Assembly: GCF_015689175.1 (NCBI RefSeq)
Contig: NZ_CP065047.1
Coordinates: 4,030,001 to 4,094,000, forward strand
Length of the DNA stretch: 64,000 bases
Source of the DNA: Mycobacterium kubicae
GTDB lineage: Bacteria; Actinomycetota; Actinomycetes; Mycobacteriales; Mycobacteriaceae
Reading direction: 5' to 3'
The stretch's first letter is position 1; each line of letters starts with the position of its first letter. Below the pieces are notes generated by a model, which saw only the letters and a list, made by a program, of their open reading frames with translations, made no database searches and had not been told where the DNA came from. Below are positions 1 to 64,000 of this stretch, piece after piece. A program made the translations under genes and the position numbers.

Positions 1-2
1 AC

Positions 3-3000
3 GAGCGCATCAAGCAAATGGGTCCGGGCTCGTCGGCGCTGGTGGTCAACGGCTGGCAGAAGTTCGACGGTAGCGGCAAGCCGTTGTTCAAGCCGGACGG
101 GACGCCCGAACTCGATGGTGCCCACGCCACCGTCATCGTCTACCCGCGGGATGCTTCGGGCCCCGTGTGGTGGGATCCCCAGCAAAACCGGACTTTCGAT
201 CAGCCGCCGCCGCGGTTCGTCGACAAGTCGGCGTACCTGCACTTCACCGCTATCGCACCCGACCATTTCGGGCCGATCACCCCACGGCAAGGAGGCCACC
301 ATGGCGCAACTGGACACCCCGGACCAAGCGCTGGCTTACCTGGCTCAGATCGATCCGAACACCTCCTACGAAGTAGTGCCGTTCGAGATGGGTTGGATCT
401 GCTCGCCGATCCTGACACCGGAGGAAGCCACGGGCAGCGAGGCGGTGGGCTCGACGAAACTCGTGATCGATTCGCAAACCGGGGTCGTGACGGAGTTTCC
501 GAGCTGGTCGACCGACTTGGTGGCGGAGGACTACGTCGAGGCGAAGCGGAGCGGGCAACCGCCGCCGGCCCGGCAGATTTATCCCTACCAATGGAGCATC
601 ACGATCCGACGCGTTCGGGAGGATTCCCGGAGCATCGGGTATCAGATGACCGCGGTTTCGTTGACCAACCCGCCGGAACCCACTCGGGATCACCCCCTGA
701 CCATCGACAAGCAGACGCTGCTGAACGACCCGCCGGACACGCTGTCGAGCGTGGCGAGGGCCCACGTGGTCCAGCTAGCTCAGCAGAATCAGGGCGAGTG
801 GCCGGAGGAGACCACGACGGAGTTTTAGAACCACCAGTCGGGCCGCGCGACGCTGGCGACCTTGGCCCGCATTCAGAGGATCCCGGTCACCACCACGTAG
901 ATCCCGGTGACCGGGGGCGCCACGTGCCATCGCATCCGGACAGCGAGCACTCCCGAGGCATCGCCAATGAAGCGTTGTGGAAACGGATTCCGCCGGTACG
1001 TCCCGACGAATTACGTCATCACCTGGGCGACAGCACGTTTGGAGAACAGCGTGCCAAGGACAATGTCACGTGGTGGCGGGAACTCACGGGTGAAGAGCAG
1101 CGAGCGTTAATCGACACCTACTCCCGCGAAATCGGTAACGCCGAAGGTGTTCCCGCGTGGGCGCGCACCGAAGCCAACGATCACCAACTATCTCAGCTGC
1201 GCGACGAATTGCACTCCCGTCGAGGCGCGGGCGAGCGCCTCACTCGCACAGACATCAAAGAACTCGCTCGATACGACAACATCCGCAGAGCACTCGACAA
1301 CGCCAGGGCCGAACTTGTACCTCGCGGCGGTGAGGTGCACATCCTCGCGTTTGACCCCTATACCTTCCACGGAGACGGTCGAATTGTGGTCAGCGTCGGG
1401 CACGACCCACACCACGCAGAGTCGGTGTCTTGGCACGTACCGGGAATAACAACTACAATCGCCAGCCTCCCAGGCAACCTGACCAACGCACTAAATCATT
1501 GGGAGTCGGTGCGAAGAGAAAACCCAAGCATCACGGCGGCGTCGATTGCCTGGATCGGTTATGACGCGCCGAGCGGTATCGGGCTATTGCGAACACCATT
1601 CCATGGGCTGGCACGAGTCGGCGGCGCCATTCTGCACGACGATATTGCGGCGTTCAACGCCGCCGTCGACGCAATAGCGTCGTCGGGCGATCACTTTCGC
1701 GACAACCACATCTTCGGTCATTCCTATGGATCAACCGCGACCAGCTACGCCGGGCGTGACGGCCGGTTGGCTGGACACGTTCGCAGCGTGACTTTGCTGG
1801 GCTCCCCGGGCGCCGCCAAGCAGCACCACGCCAGCGACTTCGGGATCGGCGACCGTGTCTTTGTCGCCTCATCGTCGCGCGACCCGGTTACCGCGACTGG
1901 AGGCCGCACGCCCGCTTCGCGGGGACGGTTTTTCGGGATCGGACTCGGCATCGACCCGGCAATGCGATCGTTCGGCGCGCAACGGATCACGGCCGAGTTT
2001 CCCCGTCATATGGACACCGCGGAAACCAAGGCCACGCACACGGCTTACTACCACATCGATCCCAGGCTGGGAGTGCGCACCGAGTCATTGGCGAACTTCG
2101 GCCGCATCGCCGCGGGGCACTTCGACCAGGTACACGTGGAGGCGCACCGGACCGAGCGGCCGTTGTGGAAATTGGGGTGGCGCACAGACGAACCCGCTCA
2201 GGGCCGCCCTCTTAAGCTCGAGCCGACCAACGGTGAAGCTTATTCAGTCGAACGCCGAATCTGGGACCCCGGTTGGCATTCCGATCATTCCGACGCCGGT
2301 GCCGTTGAGCACCAGAGCCGTGTCGAACACCGGCCGCAACACGGCGCGGTGCACGATAACGGCCGCTGCGCCCACGAAGTGACCAACTTCCTGTCCGAAC
2401 GCTACGGTCGCGACGTCGCGCTTCAGGCGAAACCAGGTCCGACGGGTGTGCCGGCCCGACATCTGTTTGAAGCGTGGGGATCGGGGTCGCTGTTCGCCAC
2501 CTACGCCGATATTCACGACACGCTCTTACACCACGGTGACGGGTCGGCAGCGCTGCTGGCTTCGCGGTGGTCGAGAGGTCCGCAACAGGGCGGGCACGCC
2601 TACATCGCAGTCAACGAAGGCGGTGTCGTGCACCTCTACGAGCGAGTCGGCGACCAATTCGAACGGTCGGGGTGGCCACCGTCATGGGGTCAGGGCGCGG
2701 TCGACAGGACCGCGGTGGGTTACCTCGACCGCCGCGGGCGACCCATCGACCCTCTCGATGGTCGGCCGGACGAGCTGCGCGCCGCCGAGGAAGTCGGCAA
2801 TGTCGCCGGCAACGAGACGAGCGACGATGCGCCCGCTGTTGCTTCCCTGCAACGCGACTACAATGCCAACGGCCACACGATACCCACCGACCAACTCGTC
2901 CACCCTCAATCCGGGTTGCTCGATCACAGGTTGCTCGACAGCGCCGCCGTCAACCCGACCCGAGTCAGCGATGCCTTGGCACCCGGCGTGCCCAGCAGGC

Positions 3001-3455
3001 ATCCGGAAGTGCAGGATATGGTCGCCAACAGCTACGACCCGCACGCTGGCCTCGGCGAAGAGGCCTGGAACAGTCACTACTGGCCTACCGGCAAGCGCGA
3101 TGGGCACGGGAATCCAGAACTGGTGTGGCCCGACCCAGACGTGCATCCGCAGGGCTTCGACACACCCGAGTCGCGCACCCCAGTCGTCCTCAATCCAGGC
3201 CAATTCTTCGATCGGTTCGGGCCCGGATTCGGCGTATTCGGCTCGCCGACCGGCACACCCTTCCCCAATCGCGGGTTGCCGCCGCATAGCTTAGAGGCGG
3301 GTTTTCACCGATACGAGGTACTCAGACCCCTTCCGGTCTGGGAAGGCCCAATCGCACCTGCGATGGGACAGCCGGGCGGCGGCACCCAGTACTACTTCCC
3401 GCGCCCAATTGTTGATCTGGTCAATGCCGGTTACCTGAGGGAGATCCCGCTATGA
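3..3455 (+). CDS. Polymorphic toxin with alpha/beta-hydrolase, papain-like and C-terminal TNT domains (5' end outside window)
   Basis: The frame is open from the left edge to the TGA at 3453. Codons up to about 296 read like the tail of a papain-fold toxin (His at 123, Asp in WWDPQ at 174). Codons over 301-828 are the out-of-frame shadow of an immunity gene. From about 840 the protein looks real again: an H/D/P-rich linker, a DUF1023-like alpha/beta-hydrolase with nucleophile motif GHSYGS (1716-1733), a second papain-like segment with Cys at 2367 and His in GGHAY at 2595, and finally a TNT domain (about 3076-3453) with DRFGPGFGVFGSP and GQPGGGTQ (3366-3389). TNT is the NAD(P)+ glycohydrolase of M. 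tuberculosis CpnT. The distal part may instead be a separate cassette starting near GTG 924, although no convincing ribosome binding site precedes it. The stop overlaps the next start (ATGA). Domain identity is confident; the true start and whether one giant protein is made are not. Confidence 0.8.
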   Translation, partial: ERIKQMGPGSSALVVNGWQKFDGSGKPLFKPDGTPELDGAHATVIVYPRDASGPVWWDPQQNRTFDQPPPRFVDKSAYLHFTAIAPDHFGPITPRQGGHHGATGHPGPSAGLPGSDRSEHLLRSSAVRDGLDLLADPDTGGSHGQRGGGLDETRDRFANRGRDGVSELVDRLGGGGLRRGEAERATAAGPADLSLPMEHHDPTRSGGFPEHRVSDDRGFVDQPAGTHSGSPPDHRQADAAERPAGHAVERGEGPRGPASSAESGRVAGGDHDGVLEPPVGPRDAGDLGPHSEDPGHHHVDPGDRGRHVPSHPDSEHSRGIANEALWKRIPPVRPDELRHHLGDSTFGEQRAKDNVTWWRELTGEEQRALIDTYSREIGNAEGVPAWARTEANDHQLSQLRDELHSRRGAGERLTRTDIKELARYDNIRRALDNARAELVPRGGEVHILAFDPYTFHGDGRIVVSVGHDPHHAESVSWHVPGITTTIASLPGNLTNALNHWESVRRENPSITAASIAWIGYDAPSGIGLLRTPFHGLARVGGAILHDDIAAFNAAVDAIASSGDHFRDNHIFGHSYGSTATSYAGRDGRLAGHVRSVTLLGSPGAAKQHHASDFGIGDRVFVASSSRDPVTATGGRTPASRGRFFGIGLGIDPAMRSFGAQRITAEFPRHMDTAETKATHTAYYHIDPRLGVRTESLANFGRIAAGHFDQVHVEAHRTERPLWKLGWRTDEPAQGRPLKLEPTNGEAYSVERRIWDPGWHSDHSDAGAVEHQSRVEHRPQHGAVHDNGRCAHEVTNFLSERYGRDVALQAKPGPTGVPARHLFEAWGSGSLFATYADIHDTLLHHGDGSAALLASRWSRGPQQGGHAYIAVNEGGVVHLYERVGDQFERSGWPPSWGQGAVDRTAVGYLDRRGRPIDPLDGRPDELRAAEEVGNVAGNETSDDAPAVASLQRDYNANGHTIPTDQLVHPQSGLLDHRLLDSAAVNPTRVSDALAPGVPSRHPEVQDMVANSYDPHAGLGEEAWNSHYWPTGKRDGHGNPELVWPDPDVHPQGFDTPESRTPVVLNPGQFFDRFGPGFGVFGSPTGTPFPNRGLPPHSLEAGFHRYEVLRPLPVWEGPIAPAMGQPGGGTQYYFPRPIVDLVNAGYLREIPL
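301..828 (+). CDS. Immunity-like protein nested in another frame of the toxin reading frame
   Basis: This 175-residue frame starts at ATG 301 behind a strong Shine-Dalgarno (AAGGAGG at 289-295) and ends at TAG 826-828. Codon third positions are GC-biased in this frame, so it is the coding one. The protein is soluble, has no signal peptide and contains TKLVIDSQTGVVTEFPS followed by a conserved acidic stretch. That resembles small YrhB/Imm35-type immunity proteins, which sit directly behind toxin C-termini. It directly follows a papain-like toxin tail, so it is inferred to protect against that toxin. The oddity is that the upstream toxin frame has no stop before it and runs across the whole gene in a different frame. 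Function rests on position and pattern, not on a demonstrated family match. Confidence 0.72.
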   Translation: MAQLDTPDQALAYLAQIDPNTSYEVVPFEMGWICSPILTPEEATGSEAVGSTKLVIDSQTGVVTEFPSWSTDLVAEDYVEAKRSGQPPPARQIYPYQWSITIRRVREDSRSIGYQMTAVSLTNPPEPTRDHPLTIDKQTLLNDPPDTLSSVARAHVVQLAQQNQGEWPEETTTEF

Positions 3456-3703
3456 ATCTGGCTGAACTGGCTCGCGTGCTGGCGACTATCGGCATATCCC
3501 CACAAGTATTGGCGTTGGGCGGTCACGCCGATTATTCGTGGTGCGTCGAGCAGGCGTCCGATGGCTCCTGGGAGGTCTACTGGCTGGAACGAGGCAACAA
3601 GAACAGCCTCACACGGCTAGCCACCGAAGCCGACGCTTGTTATCAATTGCTGGGGCGGCTCGCTTACAGCCAGCTCCTGGCGGGTGCTATTCAGCCGACA
3701 TGA
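3452..3703 (+). CDS. Small protein coupled to the TNT toxin, putative immunity factor
   Basis: This 83-residue protein starts at ATG 3452, overlapping the toxin stop by four bases, so the two are translationally coupled. It is rich in aromatic and acidic residues (SWCVEQASDGSWEVYWLERG) with no membrane segment or signal peptide, which suits a compact cytoplasmic inhibitor. Position directly behind a TNT toxin suggests an immunity or accessory role. CpnT in M. tuberculosis is followed by its inhibitor IFT, but IFT is larger (about 180 residues), and the next gene here carries a module of that size. Which of the two neutralises TNT cannot be decided from sequence. Confidence 0.68.
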   Translation: MNLAELARVLATIGISPQVLALGGHADYSWCVEQASDGSWEVYWLERGNKNSLTRLATEADACYQLLGRLAYSQLLAGAIQPT

Positions 3704-3740
3704 AAGTCATGCGTCCAGTCGACCTGAAGGGGCAATCCCA

Positions 3741-5261
3741 GTGAGGATCAGCGCCGCCGAGGCGATCGCCATCGCGACCGATTACATCCGCCAGGCTGGA
3801 TTCGGTTATCCCACTTCAGAATTGGCTGCCGACCGATTCGAGTCCGGGTGGTCGGTGTATGCGCCGGTACACGTCGACACCAGTGATCCGGCGTCGTTCT
3901 TGGACATGCCGGTGGGGCGGGCCGTATTTCTGGTCGGCGACAGCGGACGTGTCGAGCAGGTCTCGTCATCGACGCCCCCGCTGCAGGCCCGCCAGCGCTT
4001 CGCCGAGGACGAGCGGGCCCTGGCTCATAGAGCGACCACCACGGACCCGGGTGCGTTCATGACTGAATTCGTCGACTCGTTCAACCAGGCATCGGTCGGG
4101 CAGCCAGTCGCCAACGGATTCGCAGTGCTCGACGGTGCTCCCCCACCGGATCGGGAGGGGGCGCGCCGCGATGAAGAAATCGGTGAACAAGCATCGGCAA
4201 TGCTGGAGCCGATCACCCAAGAATTGGCATTGCTGGGCCCACCAGGGTGGCAGGAGTTCACTGCTATCTTTGCGTTGACGGTGCGGGCCGGAAGTGCCGA
4301 GTGCACATTCTCCACCAGCGACGGATGGCGGCCAATCACCGTTCCTCAGTCGGTCATGGATCTGGTTCGGGCCCAGCGCGAGATGAGCGCAAAGATGTCG
4401 GCTGGTCCTTGGTGGCGGCTGATGCTGACGGTTACCAACCAAGGACAGCTGCGGGCCGACTACGACTATGGCGACCAGCCTTTCCCCGACCATCAACTGC
4501 AGCCGCCGGAAAACTATCGCGATGACATCGCCGCCTACCCGCGGCGCGGCCTACCGGTGTGGCTGGCCGGATATCTGGCCGGGCCCGCCGCTCAAGGCCG
4601 CACACCAGCACAGGCGTCGGCGGCGGCCTCGGCTGATCAGGCCGCCGGCCGCCGAAGCACGAAAACCGATGAGCTCGAGCCCCTCCCGCACACCTGGGCT
4701 CGCTGGGCGGCGCTGGCTGCGGTGTACACAGGAGCCCGCTCGCAGTGGGGGCCACGGATCAACCCCGGGATCGCGTGGTACGAATCCGACGCACGCAGCG
4801 GATCGACCCTCTATTTGTTGCCCGGGGATCGGGCGGTCCTATCCGGGGGTCGCTGGAACTCGCCACGGCTGGTTGCGGCCTATCAGCATGGACAGCCGCT
4901 GCCCGACCTGTACTGCGGTGCGCCGGCCTGGGTCAACGACTCGGTACTCAACACTCGTAACCAGAACGGCCTGCTCACCTTCTGCTATTGGTGGTCCGAA
5001 GGTCATTGGTGGCGAGGTGCGACTGACACCTTCGACGAGCTCGACGACCCGTTGCCAATCATTTGGACAACCCAAGAAACGGTCGACGCCATGACCGCCG
5101 TCGTCGGCCCACAGGCAATGGATGCGTGTCAACACTTGCTGGCTGCAGCCGAGAACCGCCGCGTCACAAGAGGTGACCTAGCCACGGTTTTCAGTGATTT
5201 CGGTGACCCAGATCTCGACACCGCGCTCAACCAGCTCAGTCTCGCCGGCCTGGCTCGATGA
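3741..5261 (+). CDS. Three-module immunity protein of the TNT locus
   Basis: I place the start at GTG 3741, with AAGGGG nine bases upstream, giving 506 residues; an in-frame ATG at 3684 lies inside the previous gene. Three modules are visible. Residues 1-100 contain ESGWSVYAPVHVDTSD and PVGRAVFLVGDSGR. Residues about 148-285 contain a DYDYGDQPFPD motif recalling YezG/DUF600-type antitoxin folds. Residues about 315-506 begin WARWAALAAVYTGARSQWG and end with PDLDTALNQLSLAGL. The first module recurs as the C-terminal half of the next gene, and the extreme C-terminus recurs as a remnant at 6061-6150. The last module has roughly the length of the TNT inhibitor IFT and is the best candidate for the TNT antidote, though this is inferred. 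The stop overlaps the next start (ATGA). Confidence 0.75.
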   Translation: MRISAAEAIAIATDYIRQAGFGYPTSELAADRFESGWSVYAPVHVDTSDPASFLDMPVGRAVFLVGDSGRVEQVSSSTPPLQARQRFAEDERALAHRATTTDPGAFMTEFVDSFNQASVGQPVANGFAVLDGAPPPDREGARRDEEIGEQASAMLEPITQELALLGPPGWQEFTAIFALTVRAGSAECTFSTSDGWRPITVPQSVMDLVRAQREMSAKMSAGPWWRLMLTVTNQGQLRADYDYGDQPFPDHQLQPPENYRDDIAAYPRRGLPVWLAGYLAGPAAQGRTPAQASAAASADQAAGRRSTKTDELEPLPHTWARWAALAAVYTGARSQWGPRINPGIAWYESDARSGSTLYLLPGDRAVLSGGRWNSPRLVAAYQHGQPLPDLYCGAPAWVNDSVLNTRNQNGLLTFCYWWSEGHWWRGATDTFDELDDPLPIIWTTQETVDAMTAVVGPQAMDACQHLLAAAENRRVTRGDLATVFSDFGDPDLDTALNQLSLAGLAR

Positions 5262-5983
5262 ATTCGGCCACCGATACCGCACTTACCGTCGCCGAGTTGG
5301 TCATCAGCGCGCCGTTCGTGCTGTTCTTCGGCATCCCGTTCGGCACAGTCACTGGCAGTGTCGCCATGGATCAACAACAACGCCAGCCAAACCGGCTCGA
5401 TGCCTTTCAACGCACCGCGGCACTGGTGGTCCCGCCGCTAGTCCTCTTCGGGGCTTACATTGCCGCAGTAGTGCTCACTAGCCGGGCCACGGGCCCGACC
5501 TTCCAGTATCCGCTGATCGCAATACCGCTGGGTTTTGCGGGGTGGTACGTCGCTCTCGTCGGCCTCACCGAATGGGTGCAGAACACGCGCATCGCCGGAC
5601 CGTTCATCGAAAGCCACCAAGACGCGCTGCGCCGCAAATTTCACACCGCAGCTAGCGACGTCCCACTGATCGTCGATGCGGCCCAAGCGGTCGCCGCGGT
5701 GGCCGAACACATCCGCTACACCGGGATCGATTATCCGACAACGGATTTGGTGGCAGAGCGGTTTGAGGCCGGCTGGTCGGTGTACGCCCCGGTACAGGTC
5801 GACACCAGCAATGCGGCGGCGTTTGCTGAGCTGCCGGTGGGTCGGGCTGTGTTCCTGATCGGCGAGAGCGGACGCATCGAACAAACCTCGTCTTCAACGC
5901 CACTGCAAGAAGCACGGCAACGGTTCATCGTCCAGGAACGCGCACTTGGCCGGGGCGATCATCCACCCGCCGCGCCACGTTGA
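5258..5983 (+). CDS. Membrane-anchored protein with C-terminal immunity-like module
   Basis: This 241-residue protein is coupled to the previous gene by an ATGA overlap. Three hydrophobic segments lie at about residues 9-35, 53-75 and 81-105, followed by a linker and a soluble module from about residue 140. That module (EAGWSVYAPVQVDTSN, PVGRAVFLIGESGR) is a clear copy of the N-terminal module of the 3741-5261 protein. A membrane-tethered immunity domain would guard against a toxin acting at or crossing the membrane. That is an inference; the architecture itself is seen directly. The membrane half is also paralogous to the 6147-6488 protein. Confidence 0.72.
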   Translation: MNSATDTALTVAELVISAPFVLFFGIPFGTVTGSVAMDQQQRQPNRLDAFQRTAALVVPPLVLFGAYIAAVVLTSRATGPTFQYPLIAIPLGFAGWYVALVGLTEWVQNTRIAGPFIESHQDALRRKFHTAASDVPLIVDAAQAVAAVAEHIRYTGIDYPTTDLVAERFEAGWSVYAPVQVDTSNAAAFAELPVGRAVFLIGESGRIEQTSSSTPLQEARQRFIVQERALGRGDHPPAAPR

Positions 5984-6060
5984 GCCTTGTTAATACCGCA
6001 GTATTCAGCTCCCCATTCGAACTGTGTCAGTGATTTAGACGTTGCGACGTTGTCGACCGC

Positions 6061-6150
6061 CGAAGCTTCCGACTCTCTCTCGCCCTGTTCGCTGAACCTG
6101 ACCTCGACACGGCGCTCAACCAACTCAGCTTCGCCGGCCTGACTTCATGA
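6061..6150 (+). pseudogene. Remnant of the immunity gene 3' end
   Basis: Reading in the frame that ends at TGA 6148-6150, the last codons give EPDLDTALNQLSFAGLTS. This is nearly identical to the C-terminus of the 3741-5261 protein (DPDLDTALNQLSLAGLAR), and preceding codons keep weaker similarity. No start or upstream body remains. As in the intact copy, the stop overlaps the ATG of a three-helix membrane gene. This is the scar of a tandem duplication of the immunity-plus-membrane unit followed by deletion. Confidence 0.75.
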
Positions 6151-6488
6151 GCACCACCCTGAACAGCGCTCTCACCATCGGCGGATTCATTCTCAGCGGA
6201 GCCGTCTTCGTCTTTCTTATTCCGTGGGGGCTGTACATGGCGGGGGTGTCAGTGGCCGACGAAACCCAGAATCAACCGCCGCCCCGGCGCTCGTCGTCCG
6301 TCATACGAGTTGCCGCGCTGGTTATTCCGCCGATCTTGCTGGTTGCGATCTACGTGGTGGCGTTGGCCGTGGCCTGGCTGAGCTCCGGTGTCACGTTCTA
6401 CTACCCGCTGATTGCCTTGGTGGTTGGGTTCGCGGCCTGGTACGCGGCCGTCCTTGACCTCACCGCGTGGTACCGCCGACGCCGGTAG
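6147..6488 (+). CDS. Three-helix membrane protein, paralogue of the membrane half of the 5258 gene
   Basis: This 113-residue protein has hydrophobic segments at about residues 9-35, 52-75 and 80-105 and a basic C-terminus (YRRRR). The layout and motifs (a YPLIAL-type third helix ending in a conserved W-Y pair) match the N-terminal half of the 5258-5983 protein, but the soluble immunity module is missing. It starts on an ATGA overlap with the immunity remnant, as the intact copy does with the full immunity gene. It is probably a duplicated membrane component of the toxin-immunity locus. No biochemical role can be assigned. Confidence 0.68.
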   Translation: MSTTLNSALTIGGFILSGAVFVFLIPWGLYMAGVSVADETQNQPPPRRSSSVIRVAALVIPPILLVAIYVVALAVAWLSSGVTFYYPLIALVVGFAAWYAAVLDLTAWYRRRR

Positions 6489-6615
6489 GCGTGGTGCAAG
6501 GCCCCGAAATTTGCGCGATTTACTGGTGGTGAAGTGCTTTATCCTGGCAGGGACGTACCGTTGGCGCACTCGGAGGGGCGCACGTGCCGACGGCATGGGA
6601 CGGGAGGGAAGTGCG

Positions 6616-6975
6616 ATGTCTGTCGAGGAACCGCCTTCATTGGGGTCATTGAGCGATTCGACGCGGCAGTTGCAACAGTGGGGTCGTGAGGTACCCCAAG
6701 ACATTCTGAAAGTTAACCACGGAGCGTTGAATCGCTGGTTCCTCGCTGCTGGGCAACTAGTCGACGCGGTTAACTTGCAAGTCGCCGCAGCGAGCAATTT
6801 GCGAATCAACGAGGGAGTCGTCGGCAGTTTCCAATCTGCCCGGGTAACTGCCCGCAATCTGAACGAATCCGCTGACGCTATTCGACAAAGACTCGCCGAG
6901 TACGCGGCCTTCGCTACAGCTCTTCAGGAGTTTTCCCGTGCAGCCTACAGCGCGATACAGAATGCCGACCGATAA
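6616..6975 (+). CDS. ESX-type small helical protein
   Basis: This 119-residue protein starts at ATG 6616, with GGGAGGGAA just upstream. It is entirely helical in character, lacks a signal peptide and is rich in Ala, Gln, Asn and Leu, like the WXG100/EspC/PE-size partners of ESX secretion systems. No canonical WXG and no clear C-terminal YxxxD/E signal is visible, so it is ESX-like rather than a classical Esx protein. It lies 34 bases before an EspB-like gene and two genes before an EspG-like chaperone, forming a substrate pair plus chaperone. By analogy, EsxE and EsxF are needed for CpnT export in M. tuberculosis, so this set could export the nearby TNT toxin. Confidence 0.68.
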   Translation: MSVEEPPSLGSLSDSTRQLQQWGREVPQDILKVNHGALNRWFLAAGQLVDAVNLQVAAASNLRINEGVVGSFQSARVTARNLNESADAIRQRLAEYAAFATALQEFSRAAYSAIQNADR

Positions 6976-7009
6976 TAGGTGGTACCTACGTTCGATGTAA
7001 CGGTGAAAC

Positions 7010-8404
7010 ATGTCGAATGATCCGCCCAACCTAGAGTGGACGGTGCACGATGATCAATACTTCGGTGACCTAGGCCCGGATAACCATGAGCTTCCTCACC
7101 TTATCAATTCGTACATCGGCAGCAACCTCTTCCACGATCTGAGTAATCTCGAAGGTACCCGATTAGCAGGGCAAACCAGCAAAGCTGCGCCGCTTGAGCA
7201 CATCAACACCTTCTTCGAAGGCTATAACGGGCTCAAGGACGCCGCTGACGATGTTGCCGTCGGGCACCACAATCACTGGCAAAGTATCAGTGCTGCTTTG
7301 CATGCGGCCCACAATGCTTTCAACGAAGCGATTTCAGCGACTCAGGCCGGCTTGACTGGCGCTACCGCGTCGGCGATGTTCCAAAAAGCCCAAGAATCGC
7401 TGAACTACCTTGGTTCTTTGGCCGACGCGGCCGCGCGGATGGATCCGCTTGTCGATACATTCTCGCGCGACATAAAAGAAACGAAGGACTGGTTCATTTC
7501 GACGAAAGCCCAATTGGATACCGACGCGAAGGCCAGAGCCGCATATATGGGCACGACGGAAGATGAGGCAAGAAAAGACCTTCTCGCCGCTACCTACGAT
7601 CGTGAGGCCCAGCGGACAATCCATACCTTCTACAACCCGCCCATCGAGTGGATCAGTCAACGACACCCCGACATGTCCGCGGGCCCCCCACAACTCGCCG
7701 GAAGTCCCGCAGGGTCTGGAGCTCCGTCGGCCGGTGGTGGCCCTCCCCCTGGGGGACTGAAGCCCGGCGGCTTGGGCGCACCGGAGATGCCGTCTCCAGT
7801 TGGCCTGGGCGCGATGAACCCCGCCGCGGCTGCGCCCGGTACGCCCACATCGCCGGCCAACGCGCTCCAAGGTATGGGTGATGCCGCAAAGGGCGCCGGA
7901 GATGCGGCCAATAAGGCCGGCCAGCAGGCCCAGAATGCGGCGGGCCAGGCTGGGAACGCGGCGAACCAAGCGTTGGGGCAGCTTCCGAAGGGGGGACAGA
8001 ACGGAGCAGGGGGTCTACCCGAAGGGGTGCTGGGTTTGGGGCCTCAAGGCCTCAAGGGGGCAACCAGCCCGTCGGGGTCGGGCGCGCGAGCTGGCGGCGT
8101 GGGCGGTACCGGTGCACGGTCGCCCGTTGTCGGCAAACCGTCCGCACAGTTGACGCAGGCCAGCAAAGCGACCACCGCTGCTCCGGTGTCGCGTTCTAGT
8201 GTCTCAACCGGCTCAGGAGGGTCGGGCGCCGGGGCGCCGGTGGCCGGGCAGCGGGGCGCCCAAGGCGCAGACAAAGAACACAAAGTAGGCAAGGCGTTGC
8301 GCAACACCAAGCATGGTCAAGAGGTCATCGGTGAGACCGAAGGTGTCGTCCCCGTGGTCGGCGATGAACGGAGGGAAGACCACGGACCCAACCGTCCTAG
8401 CTGA
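7010..8404 (+). CDS. EspB/PPE-like ESX substrate with Gly/Pro/Ala-rich tail
   Basis: This 464-residue protein has a helical N-terminal region (residues 1 to about 215) with Ala/Asn-rich amphipathic stretches. A long low-complexity region (about 220-430) rich in Gly, Pro, Ala and Gln follows, including repeats such as GDAAKGAGDAANKAGQQAQ. The tail is charged. There is no signal peptide. EspB and many PPE proteins share this order and length (EspB has about 460 residues). The small helical gene upstream and the EspG-like gene downstream make export by an ESX system likely. Sequence identity to EspB was not demonstrated; the call rests on architecture and neighbourhood. Confidence 0.68.
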   Translation: MSNDPPNLEWTVHDDQYFGDLGPDNHELPHLINSYIGSNLFHDLSNLEGTRLAGQTSKAAPLEHINTFFEGYNGLKDAADDVAVGHHNHWQSISAALHAAHNAFNEAISATQAGLTGATASAMFQKAQESLNYLGSLADAAARMDPLVDTFSRDIKETKDWFISTKAQLDTDAKARAAYMGTTEDEARKDLLAATYDREAQRTIHTFYNPPIEWISQRHPDMSAGPPQLAGSPAGSGAPSAGGGPPPGGLKPGGLGAPEMPSPVGLGAMNPAAAAPGTPTSPANALQGMGDAAKGAGDAANKAGQQAQNAAGQAGNAANQALGQLPKGGQNGAGGLPEGVLGLGPQGLKGATSPSGSGARAGGVGGTGARSPVVGKPSAQLTQASKATTAAPVSRSSVSTGSGGSGAGAPVAGQRGAQGADKEHKVGKALRNTKHGQEVIGETEGVVPVVGDERREDHGPNRPS

Positions 8405-8421
8405 CCGGACGACATCGCAAC

Positions 8422-9189
8422 ATGAAACGAGCGGCGTTGAGTCGAATAGGACAGATCGATCTGGTCGACGTCCAGGCGATCAGTGACAGTCTGGGCCGCG
8501 ACTTCCTCCCCCACCCGTTCGTGGTGTCGCAACCGTCGCGGTTTGACAGCTACCAGGAGTACGAGGACTACTTGGCTGCCATTCACGGACGGCTCGCAGG
8601 CGGTGATCTGGTCAACTTCGATCAGTGGGTTACTTCCTACGTGCATGCCGACATTCGCGTGGAATGTGTGGTGAGTATCGTCGGCGCGCCCCGAGGCCGC
8701 CTGCTGGCGCATCGCCGCGGGCCGTTGGGATTTCTAGCCGTACAGAACTCCGAGGACCACGTGGTCGACGTGTACGCGGTGTCCCCCTACGACCTGGGTC
8801 TGGCGATCGCCGGTTCGCTCGCGCTCACCAATGCGGGGACAACTCCGAGGATCGTCATCCCTGGATTGGTACGCCGACCACATGGTGCTAGTGCGGAGGA
8901 AGATTTGGCGGTGTTGCGCCGCGAAAGTAACGCGGGACCCGTGTCGATACCCCGGTCACACGTGGCGCGGTACGCCCGGATCCAAAGTCGTTGGCAGCCG
9001 GCACGGGATTGGGGATTCGACCGCACTAAGAAGACCGTTGCATATGTCTGCATCAAGGATGACGGCGACTATATCTATGCGCCGGGATTCGACTACCTGA
9101 CACCGATGACCTTGTCCAGTCTTCATAACAGGCTCGATGAGATGATCGCCGAGGATGTCACCCGGTTACGCGACTCGCGAGATGTCTAA
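8422..9189 (+). CDS. EspG-family ESX secretion chaperone
   Basis: This 255-residue soluble protein follows the EspB-like gene by 17 bases. It carries features of the EspG/ESAT-6 secretion-specific family: an early FLPHPFVV segment, a central DIRVEC strand, an LGFLAVQ strand, and VVDVYAVSPYDLG followed by a helix. EspG proteins are cytosolic chaperones that bind the helical tip of PPE partners and deliver PE/PPE pairs to their own ESX system. Here the likely client is the 7010-8404 protein. The ORF ends 12 bases before the convergent 9202 gene. Confidence 0.8.
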   Translation: MKRAALSRIGQIDLVDVQAISDSLGRDFLPHPFVVSQPSRFDSYQEYEDYLAAIHGRLAGGDLVNFDQWVTSYVHADIRVECVVSIVGAPRGRLLAHRRGPLGFLAVQNSEDHVVDVYAVSPYDLGLAIAGSLALTNAGTTPRIVIPGLVRRPHGASAEEDLAVLRRESNAGPVSIPRSHVARYARIQSRWQPARDWGFDRTKKTVAYVCIKDDGDYIYAPGFDYLTPMTLSSLHNRLDEMIAEDVTRLRDSRDV

Positions 9190-9201
9190 CGGCACGGCGG
9201 T

Positions 9202-10710
9202 TTAATCGGGCGGGCGCAGGGACATGACGGCGTCATGGTCGTAGTCGATCTCGATCAGCCCGGTGCCGACTTTATAGAGCGAGATTTTTCCGGGTATTTC
9301 CCAGAGGGTTTGGCAGCTTGTCGTGTCAATGGCTAGTAGAGACGGCTCGTCGACGGAGAGTCTCTTTATGATCACTATGTTGCCGTCGGAGCCGACATAG
9401 TCAGGCCCTAAGTCCATGGTGCAGGTCGAGCCAGGTTGCCCGGTGAGCAGATCCCATTGCTGCCAACCCTGCTCCAGACCGTAACCGCTACCTTGGGTCC
9501 TGACGTAAAGTTTGGTGCCGATCGTCCTGAAGTCGTCGACCAAACCTCGTGAAGGTATGGTAGCGATGAGTTTGGCTGCGGCATCATAGATCTGGAAGTT
9601 TCCGCCGACCACCAAAGTCAACATCGCGGCGTTTTGGCGGGGATAGCCACGCTCGGGCTGTTGGCGACCGACCTGGTGGCCGGTGGTGTCATACATCAGG
9701 GTGCCGGTGGTCTTGCCCGCATCGAACTGGTAAGCGAACCCGCCGTTGTAGACCTCCACCTCTTCCAGTCGAGTGCCCGCGGGCGGGGTGGGAGTCAGAT
9801 CTTTGCCATCGACAACGGAGAACACCCGATTTCCGCGCCCGTCGTCGGGTACCCCTAAGGGTTGCACCGCGAGGGTCAGCGATGGGACATCCGGGTCATA
9901 CAATGCTGGGGTAAGAAGCCCGCCACTGCCAGGCAGAAACCAGGTCAGCTCGGCGTGCGGGCCGATACCGTGGATGCCCTCACCGTGCTTGGCTGCCACT
10001 ACGTAACCCGGCCCATACCTATAGCCCACCACCTCGACTCGCATGCCGCCGATAGTCGACAGGTCAGGATTCAACGTGTTTGGACCGTGATAGGTCACGA
10101 CACCGCGATCCAAGTTGATCACCCAAGCGCCGGGCGGTGGAGCAGTGTCGCCTTCGCCTGCGACCCGGCTGGTACAAATGGCCACTGCCGGGCCGTTGCT
10201 ATGGCAGTCTGCGTCTGTTCCGGAGAACCCAGGTAAGGCCAACGGCGGGAATAGTCTTGCACCTGTGTCGGCGTCGAGCGCGTACAGCCAGCCGGTCGGA
10301 TTACGGCACTTCCCTTGACAGCCTTCCACGGTGATGAAGTACGCCTTGTTGCCGTTGCGCGCGAAGAGATTACCGATCTTTACCCCTGGGGGCAAGCCGA
10401 TGTCCTTGCCCGAAAGTTGCCAGCCCGGAACCGGCTGGCGATTGAGCGGAAACGACACGAGTAGGTCTTTGGGAGTGCCGATGGGCGGGGGCGCCGGCGG
10501 CGCGACGGCGTCGTGGCGGGTCTTGTGGGAGCGTCCCCAGAGCACCGCGACGACACCTCCGGCGACCACGGCGATCACGACGACGGTTGCCGCACCGAGC
10601 CACCACCAACGTCGCCGCCGCGATCGGCGCGGCGGCGCCTCCGACTGGTCGCCGTGTTCTACCCATCGAAATCCGTCCGGTGGCAATGACGAACCGGACG
10701 CCATCACCAT
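9202..10710 (-). CDS. Membrane-anchored beta-propeller-like protein
   Basis: This 502-residue protein has a short cytoplasmic N-terminus with an Arg-rich stretch, one transmembrane helix (about residues 36-58) and a large extracytoplasmic domain. That domain contains repeated strand-rich blocks such as YALDADTGARLF and LLAIDTTSCQTLWEIPGK, as in PQQ-type beta-propellers. Cysteine pairs (CQGKC, CTMD with SCQTLW) fit disulfides outside the membrane. It is the last of four consecutive minus-strand genes that all encode membrane-anchored proteins. No enzymatic motif is recognised. The function is unknown; ligand binding or envelope assembly is possible. Confidence 0.72.
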   Translation of the reverse strand: MVMASGSSLPPDGFRWVEHGDQSEAPPRRSRRRRWWWLGAATVVVIAVVAGGVVAVLWGRSHKTRHDAVAPPAPPPIGTPKDLLVSFPLNRQPVPGWQLSGKDIGLPPGVKIGNLFARNGNKAYFITVEGCQGKCRNPTGWLYALDADTGARLFPPLALPGFSGTDADCHSNGPAVAICTSRVAGEGDTAPPPGAWVINLDRGVVTYHGPNTLNPDLSTIGGMRVEVVGYRYGPGYVVAAKHGEGIHGIGPHAELTWFLPGSGGLLTPALYDPDVPSLTLAVQPLGVPDDGRGNRVFSVVDGKDLTPTPPAGTRLEEVEVYNGGFAYQFDAGKTTGTLMYDTTGHQVGRQQPERGYPRQNAAMLTLVVGGNFQIYDAAAKLIATIPSRGLVDDFRTIGTKLYVRTQGSGYGLEQGWQQWDLLTGQPGSTCTMDLGPDYVGSDGNIVIIKRLSVDEPSLLAIDTTSCQTLWEIPGKISLYKVGTGLIEIDYDHDAVMSLRPPD

Positions 10711-10744
10711 CCACCCAACTGCGCTTCCACTCTCACTACGTTAG

Positions 10745-11224
10745 TCAGGGAACCGGCGCGGCAGCGATCCGACAGACCAGCAACTCGCCGTGACGCACTC
10801 CTAGGACGAACTGCACACCCACGTCATTGACGAAGTGCGTGTTCAATGTCCACAGCGAGTCGTGGCGGTCGAACGCGCCGGTGGAGACGACGTGCATGTC
10901 CTTTCCGAGTGGCTCATGGTTCCTCACGGCATTCACTTCGGCCGTGACGGTGCCAACATTGTCCTTACACGTCAGTGCCTCGAGGTTTGCCAAGTGCCGG
11001 GCGTTGCGTTCGCGAACCCATGCTCGCACCGTGGTATTGGCCGCTTCGTAGGCCTGCGCGTCGGTCATCGAGTCGGTTACCGCCATGGGCCGAAAGCTCG
11101 GCCCATCTCCCCGGTCTCGGCCGAGCACCGCCACCACCAACACCGCGATCGAAAGGCCTGCCGCAAACGCCCAGACCGACAACGAGAGTCGACTACGCGG
11201 GCGAGGTTCAGCGTTGGCCATCAC
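10745..11224 (-). CDS. Single-pass membrane protein with NTF2-like domain
   Basis: This 159-residue protein has one transmembrane segment (about residues 13-33) after a basic N-terminus. A soluble domain follows of the type seen in mycobacterial membrane-anchored NTF2/Mce-associated-like proteins: a helix with AYEAANTTVRAWVRERN, then strands. Two cysteines (in TCKDN and LLVCRI) could form a disulfide. The start overlaps the 3' end of the upstream 11208-12011 gene by 17 bases, and both proteins share the membrane-anchor-plus-small-domain design. No catalytic residues are visible. Function unknown. Confidence 0.7.
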   Translation of the reverse strand: MMANAEPRPRSRLSLSVWAFAAGLSIAVLVVAVLGRDRGDGPSFRPMAVTDSMTDAQAYEAANTTVRAWVRERNARHLANLEALTCKDNVGTVTAEVNAVRNHEPLGKDMHVVSTGAFDRHDSLWTLNTHFVNDVGVQFVLGVRHGELLVCRIAAAPVP

Positions 11225-12011
11225 AGACCTTCAGATTTTCGTTCTCGTTGGCTAATGTCATTGTCTCGAAGAAGAACCCCCCGCGGTCCTGGGCTTGTTC
11301 GACTTCTTGCTTCATATGTTCATCGATCGGCCGAATCCGCACCGCCACCTTCAGCCATACGGTCGAGCCGTCGTCGCGGAACTGCGTCAACGCATCTGGA
11401 AAAACCAAACCCTGGTCCTGCCCGTAGTAGGCAATCGTGTTGATCCAATCGACGAGTGACTGGGTGGGGTGAGCGCAAGCCAGCTCGCGCATCCGCGCGG
11501 CGTCGCCGGCGTCCTCGGCCCGATACCACTGCTCGACCACTTCGTAGGCTCTCTGCGCTTTCGCCGGCGCCGGAGCTGCCACTGCGGTGAGGCGGGGCGG
11601 GTCCGACCATCGCCAGTCCACCGCGAATATGGTTGCGGCAGCTGCCAAACAGCTCACCGTGATGGCCGCCAGCACCCGCTGCGGCCACCGGCGCTGCGGC
11701 CGCGCAGACGCAGACTCCACGGTGCGCGCCGACAGAGTTCCGTCGGCATCGCAATCAACCACCAGCAGACGCCACTGTGCCGCGTTGGCAACGGCCCGAC
11801 GGTGGTATTGGCCGAGTACCTCCGCCACACCCGCCGGCACCGACACCGGCACCGGTTCACCCGCTGCCGCGGTCACCGAAGCCGTGACGACCGATGCACT
11901 CGGCTCGAACTCGACGTGCAGCCGCTTCCATCCCGATGGCACCTGCGCGAGCAGTGTGGTCACAGCCTCTTCGATCAGCTGACGATCACCGGCGGCGGCT
12001 TCGGATTTCAC
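11208..12011 (-). CDS. Membrane protein with cytoplasmic N-domain and NTF2-like outer domain
   Basis: In this 267-residue protein, residues 1 to about 125 form a soluble cytoplasmic domain (LIEEAVTTLLAQVPSGWKRL, then strands). A transmembrane helix follows at about 132-152, then an outer domain with AYEVVEQWYRAEDAGDAARM, similar in layout to the protein encoded just downstream. A cysteine pair (ELACAHP and LKVCDGQ) is placed as in that neighbour. Ten bases separate it from the upstream membrane gene, so the four minus-strand genes 12773 to 9202 form one operon. It is not a recognised named family. Possible envelope-associated role. Confidence 0.68.
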   Translation of the reverse strand: MKSEAAAGDRQLIEEAVTTLLAQVPSGWKRLHVEFEPSASVVTASVTAAAGEPVPVSVPAGVAEVLGQYHRRAVANAAQWRLLVVDCDADGTLSARTVESASARPQRRWPQRVLAAITVSCLAAAATIFAVDWRWSDPPRLTAVAAPAPAKAQRAYEVVEQWYRAEDAGDAARMRELACAHPTQSLVDWINTIAYYGQDQGLVFPDALTQFRDDGSTVWLKVAVRIRPIDEHMKQEVEQAQDRGGFFFETMTLANENENLKVCDGQR

Positions 12012-12020
12012 TACTTGACC

Positions 12021-12773
12021 CTATCGAACCACCGGCCCGGCGGATGCCAACACTTTGTCGCCGTCGGCCGTGCGTTCGATGAGCGTAATGTCTTGACGCC
12101 CGGACTGATTGAGTACCCACACCATCCGTTCGATGTCGAACTTACTGCGCGGAACCACGATTCGACATGGTAGATCGGTCAGCACCTGCCCTTCCCGCAC
12201 CGGTATCGGATCGAGCTTGACTCCGTAAAACGATCGCGCCCCTATTTCGAGGGTGCTGGGCTTGATGCCTGCGGTGATGACGACCTGGGAGACGCAGTCC
12301 CAGTGCACCAGCGTTTTCCGGAATGTCAGACCATTGCAGTCACCGATGAAGAGCGTCGAGGTGGACAGATGAAAAGTCAACGCTCCCATCGCCACTGCGA
12401 TGATGAAAATCCTCGCGCCACGTCCGGACAGCAGATGGGCACTACCGGCAGCCCAGATCGCGCCGACAGCGACCGCGATAATCAGCAACAGCCGAAGGCC
12501 GGAGAGGAATACGGTGATGCGGTAGCGCACCTGCCGCATGGCGCTGAACAACCCCGCGGCCCCACCAGCAGCCGCTACCCCACCAACTGACAAAGCGATC
12601 CAGGCCGGCGCACCCGCCGCGTCGGAGAACAGGAAACCGATCGCCACAGCGACGGCGATCGCTCCGAATGCGGTCAGCAGGAACAGCTTCTTCGCCCGTG
12701 CCGACGATTTCCGCCAACTGGCAATGGCTTGTTCGCGAGATATCGGCTGCAACGGATACGTCATGACGATCAC
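12021..12773 (-). CDS. Four-helix membrane protein of unknown function
   Basis: This 250-residue protein has a basic N-terminus and four hydrophobic segments at about residues 30-48, 55-73, 85-105 and 118-140. A soluble C-terminal half follows with CRIVVPRSKFDIERMVWVL. It is first in the four-gene minus-strand operon. The start is GTG 12773 or, three codons later, ATG 12764, where a GGAGCGGGG stretch is better spaced. No catalytic motif is seen. The 109-base gap to the divergent 12883 gene must hold both promoters. Confidence 0.66.
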   Translation of the reverse strand: MIVMTYPLQPISREQAIASWRKSSARAKKLFLLTAFGAIAVAVAIGFLFSDAAGAPAWIALSVGGVAAAGGAAGLFSAMRQVRYRITVFLSGLRLLLIIAVAVGAIWAAGSAHLLSGRGARIFIIAVAMGALTFHLSTSTLFIGDCNGLTFRKTLVHWDCVSQVVITAGIKPSTLEIGARSFYGVKLDPIPVREGQVLTDLPCRIVVPRSKFDIERMVWVLNQSGRQDITLIERTADGDKVLASAGPVVR

Positions 12774-12882
12774 CCCGCTCCCCGGCCCTCAACGCCGTGT
12801 CACACCATACCGGCACCAGCAGCGGATTTTCGGCGCTAATAAGCCTGCCCACAGGCTTGGTCAAACGACATAGGCTCACAAC

Positions 12883-13440
12883 ATGACCGAGCCGCACCCC
12901 GCCCTCATCGAAACCGAAGACGGTGGGCGAGAACAATGTTGGCCGCTACCCACCGACGAACGCAGCCTGCTCGACCTGATCCGCCTCTGCTTCAACGAAT
13001 ACTGGGACGAGATCTGGTTCGGCATCCTCATCGAGGGTGCCGCTTGGGAGGTCGCGGCGCCGAACCCGCCCAAGCGCATCTCCAGCTACGACGGGTATGC
13101 GACCATCGACTTCGGCCGCTGGCACTTCCACCTGTGCATCGGCGAGCATCGGGAAAGCGGACCCGAACTCGGCCGGATCCGCAGGTGCGCGCGCGCCGAG
13201 CTTTACCGCCGAATTGGCATTGACGACCATCCCACGTCCTGGGGAGTCCGCCTGCACAACGGCCGTGACGAACAGATGATGACGATCCTGCTGCCCAACC
13301 CGTTTCTGACCAATGTTCAGCAGCTGCGCGAGCAGCCCGCCTGGGAGCAGCTGGAACTCTGGAACCGCCTGCGAGCTACTTTCCTGGGGCTGGAGCCGGA
13401 TCCGCTCGACCGCGCCGGCAAAGGCTTTCAGCACGGCTGA
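12883..13440 (+). CDS. Conserved hypothetical protein
   Basis: This 185-residue soluble protein is rich in Trp, His and acidic residues, with GRWHFHLCIGEH and a following ELGRIRRCARAELYRR segment. The H-x-H-x-C cluster could bind metal, but no established family motif is recognised. It has no membrane segment or signal peptide. It stands 75 bases before the TetR-thioesterase gene, with a candidate operator between them, so co-regulation with that gene is not certain. Confidence 0.66.
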   Translation: MTEPHPALIETEDGGREQCWPLPTDERSLLDLIRLCFNEYWDEIWFGILIEGAAWEVAAPNPPKRISSYDGYATIDFGRWHFHLCIGEHRESGPELGRIRRCARAELYRRIGIDDHPTSWGVRLHNGRDEQMMTILLPNPFLTNVQQLREQPAWEQLELWNRLRATFLGLEPDPLDRAGKGFQHG

Positions 13441-13458
13441 GCGAGGGTGGCAGCAGGA

Positions 13459-13472
13459 ACGGTAACCTCGTT
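13459..13472 (+). promoter_or_regulatory. Candidate TetR operator upstream of the TetR-thioesterase fusion
   Basis: The sequence ACGGTAACCTCGTT lies 44 bases before the fusion gene start. The same pattern (ACGGTAA, three bases, CGTT) occurs in reverse orientation at 14577-14590 before the amidohydrolase gene. Two copies flanking one TetR-family gene suggest autoregulation and control of the downstream gene. Confidence 0.5.
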
Positions 13473-13515
13473 CTCGGGGCGCTGTGGCGGCGCACCAGAG
13501 GAGGAGAAACCGCCG

Positions 13516-14541
13516 ATGGCCAGCGACGAACCAGAAGTCACTCGCGCCGACCGGTTCATCAAGACGGCGGTCGAGATCCTGGGCGAGACCGGGCGCACCG
13601 ATTTCACGGTGCAAGAAGTCGTGGCCCGCTCCAAGACGTCGCTGCGCGCCTTTTATCAGCATTTCAGCAGCAAAGATGAGCTATTGCTGGCGCTCTTCGA
13701 CCGGACCATTGCGCACTCGGCTCAGATGTGGCGCGCCGAGACGCACGGACTGGACAGCACGGCGGCCCTCAAGCTCGTCATCGACCGCGTCAGTCAACAG
13801 CCCGAATCCAGCACTCAGGACAGCCTCAACCGGGCCCTGAGCCTCTACAACCAACATCTGGCCGAGACGCGGCCACGCGAGTACGCCAGGGTGCTGTCGC
13901 CTTTGCACCAATTGATCCGCGACATCGTGGGCCAAGGCATCACCGAAGGAGTATTTCGGCCGGGACTCGATGTCGGTGCCGCCGCCGCGATCGTCATGCA
14001 GACCGTCGTTGGCGCGCAGCGATTGCATTGGCTGGGTAGCGAATTGAACGGAACACCGATCGATGCGGGACAGCTGTACGACTTCTGCAGTCGCGCCCTG
14101 GGCATTCAAGACAACGACGAAGTGATCGACGCCCCGTCGCTGGCCGAGCTGTTCGCGCAGATCGGCATGCGCCCGGGCACCCGCGACGGCGAGTTCGCGA
14201 TGACGCTGCCAGTCAGCCCACAAGTGGTCAACACCTCCGGCGCCCTGCAAGGCGGTTTGATCGCCACGCTCGTCGACGTGGCGGGTGGGCAGTTCGGGCT
14301 GGAACACCTGCAGCCGGGCACCACCATGACGACGTCCGACCTCTTCGTTCGCTACCTGCGCCCGATCCGGCAGGGGTCGGCGTTCGCGGTGCCTCGCATG
14401 CTGCGTTCCGGTCGGCGCGCAATGGTCATGCAGGTCGACATCTACGGTGACGTCGACGACGAGCTACTCGCAACCGCGACGGTGAACTTCGCCGTGATCA
14501 ACGGAACCACACCGCAACTCCCCGACTGGCCCACGGCATAA
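13516..14541 (+). CDS. TetR-family regulator fused to a PaaI-type hotdog thioesterase
   Basis: The start is ATG 13516, with GGAGGAG 11 bases upstream, giving 341 residues. Residues 1 to about 200 are a TetR repressor: a helix-turn-helix (FTVQEVVARSKTSLRAFYQHFSSKDELL) and an all-helical ligand domain. Residues about 230-341 are a hotdog-fold thioesterase-like domain with SGALQGGLIATLVDVAGG and FVRYLRPIRQG, as in PaaI/DUF4442-type acyl-CoA thioesterases. The fusion suggests a repressor that senses, and may hydrolyse, an acyl-CoA ligand. The usual catalytic Asp/Glu of the hotdog helix may be the D in LVDVAGG. A candidate operator lies upstream and a second copy lies before the next gene. Confidence 0.85.
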   Translation: MASDEPEVTRADRFIKTAVEILGETGRTDFTVQEVVARSKTSLRAFYQHFSSKDELLLALFDRTIAHSAQMWRAETHGLDSTAALKLVIDRVSQQPESSTQDSLNRALSLYNQHLAETRPREYARVLSPLHQLIRDIVGQGITEGVFRPGLDVGAAAAIVMQTVVGAQRLHWLGSELNGTPIDAGQLYDFCSRALGIQDNDEVIDAPSLAELFAQIGMRPGTRDGEFAMTLPVSPQVVNTSGALQGGLIATLVDVAGGQFGLEHLQPGTTMTTSDLFVRYLRPIRQGSAFAVPRMLRSGRRAMVMQVDIYGDVDDELLATATVNFAVINGTTPQLPDWPTA

Positions 14542-14576
14542 CCGGCCGGCGGTGCACCCGCCACCCGCACAGTGGT

Positions 14577-14590
14577 AACGTCATTACCGT
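14577..14590 (-). promoter_or_regulatory. Second copy of the candidate TetR operator
   Basis: The plus strand reads AACGTCATTACCGT, the reverse complement of ACGGTAA-nnn-CGTT found at 13459-13472. It is embedded in GGTAACGTCATTACC, a five-base inverted repeat with a five-base spacer, which suits a dimeric repressor. It lies 35 bases before the amidohydrolase start. Confidence 0.5.
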
Positions 14591-14624
14591 CTATCGAGAT
14601 CCAGACTTCTGCAAGGAGATCGCC

Positions 14625-15830
14625 ATGCCGTCTCGCGAGCTTCCGTTTCCCGTGTTCGACGCCGACAACCACATGTACGAACCGCAGGAGGCGCTGACCA
14701 AGTTCCTCCCGGACAAGCGCAAGAACGTGATCGACTATGTGCAGGTCCGCGGTCGCACCAAGATCGTCGTGCGGGGCCACATCAGCGAGTACATCCCCAA
14801 CCCCACGTTCGAGGTGGTGGCGCGGCCCGGCGCTCAGGAGGACTACTTCCGGCACGGCTCGCAGGGTAAGAGCTACCGCGAGATTCTGGGCGAGCCGATG
14901 AAGGCCATCCCCGCTTTCCGGGAACCGGGTGCACGCCTCGAGGTCATGGACGAGCTCGGCATCGACTACGCCTTGATGTTCCCCACGCTGGCCAGCCTGG
15001 TCGAAGAGCGGATGAAGGACGACCCGGAGATGACGCATGACGTCATTCACGCGCTCAACCAGTGGATGTATGAGCAGTGGTCGTTCAACTACGAAGGGCG
15101 CATCTTCGCTACCCCGGTGATCACGTTGCCGATCGTCGAGCGCGCGCTCGAAGAACTCGAATGGTGCCTCGAACGCGGTGCCCGCACCGTGCTGGTTCGC
15201 CCGGCGCCAGTACCCGGTTACCGCGGCAGCCGGTCGTTCGGTCTCGAGGAGTTCGACCCGTTCTGGCAAGCCTGCATGCGCGCCGAAATCCCGGTTTCGA
15301 TGCACGCCTCCGACAGTGGCTACTCCGAACTCATCAACGTGTGGGAGCCCGGAGACGAGTTCCTGCCGTTCAAGCCCACCGCCTTCCGGAGCCTGGCCAT
15401 GGGCCATCGGCCCATCGAGGACGCCTTCGGCGCCCTCATCTGCCACGGGGCACTGTCGCGCAATCCCGACCTGCGGATCTTGTCCATCGAAAACGGTGCC
15501 GACTGGGTGCCGCATCTGTTCAAGGGACTCAAAGGCGTCTACAAGAAGATGCCGCAGGCTTTCAGCGAAGACCCGATCGAGACGTTCAAGCGGTGCATTT
15601 ACGTCAGCCCGTTCTGGGAAGACCAGTTCACCGACATCGTCAAGATGGTCGGCACCGACCGCGTCGTCTTCGGCTCCGACTGGCCGCACCCCGAGGGCCT
15701 CAAGGACCCGATCTCCTTCGTCGACGAGCTCTCCGATTTCGAGCAGGAGGACGTCGAAAAGATCATGGGCGGAAACCTGATGAAGCTCATGAAGGTGGAG
15801 GCGCCGGCGAAGAAGCCAGTGTCGGCCTGA
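14625..15830 (+). CDS. Amidohydrolase family 2 metal-dependent hydrolase
   Basis: This 401-residue protein starts at ATG 14625 behind AAGGAG. It belongs to the ACMSD-like amidohydrolase superfamily with a TIM-barrel fold. The visible metal-site signatures are DADNHMYEP near the N-terminus, a barrel His in SMHASDSGY, and the terminal Asp in FGSDWPHPEG. It looks like a complete, active enzyme. Members hydrolyse or decarboxylate ring acids and lactones. It is closely similar in design to the 44990-46192 protein of the catabolic region, so both may act on related substrates. A candidate operator for the preceding TetR-thioesterase lies in its promoter. Confidence 0.85.
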   Translation: MPSRELPFPVFDADNHMYEPQEALTKFLPDKRKNVIDYVQVRGRTKIVVRGHISEYIPNPTFEVVARPGAQEDYFRHGSQGKSYREILGEPMKAIPAFREPGARLEVMDELGIDYALMFPTLASLVEERMKDDPEMTHDVIHALNQWMYEQWSFNYEGRIFATPVITLPIVERALEELEWCLERGARTVLVRPAPVPGYRGSRSFGLEEFDPFWQACMRAEIPVSMHASDSGYSELINVWEPGDEFLPFKPTAFRSLAMGHRPIEDAFGALICHGALSRNPDLRILSIENGADWVPHLFKGLKGVYKKMPQAFSEDPIETFKRCIYVSPFWEDQFTDIVKMVGTDRVVFGSDWPHPEGLKDPISFVDELSDFEQEDVEKIMGGNLMKLMKVEAPAKKPVSA

Positions 15831-16037
15831 ACAGAGCCGAATGGCGCTTGCAGGGTGGCCCGTACGACCAGGTCTTCACCCGCATCAGAGACTGAGACGA
15901 GGCTTGGAATCCCGCGCTGATCCGCGCGCATTTCCCCTAATCAGGCGGCCCCGATCTGCTATACAGAGGGCGACCGTTTGTCTACCGGTGCCTATCAGCA
16001 TCCGGGGTCTTTCACGCAGTCAGTTGGGGGTTGCGCC

Positions 16038-16463
16038 ATGAACGTGGGTCCAGCAGAAGTCTTCGCCGCCCCGCTCCTGTTGAGCAGCCGACTGGCATCC
16101 GAACTCGACGAACCTCGTAGCGCCCTGCGGGCAAAGACCGAACGCAGCGGCTCGGCGGTGGTGATCCGGGCGGACGGCGAGATCGACGCGGCCAACGAGA
16201 CCACCTGGCAGAGCCTGCTCACCGAGACGGCCGCTGTTGCGAGCGCGCCCGGACCCTTGGTCATCGACGTCAACGGCGTCGACTTCATGGGTTGCTGCGC
16301 GCTGGCCGCCCTGGCAGACGAGGCCGAACGCTGCCAGCAGCGCGGCATCCAACTGCGCCTCGTCAGCCAAAATCCCGGCGTCACCCGCATCATCGAAGCG
16401 TGTGCGCTCGACGAGATCCTGCCCGTACACGCCACGACCGAAGCTGCGCTCTCGGCGGCTTGA
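16038..16463 (+). CDS. rsfA: Anti-anti-sigma factor RsfA (STAS domain)
   Basis: The start is ATG 16038, preceded by GTTGGGGG, giving 141 residues. It is a single STAS domain with the unusual core FMGCCALAAL, where most anti-anti-sigma factors have the phosphorylatable Ser. M. tuberculosis RsfA (Rv1365c) has the same FMGCC core and is controlled by a Cys73-Cys109 disulfide instead of phosphorylation. Here Cys86 and Cys122 have the same 36-residue spacing. In the reduced state RsfA binds the anti-sigma factor and frees SigF. The Rv1364c-like regulator follows, as in M. tuberculosis. Confidence 0.88.
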   Translation: MNVGPAEVFAAPLLLSSRLASELDEPRSALRAKTERSGSAVVIRADGEIDAANETTWQSLLTETAAVASAPGPLVIDVNGVDFMGCCALAALADEAERCQQRGIQLRLVSQNPGVTRIIEACALDEILPVHATTEAALSAA

Positions 16464-16519
16464 CTCGCACGGGTGTAAGGCAGGCTCTTTTCCAAACCCA
16501 CGTCCGTGGGGCACGCTAA

Positions 16520-18571
<2,052 letters not shown>

Positions 18572-18574
18572 GGA

Positions 18575-19804
18575 CTAACTTCCCTGGCCGTGCCGCACCT
18601 GATTGAACGGCACGCCGCGGTCGGCGGCGTATTCCCTGGGAAAGTTCAGCACCCGCTCACCGATGACGTTGCGAGCCATTTCCGTTGTACCGCCTCCGAT
18701 CGCCACGGACTGCCGGGACAGGTACCGGAAGCCCGTCTGCAGACCTTCGCCGGATTCGCCGACGACGCCGGCGGCTCCGGCGATGGCCAGCGCGGTGTCC
18801 ACCTCGAAAGTCACCGTCTCGGCGTGGAAGAGCCTGATCAGGGTGCCGGCGGCGGGGGGCAGTGCACCGCTTCTGACGCTGCGAGACACGTGGTCGATCA
18901 GCTGCTCGGCAACCGCTCTGCGCACCAGCGCCCGGCCCGCCATTTCCTTGATCCGGTCGCTATCGGACTGACCGGTCTTGCGGGCTAGGTCGGCGTAGTC
19001 GACGGGTATGGTGTGGCCGCCCTCGCTGCCCGAGCCACTGGCGAATTCCGAGCCTTGCCCGACCGCGCGCCGCTCGTGGTACAGCTGCCGCGATGCGACC
19101 GCCCAGCCGTTGTCCACTTCCCCCACCACGGCGTCATCGCCGACGTCCACCTCGTCGAGGAACTCTTCGCAGAACTCGCTGGATCCATTGACTTGGGTGA
19201 TACGACGCAGCGTGATGCCGGGATGGTTGATGGGCACCAGGAACATCGTGAGGCCGTCGTGTTTGGGCACGTCCCACCGGGTGCGGGCCAGGCATAGTCC
19301 GTAGTCGGCGGCGAAGGCGCTCGTGCTCCACGTCTTGGCGCCGTTGATCACCCAACGATCGCCGCGGCGTTCGGCGCGGGTGATGACACCGGCCAAGTCC
19401 GACCCGCCGCTGGGTTCGCTCAACAGTTGCACCAACACTTCGTCGCCGCGCAGCGCTGCGGCGATGTGTTGCTTTTTCTGGGCTTCGCTGCCGGTATCCA
19501 GCAGAGTGGCACAACAGATGGTGAACGTCGGGGTGTTGAGGATCAACGGCATTTCATAGTTGATCGTCTCGACGTCGAAGGCCCGCTGGTATTCGTAATC
19601 CAGGCCCAGGCCGCCGTATTCGCGTGGGAAACAGATTCCCGCGAACCCGCCTTCGTACAGGCGCTTTTGCAGCTCACGGGCCCGCAGCCAAGACCGTTCA
19701 TCGTCACGCGGCGCAGCCGGCGGCGACTCGGGATCAATGCGGGGCATGTTGTCGGCCAACCACGCGCGGGCTCTTGCGACGAATTCAGCGACGGATTCGG
19801 TCAT
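18575..19804 (-). CDS. Acyl-CoA dehydrogenase (subunit of a pair)
   Basis: This 409-residue protein belongs to the FAD-dependent acyl-CoA dehydrogenase superfamily. Signatures are LLSEPSGGSDLAG (FAD/substrate loop), RWVINGAKTWST, and the C-terminal AIGGGTTEMARNVIGERVL. It overlaps the upstream acyl-CoA dehydrogenase gene by four bases (ATGA). Paired, translationally coupled genes like this encode alpha2beta2 heterotetramers in mycobacterial steroid side-chain degradation (FadE26-27, FadE28-29). The pair introduces a 2,3 double bond into an acyl-CoA. The pair interrupts the rsfA-Rv1362c synteny block on the opposite strand. Confidence 0.87.
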   Translation of the reverse strand: MTESVAEFVARARAWLADNMPRIDPESPPAAPRDDERSWLRARELQKRLYEGGFAGICFPREYGGLGLDYEYQRAFDVETINYEMPLILNTPTFTICCATLLDTGSEAQKKQHIAAALRGDEVLVQLLSEPSGGSDLAGVITRAERRGDRWVINGAKTWSTSAFAADYGLCLARTRWDVPKHDGLTMFLVPINHPGITLRRITQVNGSSEFCEEFLDEVDVGDDAVVGEVDNGWAVASRQLYHERRAVGQGSEFASGSGSEGGHTIPVDYADLARKTGQSDSDRIKEMAGRALVRRAVAEQLIDHVSRSVRSGALPPAAGTLIRLFHAETVTFEVDTALAIAGAAGVVGESGEGLQTGFRYLSRQSVAIGGGTTEMARNVIGERVLNFPREYAADRGVPFNQVRHGQGS

Positions 19805-20928
19805 CGGGCCGCCGCCTCGTACACCCGCACGTTGTGTTCTTCAGGAGTGCCGAACATGGCGCGGTACAAGGTAACCCGCCTCAGGTAGAGGTGCAGGTCG
19901 TGTTCCCACGTGACGCCGATGCCTCCGTGCATCTGGATGCACCGCTGCACGATGGGACCCGCCGATTCGCCGACGTAGGACTTGGCAATGCTGGCTGACA
20001 GGCTGGCGTCCGGCGCGCCGGCGGCGATGTCTGCGACCGCCGCGGTGGTCGTCGCACGGCACGCCTCGACCCACATCTTCATGTCGGCGAACCCGTGTTT
20101 GAGCGCTTGATAGGACGCCAACGGTCGGCCGAAAGAGTGCCGGTCCAACGCCCACCGCACGGTGAAATCGAAGACCGTCCCCAAGACGCCGACCACTTCG
20201 GCGCACTGCAGCACCTGGGCGATCTGGCTCTGCCGCTCGATGAGCGCCGCGGTCTCAGCGTCGTCACCCACCACCGCCGATTCCGGCACCACCACACCGT
20301 CGAAATGCACCCGCGCATACTGCTTGACCAAGTCGATCGATTGCCGGGGAACCACCGAAACGCCGGGTGCGTCCGTCGGTACCAGGAATTGGCGCACGCG
20401 CTCCCCGCACCGCGCCACCACCAGCAGCACCGCACTTTGCGCGCCGGCCTCGACGAACTCCTTGGTTCCGTCGATGACGTAGCCGGAGTCGGTCGCCGTC
20501 GCCGAGACCTGGGGGTTCATCGGCGCCCATCCGCGGCCCGGTTCGGAGACGGCCCACGATGCCACCGTCTCACCCGATATGAGTGAGTCGATCAGCTCGG
20601 CGTGGGCTTGGCGGTCGGCGCAGCCCACCAACGCCGAAAGCACGGTGCTCACCGGGTACAGCGGACCGGGAGCCACCGTGTTGCCGAGTTGTTCGGCAAC
20701 CATGGCCAGGTCGGCTAGCCCATTGTCCGAGACGCTGCCGCCACCCAGCTCTTCTGGCACCAGCAAACCGGTCCATCCGAGCTCTGCCGCTCGCCGCCAC
20801 CATGCCGGGTCGAAGGACACCCCGGCGGCATGCAGTTCCCGGACATGACGCAGCGACGCTTCTTTGTGGAGAAACGCTTGGGTAGTGGAGGTAAAGAGTA
20901 TCTTTTCGGGAGAGTCGACAGCGGTCAT
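19801..20928 (-). CDS. Acyl-CoA dehydrogenase (second subunit of a pair)
   Basis: I place the start at ATG 20928 (MTAVDSPEKILF), giving 375 residues; an upstream in-frame start at 20955 would add nine residues. The acyl-CoA dehydrogenase fold is shown by GWTGLLVPEELGG, SWAVSEPGRGW and the C-terminal QMHGGIGVTWEHDLHLY. The C-terminal His-Leu-Tyr-Leu-Arg segment and the degenerate FAD-loop region are typical of one partner in heteromeric mycobacterial enzymes. It is coupled by ATGA to the following subunit. The 191 bases to the divergent 21120 gene carry a direct repeat GATACCG (21062, 21074). Confidence 0.85.
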   Translation of the reverse strand: MTAVDSPEKILFTSTTQAFLHKEASLRHVRELHAAGVSFDPAWWRRAAELGWTGLLVPEELGGGSVSDNGLADLAMVAEQLGNTVAPGPLYPVSTVLSALVGCADRQAHAELIDSLISGETVASWAVSEPGRGWAPMNPQVSATATDSGYVIDGTKEFVEAGAQSAVLLVVARCGERVRQFLVPTDAPGVSVVPRQSIDLVKQYARVHFDGVVVPESAVVGDDAETAALIERQSQIAQVLQCAEVVGVLGTVFDFTVRWALDRHSFGRPLASYQALKHGFADMKMWVEACRATTTAAVADIAAGAPDASLSASIAKSYVGESAGPIVQRCIQMHGGIGVTWEHDLHLYLRRVTLYRAMFGTPEEHNVRVYEAAAR

Positions 20929-21119
20929 GATGCCGGCCGGACGTCCCTTGACCATCCCTCGCTGCCGCGGAGGAAGTCGGGGGCAAAGTGTGGTTGGCTG
21001 ATCATCCGCCTGATCGGTCCCTCGTCGGAGTTCGCTGGCGACTCTGATGTTAGCAATGGGCGATACCGTAAGAGATACCGGAGTTCAGTCGATAATGATG
21101 GTGACGGGCTGTAACCGCG

Positions 21120-21950
21120 ATGACTGAGATAAATGACGACTCGGTCAGATCTAACGCCGACGCGTTGGCGTTGGCCGAAGAGGCCGAGGCCGAAGCCGCC
21201 GAGGCCGAAGCGCTGGCCGCCGCCGCACGCGCCAAAGCCCGCGCCGCCCGGTTGCGGCGGGCAGCCCTCGGCGCCTCCGAAGAGCCCGGTGACTACGACG
21301 AAGACGAAGACTACTACGACGACGGCGACGAGCAGTACGAAGACTATTACGAGGAATATTCCGAGGACTATCCCGAAGACGCCGACGAGGAGTACTACGA
21401 AGCCGAGGAAGAAGCCGAAGCCGGAGCGGAGGCATCGGGCGGACGGATCCGCCACGCGGTTCGCGGCGTACCTTGGTCGATCGTCGCGCAACTCGCAGCG
21501 GTGTTCTTGATCCTTGGATTCGCCGGTCTCAGTGCGTACTTCGTCTGGAAACACGACGAAGCCAATGAGCGACAGCAGCGGGCCGCCGCGTTCGCTGCCG
21601 GGGCCAAACAGGGCGTCGTCAATATGACTTCCCTCGATTTCAACAAAGCCAAGGAAGACGTCCAGCGGGTGATCGACAGCTCCACCGGGGAGTTCCGCGA
21701 CGACTTCCAGGCGCGGGCAGCCGACTTCACCAAGGTGGTCGAGCAGTCCAAAGTGGTCACCGAAGGAACCGTGAACGCCACCGCCGTCGAGTCCATGGAC
21801 GGGCGCACCGCATTGGTGTTGGTTTCGGCCACCTCGCGGGTGACCAATTCTCCGAATACGAAAGACGAACCACGTGTCTGGCGGCTCAGGGTCACCGTGA
21901 CCGAAGAGAGTGGGCAATACAAGATGTCGAAAGTTGAGTTCGTACCGTGA
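21120..21950 (+). CDS. Mce-associated-type membrane protein, Rv1363c-like
   Basis: This 276-residue protein has an Ala/Glu-rich helical N-terminus, an exceptionally acidic and Tyr-rich linker (about residues 56-103, D/E/Y almost throughout), a transmembrane helix at about 122-145 and a C-terminal domain of the Mce-associated membrane type (NTF2-like strands, ending in MSKVEFVP). Rv1363c, next to Rv1364c in M. tuberculosis, has similar size and layout. These proteins are thought to stabilise or assist Mce-type lipid transporters, but no mce operon is present here. It overlaps the next gene by four bases (GTGA). Confidence 0.82.
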
Positions 21951-22675
21951 GCGACGACGCACGTAGATTCGACACCGCAGAAACGGCAGATACCCCAGAA
22001 ACCGCAGGTATCGATCCTCTCACTGGGGTGAAGGTAAGCCACCCTCCTGTCGAGGAGGCCGGGGCTGACGCCGATGACCAGACCGTCGTGTTCTATTCGG
22101 ATGCCGACTTCGCCGACGATGTCGAGGAAGATCCGGACTCCGCAGCCGAACCGGCCCGTAACTGGCGACGCGACCTGTGGCGCAAGAAGATCAATGTCCG
22201 GCCGATACCGCTCATTCTGGTTGTGCTGCTGCTGATTTCCAGCGGCGTGGCGGCGTGGCTGTATGTGAGCCAGTACCGACCGGCCAAGCAGACCGATCCT
22301 GACGTCGAGCGCGCTGCCGTCACCGCGGCTTCGGACGGAACCGTCGCGCTGCTGTCGTATTCACCGGATTCACTGGACAAAGATTTCGCCAACGCGAAAT
22401 CGCATCTTGCCGGTGACTTCCTGTCCTATTACGAGCAGTTCACCCAGCAGACGGTTGCCCCGGCGGCCAAACAGAAGTCGCTGAAGACCAGCGCTCATGT
22501 GATGCGCGCTGCGGTGTCGGAGTTGCGCGCCAATTCGGCGGTGGTGTTGCTGTTCGTCGATCAGAGCACTACCAGCAAGGACAACCCCGAACCGTCGGTG
22601 GCGGCCAGCAGCGTGCTGGTGGACCTGTCGCTCATCGACGGAAAGTGGCTCATCACCAAGTTCACTCCGCTGTAG
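21947..22675 (+). CDS. Mce-associated-type membrane protein, Rv1362c-like
   Basis: This protein of 242 residues from GTG 21947 is coupled to the upstream gene. An acidic cytoplasmic N-terminus precedes a transmembrane helix at about residues 85-107 ([20 protein letters not shown]). The outer domain has the NTF2-like pattern of Mce-associated proteins ([20 protein letters not shown], and a C-terminal [12 protein letters not shown]). Together with the upstream gene it matches M. tuberculosis Rv1363c-Rv1362c in order and size. It ends 12 bases from the convergent 22688 gene. Confidence 0.83.
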
Positions 22676-22687
22676 CGACGGACCACG

Positions 22688-23647
22688 TCACAGGGCGAAC
22701 GCGCGGCGTAGTGTCTGCGCGTGCAGAGCTTGATTCTCCTGTGAGACAACCCATTCGGGCACAGTCACATCGAACCCGTGGAAAGTCGCCGCAAACACGT
22801 GCAGTTCGGTGTGAACATAGGCGTGTAAGAGCCGATTGGCGTAGTCGATCGCCTCGTCGCGGCACGGATCGATCTCCGCGCAGCTGATGAACGTCGGCGG
22901 TAGGCCCTCCAGGTTGGCGCGGTGGGCCGGAACGTGCTGACCGGACGCGCTGCCGTGGCCGAGGTAATGGCCCCACGCCCGGCTCACCGCCGGGCCGTTG
23001 AGGCCGGGTGTTCGTTGGAATTCGCGCCGCGACGGCGTCGCATCGGAATCAAGCATCGGCTGATGCAGGATCTGCACCAGAATCTGCGGGCCTTCCTCGT
23101 CGAACATGCGTTGGGCCAAACCGGCAACCAATGCCGCGCCGGCATCGCGTCCCATCAACGCGACACGGCTCGGGTCGGCGCGCAACTCGTCGGCGTGTGT
23201 CAGCACGTGGCGCAGACTCGCTTCGACGTCGGCAAGCGCTGCGGGACAAACATTCTCGGGCGCCAGCCGATAGTCCACCGACACCACCAGGCAGTCGGCC
23301 GCGCGGGCCAGGTTCACGCATTGTGCATGATCGGTGTCCAAGTTTCCGGTCACAAACCCGCCGCCATGGGCATAGATGACCAGCGGCAGCCCGGACGCCG
23401 TGCCCGCGCGATAAAGGCGGAGGTGCAGCGGTTGGCCGTCGGGACCCGGGATGGACACCGAATCGACTGTGACACCGGCGTGGTCGACGGCCGCCGCGCG
23501 CTCGGCGGCAAGCCGGTGTGTGTGTTCGCGCTCGGCCGGCAGCGTGTCGGTGCTGAATTCGACCAAGCCCAGTTCGGCGGCGCTATCTCTCAGCTGCGGG
23601 TCCAACCGGCTAAGCCCTTGTGGGCGCGCGAGATTCGTCTGTGTCAT
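22688..23647 (-). CDS. HSL-type alpha/beta-hydrolase with altered nucleophile motif
   Basis: This 319-residue protein is a member of the hormone-sensitive-lipase group. It has the oxyanion motif HGGGF, the Asp region AEIDPCRDEAIDYANRL and the His region ATFHGFDV. The nucleophile elbow reads GRDAG where the family has GDSAG, so the catalytic Ser is replaced by Asp; the codon is GAT on the coding strand. It is either an inactive homologue or a hydrolase of a different chemistry. It is last in a five-gene minus-strand operon, coupled by ATGA to the upstream gene. Confidence 0.8.
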   Translation of the reverse strand: MTQTNLARPQGLSRLDPQLRDSAAELGLVEFSTDTLPAEREHTHRLAAERAAAVDHAGVTVDSVSIPGPDGQPLHLRLYRAGTASGLPLVIYAHGGGFVTGNLDTDHAQCVNLARAADCLVVSVDYRLAPENVCPAALADVEASLRHVLTHADELRADPSRVALMGRDAGAALVAGLAQRMFDEEGPQILVQILHQPMLDSDATPSRREFQRTPGLNGPAVSRAWGHYLGHGSASGQHVPAHRANLEGLPPTFISCAEIDPCRDEAIDYANRLLHAYVHTELHVFAATFHGFDVTVPEWVVSQENQALHAQTLRRAFAL

Positions 23648-24081
23648 GCCCTCGTGTCTTCCTCCGGTTCGGTTGGGAAATCCTCTTCAAGGTAGACCTG
23701 CGACTCCATGTGATGAAAGATGCGGTAGCCGTCGCTGTGCTGCTTCAACAGCCAGGTGATCCAGCTGGTGCCCGCGTGGACGCTGTCGGACTCTGCGCCG
23801 GTGAATCGCCATCGACTCAATAAGACGCACCGTGCCACCCCGTCGGCCAGGATGTCGGCCGACCACAGGCGCGATGACACCGATGCCTGCGTAAGGCGGC
23901 CGGCGAGCCGGGCCCAGTGCCGGTCGAGTTCGTCGGCGCCCGTCAGCGGCAGCGCGTATTCGTCGCCCAGGTAAAGCGGTGACGGGCTTCGGCGCTCCCA
24001 CAACTCAGCCACACCCGCCAGATCGAGCGCCGACCACTTCTCGTCGTATTGGGTGATCAGTGCCTTAATCCGCGACGTCAC
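23644..24081 (-). CDS. SnoaL/NTF2-like protein
   Basis: I place the start at GTG 24081 (VTSRIKALITQYDEKW), giving 145 residues; longer in-frame starts would lie inside the upstream amidohydrolase gene. The small cone-shaped NTF2-like fold is suggested by the long N-terminal helix, WERRSPSPLYLGDE, and the strands RCVLLSRWRFTG and GYRIFHHMESQVYLEE. SnoaL-like proteins include ketosteroid isomerases, dehydratases and binding subunits. The context with P450s and CoA enzymes suits an isomerase or hydratase, but no catalytic Asp can be assigned with confidence. Confidence 0.72.
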   Translation of the reverse strand: MTSRIKALITQYDEKWSALDLAGVAELWERRSPSPLYLGDEYALPLTGADELDRHWARLAGRLTQASVSSRLWSADILADGVARCVLLSRWRFTGAESDSVHAGTSWITWLLKQHSDGYRIFHHMESQVYLEEDFPTEPEEDTRA

Positions 24082-25237
24082 CGTCGGCCGGCCGTTCTCC
24101 GGGGAGGGCCTTGACGGTCGGGGGCAGCCCGTAGAGTGCGGTCGCGTTGCCGTACATGATCCGCTCCCGTTGGTCGCGCGGGAACCGGTTGAGGGCATAC
24201 GTTGGCGCGTCGTAGCTCCAGTGCGGGTAGTCGGTCGAGAACATGAGATTGTCGCCCATGTCCATCAGTTCCAAGTACTCCCGGAACTGCACCGTGTCAG
24301 TATCTTCCAGCGGCTGGGTGGTGAACCGAACGTGTTCTCGCACATACTCCGACGGGGGCCGACGCACGTGCGGCAAGTCACCGCGACGGGCCTCCCAGAT
24401 GCGGTCCATCCGAGACATCACCGGCATCGCCCAGGTGAAGCCGCCCTCGATGAACACGATCCGCAGATCCGGGTGTCGGTCGAAGGCGCCGTCGAACACC
24501 AGGCTCATCAGATGTGACACGTACAGCAGCGGCCAGGAGGCGAAGAAGTCATGCCAATGCGCCGGATTGCCAACTGGGTACAGGGGAATCAACTCGAACG
24601 GTGTCTGGCCCATCAAGTGAGTGGCCACCGGTAAGCCATTGCGCGCCGCGGCGGCATAGATCGGGTCGAAATGCGGGTTGCCAAAAGGGATTCCGCGAGT
24701 CTGCGGTGTCATCAGCACCTGGGACATATACGGGTGTCCGGCCCAGCGCTGCACTTCACGCGCCGCCAGGTCCGGGGTCTGCGCGCTGACGCTGATCGAC
24801 CCCCGCCAGCGGCCGTGCGTGTTGTGCTTGTCCAGCCAGACGTCGGCGAGCCAGTCGTTGTAGGTCGACTTGAGCACATGCTCGGCCTGCGGTAGCTGGG
24901 CGTCACACATCGGCTCCAGCGACGCGATGCTGACCCAGGCGTCGACCAGTAACTGCTTGGCGGCGAAATCCGGGTCGCTACCGGCCAATCCGCCGTCGGG
25001 AGGAGCGGCGTCCAATCGCAGCGACATCGTCTTATACGAGTCGGGCGTGTCGTAGAAGTGCGGCACCGGTGTGACCGCATTGCCGGTCGGCCAGATTTTG
25101 TCGACCCAGTCGGCGGGGGCGTAGGACTTGAGGACCTCGGTCGACACCGGCAGCGGATGGACATCGGTGTCGACCACGGTCACCGCTATCTCTTGCTGTT
25201 GCCCCCCAGCGGACTCAACCCGTTCGATCGTTGTCAT
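24065..25237 (-). CDS. Amidohydrolase family 2 protein, catalytically intact-looking partner
   Basis: This 390-residue protein has a TIM-barrel amidohydrolase design. The metal-site signatures are VVDTDVHPLP, a barrel His in VATHLMG, and Asp in MFSTDYPHWSYD. It is coupled by ATGA to the upstream paralogue (25234-26286), which has lost several of these residues, so the two may form a heteromer with this subunit carrying the active site. The family includes decarboxylases and hydrolases of cyclic acids. It lies in the operon with a Rieske ferredoxin, divergent from a P450. Confidence 0.84.
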   Translation of the reverse strand: MTTIERVESAGGQQQEIAVTVVDTDVHPLPVSTEVLKSYAPADWVDKIWPTGNAVTPVPHFYDTPDSYKTMSLRLDAAPPDGGLAGSDPDFAAKQLLVDAWVSIASLEPMCDAQLPQAEHVLKSTYNDWLADVWLDKHNTHGRWRGSISVSAQTPDLAAREVQRWAGHPYMSQVLMTPQTRGIPFGNPHFDPIYAAAARNGLPVATHLMGQTPFELIPLYPVGNPAHWHDFFASWPLLYVSHLMSLVFDGAFDRHPDLRIVFIEGGFTWAMPVMSRMDRIWEARRGDLPHVRRPPSEYVREHVRFTTQPLEDTDTVQFREYLELMDMGDNLMFSTDYPHWSYDAPTYALNRFPRDQRERIMYGNATALYGLPPTVKALPGERPADGDVAD

Positions 25238-26286
25238 CGTGCACTTCTTTCCACCGGCGAGGTGAGCTGATAAAGCTCATTCGCATTTTCCCACAGCACC
25301 TTGTCGCGCTGCGCGTCGTCGAGGCCCGCGACCATTACGTCGGGCGTCGTCGTCGACCAATGTGGATAGCTCGACCCATACATCACCAATGCGGACTTGT
25401 CCGAGAAGTCCATCCAGCGTTGCCTCTGCCCGGTGTCGACCGGACCATCGAACGCAGACGAGCAGAACCGGACGTGACCGGGCAGGTATTCACTGGGGTA
25501 ACGGTCCACCCATGGCGTCTGATCTCGCATCGACAACCAGAAGGTGTCCAGCCGCCACATCAGTGGGGTGAGGATGTCATAGCCGCCGTCGGCGAAGACG
25601 AACTTCAAGTCGGGGTGCCGGCCGAAGACGCCCTCGACGATGAGGGTGGCCAGGTGCACGAAATAGTTCAGCGGCATGAAGGCCGCATACCCGGGATAGG
25701 TGTGCGCGTGCCCGGCGAAGGTGGGTGCATGGTCGACGCCGTTGCCGCCGTTGATGTGCACCGCGACCGGTAATCCGTGCGCGGCGGCCGCCTCCCAGAT
25801 CGGCTCGAACATCGGCTTGCCGTACGGCTCACGGGACTGCAGAGGCACGCCGACCTGCACTAACTTCGGATGGCCGGCCAGCCGCTCGATCTCGGCAACC
25901 GCACCCCTGGGGTCTTCCGGATTGACTCTGATGGTGCCCCGGAAGCGGTCGGTGCCGTCGGGCTCCAGCCACCGGTCGAGCAGCCAGTCATTGACCGCCG
26001 CGCAGATTCGGCTGTTCAGCAGGTAGTCGGCGATGTTGCCCCGGGTCAGCGGGTTGAGGATCGCGTACTGCACACCGGCCTCGTCGAACAGGTGCCGAGC
26101 CACCGTCTGCGGGTCCGATCCCGGATAGTGGTCGCCATAGAGGTCCTCGCGGTAGTCCCCACCGGGCGCCTGATACCACTGCTGTTCGACATCGGGAATC
26201 GACCGCAACTTGTGGGTGGCGGGGAGATATCGCCGTATCTCGGCGTTGTAGCGAAAGTGCGGCTGGACGTTGGCGTCGATGATCAT
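25234..26286 (-). CDS. Amidohydrolase family 2 protein with degenerate metal site
   Basis: This 350-residue protein is paralogous to the downstream amidohydrolase. The ligand motifs are altered: IIDANVQPHF replaces the D-x-D-x-H start, and MYGSSYPHWS has Ser where the catalytic Asp (STDYPHW) is expected. The barrel His in VAVHINGG is kept. Loss of several ligands suggests a structural or regulatory subunit paired with the active paralogue, to which it is translationally coupled (ATGA). Alternatively it catalyses a metal-independent reaction. Its own start overlaps the Rieske gene stop. Confidence 0.82.
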   Translation of the reverse strand: MIIDANVQPHFRYNAEIRRYLPATHKLRSIPDVEQQWYQAPGGDYREDLYGDHYPGSDPQTVARHLFDEAGVQYAILNPLTRGNIADYLLNSRICAAVNDWLLDRWLEPDGTDRFRGTIRVNPEDPRGAVAEIERLAGHPKLVQVGVPLQSREPYGKPMFEPIWEAAAAHGLPVAVHINGGNGVDHAPTFAGHAHTYPGYAAFMPLNYFVHLATLIVEGVFGRHPDLKFVFADGGYDILTPLMWRLDTFWLSMRDQTPWVDRYPSEYLPGHVRFCSSAFDGPVDTGQRQRWMDFSDKSALVMYGSSYPHWSTTTPDVMVAGLDDAQRDKVLWENANELYQLTSPVERSAR

Positions 26287-26642
26287 GCGGTCACGTACAC
26301 CTGACCGTCGGCGACGTCGACTTGGTAGGTCCGGATGCGACGTTTCGGGTCGGCCACGTTGCGGCCGGTGGTGACGTCGAATTCCCAGTTATGCCAAGGA
26401 CATCGGACAATTTGGCCGTCCCGCACGCGGCGCAGCCGGCCGGGCGTGTCCGGGTCGGATTCGTTGGTGCCACCGAGCAGGCCCTGGCACAGCGGCGCAC
26501 CCTCGTGCGAGCAGTAGTTGACGATCGCATAGAACTCGCCCCGCACGTTGTACACGCCCACGCCGAATTTCCCGATGTCCACAAGTTTCATCCGCCCGGG
26601 CGGTAGCTCTTCCAGGGCGCATACAAGTCGGCGTTGAGCCAC
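26283..26642 (-). CDS. Rieske [2Fe-2S] ferredoxin
   Basis: I place the start at GTG 26642 (VAQRRLVCALEELPPGRMK), with AGGAGG upstream, giving 119 residues; an in-frame start at 26768 would run through the divergent promoter. Cluster ligands are plain: CSHEGAPL (Cys-x-His) and CPWHNWEF (Cys-x2-His). It is a small stand-alone Rieske protein, not a dioxygenase. It is first in the operon with two amidohydrolases, divergent from a P450 and an alcohol dehydrogenase. It may deliver electrons to the P450 or to another oxygenase. Confidence 0.85.
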   Translation of the reverse strand: MAQRRLVCALEELPPGRMKLVDIGKFGVGVYNVRGEFYAIVNYCSHEGAPLCQGLLGGTNESDPDTPGRLRRVRDGQIVRCPWHNWEFDVTTGRNVADPKRRIRTYQVDVADGQVYVTA

Positions 26643-26699
26643 CGAAGAATCACCGCCTCCTGCCCCATCCGGTCGCCACTCAAGTCGTTGGGCTACGTT

Positions 26700-26719
26700 G
26701 CTATTTATATTATGATAGC
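26700..26719. promoter_or_regulatory. AT-rich inverted repeat in the Rieske/P450 divergent promoter
   Basis: The arms GCTAT (26700-26704) and ATAGC (26715-26719) flank ten AT-rich bases, within a strikingly AT-rich patch of otherwise GC-rich DNA. Placed 27 bases before the P450 start and about 60 before the Rieske start, it could be a shared operator or a -10 region. No cognate regulator is identified. Confidence 0.35.
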
Positions 26720-26746
26720 GATATTCCACCCCCAGGAGGAGCGCTG

Positions 26747-27973
26747 ATGACGCTCGGCACTGAACCAACCGGTCAGCCCGTCACCCTCGACACCACCGGT
26801 GAAACCAGTCCGTACCCATTCTTCGAATACATGCGACGCACCGATCCGGTGTGGCATGGCGCGCTGATGGACCACGAGCAAATGCCCGAGGAATTGCGGC
26901 CGAATGACGAGTGGGTCCTGTTCGGCTACGACGGCGTGTTTCAAGCCTTCCGCGACGACCGCGTCTTCACCTCGGCCGGTTACGACAAGACGATCGGCCT
27001 GGTGATGGGCCACACCATCTTGGCGATGGGCGGTAAGGAGCATCACGACCATCGCAGCCTGGTCGCCAAGGCGTTCCGGGCCACCGCCCTGGAGCGCTGG
27101 GAACCGTCGGTCATTGGTCCGGTGTGCGACCAACTGATCGACGAAATAAAGAACGACGGGCACGCCGACCTCGTCAAGGCACTGACATTCGAATTCCCCA
27201 CCCGGATCATCTCGGTGCTGCTCGGCCTACCGCCGGAGGATCTCGACTTGTTCCGCCGGCTGTCGCTGGACTTGATCTCCATCCCGACTGACATCATGGC
27301 CGGGCTCACCGCGGCGACGGAGTTGCACGGCTACTTTCTCAACCAGGTCGAGCAGCGCCGCCGCAAGCGCACCAACGACATCATCGGTGATCTGGTGGCC
27401 GCCGAGATCGACGGGGAGAAGCTCACCGACGAGGCCATCATTTCGTTCCTGCGCCTGCTGCTGCCCGCCGGACTGGAAACCACTTACCGCTCCTCAGGCA
27501 ACTTGCTGTATCTGCTGCTGACCCATCCCGAGCAGCTGGCCATGGTCACCCAGGACCGTTCGCTGATTCCGATGGCCATCGAAGAAGGCTTGCGGGTGGA
27601 GACCCCGTTGACCATGGTCATGCGTACCACCACCGAAGACGTCGAAGTGGGCGGGAAGGTGATCCCGGCCGATGCGCAGGTCGATTTGTGCATGGGCTCG
27701 GCGAACCGCGACGAGAGCCGCTGGCCGAACCCCGACGCCTTCGACATTCGCCGGGAGCGGCACTCGCACATCGCTTTCGCCGGCGGAATTCACATGTGCC
27801 TTGGTATGCACCTTGCCCGACTCGAGACTCGGGTCATGCTGAACAGCCTGTTCGACCGTCTCGAGCATCTGGCGTTCGTCCCCGACGACGGCACCGGTGA
27901 GGAATCCAGGATCGTGGGGCTCACCTTCCGGTCGCCGAACAAACTCCCTGTGACGTTCACGCCTGCTGCATGA
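26747..27973 (+). CDS. Cytochrome P450
   Basis: This 408-residue protein starts at ATG 26747 behind AGGAGGAG. It has a full P450 set: an I-helix with PAGLETT (about residue 240), an ExxR motif in EEGLRVE, and a heme loop FAGGIHMCLG with Cys near residue 351. The I-helix has Glu-Thr in place of the usual Asp/Glu-Thr pair after AG-x. It is a soluble bacterial class-I type needing a ferredoxin partner; a Rieske ferredoxin is encoded divergently. It is closely related to the 40415-41617 P450 (near-identical segment IIGDLVAAEIDGEKL). It overlaps the alcohol dehydrogenase gene by four bases, suggesting hydroxylation followed by alcohol oxidation. Confidence 0.93.
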   Translation: MTLGTEPTGQPVTLDTTGETSPYPFFEYMRRTDPVWHGALMDHEQMPEELRPNDEWVLFGYDGVFQAFRDDRVFTSAGYDKTIGLVMGHTILAMGGKEHHDHRSLVAKAFRATALERWEPSVIGPVCDQLIDEIKNDGHADLVKALTFEFPTRIISVLLGLPPEDLDLFRRLSLDLISIPTDIMAGLTAATELHGYFLNQVEQRRRKRTNDIIGDLVAAEIDGEKLTDEAIISFLRLLLPAGLETTYRSSGNLLYLLLTHPEQLAMVTQDRSLIPMAIEEGLRVETPLTMVMRTTTEDVEVGGKVIPADAQVDLCMGSANRDESRWPNPDAFDIRRERHSHIAFAGGIHMCLGMHLARLETRVMLNSLFDRLEHLAFVPDDGTGEESRIVGLTFRSPNKLPVTFTPAA

Positions 27974-29127
27974 GAAGCCGGGCAGCGATCCTGCATGATG
28001 TCGGCGGCCCGTGGTCCGTCGAGGAATTCGAGTTGGACGCTCCCCGCGCCGACGAGGTCCTGGTGCGAATCGCCGCCGCCGGTCTGTGCCACTCCGACGA
28101 CCACATTCTCAAGGGTGACATGTCGGCGCCCAACGAGTTGCTGAAATCGCTTGGCCTGCCCACCATGTTCCCCTTGATCGGTGGCCACGAGGGGTCCGGC
28201 ATCGTGCGCGAAGTCGGTCCTGGCGTAACCGATTTCGCGCCCGGGGACCATGTTGTGATGTCTTTTGTCGCGGTGTGCGGCAAGTGCCGGTGGTGCGCGA
28301 CCGGCATGGAGTACATCTGTGACGCGGGCATAGGCACCATGACGCCAGGGATGCCCACCGACGGCACGTTCCGCCACCACACCGCCGCCGGTCGACCGTT
28401 GGGACACATCGCCAAGGTCGGGGCGTTTGCCGAACATACTGTGGTGTCGGTGAATTCAATCGTGAAGATCGACCCGCAGCTACCGCTGGCAGCGAGTGCG
28501 CTGCTGTCGTGTGCAATTCCGACGGGTTACGGTTCGGTGGCTAATCGCAGCGGCATGCGGGCGGGTGACACCGTCGTTGTCATCGGCGCCGGCGGAATCG
28601 GCACGGGCGCGATCCAAGGGGCCCGGATCAACGGCGCCGCGCAGATCGTGGCTGTCGATCCCGTTGAGTTCAAACAGAAATCAGCCCACCTGTTCGGTGC
28701 GACGCACAGCGCGGCGAGCATCGCCGAAGCCATGGACCTGGTGCGCGACCTCACCTACGGTGTGATGGCCGACGCCGTGGTGGTCTCTCCGTCGCTGATC
28801 ACCCCGGAGGACGTCCGCGACGCGGTCAAGCTCACCCGCAAGGGCGGCACCTGTGTGCTGACCGGCATGACGTCGCAGTTGACCCACAAAGTCAAGATCG
28901 ACCTACAAGAGTTCATCTTGATGAACAAGACCCTGGCGGGCACCATTTTTGGCTCGTGCAACGCCCGCTCGGACATCGCCCGGTTAGCCAAGCTTTATCA
29001 GACCGGACAGCTTCAGCTCGACGAGATGATCACCAAGCGCTACCGCCTCGACGAGGTCAATGACGCCTATGCCGACCTGCTGAACGGTGAAATCGTGCGG
29101 GGCATCATCGATTTCGGTATCGGCTAG
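27970..29127 (+). CDS. Zinc-dependent alcohol dehydrogenase, NDMA-type
   Basis: This 385-residue medium-chain dehydrogenase is coupled by ATGA to the P450. Catalytic zinc ligands are Cys40 and His73-Glu74 (GGHEGSG). The structural zinc site has Cys103, Cys106, Cys109 and Cys117. The cofactor motif is VVIGAGGIGTGAIQGA. It resembles actinobacterial NDMA-dependent, mycofactocin-linked alcohol dehydrogenases, which keep NADH tightly bound. It probably oxidises the alcohol made by the P450. Its stop codon overlaps the convergent SDR stop by CTAG. Confidence 0.88.
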   Translation: MRSRAAILHDVGGPWSVEEFELDAPRADEVLVRIAAAGLCHSDDHILKGDMSAPNELLKSLGLPTMFPLIGGHEGSGIVREVGPGVTDFAPGDHVVMSFVAVCGKCRWCATGMEYICDAGIGTMTPGMPTDGTFRHHTAAGRPLGHIAKVGAFAEHTVVSVNSIVKIDPQLPLAASALLSCAIPTGYGSVANRSGMRAGDTVVVIGAGGIGTGAIQGARINGAAQIVAVDPVEFKQKSAHLFGATHSAASIAEAMDLVRDLTYGVMADAVVVSPSLITPEDVRDAVKLTRKGGTCVLTGMTSQLTHKVKIDLQEFILMNKTLAGTIFGSCNARSDIARLAKLYQTGQLQLDEMITKRYRLDEVNDAYADLLNGEIVRGIIDFGIG

Positions 29128-29906
29128 GCCTTCTTCGCGTTCTCCCGTTGCTCGCGAAGCTCTTTGATCTTCTTGAGCCGCAGCAACCGCTCCACTTGGC
29201 CGTAGGCGTCGATCGGGCTGTGCAACGCCAGGCCTCCGTCGGCATGTACCACCTGGCCGGTCACCCAGGGCATCTCGAGTACCCCGACGATCGCGTCGGC
29301 CACGTCGGCGGCCTCCCCCAGGCGACCGAGCGCTGTGCGCCTCGACAGGCCGTCGACCCAGCCGGGCCAGGCTTCTGGGTTGGGCAGCATCGGGGTTCTG
29401 GTGACGCCGGGTCCGACGGCGTTGACCCGGATGCCGTGCGTGCCCCATTCCACGGCCGCAACCTTGACCAGCATGTCGACTCCGGCTTTTGACACGCAGT
29501 AGGCGCCCATGTCCCGGTCGGCGACAGTGCCGCTGATGCTGGACACCGCAACGATGGATCCGCCCACCTGGGCGTCGACCATCGCTTGGGCGGCAGCGCG
29601 GATCGTCAGCCAGGTGCCGGTGAGGTTTACCGCCAACACCCGTTCCCATTCTTTTGGGGAAAGTTTGAGCAACAGCCCGGACGATCCGATGCCGGCGGAG
29701 GTGACCACCCGGGTAGGCACTCCGTGCTCGCGCACAGTCTGTTGCATCGCCGCTGAGACCGCGTCGGGATCGCTGACATCGCAGTCGATGTCGGCGCCGG
29801 ACAAGTCCCACGCCACCACGTCATGACCCGCTTGGCGCAGCAGTTCGACGGCTTTCAATCCGATCCCGGACGCGCCACCGGTCACCAGTGCAGTCTCGGC
29901 GCTCAT
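29124..29906 (-). CDS. Short-chain dehydrogenase/reductase
   Basis: This 260-residue classical SDR has the cofactor motif TGGASGIG (9-16), Asp34 favouring NAD(H), catalytic Ser near 123, and Tyr136-x3-Lys140 (AYCVSK). A charged C-terminal tail (LKKIKELREQREN) extends beyond the usual fold and could form a short coiled coil. It is co-transcribed with the upstream VOC protein, with a four-base overlap. It likely oxidises or reduces a hydroxyl/keto group in the nearby degradation pathway; the substrate is unknown. Confidence 0.87.
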   Translation of the reverse strand: MSAETALVTGGASGIGLKAVELLRQAGHDVVAWDLSGADIDCDVSDPDAVSAAMQQTVREHGVPTRVVTSAGIGSSGLLLKLSPKEWERVLAVNLTGTWLTIRAAAQAMVDAQVGGSIVAVSSISGTVADRDMGAYCVSKAGVDMLVKVAAVEWGTHGIRVNAVGPGVTRTPMLPNPEAWPGWVDGLSRRTALGRLGEAADVADAIVGVLEMPWVTGQVVHADGGLALHSPIDAYGQVERLLRLKKIKELREQRENAKKA

Positions 29907-30343
29907 TGCGCCGGTCCGATCAACTCGACCAGCACCCCGTCGGGGGCGGTGATGACCGCCATCGGCACCGTCTTTCCGGCGGGCGCGGGCATCGTGATGC
30001 GCCGCACCCCGTCGGTGAAGCCCCAGGCCGCCAACGCCGACAGCGCAGTATCGACTTCGCGCTGCAGCGAGAGCAGAAAGAAACCGTGGCGCGGCCCCGC
30101 AGCGGCCTGTTCGGCCTGCTCAGCGCCCGGCAGCTGGACCAATTCAACGATCCCGCAGTCCGGCTCCTTTGGGTCACCCAGGAAGACGGACCTGAGCTCA
30201 TTGCCCTTGGCGCCGAATAGCTCTGGCCAGTCACCGGTGAAGGTGTGGTCGAACAGTTCGGAGAACCCCAGGCCATCGCGCCAGAATCGCAGCGACCGCT
30301 CCACATCTGCAGTGCAGATCGCTGCGTGATGAACACCAAGCAC
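29903..30343 (-). CDS. VOC (glyoxalase/dioxygenase superfamily) protein
   Basis: This 146-residue protein begins HHAAICTADVERSLRFWRDGLG, the standard first strand of a vicinal-oxygen-chelate fold, with a second half ending TAPDGVLVELIGPAQ. Candidate metal ligands are the N-terminal His pair and the C-terminal Glu in VELIG. VOC members include epimerases (methylmalonyl-CoA type), extradiol dioxygenases and glyoxalases. The position before an SDR in a CoA-pathway region suits an epimerase or isomerase role, but this is only inferred. Confidence 0.82.
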   Translation of the reverse strand: MLGVHHAAICTADVERSLRFWRDGLGFSELFDHTFTGDWPELFGAKGNELRSVFLGDPKEPDCGIVELVQLPGAEQAEQAAAGPRHGFFLLSLQREVDTALSALAAWGFTDGVRRITMPAPAGKTVPMAVITAPDGVLVELIGPAQ

Positions 30344-30382
30344 AACTTCCCCTTCCGCGCCCGTTGATCGAGCACCGCGGTA

Positions 30383-31213
30383 TCAGGTAGTCAGCTTAGC
30401 TAACGTCCGATCCCACAATTCGGATGCCAGGCGCGCATCGTAAGCGGCGCGGTTCGCTTTGGCAATCTTGTGTCCCGAGTAGTACTGGCCGGAAACCCAT
30501 TCGGTGCCGCATTTCGTCGAGGCCAGCCAGACCAGTTGGTCGGCGCCCTCGTCAGCAGTAGAGGTGAACCGCGAGGTCACCGGCACGTGATTTTTCATGA
30601 ACACGAGAAATCGTGACCCGGACGCCTCCCCGAAGTTGGAGTTCACGTATCCCGGGTGAAATGTTGCGGCCGACAGTCCGTCGGCGTGGTAGCGGCGATG
30701 CAATTCCATGGTGAACATGACGATCGCCAATTTGGTCCGCGCGTAAGCAAGGCTGGGCCGGCATTTCGCCGTATTTTCCAGATCGGCAACGCGCACCCGC
30801 GGAAGCAGGCGCTGCGACGAACTGGTCGTGTTGAGGACAGAAGCGTGAGAATTGAGAAGCACGTCCAGCAATAGTGTGGTGAGCAGGAAAGGCGCCAGGT
30901 AGTTGACCTGGTAGGTCTTCTCGTGGCCGTCGGGGGTCAGTTGGACGTCGTGGCACATGCCACCGGCGTTGTTGGCCAACACATCGATGCGCGGGTACTC
31001 CGAACGTATCTTGTCCGCCACCGCGCGCACTTGGGTCAGGTCGGCGAAGTCGGCGGTGAAGTAATCGGCGCCCAATTCCGTGGCGATCGCGGTCGTCTTA
31101 CGTTGCGAGCGCCCGATTATGACGACGTTTTCCCCATTTCGGCTGAGCCGGCGCGCCGCAGCGGCACCGATGCCGTCACTGGCACCCGTGATGACAATCG
31201 TCCTACGCGTCAT
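30383..31213 (-). CDS. Short-chain dehydrogenase/reductase (retinol-dehydrogenase-like)
   Basis: I favour ATG 31213 (MTRRTIVITGASDGIG), preceded by AAAGGA, giving 276 residues; ATG 31234 is the alternative. Motifs are TGASDGIG (9-16), GRSQRK after the second strand (NADP preference), NNAGG (81-85) and Tyr157-x3-Lys161 (AYARTK). The pattern resembles WW-domain/retinol-dehydrogenase-type SDRs acting on lipophilic alcohols. It stands alone, 45 bases behind the end of a P450 gene on the same strand. Confidence 0.85.
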   Translation of the reverse strand: MTRRTIVITGASDGIGAAAARRLSRNGENVVIIGRSQRKTTAIATELGADYFTADFADLTQVRAVADKIRSEYPRIDVLANNAGGMCHDVQLTPDGHEKTYQVNYLAPFLLTTLLLDVLLNSHASVLNTTSSSQRLLPRVRVADLENTAKCRPSLAYARTKLAIVMFTMELHRRYHADGLSAATFHPGYVNSNFGEASGSRFLVFMKNHVPVTSRFTSTADEGADQLVWLASTKCGTEWVSGQYYSGHKIAKANRAAYDARLASELWDRTLAKLTT

Positions 31214-31279
31214 ATCGATGGCATCCTTTGGCATTGACTGACGGTCCTGGAGTACTGACAGCGTAAACGCAAATATTGC

Positions 31280-32518
31280 TTAGCACGACAACGAATAGCG
31301 AACCGGCAAGTGCTTGAGGCCACCGACAAAGGTCGTGGCGACCCACTGTGGGTCACCGGCAAGCTCGATCGATTTCAGCCGGGGCAGCAATTCGGTGAAG
31401 AAGCTCGTGACTTCCATGCGCGCCAGCGCCGCACCCATGCAGAAGTGCACGCCGTATCCGAACGCCAAGTGCTTGTTCGGCTCGCGACCGACGTCGAAGG
31501 CGAACGGGTCGGGGAAGACGTCCTCGTCGCGGTTGGCCGACACATACGACAACAGCAACGATTCGCCTGCCGCGATTGAGGTTTCGCGCACGACGGTGTC
31601 TTGGGCGGCGGTTCGCATGAAGTGCTTGACCGGTGTCACCCAGCGAATCATCTCCTCGGTGGCGCGCGGCATGAGGCTCAGATCGCAGCGCAGGCGCCGG
31701 CACTGGTCGGGATTCTCGATCAAGGCATGCAGGCCGCCGGAGATCGTGGCGCTGGTGGTGTCATGGCCCGCGGTGGCGACGATGAGGTAGTAGGACACCG
31801 TTTCCAGGTCGGACAACGGCTCACCGTCGATACGGGCGTTGGCGATGGCTGAGGCGAGGTCTTCGGTGGGATGTTGGCGCCGCGTCGCGGTCACGTGGTT
31901 GAAATAGGCGAACATGTCCAGCAGCGCGGGCAATTGGTCTTCGTTGGTGGTGCCACGCTTGTACTCGTTGTCATCGCTGCCGAACAATTCCTGAGTGAGC
32001 TTGAGCATGCGGGGGAAGTCGGATTCGGGCAGTCCCAACAGCGACATGATGACGTAAAGCGGGTAATTGACCGCGACTTGTTGTGCGAAGTCGCATTCGG
32101 GGCCCACCGCCAACATCTTGTCGACATAGCTTTTGGCCAGTTCGTCGATGCGTAGCTTCATCGCTCGCATCGCCTTCGGGCGGAACCAGTCCGCGCCGAT
32201 CGCCCGTACCACCCGGTGTTGTGGGTCATCCAGGTGGATGAGGGTGCGCACCCCGGCCGCGGCCTGCAGCTCGTCGCCTTCGATGGTCGCCAGCACCGGG
32301 CGCGGCCAATTGGTGAACAGCATGTTGTCGCGTTCGATGTCCATCACATCGGCGTACTTGGTGATCGCCCAGAACGGCCGATAGTTCGGCACGTCGACCC
32401 ACGCCACCGGCGCCGCCGCGCGCAGGCGTGTCAGCGCGGCGTGCAGCCGCGGTTCGTCGGTGTAGGCCTGCGGGTCGGCCAGCAGTTTGGCGGCCTCGTC
32501 CATCGTGCGCGCGCTCAT
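31280..32518 (-). CDS. Cytochrome P450
   Basis: The start ATG 32518 overlaps the upstream LLM gene stop (ATGA), giving 412 residues; a longer in-frame start would lie inside that gene. The P450 hallmarks are the I-helix ATAGHDTTS (about 248), ExxR in EEMIRWV (about 290) and the heme loop FGYGVHFCMG (about 356). It is clearly a different subfamily from the other two P450s of the window. Coupling to an F420-type LLM oxidoreductase suggests consecutive oxidations on one substrate. Confidence 0.92.
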   Translation of the reverse strand: MSARTMDEAAKLLADPQAYTDEPRLHAALTRLRAAAPVAWVDVPNYRPFWAITKYADVMDIERDNMLFTNWPRPVLATIEGDELQAAAGVRTLIHLDDPQHRVVRAIGADWFRPKAMRAMKLRIDELAKSYVDKMLAVGPECDFAQQVAVNYPLYVIMSLLGLPESDFPRMLKLTQELFGSDDNEYKRGTTNEDQLPALLDMFAYFNHVTATRRQHPTEDLASAIANARIDGEPLSDLETVSYYLIVATAGHDTTSATISGGLHALIENPDQCRRLRCDLSLMPRATEEMIRWVTPVKHFMRTAAQDTVVRETSIAAGESLLLSYVSANRDEDVFPDPFAFDVGREPNKHLAFGYGVHFCMGAALARMEVTSFFTELLPRLKSIELAGDPQWVATTFVGGLKHLPVRYSLSC

Positions 32519-33537
32519 CGGTGAAAATCTTTGAGCGCGGCGCTTATACAGGCCTGTGAGGCGGCGTAGAAAATGGGCTGCACCCGATCGACGGTGCCCT
32601 CGCAGCGAGCTCGCAAGGCGGCGCTCACCTCTTGGACCGGGCCGACGACCGCGAAGGCCGCGAGCATTTCGTCGTCGATCAGCGCGCCCATGGTGTCCCA
32701 CTCCCCGAGTTTGGACAGACGGTTGAGTTCGCTGTGCAGTTCCCCCCAACCGTGTAGGTCGAGCACCGGGCGGTAGGCGGGTGTTGATGCGTAGAACGCG
32801 ATCTGCTTGCGGGTTGCGGTCATGGCGGCGGCCAGGTCGTCGTCGTTTTGACCGGTCGCGACCATCACCTCCGCCGACACCTCGAAGTCAGCCGCGTTGC
32901 GGCCGCAGCGCTGCAGGCCCCGTCGCAACGCCGGAAGGGTCACTTCGGTGAGGTAACGCTGGGAGACCATCGGGTGGCCCAGGTGGCCGTCGGCGATCTC
33001 GCCGCACATCTCGGTCATCAACTCCCCCACAGCGGCGACGAACACCTTGGGCGCACCGTGCGGCTGCTGCTCAGGGGTGAACATCGGCGTCATGATCTTG
33101 TGGGTGTAAAACTCGCCTTCGAACCGCAGCTTGGTGCCGTCACGCCACGCGGACCAGATCGCCTGCAGGGCGGACACGAATTCCCGCATGCGCCGGGCAG
33201 GATGGCTCCACGGCATGCTGAACCGCTTCTCTATATGCGCCTGTATCTGGGTGCCCAGGCCCAAGATGAAGCGGCCGTTCGAGTAGGTCTGTAGATCCCA
33301 GCCCAGATTGGCGACGACCATCGGGTTGCGCGCGAAGGCGACTGCGATGTTGGTGCCCAGGTCTATTCGCGACGTGTGCTCGGCCGCCAACAGCAGCGGG
33401 AGGAAGGGGTCGTGACTAGTTTCGGCGGTCCAGCCGCCGTCATAGCCATCCTGTTCGAGCGACACCGCGGCGTCGGCCGCACGGGCGAGTTGATTGGGGA
33501 TACCCCCGTCGATTTTGAGGCGGGGGGCGCTACCCAT
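32515..33537 (-). CDS. LLM-class F420-dependent oxidoreductase
   Basis: This 340-residue protein has the luciferase-like TIM barrel, with GYDGGWTAETSHDPFLPL, RIDLGTNIAVAFARNPM and SNGRFILGLGTQIQAH. Mycobacterial relatives use coenzyme F420 rather than FMN. It is first in a two-gene operon with a P450. The start lies 12 bases from the candidate TetR operator at 33549-33567, so transcription would be directly blocked by a bound repressor. Confidence 0.86.
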   Translation of the reverse strand: MGSAPRLKIDGGIPNQLARAADAAVSLEQDGYDGGWTAETSHDPFLPLLLAAEHTSRIDLGTNIAVAFARNPMVVANLGWDLQTYSNGRFILGLGTQIQAHIEKRFSMPWSHPARRMREFVSALQAIWSAWRDGTKLRFEGEFYTHKIMTPMFTPEQQPHGAPKVFVAAVGELMTEMCGEIADGHLGHPMVSQRYLTEVTLPALRRGLQRCGRNAADFEVSAEVMVATGQNDDDLAAAMTATRKQIAFYASTPAYRPVLDLHGWGELHSELNRLSKLGEWDTMGALIDDEMLAAFAVVGPVQEVSAALRARCEGTVDRVQPIFYAASQACISAALKDFHR

Positions 33538-33548
33538 GCGGGCAACTT

Positions 33549-33567
33549 TACAGTAAGCAATCCAGTA
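33549..33567 (+). promoter_or_regulatory. Candidate operator A of the TACWGTA regulon
   Basis: The site TACAGTAAGCAATCCAGTA lies in the 44-base gap between the divergent LLM and carboxyltransferase genes. It fits TACWGTA followed by nine bases and GTA, shared with four other intergenic sites. Ten of the twelve bases after TAC resemble site B (37400). Confidence 0.6.
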
Positions 33568-33581
33568 TGTAAGACAGACGC

Positions 33582-35078
33582 ATGACGAAAGCCGAGGACT
33601 GGGCGCAGACGCTTGCCGACCTGGACCGGCGCCGCGAACAAGCCCGTGCCATGGGGGGAACCGAGCGGCTCGAGAAGCATCGTGGCAAGGGCAAGCTCGA
33701 CGCGCGTGCCCGCGTTCAGCGCCTGCTCGATCCCGGCTCGTTCCGGGAATTCGGCACCCTGGTCGGTGGCGACATCGCGGCCGACGCGATCGTCACGGGC
33801 TCCGGCCGCATCAACGGCGTGCCGGTCATGGTCGGCGCCGAAGACTTCACCACCCTGGCCGGGACCATCGCACCCGGCAGTAATTCCAAGCGCTACCGCA
33901 CCGCCGAGCTGGCGCTGCGCGACAAGATTCCGTTGGTGATGTTGCTCGAAGGCGCCGGATTTCGCCCCACCGGAGCACATTACGGCCGGACGCCGACCGA
34001 TCTGCTGGCGCAGGCACGGTGTTCAGGACGGGTCCCCACGGTCACCGCCGTGCTGGGTCCCTCGGCCGGGCACGGAGCGCTGGTCGCCCCGGTGTGCGAT
34101 TTCACCGTCATGAGCCGCCATGGGGCGATCTTCACCGCCGGGCCGCCGGTGGTCAAAGAGTCGACGGGAGAAGAAATTTCGAAGGAGGATCTGGGCGGAC
34201 CCGACGTCGCGCTCACCAGCGGCGTGATCCACAACGTCGCAGCGGACGACGAAGAAGCGCTCGATACCGTCCGACGCTATCTGTCGTATTTCCCGCCGAG
34301 CGCTTGGTCGTATCCGGCCGCGCTGCCCGCCGACCAGACTGCCGAACCGCGTTCCACGCCGGAGCTATTGGAGATCGTTTCGCGCGACAACCGTCGCGTT
34401 TACGATATGCGCGCGGTGCTCGACGTGGTGTTCGACCGTCCGGACTGGTTTGAGGTGCAGCCGCAGTTCGGCCGGGCGATCATCTGCGCACTGGCGCATC
34501 TGGGGGGACACCCGGTCGCGGTGGTGGCCAACCAACCGCACGTGCTGGCCGGCTCCATCGACGCCGACGCTGCCGACAAGGCCGCGCACTTCATCATGGT
34601 CGCCGACTCCTTTCACCTTCCCATCGTCTTCCTTGCCGATAACCCGGGCATGCTCCCGGGCAGCCGGTCAGAGCGTCAGGGCGTATTACGCAGCGGCGCT
34701 AGGATGTTCGCTGCCCAAACTGCGGCCACGACGGTGAAATTGCACCTGACGTTGCGCAAGGCCTACGGCTTCGGCTCCATGGTCATGTCGCTGATCAGCT
34801 TCGACGACCAGGTGGCCACCTTCGCCTATCCCGGAGCGACCATGGGTGCCATGGGCGCCTCGGCGCTGAGCCGTGCGTCGCACGCGGACGAAGATCTGTC
34901 GGCCAAACTGCGCAACGCCGAACTGCAAGCGTCGTACCGATCGGCCGAGCACATGGGATTCGACGAGCTGATCGACCCGCGGGAGACCCGCGACGCGCTC
35001 CTGGCGTCCCTGCAGCGCGGGCTGTCCAGTCGGCAGGCCGCCGCCGAGCCGGTGACCCGCACCCTGATCATGCCCTGA
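33582..35078 (+). CDS. Carboxyl transferase, acyl-CoA carboxylase beta-type subunit
   Basis: This 498-residue protein has the two-halved crotonase-like carboxyltransferase fold of AccD/PccB/MccB proteins. The N-half contains ELALRDKIPLVMLLEGAGF and the C-half contains DSFHLPIVFLADNPGMLPG and YGFGSMVMS. No biotin carboxylase or biotin carrier gene is nearby, so an alpha subunit would have to come from elsewhere, or it acts in another way. It is transcribed alone from the operator A intergenic region. Confidence 0.85.
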   Translation: MTKAEDWAQTLADLDRRREQARAMGGTERLEKHRGKGKLDARARVQRLLDPGSFREFGTLVGGDIAADAIVTGSGRINGVPVMVGAEDFTTLAGTIAPGSNSKRYRTAELALRDKIPLVMLLEGAGFRPTGAHYGRTPTDLLAQARCSGRVPTVTAVLGPSAGHGALVAPVCDFTVMSRHGAIFTAGPPVVKESTGEEISKEDLGGPDVALTSGVIHNVAADDEEALDTVRRYLSYFPPSAWSYPAALPADQTAEPRSTPELLEIVSRDNRRVYDMRAVLDVVFDRPDWFEVQPQFGRAIICALAHLGGHPVAVVANQPHVLAGSIDADAADKAAHFIMVADSFHLPIVFLADNPGMLPGSRSERQGVLRSGARMFAAQTAATTVKLHLTLRKAYGFGSMVMSLISFDDQVATFAYPGATMGAMGASALSRASHADEDLSAKLRNAELQASYRSAEHMGFDELIDPRETRDALLASLQRGLSSRQAAAEPVTRTLIMP

Positions 35079-35088
35079 CCTTTTCCTG

Positions 35089-35152
35089 CCGCGAGCGTGC
35101 GTGTCTGTACAGCGACACGCCGCTGGCACTGGCATTCTGCGCACGCTCGCGG
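35089..35152. repeat. Long inverted repeat between convergent genes
   Basis: Perfect 13-base arms, CCGCGAGCGTGCG (35089) and CGCACGCTCGCGG (35140), enclose a smaller hairpin GTGTC/GACAC (35101 and 35114). It fills the gap between two convergent genes and ends next to the stop codon of the 35154 gene. It is probably a bidirectional terminator and looks like a member of a dispersed intergenic repeat family. The latter needs a genome search. Confidence 0.65.
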
Positions 35153-35153
35153 G

Positions 35154-36203
35154 CTAGCCGGCGCCTCGATAAGCCGCGATGACGGGGGCCAACTCGTCCG
35201 GCGTCGCGCCGTGCAGAATCACCGCGTCGGCGCCGTAGCCGAACTCCTGACGGATGCGCTGCACACATTGCTGCGCCGATCCGGTTGCCGAAGGCTCCAG
35301 CCATGCGTCGGGGATCAACGTCGCGATGTGCTCGATCTGCTCGGCCGTTGCCTTGTGATCTATCCCGCCGCCTATCGACGTCACCACCGGATCCTGGCGA
35401 AACCGTTGCAGCACAGCGGGATCCCAGTCATTGGTCTGCACCATCAAATCGCCGTAGCCCTGCAGATAGGTGGCCAGCCGAGCGACCGTCTTCTTCAGCC
35501 GCAAGTGTTCGGGCAGGTGGTCGCCGACCGTGGCAAAGCACGACCATACCCGCACGCTGTCCGGGTCGCGGCCCGCCTGCTCCGCGGCGGACTTGACGGT
35601 CTTGACGCAGCGCTGCAGCGTCTCAGGAGTGAAGTAGGTATGCAGGACCACATCGTCGAACACCCGCCCGCCCAGCGCCAGCGTGTTCGGTCCGAAAGCC
35701 ACCAGGGCCAGCCGGATATCTTCGTTGAAATCGCGGTCCAAGAACAAAACCGGGTAGGTGCCCATCGGGCCGTCGTGGTTGAGAATCACCTCCCCGTGCC
35801 ACAGCCGGCGCATGACGTGCGCCCAATCCTCCATCTGGGCGGTGGTGACCGCAGGGATGCCGAAGGCCCCGTAGATAGCGGCGATGCCACGACCGATGCC
35901 CAGGGTGAAGCGTCCGCCGGAAAGCCGATGCATGGTGGTCGCCCAGGACGCGGTGATCAGCGGGTGGCGCGTGTTGTGATTGGTTGCCGCGGTGGCGATT
36001 TGCATGCGCCCCGTGACCGCGCAGGCCGCGCCCACCAGCGAGGAGGCCTCCTTGACATTCCAGCGTTCGGAGATGAACGCGGTGCCGAACCCCAGCTCTT
36101 CGCCGCGGCGGGCCTCGTCCAGCAGCGTCGCCGGGCCTTCTCCCCCGGCTCCGGCCAACAAGTAGTAGCCCAACTCGTCAAGCGGTTGCTCGCGGATCGG
36201 CAC
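35154..36203 (-). CDS. LLM-class F420-dependent oxidoreductase
   Basis: This protein of 349 residues starts at GTG 36203, which overlaps the upstream hydrolase stop. The luciferase-like fold is shown by ELGYYLLAGAGG, ELGFGTAFISERWNVKE and SGGRFTLGIGRG. It resembles mycobacterial F420-dependent TIGR03857-type proteins and is only distantly similar to the 32515 paralogue. It is co-transcribed with an alpha/beta-hydrolase. A role as monooxygenase or dehydrogenase on a lipophilic ketone or alcohol is plausible but unproved. Confidence 0.85.
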   Translation of the reverse strand: MPIREQPLDELGYYLLAGAGGEGPATLLDEARRGEELGFGTAFISERWNVKEASSLVGAACAVTGRMQIATAATNHNTRHPLITASWATTMHRLSGGRFTLGIGRGIAAIYGAFGIPAVTTAQMEDWAHVMRRLWHGEVILNHDGPMGTYPVLFLDRDFNEDIRLALVAFGPNTLALGGRVFDDVVLHTYFTPETLQRCVKTVKSAAEQAGRDPDSVRVWSCFATVGDHLPEHLRLKKTVARLATYLQGYGDLMVQTNDWDPAVLQRFRQDPVVTSIGGGIDHKATAEQIEHIATLIPDAWLEPSATGSAQQCVQRIRQEFGYGADAVILHGATPDELAPVIAAYRGAG

Positions 36204-37345
36204 TAGCGCAGCACCGTCTGCTCGACAACGTCGCGCAAGAACCGTTCGGTGATGCGCTGCACTCGGCGCGAGAACACATGCCCGACATGGCTTCCGTCAT
36301 ACCAATGCAGCTGGCCCTGCCATCGTTGCTGCAACGCGATAGCGGGCTCCCGCATGGCCATTCGATCGTGCCAGGCGCCCACGATGAGCCGGCGTTCAGG
36401 CGGCGGGGCCGGGTCCACGGCCAGTGGGTCGATCACTGACGTCAACTTCGCGACGACTGGCGATGCCAGCAGTTCCCGGAACTCACCGCGCGACGGGCCC
36501 CAGCGCGTCAAGTGCCGGGCGATCATCGCGTTGAGGCCGAGTATGGGTGTGTACAACGCGACCGCGTCGACTGCCGGTTCGAAGTGGGAAACCAGCGCGG
36601 CGACCGGACTGCCCATCGAAATGCCCGCTATCACAACGGCGCTGGCCTTCGGAGCAACCCACTGCACCACCGCCCGCACTTCCGAGACCGCGCGCATCAT
36701 CCCCGCGACGTTGCCCAGCGGATCCATGTCCGGGTATGCGGGCCACTGCCCGCGGCGGATACCGTGTCCAGGCTGGACCGGCATCGCGACGTTGAACCCA
36801 AGCCTCCGGTGCAGACGCCCGATGCGAGATAGCACCATGTCTTCGGATCCGCCTTGACCGGCACCATGCACCCAGATCAGCCACGGCCGCGGCCCGTCAC
36901 GGTGACGGCATATGTGCACGACTGCCCTGGCCGGCCCACTGAGCCCTTCGGCCGCCAACGTCGTCGGCAGCCGCGGATGGTGTTCGAAGGTGACCTGCTC
37001 GTAAGCCAGGCCCGCAATGCGACGCCGCCGTAACCGACTGACCCGCAACGGTTCCGGATCGGCATGCGCACGTTCGATACCCAATGTCGACAGTTCGTCC
37101 GCCGCGGGTGCGCAGGTCTCCAACGCCCGCAACACCCCGGGTCCCCCACTCAGCAGGGAGAAGCCGCTCAACACCAGCTCGTCGAGCATGACCTCGCCGA
37201 ATTGACGCACTCCGCGAACGGAGACGGGCGCCCATCCGGTCGATTCGTGCAGACCCGAGACGGTGCGCGGCACCACCATCGCTAGTTCACGGGCGACGTC
37301 GCGTCCGAGGCCGATGGCGCGGGTCGCCGAGAACATGTGCACCAC
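36203..37345 (-). CDS. Alpha/beta-hydrolase (serine esterase type)
   Basis: This 380-residue protein has a helical N-terminal extension, then an alpha/beta-hydrolase core with VHGAGQGGSED (oxyanion region), nucleophile elbow GISMGS, and a likely C-terminal His in DGSHVGHVF. It is a large cytosolic or membrane-associated esterase without a signal peptide. It is first in a two-gene operon with an LLM oxidoreductase, divergent from the thioesterase-FadD pair, with operator B in between. Confidence 0.83.
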   Translation of the reverse strand: MVHMFSATRAIGLGRDVARELAMVVPRTVSGLHESTGWAPVSVRGVRQFGEVMLDELVLSGFSLLSGGPGVLRALETCAPAADELSTLGIERAHADPEPLRVSRLRRRRIAGLAYEQVTFEHHPRLPTTLAAEGLSGPARAVVHICRHRDGPRPWLIWVHGAGQGGSEDMVLSRIGRLHRRLGFNVAMPVQPGHGIRRGQWPAYPDMDPLGNVAGMMRAVSEVRAVVQWVAPKASAVVIAGISMGSPVAALVSHFEPAVDAVALYTPILGLNAMIARHLTRWGPSRGEFRELLASPVVAKLTSVIDPLAVDPAPPPERRLIVGAWHDRMAMREPAIALQQRWQGQLHWYDGSHVGHVFSRRVQRITERFLRDVVEQTVLR

Positions 37346-37399
37346 CTGCTTGTGTCTGAGTTTCCTTGGCCCGCGCAGCGGCCGATTTGCAGAAATCTA

Positions 37400-37418
37400 T
37401 ACTGTAACCAATTAAGTA
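37400..37418 (+). promoter_or_regulatory. Candidate operator B of the TACWGTA regulon
   Basis: The site TACTGTAACCAATTAAGTA lies 55 bases from the hydrolase start and about 80 from the thioesterase start. It fits TACWGTA-n9-GTA and has outer ATACT/AGTAT arms (37399-37403, 37415-37419). The CAAT core is shared with site A. Confidence 0.6.
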
Positions 37419-37498
37419 TCAACGAGCGCCGGAGTGGTCATGTCGCTGCTCGCCGCGATCCCCCAGACCGACGAGCTTTCCACCGTACGAAAGGCGCC

Positions 37499-38128
37499 AT
37501 GACCGACGCGGCACCCGAAGTCCAGCGTGAGCCCCGAGGCGGCTTTCCCGACGTCAGACCCGTCGACGCTCCGCCCGGGCTGGGCCAATTCGCGGAAGCG
37601 CTGCGCCGCCTGCAAGACCTCACCGTCTCTACCAACCCGGACGCCCAGGCGTGGGCCGCCGCCACCGAGCACGTTGAAAACGCCTGCGCCATGCTGGAAT
37701 CTCACCAGGTAGCCGAGATCGACGTCCCGGCCGGCAGGGTCCTCGAGTTGCCCGGCTTGGGTCATCCGTTGATGCCGCCGTGGACGATCGCCGACGCCAA
37801 CGCCGATGGTGTCACGATGCGCGGCCACTTCACCCGATCACACGTGGGTGGAAACCATGCCGTGCACGGCGGCATGATCCCGTTGTTCTATGACTGGTTG
37901 TTCGGCATGGTGGTCACCACGGCGGGCATTCGCCCCACCCGCACCGCTTACCTGCATGTCGACTACCGCAAGATCACCCCGATCGACGAGCCGTTGACCG
38001 CGCATGGTCGAATCAGCCAGACCGAGGGGCGGAAGGTGTTCATCGCCGCGACCATGACGAGCAACGACGGTGCGCTGCTCACCGAGGCCAACGGCCTCAT
38101 GGTGCGCTTACTGCCCCACCAACCGTGA
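37499..38128 (+). CDS. PaaI-type hotdog thioesterase
   Basis: The start is ATG 37499 (MTDAAPEVQREP), giving 209 residues; earlier in-frame starts would run through the operator. A helical N-terminal part precedes the hotdog domain with GNHAVHGGMIPLFYDWLFG and YLHVDYRKITPI, matching the HGG-x8-D pattern of acyl-CoA thioesterases of the PaaI group. It is followed 10 bases later by a FadD gene, so it may release or proofread the CoA ester made there. Confidence 0.86.
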   Translation: MTDAAPEVQREPRGGFPDVRPVDAPPGLGQFAEALRRLQDLTVSTNPDAQAWAAATEHVENACAMLESHQVAEIDVPAGRVLELPGLGHPLMPPWTIADANADGVTMRGHFTRSHVGGNHAVHGGMIPLFYDWLFGMVVTTAGIRPTRTAYLHVDYRKITPIDEPLTAHGRISQTEGRKVFIAATMTSNDGALLTEANGLMVRLLPHQP

Positions 38129-38138
38129 CGGAGCGCGA

Positions 38139-39791
38139 ATGCCGGCTACAGCAACACAATTTACGGTTCCAGAGGTAGCGGCGGCGGTCGCAGCCGCCAT
38201 CGGAGAAAGAGACTTCATCATCCAGGGCGACCGCCGGTACACCTACCGGCAGATCCTGGAACGGTCGCACCGGCTGGCCGCATACCTGCATTCCCAAGGG
38301 CTGGGCTGCCATACCGAGCGATCCCGACTGGCCGGACACGAGGTCGGACAGGATCTGCTCGGCCTGTACGCCTACAACGGCAATGAGTTCGTCGAGGCAC
38401 TCTTCGGGGCCTTTCAGGCCCGGGTTGCACCGTTCAACGTCAACTTTCGCTACGTCAGGAATGAACTGCAATACCTGCTGGCGGATTCGGGGGCGACCGC
38501 TTTGCTCTACCACGCGGCGTTCGCCCCGCGAGTCGCCGAGGTCTTACCCGATCTTCCGCAGCTGCGGGTGCTGATCCAGATCGCCGACGACTCCGGCAAC
38601 GAGTTGCTGAACGGCGCAGTTGATTACGAAGTGGCGCTGGCATCCAGCGCGCCGGAACCCCCATCGGTTCAGCCCTCGCCGGACGACTTGTACGTGTTGT
38701 ACACCGGCGGTACCACCGGGATGCCCAAAGGCGTGTTGTGGCGACAGCACGACATCTTCATGACGTCCTTCGGTGGCCGCGATCTCTACAGTGGCCAGCC
38801 CGCCGCCTCGGTCGAGGAGATCGTGGCCCGCACGAGCGCGGGCCCCGGCACGAAACTGATGGTGCTGCCGCCGCTGATCCATGGCGCCGCACAGTGGACG
38901 GTGATGACGGCGATGACCACCGGACAGTCGGTGGTCTTCGCTTCGGTGGTCGATCATCTCGACGCCGAGGAGGTGGTGCGCACCATCGAACGAGAGCGCG
39001 TCGCGGTGGTGACGGTGGTCGGTGACGCGATAGCGCGTCCGCTGATCACCGCCATAGAGAAGGGTACGGCCGACGTGTCGTCGTTGGCCGTCGTCGCCAA
39101 CGGGGGCGCACTGTTGACGCCCTACGTGAAGCAGCGTCTGATCGACGTCTTGCCCAATGCCGTTGTGGTCGACGGGGTGGGGTCCTCGGAGACCGGCGCG
39201 CAGATGCACCACCTGTCGACCTCCACAGCGGTGTCAACCGGAACGTTCAATGCCGGGCCGGACACGTTTGTCGCCGCCGAAGACCTGTCGACGACCTTGC
39301 CCCCAGGGCACGACGGCATCGGCTGGCTGGCTCAACGCGGCTATGTTCCGTTGGGCTACAAGGGCGATGCGGCCAAGACCGCTGCGACTTTCCCCGTCAT
39401 CGACGGTGTGCGGTACGCCGTCCCGGGCGACCGGGCCCGCCACCGCGCCGACGGGTCCATCGAATTGTTGGGTCGTGACTCCGTGACGATCAACTCCGGT
39501 GGTGAAAAGATTTTCGCCGAAGAAGTCGAGACGGCGATCGCCTCGCACCCGGCGGTGGCCGACGTGGTGGTCGCCGGACGCCCCAGCGAGCGTTGGGGCC
39601 AGGAGGTGGTGGCCGTCGTGGCGCTCAGTGACGGTGCGCAGGCCGATGCTGACGCGTTGGTCGCACACGCCGCAAAGTCGTTGGCACGCTATAAACTTCC
39701 GAAGGCGATCGTGTTCCGCTCCGTCATCGAGCGCAGCCCGTCGGGCAAGGCGGACTACCGATGGGCCCGCGAGCAGGCGCAGGCCGGCTGA
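38139..39791 (+). CDS. Acyl-CoA synthetase (FadD type)
   Basis: The start is ATG 38139, behind GGAGCG, giving 550 residues, the usual FadD length. AMP-binding motifs are YTGGTTGMPKGV (P-loop), GSSETG, YAVPGDRARH and NSGGEKIF; a C-terminal Lys in SPSGKADYRWA is the adenylation lysine. The order and several motifs (NVNFRYV, DYRWA) recall FadD19, the steroid side-chain CoA ligase, but the identity of the substrate cannot be fixed. It activates an acid for beta-oxidation by the region's dehydrogenases. Confidence 0.9.
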   Translation: MPATATQFTVPEVAAAVAAAIGERDFIIQGDRRYTYRQILERSHRLAAYLHSQGLGCHTERSRLAGHEVGQDLLGLYAYNGNEFVEALFGAFQARVAPFNVNFRYVRNELQYLLADSGATALLYHAAFAPRVAEVLPDLPQLRVLIQIADDSGNELLNGAVDYEVALASSAPEPPSVQPSPDDLYVLYTGGTTGMPKGVLWRQHDIFMTSFGGRDLYSGQPAASVEEIVARTSAGPGTKLMVLPPLIHGAAQWTVMTAMTTGQSVVFASVVDHLDAEEVVRTIERERVAVVTVVGDAIARPLITAIEKGTADVSSLAVVANGGALLTPYVKQRLIDVLPNAVVVDGVGSSETGAQMHHLSTSTAVSTGTFNAGPDTFVAAEDLSTTLPPGHDGIGWLAQRGYVPLGYKGDAAKTAATFPVIDGVRYAVPGDRARHRADGSIELLGRDSVTINSGGEKIFAEEVETAIASHPAVADVVVAGRPSERWGQEVVAVVALSDGAQADADALVAHAAKSLARYKLPKAIVFRSVIERSPSGKADYRWAREQAQAG

Positions 39792-39815
39792 CGCCGCCCG
39801 GTTGAGCACCTCGGT

Positions 39816-40250
39816 TCATACCCGCGGCGGTCCCAGCAGCTCGCAGCCGTATCGGGCTGCCAGAGCAGGGATTTCGCGCTCCGGAGTTCCCTCGACCTGG
39901 TAGACGAGTTGCTCAAACCCACCAGGAGTGATGACGACGAGCAGCCGACCCTCACCAGGCGCTACGTTTCGCCAGCTGTGCGGGGTATTCCTGGGTACCG
40001 TCACGCGGGTTCCCGTCGGAGCGTCGATGATGTCGTCGCCTATGGCGATCCGGTATCGGCCGACGAGGACGTGAAAATGTTCCTCTTCATTGCGGTGCAG
40101 GTGAGTCGGTACGGCACAACCGGGCTCATGCACTGCTTCGATGACGGCATAAGCTCCGTGCGTATCTCGGCTATCGACGCGGACCGTCTGCACTTCACCT
40201 TCAGTGCCCTTCCACCACTTGGTCTTGGGATCCACGTCAGCTCCCGCCAT
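39816..40250 (-). CDS. Cupin-domain protein
   Basis: This 144-residue protein is a single beta-barrel cupin. Motif 1 is THLHRNEEEHFHVLVGRY (His-x-His, Glu, His metal ligands) and motif 2 is RVTVPRNTPHSWRN. It could be a small dioxygenase, isomerase or sensor. It is divergent from a P450, with operator C between, and convergent with FadD, so it is likely controlled with the pathway. Confidence 0.84.
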   Translation of the reverse strand: MAGADVDPKTKWWKGTEGEVQTVRVDSRDTHGAYAVIEAVHEPGCAVPTHLHRNEEEHFHVLVGRYRIAIGDDIIDAPTGTRVTVPRNTPHSWRNVAPGEGRLLVVITPGGFEQLVYQVEGTPEREIPALAARYGCELLGPPRV

Positions 40251-40343
40251 GTTTTCGTCGTTAACCGTACAAAGTTATCACCGGATACAGCCAGCGTCGA
40301 CCGCCCGCCCAGCCGGGGCGCCCGCCCCGAAGACTGACTTGTA

Positions 40344-40362
40344 TACAGTAATTCTTACCGTA
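40344..40362 (+). promoter_or_regulatory. Candidate operator C of the TACWGTA regulon
   Basis: The site TACAGTAATTCTTACCGTA fits TACWGTA-n9-GTA, and the second half is itself TTACCGTAA, so this is the most symmetric of the five sites. It lies 53 bases before the P450 start and about 95 from the cupin start. Confidence 0.6.
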
Positions 40363-40414
40363 AACTGGTTTGCCAACGGTTCATGCGCAAGGCGATCAAA
40401 GGTGTGGAGACCGG

Positions 40415-41617
40415 GTGACCGGGAAATTTGGCGGTGCCGCCGACGCGGTCGACCTGCGTGACCCGTACCCGTACTTTGCCCGAAAACGGCTGCAGGCCGG
40501 TGTCTTCTGCGGCACCGTGATGGATTACGCCAAGACACCGGCCTCGATGCGCCCCAAGCGTGAATACTCGGCAATGTCGTTCGACGCGGTGAACACCGTC
40601 TTCCGAGACGGCCGAATATTCAGCTCCAAGCCCTATGACACGACCATCGGACTATTCATGGGGCCCACCATTCTGGCGATGGAGGGCACGCAGCATCGCG
40701 CTCATCGCAACCTGGTGTCCGCTGCCTTCAAGTCCAAGGCATTGGCGCGGTGGGAACCAAGTGTCGTGCGACCCATCTGCGCTGCGCTGATCGAGAAATT
40801 CCTCGACACCGGACGGGCTGACTTGGTCCGAGACTTCACGTTCGAGTTCCCGACCCGAGTGATCGCCCGATTGCTTGGGCTGCCCGACGAAGACCTGGCG
40901 ATGTTCCGCACGCGCGCGGTGCAGTTGATCAGCTACACCATCAACCATCAGCTCGCCTTCGAAGCCTCCGCGGCGCTGAAAGAGTACTTTCTCGAACAGA
41001 TCGAACAGCGCCGAACCCGTCCTACCGAGGACATCATCGGAGACTTGGTGGCCGCGGAGATCGACGGTGAAAAACTCAGCGATGAAGCCATTTACTCGTT
41101 CCTGCGACTGCTGTTGCCCGCTGGGCTCGAGACCACCTACCGATCCTCGGGAAACCTGTTGTTCTTGCTACTCACTCACCCAGACCAGTGGGCCGCGGTG
41201 CAAGCAGACCCGGGCCTGATTGCGCAGGCCATCGAGGAAGGCCTACGCTTCGAGACCCCGTTGACGACGGTGCAACGGTTCACCACCCAGGACACCGAGT
41301 TGGCGGGTGTCCCCATTCCGGCGCGTTCGGTGATCGGCGTCTGTATGGGTTCGGCGAACCGCGACGAGCGCCGTTGGGAGCGCGCGGAACGCTTCGACAT
41401 CTTCCGCAAGCACACCCCGCACATCTCGTTCGCCGCCGGGGAGCACACCTGCCTGGGTCTGCACCTGGCTCGACTGGAGACACGCGTTGCGCTGGAATGC
41501 CTACTCGACAGATTGACCGACATAACGTTGGTCACCGACGACGATCCGCACATCCACGGTCAACCATTCCGCTCTCCGACGGCGCTACCGGTGACATTCC
41601 AGGCGAAGAGATCATGA
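40415..41617 (+). CDS. Cytochrome P450, paralogue of the 26747 gene
   Basis: I place the start at GTG 40415 (VTGKFGGAADAVDLRDPYPY), giving 400 residues; a TTG at 40370 is weaker. P450 motifs are PAGLETT (I-helix), EEGLRFE (ExxR) and FAAGEHTCLG (heme). Long stretches are the same as in the 26747-27973 P450 (IIGDLVAAEIDGEKL, FLRLLLPAGLETTYRSSGNL), so these are close paralogues kept in one region. It is transcribed alone behind operator C. Its redox partner is not encoded next to it. Confidence 0.92.
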   Translation: MTGKFGGAADAVDLRDPYPYFARKRLQAGVFCGTVMDYAKTPASMRPKREYSAMSFDAVNTVFRDGRIFSSKPYDTTIGLFMGPTILAMEGTQHRAHRNLVSAAFKSKALARWEPSVVRPICAALIEKFLDTGRADLVRDFTFEFPTRVIARLLGLPDEDLAMFRTRAVQLISYTINHQLAFEASAALKEYFLEQIEQRRTRPTEDIIGDLVAAEIDGEKLSDEAIYSFLRLLLPAGLETTYRSSGNLLFLLLTHPDQWAAVQADPGLIAQAIEEGLRFETPLTTVQRFTTQDTELAGVPIPARSVIGVCMGSANRDERRWERAERFDIFRKHTPHISFAAGEHTCLGLHLARLETRVALECLLDRLTDITLVTDDDPHIHGQPFRSPTALPVTFQAKRS

Positions 41618-41679
41618 TTGCGTGACTGACGCGCCGCCGCTAGTCGAGTGTGCGTTCAGGGTTTCCAGTGTTTGGCTAT

Positions 41680-41705
41680 GGCGGGCAATTCGCGAGTTTC
41701 CCGCC
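41680..41705. terminator. Hairpin between convergent genes
   Basis: GGCGGG (41680) pairs with CCCGCC (41700), with an AA/TT continuation after one mismatch and an eight-base loop. It lies between the convergent P450 and acyl-CoA dehydrogenase genes, with no U-tract. It is probably a bidirectional terminator. The remainder of the 139-base gap shows nothing else recognisable. Confidence 0.5.
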
Positions 41706-41756
41706 CTGGCTGCACGCTGAGAGCCAGCATTACCCGCTCGGACGCCCTGCGCATCA

Positions 41757-42947
41757 TCAGGCCCGCTTGGCAGGCGCCGAGTAGTTGGGTTTGCCGAGGC
41801 CCAAGACGTACTGCGCGATCATGTTGCGGAAAACTTCCAACGTGCCACCGTAGATGCCCACCAGGGGGGCGAATCGGTAGACGTACTCCGCAGCGCCGTT
41901 ATCGGCGGCGCCCTCGGCGCCGAACGGCAACGCGGACGCGGCCCCGAGCAGATCCATCAAGTCCGGGGAGATGTCCCGCATCGTCTGTGCGATGGCAACG
42001 CGGCCGAAGATGCTGGGCGCCGAGAGAGCCGCCTCCATCCGGGCGACGCTACGGCCCAAACGGTATGCCACCGACCGGTCCTCGATCGGGCGGCGGCCCT
42101 GCGAATCCGGATGTGTGACGCGCGCGGCGGCCTGGTCGACCGCCAAGGTCATGGACCCGGCCTGGTGCATCATGATCGAGGTGTCCTGCAACCCGTCGGG
42201 TGCGGCCGCCACCGCGCCGTGCTCGACGTTGAGCGGCTCACGAAGCACGGTCCATCCCGCGTTCACCTCGCCCAACCGATACTTGTCGTCGACGCGCACA
42301 TCGCTGTAGTAGACGATGTTCGTGCGGTCGCCGTCCACGGTTCGGATGCCGTGGATCTGGATACCCGGCGAATCGAGCGGGACCAGAAACATGGTCAGGC
42401 TGTTGTGTTTCGGCGCGTTGGGGTCGGTGTTGGTGATGAGGAATACGTATTGGCAGTTGTGGGCGCCCGTAGTGAACATCTTCGAGCCGTTGATCAGCCA
42501 ACTGTCGCCGTCGCGCACCGCGCGGGTCTTGCAGGTTGCGATATCCGAACCGCCCTCGGGTTCGGTGTAACCCAGGCAAAGTCGTATGTGTCCGCTGAAC
42601 ACTCCCTGCAGCACAACGTCTTTGATCGCGGGCGAGGCGAATCTGGCCACCGAGCGCGCCACCATGGCGGTGGTGCCCCAGGTCACCCATGGCACCTGCG
42701 CCCGGCGCTTCTCCAGCTCCCAGATGCGTCGGCGAACTCGGGTGAATCCGCCTTCGGATTCGGACTTCCACTCCCCTTCCAGATAGCCTGCGGCACCCAA
42801 CTTCAAGTGCAGATCCTCGTTGAAGTTGTCACCGGTCTCGCGGTCGTGGCGTAACACTTCTTCGGTGACATGGGTGGCCAGAAAACTGCGCGCCTCGTCC
42901 TGGAATGCCTTGTCCGCGTCGGACAATTCGACTCGGGAGAAATCCAT
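41757..42947 (-). CDS. Acyl-CoA dehydrogenase (subunit of a pair)
   Basis: This 396-residue protein has a typical acyl-CoA dehydrogenase body: CLGYTEPEGGSDIATC (FAD loop), SWLINGSKMFTTGAHNC and a C-terminal YGGTLEVFRNMIAQYVLGL in place of the usual GTSEI-x-R. It is last in a five-gene operon starting with an enoyl-CoA hydratase, immediately after a second dehydrogenase subunit (10 bases). A heterotetramer with that partner is likely, as for other adjacent mycobacterial pairs. Confidence 0.87.
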   Translation of the reverse strand: MDFSRVELSDADKAFQDEARSFLATHVTEEVLRHDRETGDNFNEDLHLKLGAAGYLEGEWKSESEGGFTRVRRRIWELEKRRAQVPWVTWGTTAMVARSVARFASPAIKDVVLQGVFSGHIRLCLGYTEPEGGSDIATCKTRAVRDGDSWLINGSKMFTTGAHNCQYVFLITNTDPNAPKHNSLTMFLVPLDSPGIQIHGIRTVDGDRTNIVYYSDVRVDDKYRLGEVNAGWTVLREPLNVEHGAVAAAPDGLQDTSIMMHQAGSMTLAVDQAAARVTHPDSQGRRPIEDRSVAYRLGRSVARMEAALSAPSIFGRVAIAQTMRDISPDLMDLLGAASALPFGAEGAADNGAAEYVYRFAPLVGIYGGTLEVFRNMIAQYVLGLGKPNYSAPAKRA

Positions 42948-42957
42948 CGCTTGGCCC

Positions 42958-44022
42958 CTAAATTCGGGCCGCCGCGAGAGCGCTTTCCCGAGCGGTCACT
43001 ATGTCGGCGATCCGCTGTGCTGTGGTGCCGGGATCACCGCCGGCTAGCGGCCAGCCACGGGCGCGGACCAGGTATGCCGTCGCGGCGGCTTCGGCCGAAA
43101 CACCAAGACCACCCTGGATGTGGACGGCCATGGTGGCGGCTCGCGTTGCTTCCTCCGCCATGAACACGAAGGCCGACGGCGCCAGCTCGGGCCGTTCGTC
43201 GGGTTCGTTCTCCAGGAACCACGCAGCGCGGCGCACGAGGTTGCGTCCGCCTTGCACGGTGATGGCCATGTTGGCCAGTGGATGGGAGATGCCCTGCAGC
43301 GTCGAGATGGGCACACCGAGCGTGTAGCGGTTCTTGGCGAACTCTGCGGCGATGGTCATCGTCTCCTCCACGAGACCTACCAACGCGGCTGCGGTGAGCA
43401 GCCGCCATTCGTCAAGCGCGCGAGAGTAAGTCGCCAAGGCCTCCGGACCCTCGCCCAATACCGTCCGCGAGCCGGCGGCGTCCGGGTCCACCCAAGCCAT
43501 GGGCAGTCGGCCGATGTTGTCCACTTTGGCGGGCCGGGTGTCGAAGCTGAGCCCGGCGATCTGATCACCATCGCGGATGATTACGTGGTCGGCGATCGAC
43601 CCGGTGGGCACCAACCGAACGCCGGGCCCGGGGTCGATGCGGGCGTCCAGCCCGGCGATCTGTTCTCCATTGGCCACGGCCGAGATGCGCTCGCGGGATG
43701 CGCCCAGTCGGTGCAACAGGCGCGCGGCACAGACGTGGTCGATCCAGGGAACCGGAGCCAACGACCGGCCGATCTCTTCGGCCACCAAGGTCAAGTCGAC
43801 CAATGTCGCACCATCACCGCCGGCGGATTCGGGCAGCGCCATCGTTGTGGCGCCCATGGCGCACAAGCGCTCCCACAGGTTCTTGTCGAACCCGGAAAGC
43901 TCTGCGGCGCGAACCGTTTCGATGGGGCAGTGGGTCTTGAAGAATTGCTGATAGGCGCCTTGCACCGCGACGTGGTCCTCCGAGAGGCTGTAGTCCAACC
44001 TGCGCAATTCGAAGCGGTCCAT
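42958..44022 (-). CDS. Acyl-CoA dehydrogenase (second subunit of a pair)
   Basis: At 354 residues it is shorter than a full-length dehydrogenase. The N-terminal helical part (CAMGATTMALPESAGGDGATL) and the C-terminal domain (HIQGGLGVSAEAAATAYL) are recognisable, but the middle FAD-loop motif is degenerate. This is usual for the non-catalytic half of heteromeric mycobacterial acyl-CoA dehydrogenases. Two bases separate it from the preceding amidohydrolase gene. Confidence 0.84.
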   Translation of the reverse strand: MDRFELRRLDYSLSEDHVAVQGAYQQFFKTHCPIETVRAAELSGFDKNLWERLCAMGATTMALPESAGGDGATLVDLTLVAEEIGRSLAPVPWIDHVCAARLLHRLGASRERISAVANGEQIAGLDARIDPGPGVRLVPTGSIADHVIIRDGDQIAGLSFDTRPAKVDNIGRLPMAWVDPDAAGSRTVLGEGPEALATYSRALDEWRLLTAAALVGLVEETMTIAAEFAKNRYTLGVPISTLQGISHPLANMAITVQGGRNLVRRAAWFLENEPDERPELAPSAFVFMAEEATRAATMAVHIQGGLGVSAEAAATAYLVRARGWPLAGGDPGTTAQRIADIVTARESALAAARI

Positions 44023-44024
44023 GA

Positions 44025-44855
44025 TCAGTGCTCCTGTTCGAAGAAGAATTCCTGGGCGTTGTTGTACAGATAGTCGTCGAGCACCTCAGCGGGTAAGTCG
44101 AGCGCCTGAGCCTCGGGCACCACGCGGTGCATGGTCAACACCGGCCAGTCGGAGGCGAAGATGACCTTGTTCCTGCCGCGGGTACGCATGTAGTGCAGCA
44201 GGCTGTCCGGCAATCGCTTGGGCGACCACGCCGACGTCATGATGCGCAGGTTGGCGTACTTGAGCAACAATCGGATCGCCACCTCCCACCACGGATCCGC
44301 ACCGTGGATCATGCACAGCCGCAACTCTGGGAAGCGTACGCATACCCGATCCAGATGCATCGGATGCTGTACCTCCCCGGGAATGGGTGGGCCGGGGATG
44401 CCGGTGTTGATACACAGTGGCAGGCCCAATTCCGCGCACTTGGCGTACAACGGGTAGTACACGGCGTCGCTGGGCGGATATTGACCGTCACCCCAAAAGC
44501 TCGGCCCCACAACGGAATAGGCGACGGGCAGATCGTTGACGATCGCACTGAGTTCGCGCAGCGGCCGCACCGGACGCAGCAGGTTCACTCCCCCCATCGC
44601 GAGCGCGAACCGGTCCGGCTTGGCTTCGACGAACTTGCGCGCGGTGGTCGAGGGATTGGCCAGGGAGTCCATCAGGATGGCCTTCTGCACGCCGTGCGCG
44701 TCCATCTCGTCGAGCAACTCGGACAAGTCGACGGGGGCGAACATCGAGTCAGGGCCTTTGAAGTAGTCGTCTTTGACCTTGCGCATCCAAGTGGGTTGCA
44801 CGTCGGTCTCTCCGAAGTGCACGTTGACCAGGCAGTCGATTACTTTCTGCGTCAT
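44025..44855 (-). CDS. Amidohydrolase family 2 protein with degenerate metal site
   Basis: I place the start at ATG 44855 (MTQKVIDCLVNVHFGE), with AAGGAA upstream, giving 276 residues. An in-frame GTG at 44987, two bases after the previous stop, would add 44 residues that read like protein (TVGWYQGKHFHAVDQ) and may be translated. The barrel motifs are altered: VIDCLVNVHF lacks the D-x-H pair, and LCINTGIPG has Asn where a barrel His is expected. Only the terminal Asp in FASDWPV remains. It is probably a partner subunit of the intact paralogue encoded just upstream. Confidence 0.8.
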   Translation of the reverse strand: MTQKVIDCLVNVHFGETDVQPTWMRKVKDDYFKGPDSMFAPVDLSELLDEMDAHGVQKAILMDSLANPSTTARKFVEAKPDRFALAMGGVNLLRPVRPLRELSAIVNDLPVAYSVVGPSFWGDGQYPPSDAVYYPLYAKCAELGLPLCINTGIPGPPIPGEVQHPMHLDRVCVRFPELRLCMIHGADPWWEVAIRLLLKYANLRIMTSAWSPKRLPDSLLHYMRTRGRNKVIFASDWPVLTMHRVVPEAQALDLPAEVLDDYLYNNAQEFFFEQEH

Positions 44856-44989
44856 ACGTATTCCTTGACGAATGCCTTGGGCGCGGTGAAATGCGCCGAT
44901 CGACTTTTGGTCGACGGCGTGAAAGTGCTTGCCCTGGTACCAGCCCACCGTCATGGTCCGGTCTTTCACGATGGTCCACTCAGTCACGG

Positions 44990-46192
44990 TTAGGCGGCTG
45001 CTGTGACCGTGACACCCAGAAGATTCAAGGCGTTGTCCCGCATCACCTTGCGGATGTCGGACTCGCTGAAACCGGTCAGCTCTTCGACGAACGACACCGG
45101 TGACTCGAGGCCTTCGCCGTGCGGCCAGTCCGAACCGAACAGGATCCTGTCGACACCGATCATGTCGGCCAGCGCGCGAAGGTCGTCCTCGTAATACGGC
45201 GCAATCCACACGTTGTTCTGCAACTGCTCGACCGGGTCCTGGGGAAATAGGCGGGGGTGGTTGTTGGCCACCTTTTTCAGGCGTTTGGCCAACCGGTAGA
45301 CGAAGTACGACCCGTTCTCGATGCTGACGACCTTGAGCTTCGGATGGCGGGTGAAGACACCGTCGACGATCATCGACGCCATCGTGTCGTGAATCGCACG
45401 ATCGTCAACCAGGACCTGGTCCAAGGGATTCGAGGCGCCGAACGCTTCGAACGTCGCCTTGCCGCCCCACATTGCCGCCACTTGCAGATAGCCACTGTCA
45501 CTCAAGTGAAAGCCCACCGGCACACCCGCTTCCGCCAGTCGCGCCCACACCGGATCGTGGCTTGCATCTCCCAACGATCGCGGTTTGACCACCCCTGGCA
45601 CGGGTGCGGGCCGCACCAGGACGAGCTTGGCGCCTCGGCTCAACACAAAATCGACCTCGTCAAGGGCCTGCACCGGGTCGGCCAACGAGATCATCGGTGC
45701 TCCGATGATGCGATGGTCGGGCCGATCGAATCCCCAGTCCTCGTCCAGCCACAAGTTGAAGGCGTGCACCGACGCCATGGTGGCGTCGATATCGTGCTTG
45801 AGCGCTTCTTCGACGCCGCAGCCGAAAGTGGGCAGCATGAACACTGTCTCGATACCTTGAGTGTCCATGACGGCTATACGGGCGTCCCGGTTCTGATACT
45901 CCGGATGGTCGGCCAGGCGTTCGACCCGCATGAGCGACGCCGGATCGACACCGTCGGGAATCTCGCCGCGGAACAGCAGATCCAGACACCCCGGCACGAT
46001 GATCGGGTCGAAGGTCGGGTTGGGGATGAAGCGGTTGACCCGGTCACCGATGATCACCTGAGTGTGCCTGCCGTCGCTGACCATCTGGACACCGCGCCGC
46101 CGAAACCTCCTGTCCAAGTGCCGGGTGAAGGCATCCAGCGGCTCGTAGTAGTGGTTGTCGACGTCAATGGCTTGGTACCCCAAGGTGCGCAT
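44990..46192 (-). CDS. Amidohydrolase family 2 metal-dependent hydrolase
   Basis: This 400-residue protein has the intact-looking ligand set IDVDNHYYEP, GFHLSDSGY and LFGSDWPHGEG. The design is almost the same as in the 14625-15830 protein (IPNPTF, VLVRPAPVPG, HASDSGY/HLSDSGY), so they are paralogues. It is second in the operon, between the enoyl-CoA hydratase and the degenerate amidohydrolase. In CoA-pathway clusters such enzymes can open lactones or rings or remove carboxyl groups. The substrate is unknown. Confidence 0.86.
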   Translation of the reverse strand: MRTLGYQAIDVDNHYYEPLDAFTRHLDRRFRRRGVQMVSDGRHTQVIIGDRVNRFIPNPTFDPIIVPGCLDLLFRGEIPDGVDPASLMRVERLADHPEYQNRDARIAVMDTQGIETVFMLPTFGCGVEEALKHDIDATMASVHAFNLWLDEDWGFDRPDHRIIGAPMISLADPVQALDEVDFVLSRGAKLVLVRPAPVPGVVKPRSLGDASHDPVWARLAEAGVPVGFHLSDSGYLQVAAMWGGKATFEAFGASNPLDQVLVDDRAIHDTMASMIVDGVFTRHPKLKVVSIENGSYFVYRLAKRLKKVANNHPRLFPQDPVEQLQNNVWIAPYYEDDLRALADMIGVDRILFGSDWPHGEGLESPVSFVEELTGFSESDIRKVMRDNALNLLGVTVTAAA

Positions 46193-46226
46193 GATGATCC
46201 TTCCCGCCCGTGTCCGCCGGCAAACG

Positions 46227-47063
46227 CTAAGTGTCGTTTGAAGTGAGGGCAGGGAACTGTGGTGGCCGCTTCTGCAAGAAGCTCACGATTCCCTCGATGA
46301 CGTCCGGTCGTGGCATCGCCTCATGCAGCAGGACCTCGGCGCGGGCGGTGGCTTCCACCACGTCACGTGTGGCATCGGCGTAAACCTGCCGCTTGATTAC
46401 GGCCAGTGCCGAGGGCGAGCAGTTCCGGGCCATGTCCTCGGCGTATTGCAGCGCCCGAGGCAGCAGATCTTCCGGCGGCACAACCTCTTTGACGAGACCT
46501 AGCTTCGCCGCCTCGTCGGCCAGAAACGTCCGACCGCTCAACAACAAGTCGAGGGCCACACCCCATCCGGTCAACCGGGGCAGGATCCAGGAGATACCGA
46601 ATTCGGCGATCAGTCCGCGGCGCGCGAACACGGCGGCGAACTTGGCGCCGGCGGCGGCGAACCGCACGTCGCACATCAGGGCTTGGGTCAGACCGATCCC
46701 CACACAAGAACCGTTGATCGCTGCGATGACCGGCTTGCGGAGCATGGTCACGAAGTGCGGCGGGCGTTCTCCGACCAGATCGGCCAGGTTGGTCCTGCCC
46801 GCCTTTTTCATCGTTTCGTCGTATCCGGCCGCCGATTCCGGCGCACCCAGGTAGGCCCCCGCGCAGAAGCCCCGCCCCCGGCCGGTTATGACGATCACTC
46901 GAACGGCCGGATCGGCTTCGGCGCGGTCGATCGCCGCGTAGAAGCCGGCAGCGATATCGGGGCCCCAGGCATTGAGTCTGTCCGGGCGATTGAACGTCAG
47001 GACGGCGACCCCGCTGGCTGTGGCGTCGTAGAGTACCGCGTCGTCGGCATCGGCGGTGCTCAA
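46227..47063 (-). CDS. Enoyl-CoA hydratase/isomerase (crotonase family)
   Basis: I place the start at TTG 47063 (then STADADDAVLYDA), because GGTGAGGAGG sits five bases upstream; an in-frame ATG at 47108 would overlap operator D. That gives 278 residues. Crotonase motifs are LTFNRPDRLNAW, GRGRGFCAGAYLG (oxyanion hole) and NGSCVGIGLTQAL. The first catalytic Glu of classical hydratases cannot be identified with confidence. It is first gene of the operon with two amidohydrolases and an acyl-CoA dehydrogenase pair. Confidence 0.84.
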   Translation of the reverse strand: MSTADADDAVLYDATASGVAVLTFNRPDRLNAWGPDIAAGFYAAIDRAEADPAVRVIVITGRGRGFCAGAYLGAPESAAGYDETMKKAGRTNLADLVGERPPHFVTMLRKPVIAAINGSCVGIGLTQALMCDVRFAAAGAKFAAVFARRGLIAEFGISWILPRLTGWGVALDLLLSGRTFLADEAAKLGLVKEVVPPEDLLPRALQYAEDMARNCSPSALAVIKRQVYADATRDVVEATARAEVLLHEAMPRPDVIEGIVSFLQKRPPQFPALTSNDT

Positions 47064-47107
47064 TACGACCTCCTCACCAACCAGATTCCGGGCCCACTCA
47101 GTACGCA

Positions 47108-47126
47108 TACTGTATACCTATCGGTA
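47108..47126 (+). promoter_or_regulatory. Candidate operator D of the TACWGTA regulon
   Basis: The site TACTGTATACCTATCGGTA lies about 45 bases before the TTG start of the enoyl-CoA hydratase gene. It fits TACWGTA-n9-GTA, and its ACCTATC core is also present in site E (49560-49578). Confidence 0.6.
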
Positions 47127-47234
47127 CTGCATTCCACAACGGCCGCCGCCGCGGCGTGCAGGCGGTCGTGGCCGGCGAATTCCGGGTCGTGGGAAGCATG
47201 TCCACCGTCGTGGCGCGGGCGGCTCGCGCAAAGC

Positions 47235-47265
47235 GAGGGCGCACGCCAGCGTGGCGTGCGCCCTC
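47235..47265. terminator. Perfect 14-bp hairpin terminator
   Basis: GAGGGCGCACGCCA (47235-47248) pairs perfectly with TGGCGTGCGCCCTC (47252-47265) around a GCG loop, with no U-tract. It lies 15 bases beyond the stop of the minus-strand 47280 gene. The 170-base gap here holds only this hairpin and operator D. Confidence 0.75.
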
Positions 47266-47279
47266 TTCATGGGAGTTTG

Positions 47280-47552
47280 CTAGCGGGACACTCGATTACG
47301 GGTGACCAGCTTCACGATGGCCAGCAAGATGACCGCGCCGAGCAGACATGTCAGGAACGAGAACAGCAATCCGCCGCCGGCTACGTCGACGCCGAAGCCG
47401 CGGAGCAGGAATCCTCCGATCAATCCTCCGACGATGCCGACCACGATGTTGAGAACCAGACCCATCTGGGCGTCCGTTTTCATGATCTTGCTGCCGATCC
47501 AGCCGGCCAGGCCGCCGATGATGATCCAGCCGATGATACCTAGGGTGAGCAT
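47280..47552 (-). CDS. GlsB/YeaQ/YmgE-type small membrane protein
   Basis: This 90-residue protein consists almost wholly of three hydrophobic segments with the family's Gly-rich pattern (IIGGLAGWIGSKIMK, IVVGIVGGLIGGFLLR). Members are general-stress membrane proteins of unknown mechanism, once named transglycosylase-associated. It has its own promoter region and a strong hairpin behind its stop. It looks unrelated to the surrounding catabolic genes. An AGGAAAGGA ribosome binding site precedes ATG 47552. Confidence 0.87.
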   Translation of the reverse strand: MLTLGIIGWIIIGGLAGWIGSKIMKTDAQMGLVLNIVVGIVGGLIGGFLLRGFGVDVAGGGLLFSFLTCLLGAVILLAIVKLVTRNRVSR

Positions 47553-47651
47553 TTCCAGTCCTTTCCTGAAGTCCCGGCACGCGAAGTTTCGCGCGCCGTG
47601 ATGAATACCGGTATGCCCGCCGAATGCTGCCCGTAATCGTGCTTACCGGCG

Positions 47652-48665
47652 TCAGCCCGAGGCGCTGATGAGCCCGAGGCGTCGATAGGCCGACTGGATC
47701 TGCGTCTTGGCCTCGGCCGGTAACTCCGCCTGCGGTGGGCGCGAGTGCGGGTAGTCGCCGATCGGCAACCCCAGCAGGGACGCGCAATACTTGAAGGCGC
47801 CGCCCCAGTGGGTGAAATACTCCGGACGGCCGGGGTAGCAGGTCCACCATGACCCGAGATCCAGATCGAACTGGTCGAGGCCTGACTCGCGCCCGTAGTC
47901 CATGGCTTCGAGCAACTTGTCGTTGTAGACCAACTCCCAGTATTCGGAGAACAGCCGCCGCTGCGGCGTCTCGAACAGGTAACCGGCGGTGCCCAGTTGC
48001 GCCGGACATACGATTCCGGCCCGCAGCCATCCGGCGCGGTACACGGTCCTGTCGCACTCCCAAACCACGAGATCCGGCGCGAGTTGGTGCAATCGCCTAC
48101 TGCTCTCCGGCCGGAAAGCTCCCTCTTTGGTAGCGCATACGGCGGGCACTTCGTGGTAGATGCGGGCGCTCTCGCTCGGAGTCAGGACGTAGCCCGACGA
48201 CGGTGAATTGAACATGCCCAGTGCAATATCGGTGCGCGCGGCGATGTAAGAGAAGAATCTCAGCACTCCTTCGCCGCCGTGCGTCTCCATCATCGGGGTT
48301 TGCAGGTAAGCAATATCGGCGCCGGCCTGCTGGGCGTGCAGCGTCAATTCCAGACAGTCCTTGGCCGTCATCGCCGAGGTACATGCTTGGACGACGACGT
48401 CGGGGTTGGCGCGCCGGCCTTCCTCGATCGCCACCTCGAGCAGGCGCTTGCGTTCGTCCATGGTGAGCGCCCAGAACTCGGCAATTCCGCTGGTGCACCA
48501 CAACATTGGATGCCCGAGATCACCGACACAGTAGCGGATCAAGGTTCGGTAGGCGTCCCAGTCGATTTCGTCTCCGTCGGCACCGCAGAACGGTGTGTAC
48601 AGCGAGTCGCCTATGCCCCGCAAGGCATTACGCGCCCACGCCCGCGCCTCCCCGGCTGTCGCCAT
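47652..48665 (-). CDS. Dihydrodipicolinate synthase-family aldolase
   Basis: This 337-residue protein is a TIM-barrel class-I aldolase of the DapA/NanA family. The Schiff-base Lys lies in CATKEG and the substrate loop reads FNSPSSGY, where DapA has a Tyr in YNxP. The length and the extra C-terminus suit hydratase-aldolases or keto-acid aldolases rather than lysine biosynthesis. It follows an SDR gene by 21 bases. A retro-aldol or hydratase-aldolase step on a degradation intermediate is a reasonable inference. Confidence 0.82.
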   Translation of the reverse strand: MATAGEARAWARNALRGIGDSLYTPFCGADGDEIDWDAYRTLIRYCVGDLGHPMLWCTSGIAEFWALTMDERKRLLEVAIEEGRRANPDVVVQACTSAMTAKDCLELTLHAQQAGADIAYLQTPMMETHGGEGVLRFFSYIAARTDIALGMFNSPSSGYVLTPSESARIYHEVPAVCATKEGAFRPESSRRLHQLAPDLVVWECDRTVYRAGWLRAGIVCPAQLGTAGYLFETPQRRLFSEYWELVYNDKLLEAMDYGRESGLDQFDLDLGSWWTCYPGRPEYFTHWGGAFKYCASLLGLPIGDYPHSRPPQAELPAEAKTQIQSAYRRLGLISASG

Positions 48666-48686
48666 GATGCCTCCTTCTGGCCGGTC

Positions 48687-49484
48687 TCAGGTGAAGTCCG
48701 AACCGCCGTCGACGTTGATGTTGGCTCCGGTCATGTAGGAGTTGCGCCGGGACACCAGGAAAGCCGCGACGGGGCCGATCTCTTCGGGCAGACCGGCACG
48801 CGGCATCTGGGCGGGATGCCCGAAATGTTCATCGATGGCTTCCATCAGCCGGTAGGGATCGTTGCCGTCGACGCCTACCGAGTTTGCCCAGCCGATCAAT
48901 GACTCCGACGCGATGCTGCCCGGTGACACCACGTTGACCAAGATCTCGTCCTTGGCCAACAGCAGCGACAAATTCTTGGAGACACTGGTCACTATTGCCT
49001 TTGCAGCGGTGTAAGCGGGCAACATGACGCTTTGCCGTTGCGTCGAATGCGCCGAGAAGTTGACGATTCGCGCCCATTGCGCCTTGCGCAGCAAGGGAAG
49101 AGCCGAACGCACGCAGCGCACCATGCCCAACACTCCGTCGTCGACGGTCTGACGCCACTGCTCGTCGGTCAGGTCTTCAAAGCTGCCGGCAGCACCCGGT
49201 CCGACCGTGTTGACCAGCACGTTGAGTTCGCCGTGCCAGCGCTCACCCACTTCGGCGAACACCTTCTCGACCGACACCGCGTCGCGGATGTCGGCGGCGA
49301 TTCCGAATGCCTCCGGGCTGCCGCGATCGGTGAGGTCTGACACCGCGGTGTCAAGAGCATCCGGTGAACGACCGACGATTGCTACTCGGGCACCATCGTC
49401 GGCAAGGCAACGGGCCGTGGCTAATCTCATGCCACGGCTGCCGCCGACGACCACTGCGGTGGCGTTCGCCAGACCAAGGTCCAT
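48687..49484 (-). CDS. Short-chain dehydrogenase/reductase
   Basis: This 265-residue protein has a Rossmann start VVVGGSRGMRLA, with Arg20 where the third glycine of TGxxxGxG is expected. The NNAG position reads NTVGPG. Catalytic Tyr158-x3-Lys162 (YTAAK) and Ser near 144 are present. The GRS after strand two suggests NADP. It is first gene of the two-gene unit with the aldolase; operator E lies 76 bases upstream and is shared with the divergent TetR gene. Confidence 0.84.
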   Translation of the reverse strand: MDLGLANATAVVVGGSRGMRLATARCLADDGARVAIVGRSPDALDTAVSDLTDRGSPEAFGIAADIRDAVSVEKVFAEVGERWHGELNVLVNTVGPGAAGSFEDLTDEQWRQTVDDGVLGMVRCVRSALPLLRKAQWARIVNFSAHSTQRQSVMLPAYTAAKAIVTSVSKNLSLLLAKDEILVNVVSPGSIASESLIGWANSVGVDGNDPYRLMEAIDEHFGHPAQMPRAGLPEEIGPVAAFLVSRRNSYMTGANINVDGGSDFT

Positions 49485-49559
49485 GGCCTAGTCTGTCGCT
49501 GACCCGATGGCTTGAGCCCGGTCGTGTTTCGCCCGCGCAGCGGTGGATACCAAAAAGCC

Positions 49560-49578
49560 TACGATAGGTATTACAGTA
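49560..49578 (-). promoter_or_regulatory. Candidate operator E of the TACWGTA regulon, at the tetR promoter
   Basis: On the minus strand it reads TACTGTAATACCTATCGTA, fitting TACWGTA-n9-GTA. It lies between the divergent SDR gene and the TetR gene (start 49628), so a TetR protein here would control its own transcription. Core ACCTATC is also in site D. Confidence 0.62.
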
Positions 49579-49627
49579 GCAGACGAAAAACCCTAGGCGG
49601 GGCGGATGTTGATGGAGGTGCCCGACC

Positions 49628-50425
49628 GTGGCAAAGCAGGCTACCGCGGAGAAGCGTCAGCGACGCGAACGCGGATCCATCAACCCCGATGACATCATCA
49701 GTGGGGCCTTTGAACTCGCCGAGCAAGTGTCCATCGACAACTTGAGCATGCCACTCTTGGGCAAACATCTTGGCGTCGGAGTCACCAGCATCTACTGGTA
49801 CTTCCGCAAGAAAGACGATCTGCTCAATGCGATGACCGATCGCGCGTTGAGTAAGTACGTGTTCGCCACCCCCTATGTGGAGGCCAGCGATTGGCGAGAG
49901 ACGTTGCGCAACCACGCTCGCTCCATGCGAAAGACGTTCATGGCTAACCCCATTCTGTGTGACCTGATTCTGATTCGTGCGGCGCTGAGCCCGAAGGCGG
50001 CGCGCTTGGGCGCACAAGAGATGGAGCGCGCGATCGCCAACTTGGTGGAGGCCGGCTTGTCGGCCGAGGAGGCGTTCGACACTTACTCTGCGGTCTCCGT
50101 GCACGTGCGCGGATCGGTAGTGCTGCACCGGCTTTACGAGAAAAACCTCTCCGCTGACAGCGAACCGCGCGGGATCGAGGACGCCATGGCCATTGATCCG
50201 CAGACCACTCCGCTGATCGCCCAGGTGACCGGGAAGGGACACCGCATCGCGACCCCTGACGAGACGAACTTCGAGTTCGGTTTGGAATGCATCCTCGACC
50301 ATGCCAGTCGGTTGATCGAGACAGGCGGCAAATCGGCTGCGAAAGCCAAGACGACGCTGACTCGGCAGCGCAAGGCCACCAAGGCGACTACATCGCGGGC
50401 GCGAAAAGCGGCCCCGTCGCGGTAG
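49628..50425 (+). CDS. TetR-family transcriptional regulator
   Basis: This protein of 265 residues starts at GTG 49628 with GGAGG upstream. The N-terminal helix-turn-helix (LSMPLLGKHLGVGVTSIYWYF) is followed by the all-helical ligand domain. Both ends are unusually basic: the first 18 residues (KRQRRERG) and a Lys/Arg/Ala-rich C-terminal tail of about 30 residues, which could add DNA contacts. It is the only TetR gene within the 22-57 kb catabolic region, and one copy of the recurring 19-bp site sits in its promoter, so it is the likely local repressor. Confidence 0.86.
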   Translation: MAKQATAEKRQRRERGSINPDDIISGAFELAEQVSIDNLSMPLLGKHLGVGVTSIYWYFRKKDDLLNAMTDRALSKYVFATPYVEASDWRETLRNHARSMRKTFMANPILCDLILIRAALSPKAARLGAQEMERAIANLVEAGLSAEEAFDTYSAVSVHVRGSVVLHRLYEKNLSADSEPRGIEDAMAIDPQTTPLIAQVTGKGHRIATPDETNFEFGLECILDHASRLIETGGKSAAKAKTTLTRQRKATKATTSRARKAAPSR

Positions 50426-50461
50426 GCCCGGTGTCCTTAGGGGCCGGTAGACGCTGTGCGC

Positions 50462-50824
50462 CTAGGGCACTCGCGTCCAGGGTTGACAGTTCTGCGACTC
50501 GAAAGCTTTCACTGCGGTATTGATGTTCGCATACATCGGACCGACGGAGGTATTCGTCTGTAACACATGGTCCTTGCTCGCATCCGGGGTGCTGTAAGTG
50601 AACCAGGAACACATTGAGTCCTGGGTCGGTACGTCGTTTATCCAGACCGTCCAATTCGAGCCCGACCCGCCCGTGTGATACAGCCCAGGCGCGATGTCAG
50701 GCCCGACGAGGAAAACACCGTTGCCGGGAATTTCGTCCATGGGGTCAGCAACGGCCGACGGGGCGAAAGTAACGGCCACTACGGACGCCACCAACGTGGC
50801 CGCTGCGGGAAGCTTTCGGGACAT
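50462..50824 (-). CDS. Small secreted protein
   Basis: This 120-residue protein has a signal peptide (residues 1 to about 26, cleavage after SAVA). The mature domain has GVFLVGPDIAPGLYHT, a tryptophan pair and two cysteines (SMCSW, QNCQPW) likely to form a disulfide. This PGxYxT pattern is common in small exported mycobacterial proteins of unknown function. It is convergent with the TetR gene. The promoter side faces the GntR gene end. Confidence 0.8.
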   Translation of the reverse strand: MSRKLPAAATLVASVVAVTFAPSAVADPMDEIPGNGVFLVGPDIAPGLYHTGGSGSNWTVWINDVPTQDSMCSWFTYSTPDASKDHVLQTNTSVGPMYANINTAVKAFESQNCQPWTRVP

Positions 50825-50892
50825 CTCTCCTCGTTCTGTGCTGTCCCCCTTGACATGGCAGCCTATGCCGAGGCGTAGGCGGGAAACAACAG

Positions 50893-51585
50893 CTAGTCGG
50901 GCCTCGGACGGCCGGCATCGACGACCACCCCGCGCGCAACGAGGTGGTCGATCAATGGAACCGCACTGGCCGCCAGATGTTCAGACATCGCTGTGCGAGC
51001 GAGTTGCTCGTCGTGCTTGCTCAATGCAGACAACACCCGGCGATGATCCTTGACCGCCTGGTCCGGCCAGTGCTCGATGGTCGGAAAGACCGATTCCGGC
51101 GCGTAGCGGGTGATCTGCGACATCAGCTGAGCCAGCTTCGGCGAGTCGGCCGCGATGTTGATCGCCCGGTGGAAGTCGTGGTTGAGGCGCACGGTGCGCT
51201 CGTCATCGTCTGCGGCGTAGGCTTTTTCGAGTTGAGCCTGGATATCGGTGAGTCGTCGCAGTTGCTCATCGCTGATATTGATCGCGGCGCGGGCAGCAAG
51301 CTCACCGCCGACGTGAGCCTGCACATTGGCGACGTCGGCAAGATCGCGCTGGGTCACCGGCAACACGACAAAGCCGCGGCGGGGTTGTTGGGCGATCAAC
51401 CCTTCGGCACGAAGGGCGAACAACGCTTCTCGCACCGGCGTCACACTGATTCCCAATTCGGCGGCCAGTTGGTCCAACCGGATGTATTGGCCCGCAACAT
51501 AAGTGCCTTCGAAGATCCTTCGGCGCACGAACCGGGCCACGTCCTCGGACAGTTGTGGCCGGGCCGCGAAGTCGGGAACGCTCAT
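50893..51585 (-). CDS. GntR-family (FCD domain) transcriptional regulator
   Basis: I place the start at ATG 51585 (MSVPDFAARPQL), giving 230 residues; a longer frame start lies inside the upstream gene. The winged helix has IRLDQLAAELGISVTPVREAL. The helical FCD effector domain contains a likely metal-binding set (NHDFHRAI and later DHRRVL, MSEHL). FadR-type members respond to acyl-CoAs or organic acids. It is last in the thiolase operon, so it probably controls that operon; a palindrome at 56023-56041 is a candidate operator. Confidence 0.88.
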   Translation of the reverse strand: MSVPDFAARPQLSEDVARFVRRRIFEGTYVAGQYIRLDQLAAELGISVTPVREALFALRAEGLIAQQPRRGFVVLPVTQRDLADVANVQAHVGGELAARAAINISDEQLRRLTDIQAQLEKAYAADDDERTVRLNHDFHRAINIAADSPKLAQLMSQITRYAPESVFPTIEHWPDQAVKDHRRVLSALSKHDEQLARTAMSEHLAASAVPLIDHLVARGVVVDAGRPRPD

Positions 51586-51589
51586 GGCC

Positions 51590-52783
51590 CTACACCTGGT
51601 ACTCGGCGAGCAATCGCTTGCTGATGATGGACTTTTGGATTTCACTGGTGCCCTCGCCGATGAGCAGAAACGGCGCATCCCGCATCAGGCGCTCGATCTC
51701 GTATTCCTTGGAATACCCATAGCCGCCATGAATCCGGAAGCTCTGCTGGGTCACTTCCGAACAGTATTCGCTGGCAAGATATTTCGCCATCCCGGCGGCG
51801 ACGTCGTTGCGTTCACCGGAGTCTTTGAGCCGCGCCGCGTTGACCATCATCAGATGCGCGGCTTCCACCTTCGTCGCCATCTCGGCCAGCTGGAACGCGA
51901 TGGCCTGGTGTTCGGCGATCGGCTTGCCGAAGGTCTGCCGTTGCTGGGCATAGCGCACCGCCAACTCGAAGGCTCGAAGGCCCACACCGCAGGCTCGCGC
52001 CGACACATTGACCCGGCCGACCTCAATTCCGTCCATCATCTGGAAGAACCCTTGCCCCGGCGTTCCACCGAGGATGTCGTCGGCGCTGGCGCGGTAACCG
52101 TCGAAGATGAACTCCGTCGTCTCGATGCCCTTGTAGCCAAGCTTGTCGATCTTGCCCGGAATCACCAGACCGGGAGCCACCTCCCCGAAGCCGACCGGCT
52201 TCTCGACGAGGAAGGCGGTCAAATTTCGGTGCGGCTTGTCCGACCCTTCGTCGGTGCGCACCAGCACCGCCACCAGCGTCGAGGTGGCCCCGTTGGTCAG
52301 CCACATCTTCTGGCCGTTGATGACGTAGGTACCGTCGGATTCGCGTTGGGCGCGGGTGCGGATGGCGGCCACATCGGAGCCCAGCTCGGGTTCGGACATC
52401 GAGAAAGCACCACGTGACTCCCCAGCCGCCATCGCGGGTAGAAAGCGTCGCTTTTGTTCGTCCGTGCCGTGCTGGCGCAGCATGTAGGCCACGATGAAGT
52501 GGGTGTTGAGCACACCCGAGACGCTCATCCAGCCGCGGGCGAGTTGTTCGACGCACAAGGCGTAGGTCAGCAGCGACTCGCCCAGGCCGCCGTATTCCTG
52601 CGGAATCATCAATCCGAACAACCCCATCTCGCGCATCTGGTCGACGATGTCTTGCGGGTAGGTGTCGGAGCGCTCCAACTGTGGTGCGTTAGGGATGATC
52701 TCCTTCTCGACGAACTGGCGTACCGTCGCGATGATTTCTGTCTGGAACTCGGTCAGGCCAAGTGTCTGGGCAAGTTTGGTCAT
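51590..52783 (-). CDS. Acyl-CoA dehydrogenase
   Basis: This 397-residue protein is a complete homotetramer-type acyl-CoA dehydrogenase: FSMSEPELGSDVAAI (FAD loop), YVINGQKMWLTNGA, and a canonical C-terminus GGYGYSKEYEIERLMRDA then GEGTSEIQK. The Glu in the EYE/ERLMRD region or the family's equivalent is the expected catalytic base. Unlike the paired dehydrogenases it looks self-sufficient. It is fourth gene of the SDR-thiolase-CoA transferase operon, introducing the double bond of a beta-oxidation cycle. Confidence 0.9.
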   Translation of the reverse strand: MTKLAQTLGLTEFQTEIIATVRQFVEKEIIPNAPQLERSDTYPQDIVDQMREMGLFGLMIPQEYGGLGESLLTYALCVEQLARGWMSVSGVLNTHFIVAYMLRQHGTDEQKRRFLPAMAAGESRGAFSMSEPELGSDVAAIRTRAQRESDGTYVINGQKMWLTNGATSTLVAVLVRTDEGSDKPHRNLTAFLVEKPVGFGEVAPGLVIPGKIDKLGYKGIETTEFIFDGYRASADDILGGTPGQGFFQMMDGIEVGRVNVSARACGVGLRAFELAVRYAQQRQTFGKPIAEHQAIAFQLAEMATKVEAAHLMMVNAARLKDSGERNDVAAGMAKYLASEYCSEVTQQSFRIHGGYGYSKEYEIERLMRDAPFLLIGEGTSEIQKSIISKRLLAEYQV

Positions 52784-52806
52784 GCGCTGTCCCCTTTTTC
52801 AGCTCA

Positions 52807-54003
52807 TCAGGCGATCGTGTTCGCGCTCGTCAACCGAGCGATGTCCGACGCCGTGAGCCCCAAGTACTGGTTGAGGATATCGGCGGTGTCCTGCCCCAGG
52901 GCAGGAGCTGGGGCGCTGCGCGGGTGCTCACCGTCGAACGCGGCGGGCAGCCCGGCAGCCAGATAGTCACCGACGCCGGGTTGGTTCAGCACCGAAAATA
53001 GTTTGCTGTCAGTAACTTTCGGGTCCTGAGCCACCTGCGCGAAAGTACGGTATCGCTCGAACAGGACGGTGGTATTCGACAGCGCAGCTGTGATCTCGTC
53101 GGCGTCGTGATCGGTGAACCACGTTGCGAACAAGCCGGAGAGCACGTCGCGGTAGCGGTACCGGTCACCCTCGGCGGCGAAATCTACTTCCAGCGCCTGG
53201 GCCAAGGCGGCCACCGCCGAGCCAGTGCCGGTCACTTCCACCAGATCGCGGAAGTGCCGTCCGGTCAGGGTGACCACCATGAACCTGACCGCGTCGCGAC
53301 TGGTGAAATCCTGGCCGTACTGGCCATAGATGGCGTTGCCCAAGCGCTGACGTTGCGTTCCGTTCACCTGTGGCTCGGTCAACAGGCCAAGGTTTCCCGC
53401 GGTTGCCAACGCGACATCTTCCAACGCCAGGCTGATGCGCGCTCCGGCACCCGAGTGGTCTCGGCGCCGGATCGCGGCGACCACCGCCAGCGCGGCGTAC
53501 AGACCGCAACACACGTCCCAGGCCGGCAACACGTGGTTCACCGGTCCGGCGTGCTGGACCGGGCCCGTCACGAGCGGGAAACCGGTGGCCGCATTGACGG
53601 TGTAGTCGACCCCGGTGGAGCCGTCCGAACGTCCGAGTAACTGCACGTGAATCACGTCAGAACGCTTGGCGCTCAACAGGGCGTGGTCGAGCCAGGGCAG
53701 CGCGGTGTTGGTGACGACGATGCCGTCACCTTCGGTGATCAGCCGCTGCACCAGATCCTGACCTTCCGACGAGCGCAGGTCGATGGTGGCCGAACGCTTT
53801 CCCTTGTTCAGCCCGGTCCAGTAGATCGAGGTTCCACTCGCTGCCAGCGGCCATCGCTGGACGTCGGAGGCACCACCGATTGGGTCGACCCGGATGACCT
53901 GTGCGCCAAGCTGGCTCAAGGTCATGCCGCACAGCGGTGCGGCGACGAAGCTGGATACCTCGACAACGGTGACGCCGTCCAGCGGCAGCATGGGCTCGCT
54001 CAC
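52807..54003 (-). CDS. CaiB/BaiF family (type III) CoA-transferase
   Basis: I place the start at GTG 54003, overlapping the thiolase stop by four bases, giving 398 residues; ATG 53991 is an alternative. Family signs are MLPLDGVTVVEVSSFVAAP, LGAQVIRVDP, LNKGKRSATIDL, and AWDVCCGLYAALAVVAA, whose Asp is the expected catalytic residue that forms the acyl anhydride. Such enzymes move CoA between acids and so activate the substrate of the operon's thiolase and dehydrogenase. Confidence 0.88.
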   Translation of the reverse strand: MSEPMLPLDGVTVVEVSSFVAAPLCGMTLSQLGAQVIRVDPIGGASDVQRWPLAASGTSIYWTGLNKGKRSATIDLRSSEGQDLVQRLITEGDGIVVTNTALPWLDHALLSAKRSDVIHVQLLGRSDGSTGVDYTVNAATGFPLVTGPVQHAGPVNHVLPAWDVCCGLYAALAVVAAIRRRDHSGAGARISLALEDVALATAGNLGLLTEPQVNGTQRQRLGNAIYGQYGQDFTSRDAVRFMVVTLTGRHFRDLVEVTGTGSAVAALAQALEVDFAAEGDRYRYRDVLSGLFATWFTDHDADEITAALSNTTVLFERYRTFAQVAQDPKVTDSKLFSVLNQPGVGDYLAAGLPAAFDGEHPRSAPAPALGQDTADILNQYLGLTASDIARLTSANTIA

Positions 54004-55217
54004 GCCGGGGTGACCCGCTCGAAGACCGCGGCTAGCCCCTGCCCGCCGCCGATGCACATCGTCTCCAGCCCGTACCGGGCCTGGCGGCGATTGAGCTCTC
54101 GCGCCAAGCTGGCCAGCATGCGTCCGCCGGTCGCTCCGACAGGATGGCCCAAGGAGATACCGGAGCCGTGAACGTTGGTCCGGTCGTGGTCGGCGGCGCC
54201 GAATCCCCACTCCCGCATCACCGCGAGGGCTTGGGCGGCGAACGCCTCATTCAGCTCGATCAGATCCATGTCGCTCAAGGCGAGACCGGCTTTGGCGAGT
54301 GCGACTTCGGTCGCGGGCACCGGTCCGATGCCCATGATCTTGGGTGCTACGCCCGCCAGTGCCCAGGACACCAGCCGCACCAATGGTGTCAACCCGTACG
54401 CGGCGGCCGTTTCCGGCGTGGTAACGATACACATTGCGGCGGCGTCGTTTTGGCCACTGGCGTTGCCGGCGGTGACGGTAGCCTCTGGATCATCGTTGAG
54501 TAGAACCGGTTTGAGCTTTCCCAGCGATTCCAGCGTGGTGTCGCCGCGCGGATGTTCGTCGGTGTCGACGACGTCTTCCCCGTTCCGCGTGGTTACCGCT
54601 ACGGGGATGATCTCTTCAGCCAGGATGCCGTCTTTTTGCGCGGCCACCGCCCGTTGGTGGGATCGCACCGCCAGTTCGTCTTGTTCCCGGCGTGAGATCC
54701 GGTACTCGCGGCGCAGGTTCTCCGCTGTTTCGAGCATGCCGCCGGGCACGGGGTGGTGGCGCCCACCGGCGGTCGTGCGTCCGCGCGCCAGTCCGTCGTG
54801 CACGCGTACGCCCGAACGTGCGGCGCCCCAGCGCATATCGGTGGAATAGAAAGCGACGTTGCTCATGCTTTCGCAGCCTCCGGCGATGACGACGTCGTGG
54901 TGGCCGGCGCTGACCTGCATGCACGCCTGAATCACCGCCTGCAGACCCGACCCGCAGCGACGGTCGACCTGCATGCCGGGCACGGTGACCGGCAGGCCGG
55001 CATCCAACGCCACCACCCGCCCGATCGCCGGCGCCTCGCTGCTGGGATAGCAGTGCCCGAGGATGACGTCGTGCACTGCCTCGGCGGGCAGTCCGGTTCT
55101 TTCCAGGAGCCCCTTCAGCGCGGCGACGGCGAGGTCGACGGCGCTGCAGGACTTGAACATTCCACCGTAGCGGCCGATTGGTGTCCGCACCGGCTCGCAG
55201 ATGACCGCCTCGCGCAT
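54000..55217 (-). CDS. Acetyl-CoA acetyltransferase (thiolase)
   Basis: This 405-residue protein is a thiolase with nucleophile Cys88 in DRRCGSGLQA, NEAFAAQ, GHPVGATG with the active-site His, and the second Cys in MCIGGGQG. All catalytic residues are intact, so it should cleave a 3-ketoacyl-CoA in degradation. It sits between an SDR (13 bases upstream) and the CoA-transferase. The operon therefore supplies dehydrogenation, 3-hydroxy oxidation and thiolysis. Confidence 0.93.
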   Translation of the reverse strand: MREAVICEPVRTPIGRYGGMFKSCSAVDLAVAALKGLLERTGLPAEAVHDVILGHCYPSSEAPAIGRVVALDAGLPVTVPGMQVDRRCGSGLQAVIQACMQVSAGHHDVVIAGGCESMSNVAFYSTDMRWGAARSGVRVHDGLARGRTTAGGRHHPVPGGMLETAENLRREYRISRREQDELAVRSHQRAVAAQKDGILAEEIIPVAVTTRNGEDVVDTDEHPRGDTTLESLGKLKPVLLNDDPEATVTAGNASGQNDAAAMCIVTTPETAAAYGLTPLVRLVSWALAGVAPKIMGIGPVPATEVALAKAGLALSDMDLIELNEAFAAQALAVMREWGFGAADHDRTNVHGSGISLGHPVGATGGRMLASLARELNRRQARYGLETMCIGGGQGLAAVFERVTPA

Positions 55218-55229
55218 GGATCAGCCGGC

Positions 55230-55979
55230 CTAGATGTGCCGGCCGCCGGTGACGTCCATGACAGTCCCGGTCATATAGGACGACAGGTCGGACGCGAGAA
55301 ACAGTGCGACGCTGGCCACTTCACTGGGCTCACCGGCACGGCCCATCGGGATCTCGGCGACTTTGGCATCCCAGATGCGTTGCGGCATGGCTTCGGTCAT
55401 CGCCGAACGAATCAGCCCAGGAGCGATGGCGTTGACCCGAATCCCCAGGTAAGCAAGCTCTTTGGCGGCGGCTTTGGTCATGCCGACGATTCCGGCCTTG
55501 GCCGCCGAGTAGTTGGTCTGACCGATCATGCCGACCTTGCCCGAGACCGATGACATGTTGACGATCGCGCCGCGCTTGTTTTCCCGCATGATCGCCGCGG
55601 CCAGCCGGGTGCCGTTCCAGGTTCCCTTCAGATGCACGTCGACGACTTGGTCGAACTGTTCCTCGGTCATTTTGCGCATGGTCGCATCGCGGGTGATTCC
55701 GGCGTTGTTGACCATGATGTCCAGATCGCCGAACCGGTCGACGGCGGTCTGGATGAGTGTCTGCACCTCGTCGGCTTGAGTCACATTACAGCGCACCGCC
55801 AGGGCGACCTCGTCACCGCCGAGCTGCTTGGCCGCGGCCTGCGTCGCCTCGAGATTGAGGTCGCCCAGCACCACCCGAGCGCCTTCGGCGACGAATCTTT
55901 CGGCGATGGCCAGCCCCAGCCCTTGTGCACCGCCGGTGATCACCGCGGTTTGACCGTTCAGCAACGACACCTGTATCAC
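55230..55979 (-). CDS. FabG-like short-chain dehydrogenase/reductase
   Basis: This 249-residue classical SDR has TGGAQGLG (15-22), Asp40 after strand two (NAD preference), NNAG (91-94) and Tyr157-x3-Lys161 (YSAAK). Asp-based NAD preference in a thiolase operon suits a 3-hydroxyacyl-CoA dehydrogenase working in the oxidative direction rather than fatty-acid synthesis. It is first gene of the operon running left to the GntR regulator. Confidence 0.9.
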
Positions 55980-56022
55980 GCACCCCTCACTGTCATGGGC
56001 CCAGCCGGGCGGGCCGCCGAAT

Positions 56023-56041
56023 ATCGTATTTCATATAGGAT
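56023..56041. promoter_or_regulatory. Candidate GntR operator in the divergent SDR/acyl-CoA dehydrogenase promoter
   Basis: The 19-base sequence ATCGTATTTCATATAGGAT is symmetric at seven of nine base pairs around its centre. It lies 44 bases from the SDR start and 53 bases from the acyl-CoA dehydrogenase start at 56094. The GntR regulator ends the operon read from here. Confidence 0.55.
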
Positions 56042-56093
56042 CCTGGCGCAGGCGCGGCCCAGCACCGGGAGATTTGTGGAGGAGCACTCTTTG

Positions 56094-57272
56094 ATGACTA
56101 CCGCTGAGGTAACCGAGGTCCCCGACGAGGATTTCCAAGAGATCCTGGCCCAGACCCGGCACTTCGTGCGCACCACCGTGGTCCCGCGTGAGCAGGAGAT
56201 TCTCGCCGAGGACCGGGTGCCCGATGACTTGCGTGACCACGCCAAGAAGATGGGGTTGTTCGGATACGCAATCCCGCAGCAGTGGGGTGGACTGGGCCTG
56301 AATCTGGTGCAGGACGTCGAGCTGGCCATGGAGTTGGGTTACACCTCCCTGGCGGTGCGGTCGATGTTCGGCACCAACAACGGCATCGCCGGGCAGGTGC
56401 TTGTCGGCTTCGGCACCGACGAGCAGAAAGCCCGCTGGCTGGAAGCCATGGCGTCAGGCGACGTGGTCGCCTCCTTCGCCCTCACCGAACCCGGCGCCGG
56501 CTCCAACCCCGCCGGACTCCGCACCAAAGCCGTTCGCACCGGCGACGATTGGGTCATCTCGGGTCAGAAGCGCTTCATCACCAACGCTCCCGTCGCCGAC
56601 CTGTTCGTCGTCTTCGCGCGCACCCGGCCCGCAGACGACCGGGGCTCGGGTATCGCCGTGTTCTTGGTGCCCGCTGACGCTGCCGGCGTGGACGTGAGCG
56701 CCAAAGACGCCAAGATGGGACAGGAAGGTGCCTGGACGGCCGACGTGAACTTCACCGACGTACGCGTGGACAACACCGCGCTGATCGGCGGCAGTGAAGA
56801 TATCGGGTATCGGGCGGCTTTGACTTCCCTGGCCCGCGGGCGAATCCATATCGCCGCGGTTGCGGTGGGCGCCGCCCAGCGCGCGCTCGATGAATCCGTC
56901 GCCTATGCGGCAACCGCGACGCAGGGCGGGGTACCGATCGGCAGCTTCCAATTGGTGCAGGCGATGCTCGCCGACCAGCAGACCCAGGTCATGGCCGGCC
57001 GCGCCCTGGTCCGGGAGGCCGCACGACTGTGGGTCACCAACGAGGACCGGCGGATCGCACCCTCGGCGGCAAAGCTGTTCTGTACCGAAATGGCCGGCAA
57101 AGTAGCCGATCTCGCGGTGCAGGTCCATGGTGGTAGCGGCTACATGCGGGGCGTTCCGGTCGAACGGATCTACCGCGACGTTCGACTGCTGCGCCTGTAC
57201 GAGGGCACCAGCGAGATCCAGCAGCTGATAATCGGTTCGAATCTGGTCAAGGCCGCGCAGCGCTCACTCTGA
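56094..57272 (+). CDS. Acyl-CoA dehydrogenase
   Basis: The start is ATG 56094, behind GGAGGAG, giving 392 residues; longer frames run through the promoter and the divergent gene. It is a complete enzyme with FALTEPGAGSNPAG, DWVISGQKRFITNA, VHGGSGYMRGVPVERIYRDVRL and YEGTSEIQQLI. It is divergent from the SDR-thiolase operon and shares its 114-base promoter region, so the two dehydrogenases are probably induced together. Confidence 0.92.
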   Translation: MTTAEVTEVPDEDFQEILAQTRHFVRTTVVPREQEILAEDRVPDDLRDHAKKMGLFGYAIPQQWGGLGLNLVQDVELAMELGYTSLAVRSMFGTNNGIAGQVLVGFGTDEQKARWLEAMASGDVVASFALTEPGAGSNPAGLRTKAVRTGDDWVISGQKRFITNAPVADLFVVFARTRPADDRGSGIAVFLVPADAAGVDVSAKDAKMGQEGAWTADVNFTDVRVDNTALIGGSEDIGYRAALTSLARGRIHIAAVAVGAAQRALDESVAYAATATQGGVPIGSFQLVQAMLADQQTQVMAGRALVREAARLWVTNEDRRIAPSAAKLFCTEMAGKVADLAVQVHGGSGYMRGVPVERIYRDVRLLRLYEGTSEIQQLIIGSNLVKAAQRSL

Positions 57273-57419
57273 CAGTCGGCGGCCCGACATTGCTACCAGC
57301 CGAGACCGATGTACGCATGATGGCGGATGTTTCGCGGCGCCGGGCTTTGCATCCTGGCTAACATGAAAGAACTCGATCCTCGAGCGGGTATGCCGCGACT
57401 GGACTGGAGCGATGCGGGC

Positions 57420-60400
57420 ATGAACGAGGCTTTGCCGAGTGGCACCGTCACGTTGCTCCTGGCTGACGTGGAAGGTTCCACGCAGTTGTGGCAGTCCCAA
57501 CCCGATGCGATGACCACGGCCATCGCAAATTTGGATCGGACACTGGCCGACCTGGTGAGCGCCCACTGCGGCATCCGGCCGGTGGAGCAAGGGGAAGGTG
57601 ACAGCTTCGTCATCGCCTTCGACCGAGCCTCCAATGCCGCAGCCTGTGCCCTGAGCCTGCAGCGTGCGCCGCTGGCGCCGTTGCGGCTACGGATTGGACT
57701 ACACACCGGTGAAGTGCAGTTGCGCGACGACAACAACTACGTCGGTCCGGCGATCAACCGAACCGCCCGACTGCGGGAACTCGCGCACGGTGGCCAGACG
57801 GTGCTTTCGGGCACCACCAGCGACCTCATCGCCGACACCCTTCCGGACGATGTGTGGCTGACCGAGTTAGGCACACACCGCCTTCGCGACCTGCCTCGAC
57901 CCGAACGTGTCGTCCAACTGTGCCATCGGGATCTCTGTAATGACTTCCCGCCACTGCGAGTACGGGAAACTGTTGCCGCGCACCACCTTCCCGCACAGCT
58001 GACCAGTTTCGTGGGCCGCCACGACGAATTGGCGGAAGTCCGAAGCCTTCTGCAGGACAACCGGTTGGTCACCCTGACCGGCGCCGGGGGCGTCGGCAAG
58101 ACGCGGTTGGCCGTGCAGGTTGCGGCGACTGTCGCGGAAAGCTACGACGACGGTACCTGGTACGTCGATCTGGCCCCGCTCACCGACCCCGATCTGGTGC
58201 CCATCACGGTGGCTCGCGCGCTCGGCCTACCGGATCAGCAGGGACGTGCGCCGCTTGCTGCACTGCTGCAGTTCATCGGAGGTCGACGGTTGCTCCTGGT
58301 GCTGGACAACTGCGAGCATCTGCTGGACGCGAGTGCCGCATTGACCGCATCGCTGTTGAGTTCGTGCTCGCGGTTGACCCTGATGACCACCAGTCGCGAG
58401 CCGATCGGGGTCGCAGGTGAAGTGACGTGGCGCGTGCCGTCGTTGTCCCTGGCCGATGATGCAGTGCGAATGTTTGGCGACCGCGCCAGCCAGGCCCGGC
58501 CGGGATGGTGCCTCAGCCAGGATTCCACGGCTACGGTGGCCGAGATTTGTCGCCGCCTCGACGGCGTGCCGCTGGCCATCGAATTGGCAGCCGCGCGGGT
58601 GCGGGCCTTGTCACCAGAAGAGATTCTCGCCGGGCTGCAGGACAGATTCCGGCTGCTCACCGGCGGATCTCGTATGGCGGTGCGTCGCCAGCAGACGTTG
58701 CAGGCCTCGGTCGACTGGTCTCACGCCTTACTGACCGAGCCGGAGCGGGTGGTATTTCGCAGACTGGCCGTTTTCCAAGGTGGATTTGACCTGCAGGCAT
58801 GCCAGGAGGTGGTCTGTGGTGACGGCCTTGCCCGCGCTCAAGTATTCGATGTGCTGGCGCTGCTCGTCGACAAGTCACTGGTGACCGCCGAAACAACCGG
58901 CGGCGCAACGCGATACCGATTGCTGGAGACGATGCGCCAGTACGCGCAAGAAAAACTCGGTGCCTCCGCCGAAGCTGCCGTTGTCCGCCAGTGGCATTGT
59001 GACTACTACACCGCACTCGCCGCGGCGGCGGATGCGCCCACCACATCCGATCTCGTATTGCTGCTCGACCGGGCGGAAAGAGAGTTGGACAATCTGCGGG
59101 CCGCATTCGCCTGGAGCCGGGAGATCGTTGACACCGACAACGCTCTGCAACTCGCCACGTCCCTGCAACCGCTGTGGCTTACCCGAGGGCTTGTCAAAGA
59201 AGGATCCGACTGGCTCCGGATTGCCTTGGCAGAGGCTGAAGGGGGTCAAGCCGCGCCCGCGGCCGTGGCTCGAGCCCTGGCGGACAAGGCATATCTGGAC
59301 AACATGCGCGACGCTGAAAATCTCGCACGAGCAGAGCGTGCCCTCGCGATTGCCCGGGAGCTCGACGATCCGGCACTGTTGGCGCGCGCCTTGACCACTT
59401 GCGGCCGGTTGGCTGCCTGGACCGCAGACCTCGCGCTGCCCTACTTGGCGGAAGCGGAGGAATTGGCTCGAGCCATCGGCGACAGAAGGAGATTGGGCCA
59501 GGTCCTCTACAGTCAGGCCCTGAATGCGGTGATCGGTACCGGAGATCTGGACACGGCGCTGCGCGCAGGCACGGAAGGACGCGACCTCGCTGAGGCGATC
59601 GGAGACCGGAATTACTCCCTGGGTTGCCAATACTGTTTGGGCGCGGCCCAAATGGCGCGCGGTGATGTGACCGGAACAGAGAAGCTGCAGCGACGCCTGA
59701 TGGTCCAGGCGGACGCCGAGCACGACTTGATCTGGCAAGTGAGCACCCGCTCGTCGCTATGCCATGCGCTGGCGAATACCGGACGAGCGGACGAGGCTCG
59801 CGCCGTCGGGCTCGAGGCGCTTGACGGAGCAGCCGAGCTCGGTCGGTACATGGAGGGCGTGGTGCTTTCCGCGCTGGCGTTCGCTGCCCTGGCGGGGGGT
59901 GATGTCGACGCAGCGGCCGAAGCCAACGAATCAGCACGGGAGCGGTGGGACGATTTGCTGTCCCGGCTGGCGACGACGGCCAACAAGCCTGGTGCCCAAG
60001 TCGCTCTCATCATCGGCGATCTGGTGACAGCGCGACGCCTCGCCGACCACGATGTCGCCGCCGGACACGGCTGGTTCACCGTGCACGCCTTGAGTGTCCG
60101 CGCGCGGGTGGCAATGGCCCAGGACCAACTTGGACGCGCCGAACAAGACGCCCACGACGCGCTGGCAGGTGCCGCAGAAATGGGTGCGCACCTGTTCGTC
60201 CCCGACTTGCTGGAATGCCTCGCCGTATTGGCCGGCGAAGCCGACAGCCACTTGGAAGCGGCGCGTCTATTCGGCGCAGCACACGCAATGCGGCAGCGAA
60301 CCAATATCGTGCGCTTCAAGATTTACGACACCCAGCACGCCGCATCGGTAGATCTCGTCCGTACTGCGCTAGGAAAGGCCAATTTTGACGGGGCTTTCAT

Positions 60401-60671
60401 TGCCGGCTCGGAGTTGTCCACCAGCGATGCGATCGCCTACGCCCAACGCGGTCGCGGTGAACGCAAACGTCCTACTCGCGGCTGGGATTCGTTGACCCCA
60501 ACCGAGCTCGACGTCGTTCGACTGGTGCGCGAGGGTCTAGGCAACAAAGACATCGCCGTCCGGCTGTTCGTCTCCCCGCGCACGGTACAAACCCACCTGA
60601 CGCACGTCTTCAGCAAGCTCGGGCTCACCTCGCGCCTGCAGCTTGCTCAGGAGGCAGCCCGTCACGACTGA
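57420..60671 (+). CDS. Cyclase-ATPase-TPR-LuxR regulator, Rv0386-like
   Basis: I place the start at ATG 57420, behind GGAG, giving 1083 residues; M. tuberculosis Rv0386 has 1085. Upstream in-frame ATGs (57327, 57363) lack a ribosome binding site. Domains are: class III nucleotidyl cyclase (1 to about 180, ADVEGSTQLW and EGDSF metal Asp residues); NB-ARC-type ATPase (Walker A GAGGVGKT, Walker B LLVLDNCEH); helical repeats; and a C-terminal LuxR helix-turn-helix (LTPTELDVVRLVREGLGNKDIA). Gln57 and Asn106, the unusual purine-specifying pair of Rv0386, are both at the same numbers here, which also supports the start. Confidence 0.9.
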   Translation: MNEALPSGTVTLLLADVEGSTQLWQSQPDAMTTAIANLDRTLADLVSAHCGIRPVEQGEGDSFVIAFDRASNAAACALSLQRAPLAPLRLRIGLHTGEVQLRDDNNYVGPAINRTARLRELAHGGQTVLSGTTSDLIADTLPDDVWLTELGTHRLRDLPRPERVVQLCHRDLCNDFPPLRVRETVAAHHLPAQLTSFVGRHDELAEVRSLLQDNRLVTLTGAGGVGKTRLAVQVAATVAESYDDGTWYVDLAPLTDPDLVPITVARALGLPDQQGRAPLAALLQFIGGRRLLLVLDNCEHLLDASAALTASLLSSCSRLTLMTTSREPIGVAGEVTWRVPSLSLADDAVRMFGDRASQARPGWCLSQDSTATVAEICRRLDGVPLAIELAAARVRALSPEEILAGLQDRFRLLTGGSRMAVRRQQTLQASVDWSHALLTEPERVVFRRLAVFQGGFDLQACQEVVCGDGLARAQVFDVLALLVDKSLVTAETTGGATRYRLLETMRQYAQEKLGASAEAAVVRQWHCDYYTALAAAADAPTTSDLVLLLDRAERELDNLRAAFAWSREIVDTDNALQLATSLQPLWLTRGLVKEGSDWLRIALAEAEGGQAAPAAVARALADKAYLDNMRDAENLARAERALAIARELDDPALLARALTTCGRLAAWTADLALPYLAEAEELARAIGDRRRLGQVLYSQALNAVIGTGDLDTALRAGTEGRDLAEAIGDRNYSLGCQYCLGAAQMARGDVTGTEKLQRRLMVQADAEHDLIWQVSTRSSLCHALANTGRADEARAVGLEALDGAAELGRYMEGVVLSALAFAALAGGDVDAAAEANESARERWDDLLSRLATTANKPGAQVALIIGDLVTARRLADHDVAAGHGWFTVHALSVRARVAMAQDQLGRAEQDAHDALAGAAEMGAHLFVPDLLECLAVLAGEADSHLEAARLFGAAHAMRQRTNIVRFKIYDTQHAASVDLVRTALGKANFDGAFIAGSELSTSDAIAYAQRGRGERKRPTRGWDSLTPTELDVVRLVREGLGNKDIAVRLFVSPRTVQTHLTHVFSKLGLTSRLQLAQEAARHD

Positions 60672-60677
60672 GCGGGA

Positions 60678-61754
60678 TCAGCCGAGCAACTCCAGCGTCC
60701 CAAGCTCACGAATCGCCTGGCATCCTCGGCGCAGCATGGTCAGCACCATGTCGTCGCCCCGCTCGGTGGAAGCTGCGAAGGCGAATCCCAGCGCGGAGAT
60801 CAACAGCGCCTGCGGCATACCCAATCGGTAATCGCGCCAACAGGTCTCGATGTCGTAGCCGGTCACCCCGTGCTCGCACAATGCCCGGTGATAGTCGGCC
60901 ACCAGATCTTCTTCGATGGCGGCGCGCAGTGCGGAGTCCAGGCTGGTTGCGGTGAAGTAGGCCAAATCCCTTGCCGGCAGGCCTATTCCCAGCGTCTGCC
61001 AGTCGACCACAGCGACCCGCGTGCCGTCGGGATCGAACAGCAGATTGTCCAGCCGGTAGTCGCCGTGCAACAAGGAGAACCGATCGGGCTCGACGCGCAG
61101 CCACGGCGCAATCAAACCCATTGCATCACCGAATGTTTGGTGGTCTTCAGCGCTCATCCGGCCACCAAGCTTTTCCAGCGTGATGTCACAGCTCATCTTG
61201 GCCACTTCACCCAGGCCCGTGGCCGAAGCCGCGTCCGGTAGCGGAAATGCGATACCGGGAAGGCTGAGCCACGACGGGTCACACCAGCTCGGTCCGTGTA
61301 AGCCCGCCAGGGCAACGACCGCCAACCGCGCCTGCTGCCCACCGCAGCCAGCCAGCTGATCTCCCTGTACCGCGGGTGCTTGATCAGCGAGCAGCAGGGC
61401 GAAATCCATTGCATCGTCGCCAATTTCACAGTAGAAGCACTGCGGTGCTGGAACCCGAACCCGGTCGGCCACGGAGGTGTAGAACGCGCATTCACTGCGG
61501 TAACCGATGGCGACCCGGTCACGCACCGTGTCATCCTGCGCGGGCAGCTTGATGACGAAGGTGTCCGGCAGTTCGCCCGGGGCGGTGTCGTACGTGACGG
61601 ACACCCGATAGGTGGCCCCGGTTTGTCCGGTGCCGATGGCGACGACCTCGACCTGGGCTACCTCTACCGGCTTGCCCTGGCCGCTCAGGACGCGCGCCAG
61701 CCATTCCGGCGTCACATCGCGGGGGTACCGGGGAATCGAAACCAGGGCAGTCAC
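60678..61754 (-). CDS. Aminoglycoside phosphotransferase-like kinase
   Basis: This 358-residue protein has the protein-kinase-like small-molecule phosphotransferase fold. Signatures are FVIKLPAQ (ATP-binding Lys), the catalytic loop LLHGDYRLDNLLFD and the metal-binding VAVVDWQTLG. It resembles phosphotransferases of the CHK/ecdysteroid-kinase-like group found near acyl-CoA dehydrogenases in mycobacteria. The substrate is unknown and antibiotic resistance should not be assumed. It is convergent with the LuxR-type gene, six bases apart. Confidence 0.85.
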   Translation of the reverse strand: MTALVSIPRYPRDVTPEWLARVLSGQGKPVEVAQVEVVAIGTGQTGATYRVSVTYDTAPGELPDTFVIKLPAQDDTVRDRVAIGYRSECAFYTSVADRVRVPAPQCFYCEIGDDAMDFALLLADQAPAVQGDQLAGCGGQQARLAVVALAGLHGPSWCDPSWLSLPGIAFPLPDAASATGLGEVAKMSCDITLEKLGGRMSAEDHQTFGDAMGLIAPWLRVEPDRFSLLHGDYRLDNLLFDPDGTRVAVVDWQTLGIGLPARDLAYFTATSLDSALRAAIEEDLVADYHRALCEHGVTGYDIETCWRDYRLGMPQALLISALGFAFAASTERGDDMVLTMLRRGCQAIRELGTLELLG

Positions 61755-61831
61755 GGCGCGCCTCCACCAGCAGCTAGTACGGCCAACTCACCGACTGTAA
61801 GCGATACGGCACGGGCTTCGGCCGAGGGCAG

Positions 61832-63568
61832 CTATTCGGCGAGGATGCGCCACTCGGCGGCCTCGTGCTGCTGGCGCCAAAACTCACTGAAACGGCCACC
61901 GGCGCTGAGCAATTCATCGATGGAGCCGTCTTCGACCACTCGGCCGTTGTCGACGAAGAGAACCCGGTCGGCATGCCGGATGCTCGCCAACCGGTGCGCG
62001 ACGATCACCCGGGTGTGTGCCTGCGGGTCGGCGGTGAGCGCGTCCACCACGGCGACCTCGTTCTCGTTGTCCAAGGCACTTGTCGCCTCGTCCACCAGCA
62101 GTATCGGAGCACCTTTGAGCAGGGCTCGTGCAATGCTGACCCGCTGCCGTTCACCCCCGGACAGCGCTGACCCGGCTTCGCCCACAACCGTGTCCGCTCC
62201 GTCGGGGAGCCGGGCGGTGAGCTCGTCGACTCGTGCTAATCGGATGGCGCGCGCGAAGCGTTCCTCGTCCGCCCGGGGGTCACCGGCAAAGACGTTGTCC
62301 TTGATCGTTCCGTGGAAGAGGTAGGGGTGCTGGAACACGACGCTGGTGGCCTCTCGTCGTGCGTTTGCATCCAGCGTGGCTACATCGATCCCGTCGATGA
62401 GTACCCGACCACTCGTCGGCTGGTGCAGTCCAGCGATCAACGCCAGGATGGTGCTCTTGCCGGACCCCGAAGGCCCGACGATGGCGGTCGCACTGCCCGG
62501 CCGCAGAGTGAAGCTGACGCCGTCGAGGACCGGGGTATTGCCGGCGTAACTGAAAGTGACGTCGTCGAATTCGATGCTCGGGGCAGTCCCCCCGTCGTGG
62601 AGTGCGGTGGACCCGGCGCTCATTGCGGGTGCGGTCAGCACCGAGTGAATCCGGTCGAGCGTCGCACGAGTGCTTTCCAACGCCGGCGCCAATTCACTGA
62701 CGGTAGTGAATGGCTCCAGGTAGCGGGCCATCACAACGATCAACGCGATGGCCTGCGGCACAGTAAGGGTGCCGCCCACGGTCAGGGCGGCGGTGGCTCC
62801 GGCGAGCCCAATGAGAGCCAGCTGGCTGGCAATGCTGAACAACAACTGTCCGGGAATCTGCATCCCCAGTAGCCGCAACGTCGCTCCGTGCTGGGCGGCC
62901 AGAGCATTGCCGACCATGCTGCGCGCCGGCTCGACGCGGCGTGCGGCGCGCAACGCCTGCTGGGTCCGGGCGAACTCGATAATCCGTTCGGTGAGGGCGG
63001 AGTTGGCGTCGGCCGCCGCCGCGTCAGCACGTCGCGACAGTCGCACCGAGGCCCACAACGCGCCCAGTAACAACGGCACGCCCGCCAGCGCGGCGGCACC
63101 CAACTGCCACGAGATGGGCAACAACGCCAGCGCGATGACGGCCGGCAGCGCAACCGCCGTGATCAGCGGCGTGAGCAGGTTGACCACCAGACCGACGAGT
63201 TCGGGCCCGGTAGCGGCAATCGCCTGCCGCGCCGTTGCGGTGTTGTCGGCGCTGAACCAGTCCAGGCGGACGTCAGGAAGCCGGTCGGCGACGTCGTGCT
63301 GAGTGTGGTCGAGGACGGCGAATCCCAGGTCGAATCCTATTCGCGCGGTAGTGGTGTCAATGATCCAGCCGATTACCGTCGCGACGGTGAGCCAGCCCAG
63401 CCACGCCAACGCGCGTTGCGGAGTGTCGCTGAACAACGCCCCGATCAGCGGAACGAGCAACACGGTGGCCACCGCTCGCACTACCACGGACCCGAAGGCC
63501 AGTGCGGCAAAGCTGATGACCTTGGTCCGGCGATCGACCGGCACCAGGCTTATCCAGGTGCGGATCAT
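61832..63568 (-). CDS. irtB: Siderophore ABC transporter subunit IrtB
   Basis: This 578-residue protein is an ABC half-transporter. A six-helix membrane domain (1 to about 310, beginning [14 protein letters not shown]) is followed by a nucleotide-binding domain with [27 protein letters not shown] and the H-loop VAHRLAS. Length and sequence layout match M. tuberculosis IrtB (Rv1349, 579 residues), which pairs with IrtA to import carboxymycobactin-bound iron. It overlaps the irtA stop by four bases. Iron (IdeR) control is expected, but the irtA promoter is outside the window. Confidence 0.94.
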
Positions 63569-64000
63569 CGTGCAGCGTCCTGACCCGCGCTCGCGGCCAC
63601 CGCCTGGCGCTCGCCGGTCTGCTGCCCCATTTGCCAGAGCCGGCGGTAGCGTCCTTCGGCGGCGAGCAACTCGTCGTGGGTGCCCCGTTCGACGATCCGG
63701 CCGTGGTCGAGCACGACGATCTGGCTGGCCTCGGTCACGGTGTGCAGCCGATGCGCGATCACCAGCACGGTGCGGTCCCGGGTTAGCCGGTTCAGGGCTT
63801 GCTGTACCAGGTATTCCGATTCCGGGTCGGCATAGGCGGTCGCCTCATCGAGGATCAGGACCGGCGTGTCGGCAAGGATGGCGCGGGCGATGGTGAGCCG
63901 TTGGCGCTCCCCACCGGATAGCGCGGCGTTGGCGCCCAGGACGGTGTCGTATCCCCGCGGCATGCGCAGTATCCGTTCGTGAATCTGCGCCTCCCGGGCC
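63565..64000 (-). CDS. irtA: Siderophore ABC transporter subunit IrtA, C-terminal part
   Basis: The frame is open from the right edge and ends in TGA at 63565. The visible 144 residues are the end of an ABC nucleotide-binding domain: [42 protein letters not shown]. Its position directly upstream of, and coupled to, irtB identifies it as IrtA. In M. tuberculosis IrtA also carries an N-terminal FAD-binding siderophore-reductase domain, which would lie outside the window. Confidence 0.92.

Follow-up and report, generated by a model that had tools for sequence, protein, structure and literature searches.

Five copies of a short palindromic sequence, placed between or just before the presumed operons of a catabolic gene cluster in Mycobacterium kubicae, lend strong support from sequence to a local TetR regulon, in which the TetR-family protein encoded at 49628..50425 (plus strand; here the 49628 protein) is very probably an autoregulated repressor that would bind all five sites and release the one cluster upon encountering an inducer. 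The sites lie within the window, the whole stretch of 64,000 nucleotides that was analysed, and join about seventeen of its domain-annotated genes into one testable regulatory unit. A probable TetR regulon had been proposed in an earlier note on this DNA, and that proposal gains support from the co-occurrence of sites and TetR, the placement of the sites, the conservation of the site before tetR and the dyad symmetry of the motif.

The candidate operators are designated A to E. Operator A (33549..33567, plus strand, TACAGTAAGCAATCCAGTA) separates the genes for an LLM oxidoreductase (TIGR03617) and a carboxyltransferase, with 11 and 14 bases to their respective start codons, and relatives carry a site at the same junction. 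Operator B (37400..37418, plus strand, TACTGTAACCAATTAAGTA) occupies the interval between an esterase/LLM (TIGR03857) unit and a thioesterase/FadD unit, as does a site in four relatives (G069, G124, G147 and G052). Operators C (40344..40362, plus strand, TACAGTAATTCTTACCGTA) and D (47108..47126, plus strand, TACTGTATACCTATCGGTA) precede a cytochrome P450 gene and the enoyl-CoA hydratase operon, respectively, the former being a perfect palindrome in several relatives. Operator E (49560..49578, minus strand, TACTGTAATACCTATCGTA) lies between the SDR/aldolase unit and tetR, 49 bases upstream of the tetR start, and is proposed to be the autoregulatory site. The places, strands and exact pattern given for these sites beforehand, with starts at 33549, 37400, 40344, 47108 and 49560 (minus), were confirmed, and their intergenic location holds, all five falling outside coding parts once two gene starts are redrawn. 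The mechanical ORF of the thioesterase contains site B, and its start was therefore taken near 37500; in that of the enoyl-CoA hydratase the first possible ATG coincides with the start of site D (47108), four compared relatives align from residue 7 at the earliest, and the start was taken near 47087.

All five sites fit TACWGTA-N9-GTA exactly, the form in which the motif was originally described, although its real unit is better written as the 19-bp imperfect palindrome TACTGTA-N5-TACAGTA. Positions 13-16, left free in the search, favour T, A, C and A (43, 48, 61 and 40 of 76 distinct sites), a preference that represents the mirror half of the palindrome and thus argues for a dyad-symmetric candidate operator, as expected for a dimer. 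Of the likenesses previously pointed out between pairs of sites, ATACCTATC is indeed common to D and E, with a shift of one base, and recurs in related species; A and B have 15 of their 19 bases in common by visual count, though this resemblance carries less weight because the position of B differs in relatives, and it was set aside as evidence.

Since the pattern was drawn up by eye from these same five sites, a circumstance that favours a chance or post hoc origin, the fair tests of it are the rest of the genome and other species. A genome-wide scan, as the earlier note had suggested, returned five exact matches in 6,016,837 bases, namely sites A to E, and zero in the rest of the genome; with up to two mismatches, the palindrome is restricted in the 6 Mb to sites A, B, C and E, and occurs nowhere outside the cluster. 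The letter-reversed control pattern gave nine matches genome-wide, dinucleotide shuffles of the window averaged 0.01 matches, and none of 300 letter-permuted patterns exceeded one match in the window, versus five for the real pattern. When one mismatch was allowed, 37 places in the genome were found, comprising the five sites, five second registers or reverse readings within the cluster and 27 places elsewhere. The lack of further exact matches in the genome, together with conservation across species, makes chance a most improbable explanation.

Among named mycobacterial loci surrounding TetR orthologues (the best 80 of 283), all 80 carry matches, 213 in total, versus 0-7 at other spacings, 0-33 with complemented letters and at most 11 for any of 300 permuted patterns. 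In a sample of 151 family genomes, with an orthologue defined by a score of at least 166 bits, TetR is encoded by 21, every one of which has a site within 60 kb of the gene (76 sites near the gene, 18 away from it); any site was found in 26 of the 130 genomes without the orthologue (32 sites). Within the genus, 92 of the 118 genomes sampled encode TetR, and two or more matches, one perfect palindrome scoring as two, occur in 86 of the 92 versus 2 of the 26 without it, related genomes in all these counts not being independent samples. The exact site is absent from five of the 92: G211 and G187 are 73% and 89% complete, G229 and G233 encode TetR proteins of 45% identity, and G173 is 99% complete with a TetR of 78% identity. 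Matches also occur in 7 of the 26 genus genomes without TetR, G216 having four.

Across relatives, sites recur ahead of the same genes, with the greatest regularity inside the genus; of 84 sites in related stretches, 17 have no recognised homologue starting nearby. Site E is found in 78 of 81 sources and is almost letter-identical, its major-base fraction being 1.00 versus 0.53 and 0.60 in the 60-bp flanks, with part of the site fixed by the search expression. In G038 and G120 the distant tetR gene is immediately preceded by a site, and no site precedes tetR in G044. Rhodococcus plasmid pYLL1 encodes a 43% identical TetR; the 68 kb examined contain no exact site, and none with up to three mismatches before tetR, only degenerate sites being found, between cluster genes. 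A perfect palindrome upstream of a TetR gene in G028 was rejected, that protein showing 25-26% identity and a different recognition helix.

Sites A to E might instead be operators of another regulator, such as the GntR/FCD protein encoded at 50893-51678 or some other TetR-family protein of a genome with 143 TetR_N matches. The GntR gene is a close and well-conserved neighbour, and accompanies TetR in all ten genus genomes of the family sample. GntR homologues, however, are found in 58 of the 151 family genomes, 43 of which are without TetR (overlap counted from the listing), and outside the genus 6 of 11 TetR-bearing genomes have no GntR homologue at 1e-40, the copies in the remaining five being only 40-44% identical and situated either on a different contig or no closer than 60 kb to the sites. 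Site E, moreover, precedes tetR, as do the sites in G038 and G120, and we regard control by another protein as unlikely. Still less probable is a promoter function in place of a repressor operator, with, for instance, a TANNNT hexamer inside TACTGT serving as a -10 element. Mycobacterial -10 elements have a loose TANNNT shape, to which both TACTGT and TACGAT conform, and the sites are close to start codons; a -10 element, however, needs neither a second half nine bases on nor dyad symmetry, and would be expected genome-wide and independently of TetR, whereas the sites are confined to one cluster and co-occur with TetR. A scan of the region for sigma-70-like promoters found two versus 3.0 expected, and hence no excess. 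The operators may well overlap a -10 element.

The preferred reading, with the 49628 protein as repressor, accords with its domain composition (TetR_N plus TetR_C_1). The N-terminal HTH scores 46.7 bits against PF00440 (cut-off 24) and the C-terminal ligand domain 52 bits against PF02909 (cut-off 21); a palindromic candidate operator with a copy before the regulator's own gene, as is characteristic of the TetR family, is found here in the symmetry of the sites and in site E. Three orthologues of 37-44% identity retain the segment VGVTSIYWYF of the DNA-binding domain with no more than a single substitution, and the predicted recognition helix is nearly identical in these distant proteins. Against the MftR2 model (NCBIfam NF038211) the protein scores 41.1 bits, below the curated cut-off of 285. 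As claimed, no other TetR gene lies between 33 and 50 kb, but a second TetR_N domain occurs elsewhere in the 64-kb window, at ~13,558, in a TetR-4HBT fusion. We infer a scheme of binding, repression and induction in which a TetR dimer would bind the 19-bp palindrome at each site and thereby cover the promoters of the LLM/P450/SDR, carboxyltransferase, esterase/LLM and thioesterase/FadD units, as well as those of the P450, the enoyl-CoA hydratase operon, SDR/aldolase and tetR itself. The C-terminal domain would probably bind the pathway substrate or its CoA ester, whereupon TetR would be released and the whole cluster switched on.

The 49628 regulon, as proposed, is of a known kind, that of local TetR regulons such as those of KstR2 and BkaR. 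Mycobacterial KstR2, in the excerpts of PMC3068626 consulted, is an autoregulated TetR-type repressor of a local regulon of 15 genes, with a palindromic motif that recurs in three intergenic regions within a single catabolic cluster, an arrangement like that proposed here; its 14-bp motif AnCAAGnnCTTGnT differs by eye from the 19-bp palindrome, and it governs cholesterol genes, whereas the present cluster has two F420-type LLM oxidoreductases, two P450s and amidohydrolases. BkaR, in the excerpts of PMC3920632, is likewise TetR-type and autoregulated, acts as a dimer on a conserved palindrome and controls genes including accD1, but has the motif GTTA(N)T(N4)A(N)TAAC; TACTGTA-N5-TACAGTA thus matches, by eye, neither operator as published in those excerpts. 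With the tetracycline repressor TetR, the 49628 protein has the families PF00440 and PF02909 in common, and among solved chains TetR class A is the closest to it (E 3.6e-15). Against the model of that repressor (NCBIfam NF010319) it scores 80 bits, below the cut-off of 265, and unlike that system no efflux pump is found among the window genes adjoining the sites.

The LLM gene beside site A (F420-dependent, TIGR03617, MSMEG_2256 type; 32515..33537, minus) overlaps, and probably shares an operon with, a cytochrome P450 ORF (31280..32749, minus) inside which the P450 proper starts and whose nearest solved relatives include P450terp; an SDR oxidoreductase (30383..31234, minus) is a probable later gene of this operon. 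Across site A lies the acyl-CoA carboxylase carboxyltransferase (33582..35078, plus). Site B is flanked by a second F420-dependent LLM oxidoreductase (TIGR03857, MSMEG_2249 type; 35154..36203, minus) with an alpha/beta hydrolase (esterase; 36203..37345, minus), and by a 4HBT thioesterase (37500..38128, plus, start inferred) with an acyl-CoA synthetase of the PRK07798 family (38070..39791, plus). Site C precedes the P450 at 40370..41617 (plus). Operon D, all on the minus strand, begins with enoyl-CoA hydratase (46227..47087, start inferred) and includes an amidohydrolase-2 family protein (44990..46192) matching solved structure 4dzi over its full length, a second such protein (44025..44985, start inferred), an acyl-CoA dehydrogenase (42958..44022) whose best NCBIfam match, IpdE2, is below cut-off, and another (41757..42947) whose nearest solved chain is Tcur3483 (6wy8). 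Operon E comprises an SDR oxidoreductase (48687..49484, minus), its first gene, and a DHDPS-type aldolase/lyase (47652..48665, minus). A cupin (39816..40250, minus) had also been counted among the regulon genes; no homologue of it was found in 23 related stretches, its membership of the cluster appears doubtful, and it was rejected as a regulon member. The single pathway previously envisaged is suggested by the synteny of the genes.

Literature searches found no paper on MSMEG_2249 or on CYP108B, and no relevant title among those listed for TACTGTA with TetR operators or mycobacterial regulons, or for DitZ and diterpenes; in the records seen for the MSMEG_224-226 locus prefixes, nothing on a 49628-type regulator was found. 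The survey PMC4482099 gives 30 motifs as logos, one of which may resemble ours, and its text has no occurrence of MSMEG_22, MSMEG_225, MKAN, TACTGTA or TACAGTA. A wider reading, which we entertain tentatively as falling a little short of an even chance, is of an undescribed catabolic regulon that spans the genus and uses an operator code of its own, comparable in size to the KstR2 regulon and directed at a terpenoid- or steroid-like substrate of branched or cyclic structure; other species would possess an additional operon (site F) and, in many cases, a second TetR paralogue whose recognition helix is the same, two repressors reading one operator, and regulator and operator would be older than the pathway, the same pair standing before a branched-chain-type ABC importer in two other genera. 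Derepression upon mutation of tetR, or discovery of a ligand that releases the protein, would point directly to the substrate; that of the cholesterol genes came to light through KstR and KstR2.

In the literature MAP2389c is listed as an amidohydrolase, with MAP2394 given as a regulator of tetR type; we take 4dzi to be MAP2389c, which, with gene order, suggests that the two are orthologues of cluster genes. Clues to the substrate are weak and mixed. For the FadD at 38070, no solved structure reaches the threshold of 1e-40. One P450 is close to P450terp, its best solved match being the unnamed P450 3tkt, and the amidohydrolase resembling 4dzi also matches PtmU3 (4.3e-18) and DitZ (5.2e-07). 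The acyl-CoA dehydrogenase at 41757..42947 is nearest to Tcur3483 and 4x28, presumably steroid-type heteromeric enzymes. As a guess, the pathway perhaps degrades, in CoA-dependent fashion, a terpenoid- or steroid-like compound that is branched or cyclic. The carboxyltransferase is nearer to propionyl-CoA carboxylase beta (best 262.7 bits, 1vrg) than to geranyl-CoA carboxylase beta (165.3 bits).

All five copies of the element TACWGTA-N9-GTA that the earlier note had placed between 33.5 and 49.6 kb are present and exact: sites A (33549), B (37400), C (40344) and D (47108) on the plus strand, and site E (49560) on the minus strand. The genome-wide scan proposed there, covering 6,016,837 bases on both strands, returned exact matches at these five positions only; the letter-reversed control gave nine matches in the same genome. 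With one mismatch allowed, 37 places were found genome-wide: the five themselves, 5 that read them in a second register or in reverse, and 27 elsewhere. Within the window, none of 300 letter-permuted patterns of the same spacing matched more than once.

Exact matches from 80 named mycobacterial loci, 40 related-genome stretches and the window were pooled (306 in all, 92 distinct, 76 once orientations were merged). The pattern holds as originally described, except that positions 13-16, unspecified in it, are in fact constrained among the 76 sites, favoring T (43), A (48), C (61) and A (40), respectively. This preference makes the second half TACAGTA, a mirror of the first half TACTGTA. The unit is an imperfect palindrome of 19 bp around a 5-bp centre. 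It is perfect in several relatives, for example TACTGTAATTCTTACAGTA before a P450 gene. In the M. kubicae genome, sites A, B, C and E alone lie within two mismatches of the palindrome, and D has three; a palindrome scan of this genome gave 8 readings versus 32 for the letter-reversed control, so the motif is rare outside the cluster.

The element is also conserved around orthologues of the TetR-family protein encoded at 49628..50425 (+). Among the best 80 of 283 such loci in named mycobacterial genomes, every one contained at least one exact site (213 in total), compared with 0-7 matches for other spacings of the same letters, 0-33 for complemented letters and at most 11 for permuted patterns. 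Site E, before tetR, occurs in 78 of 81 sources and site D in 61. The 19 bp of site E are nearly letter-identical, part of this identity being fixed by the search expression used, and the commonest base averages 0.53 and 0.60 in the 60-bp flanks on either side, each of which also holds a short conserved stretch. A sixth operator, F (TACTGTATGGGTAACCGTA; L142:11505 and other loci), is present in 60 of the 81 sources, mostly some 2.5 kb beyond the start of tetR. In relatives it precedes an operon that includes genes of the enoyl-CoA hydratase and AMP-ligase families; the window is devoid of it.

Gene placement was compared in 23 stretches taken from 20 further genomes. In these relatives the sites return at the same junctions, most regularly among members of the genus, with part of the arrangement altered beyond it: A between the LLM (TIGR03617) oxidoreductase and carboxyltransferase genes, B between the esterase and thioesterase-FadD genes, C before P450, D before the enoyl-CoA hydratase operon, and E between SDR and tetR. 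A slightly wider pattern located 84 sites, of which 67 lay between -60 and 400 bp relative to the start of a window-gene homologue, some of these assignments resting on weak matches; the other 17 lay away from any such start. At 50% identity or more, sites were affiliated with TetR (13), enoyl-CoA hydratase (13), LLM (9), P450 (8), carboxyltransferase (8) and SDR (6). For the cupin gene of the list proposed earlier, a search of the 23 stretches at 1e-8, requiring 40% or more of its length, found no homologue, so it is probably a local addition. In three genomes of the genus, two overlapping sites 12 bp apart occur on a contig other than that of the main cluster (G249:C3:424424-424454, G136:C115:169472-169502, G156:C231:14544-14574), a possible further target.

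The sites co-occur with the TetR protein. In the family sample, 21 of 151 genomes had an orthologue scoring 166 bits or more, and every one of the 21 carried at least one exact site no further than 60 kb from that gene (76 sites near, 18 elsewhere); of the 130 genomes lacking it, 26 had any site (32 in total). In the genus sample, TetR was detected at 1e-40 in 92 of 118 genomes, and two or more matches (a perfect palindrome, read on both strands, counting twice) occurred in 86 of these 92 versus 2 of the 26 without it (medians 7 and 0). Exceptions were five genomes with TetR yet no exact site (including G173, 99% complete) and seven with matches but no TetR. Distant orthologues from other genera (G038, G044, G120; 37-44% identity) retain the HTH stretch VGVTSIYWYF intact or with one change; a site lies directly upstream of tetR in G038 and G120, and in G044 sites lie nearby, none before tetR. 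The product of the neighboring GntR gene (50893-51678) could in principle read the sites, but is a poorer candidate than TetR: homologues occur in 58 of the 151 family genomes, 43 of them without TetR, and of the 11 genomes beyond the genus that carry TetR, 6 lack one.

The site in G038 and G120 (L156:9671, L157:9848) stands between the distant tetR and a divergent periplasmic binding protein gene, which is followed by branched-chain-type ABC permease and ATPase genes. The M. kubicae genome contains 143 TetR_N matches. A second TetR paralogue, 50-60% identical and about 20 kb from the first (G099:C11:75024, G147:C1:1791613, G052:C1:5292037 and others), adjoins the P450 gene with site C in these three genomes; the two aligned copies (G099, G147) have the recognition helix of the first TetR, so two repressors may share one operator. 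In G028, a perfect TACTGTA-N5-TACAGTA (L158:10104-10122) immediately precedes a TetR gene whose recognition helix differs, reflecting either convergence or chance. A single plasmid record, pYLL1 of Rhodococcus sp. YL-1, encodes a 43% identical TetR adjoining a catabolic cluster (acyl-CoA dehydrogenases, carboxyltransferase, thioesterase, thiolase, ligase). In the 68 kb scanned, neither an exact site nor, at up to three mismatches, a palindrome before tetR was found. The best palindrome has two mismatches; it and an overlapping one with three are located between an SDR and a thiolase gene, and a further three, each with three mismatches, fall in gaps of the gene table. Palindromes with permuted letters averaged 0.03 at up to two mismatches. 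This plasmid would lend the pairing of TetR and site weak support at best.

Overall, the sites, their exclusivity, symmetry and placement, and their co-occurrence with TetR, all established computationally, support well the proposal of a real and conserved TetR regulon. It is of a familiar kind, modeled by KstR2 (PMC3068626) and BkaR (PMC3920632), TetR proteins that regulate their own genes and have a palindrome in a few promoters, mostly of one cluster. Their motifs differ from this one. No paper on this TetR or its motif was found in a search covering few subscription journals and, for PMC4482099, its text but not its motif logos. By analogy with the TetR family, an autoregulated dimer would most likely occupy the five operators near the start codons of divergent or single operons, blocking them until a pathway intermediate lifts it off. 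The gene set (two P450s, two F420-type LLM oxidoreductases, acyl-CoA ligase, two acyl-CoA dehydrogenases, hydratase, thioesterase, esterase, carboxyltransferase, aldolase, two SDRs, two amidohydrolases) fits a route in which a branched or cyclic compound is oxidized to an acid and then degraded in CoA-dependent steps. Likenesses to P450terp and PtmU3/DitZ tentatively hint at a terpenoid substrate, and likeness to Tcur3483 and 4x28, just as tentatively, at steroid-like side chains. An acyl-CoA synthetase gene (about 1.6 kb), intact between the two amidohydrolase genes in G124, G069, G147 and G085, is missing at 44900-45320, apart from what by eye resemble short remnants; one pathway step may therefore be lost here, or another ligase may carry it out.

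Elsewhere in the window, at 13447-14541, a TetR DNA-binding domain is fused to a 4HBT thioesterase domain. G085 has a copy with 86% identity, and the fusion may be a regulator able to bind acyl-CoA or to cleave it. At 57327-60671 a large regulator combines a cyclase-like domain, an AAA/NB-ARC ATPase domain and a LuxR-type HTH.
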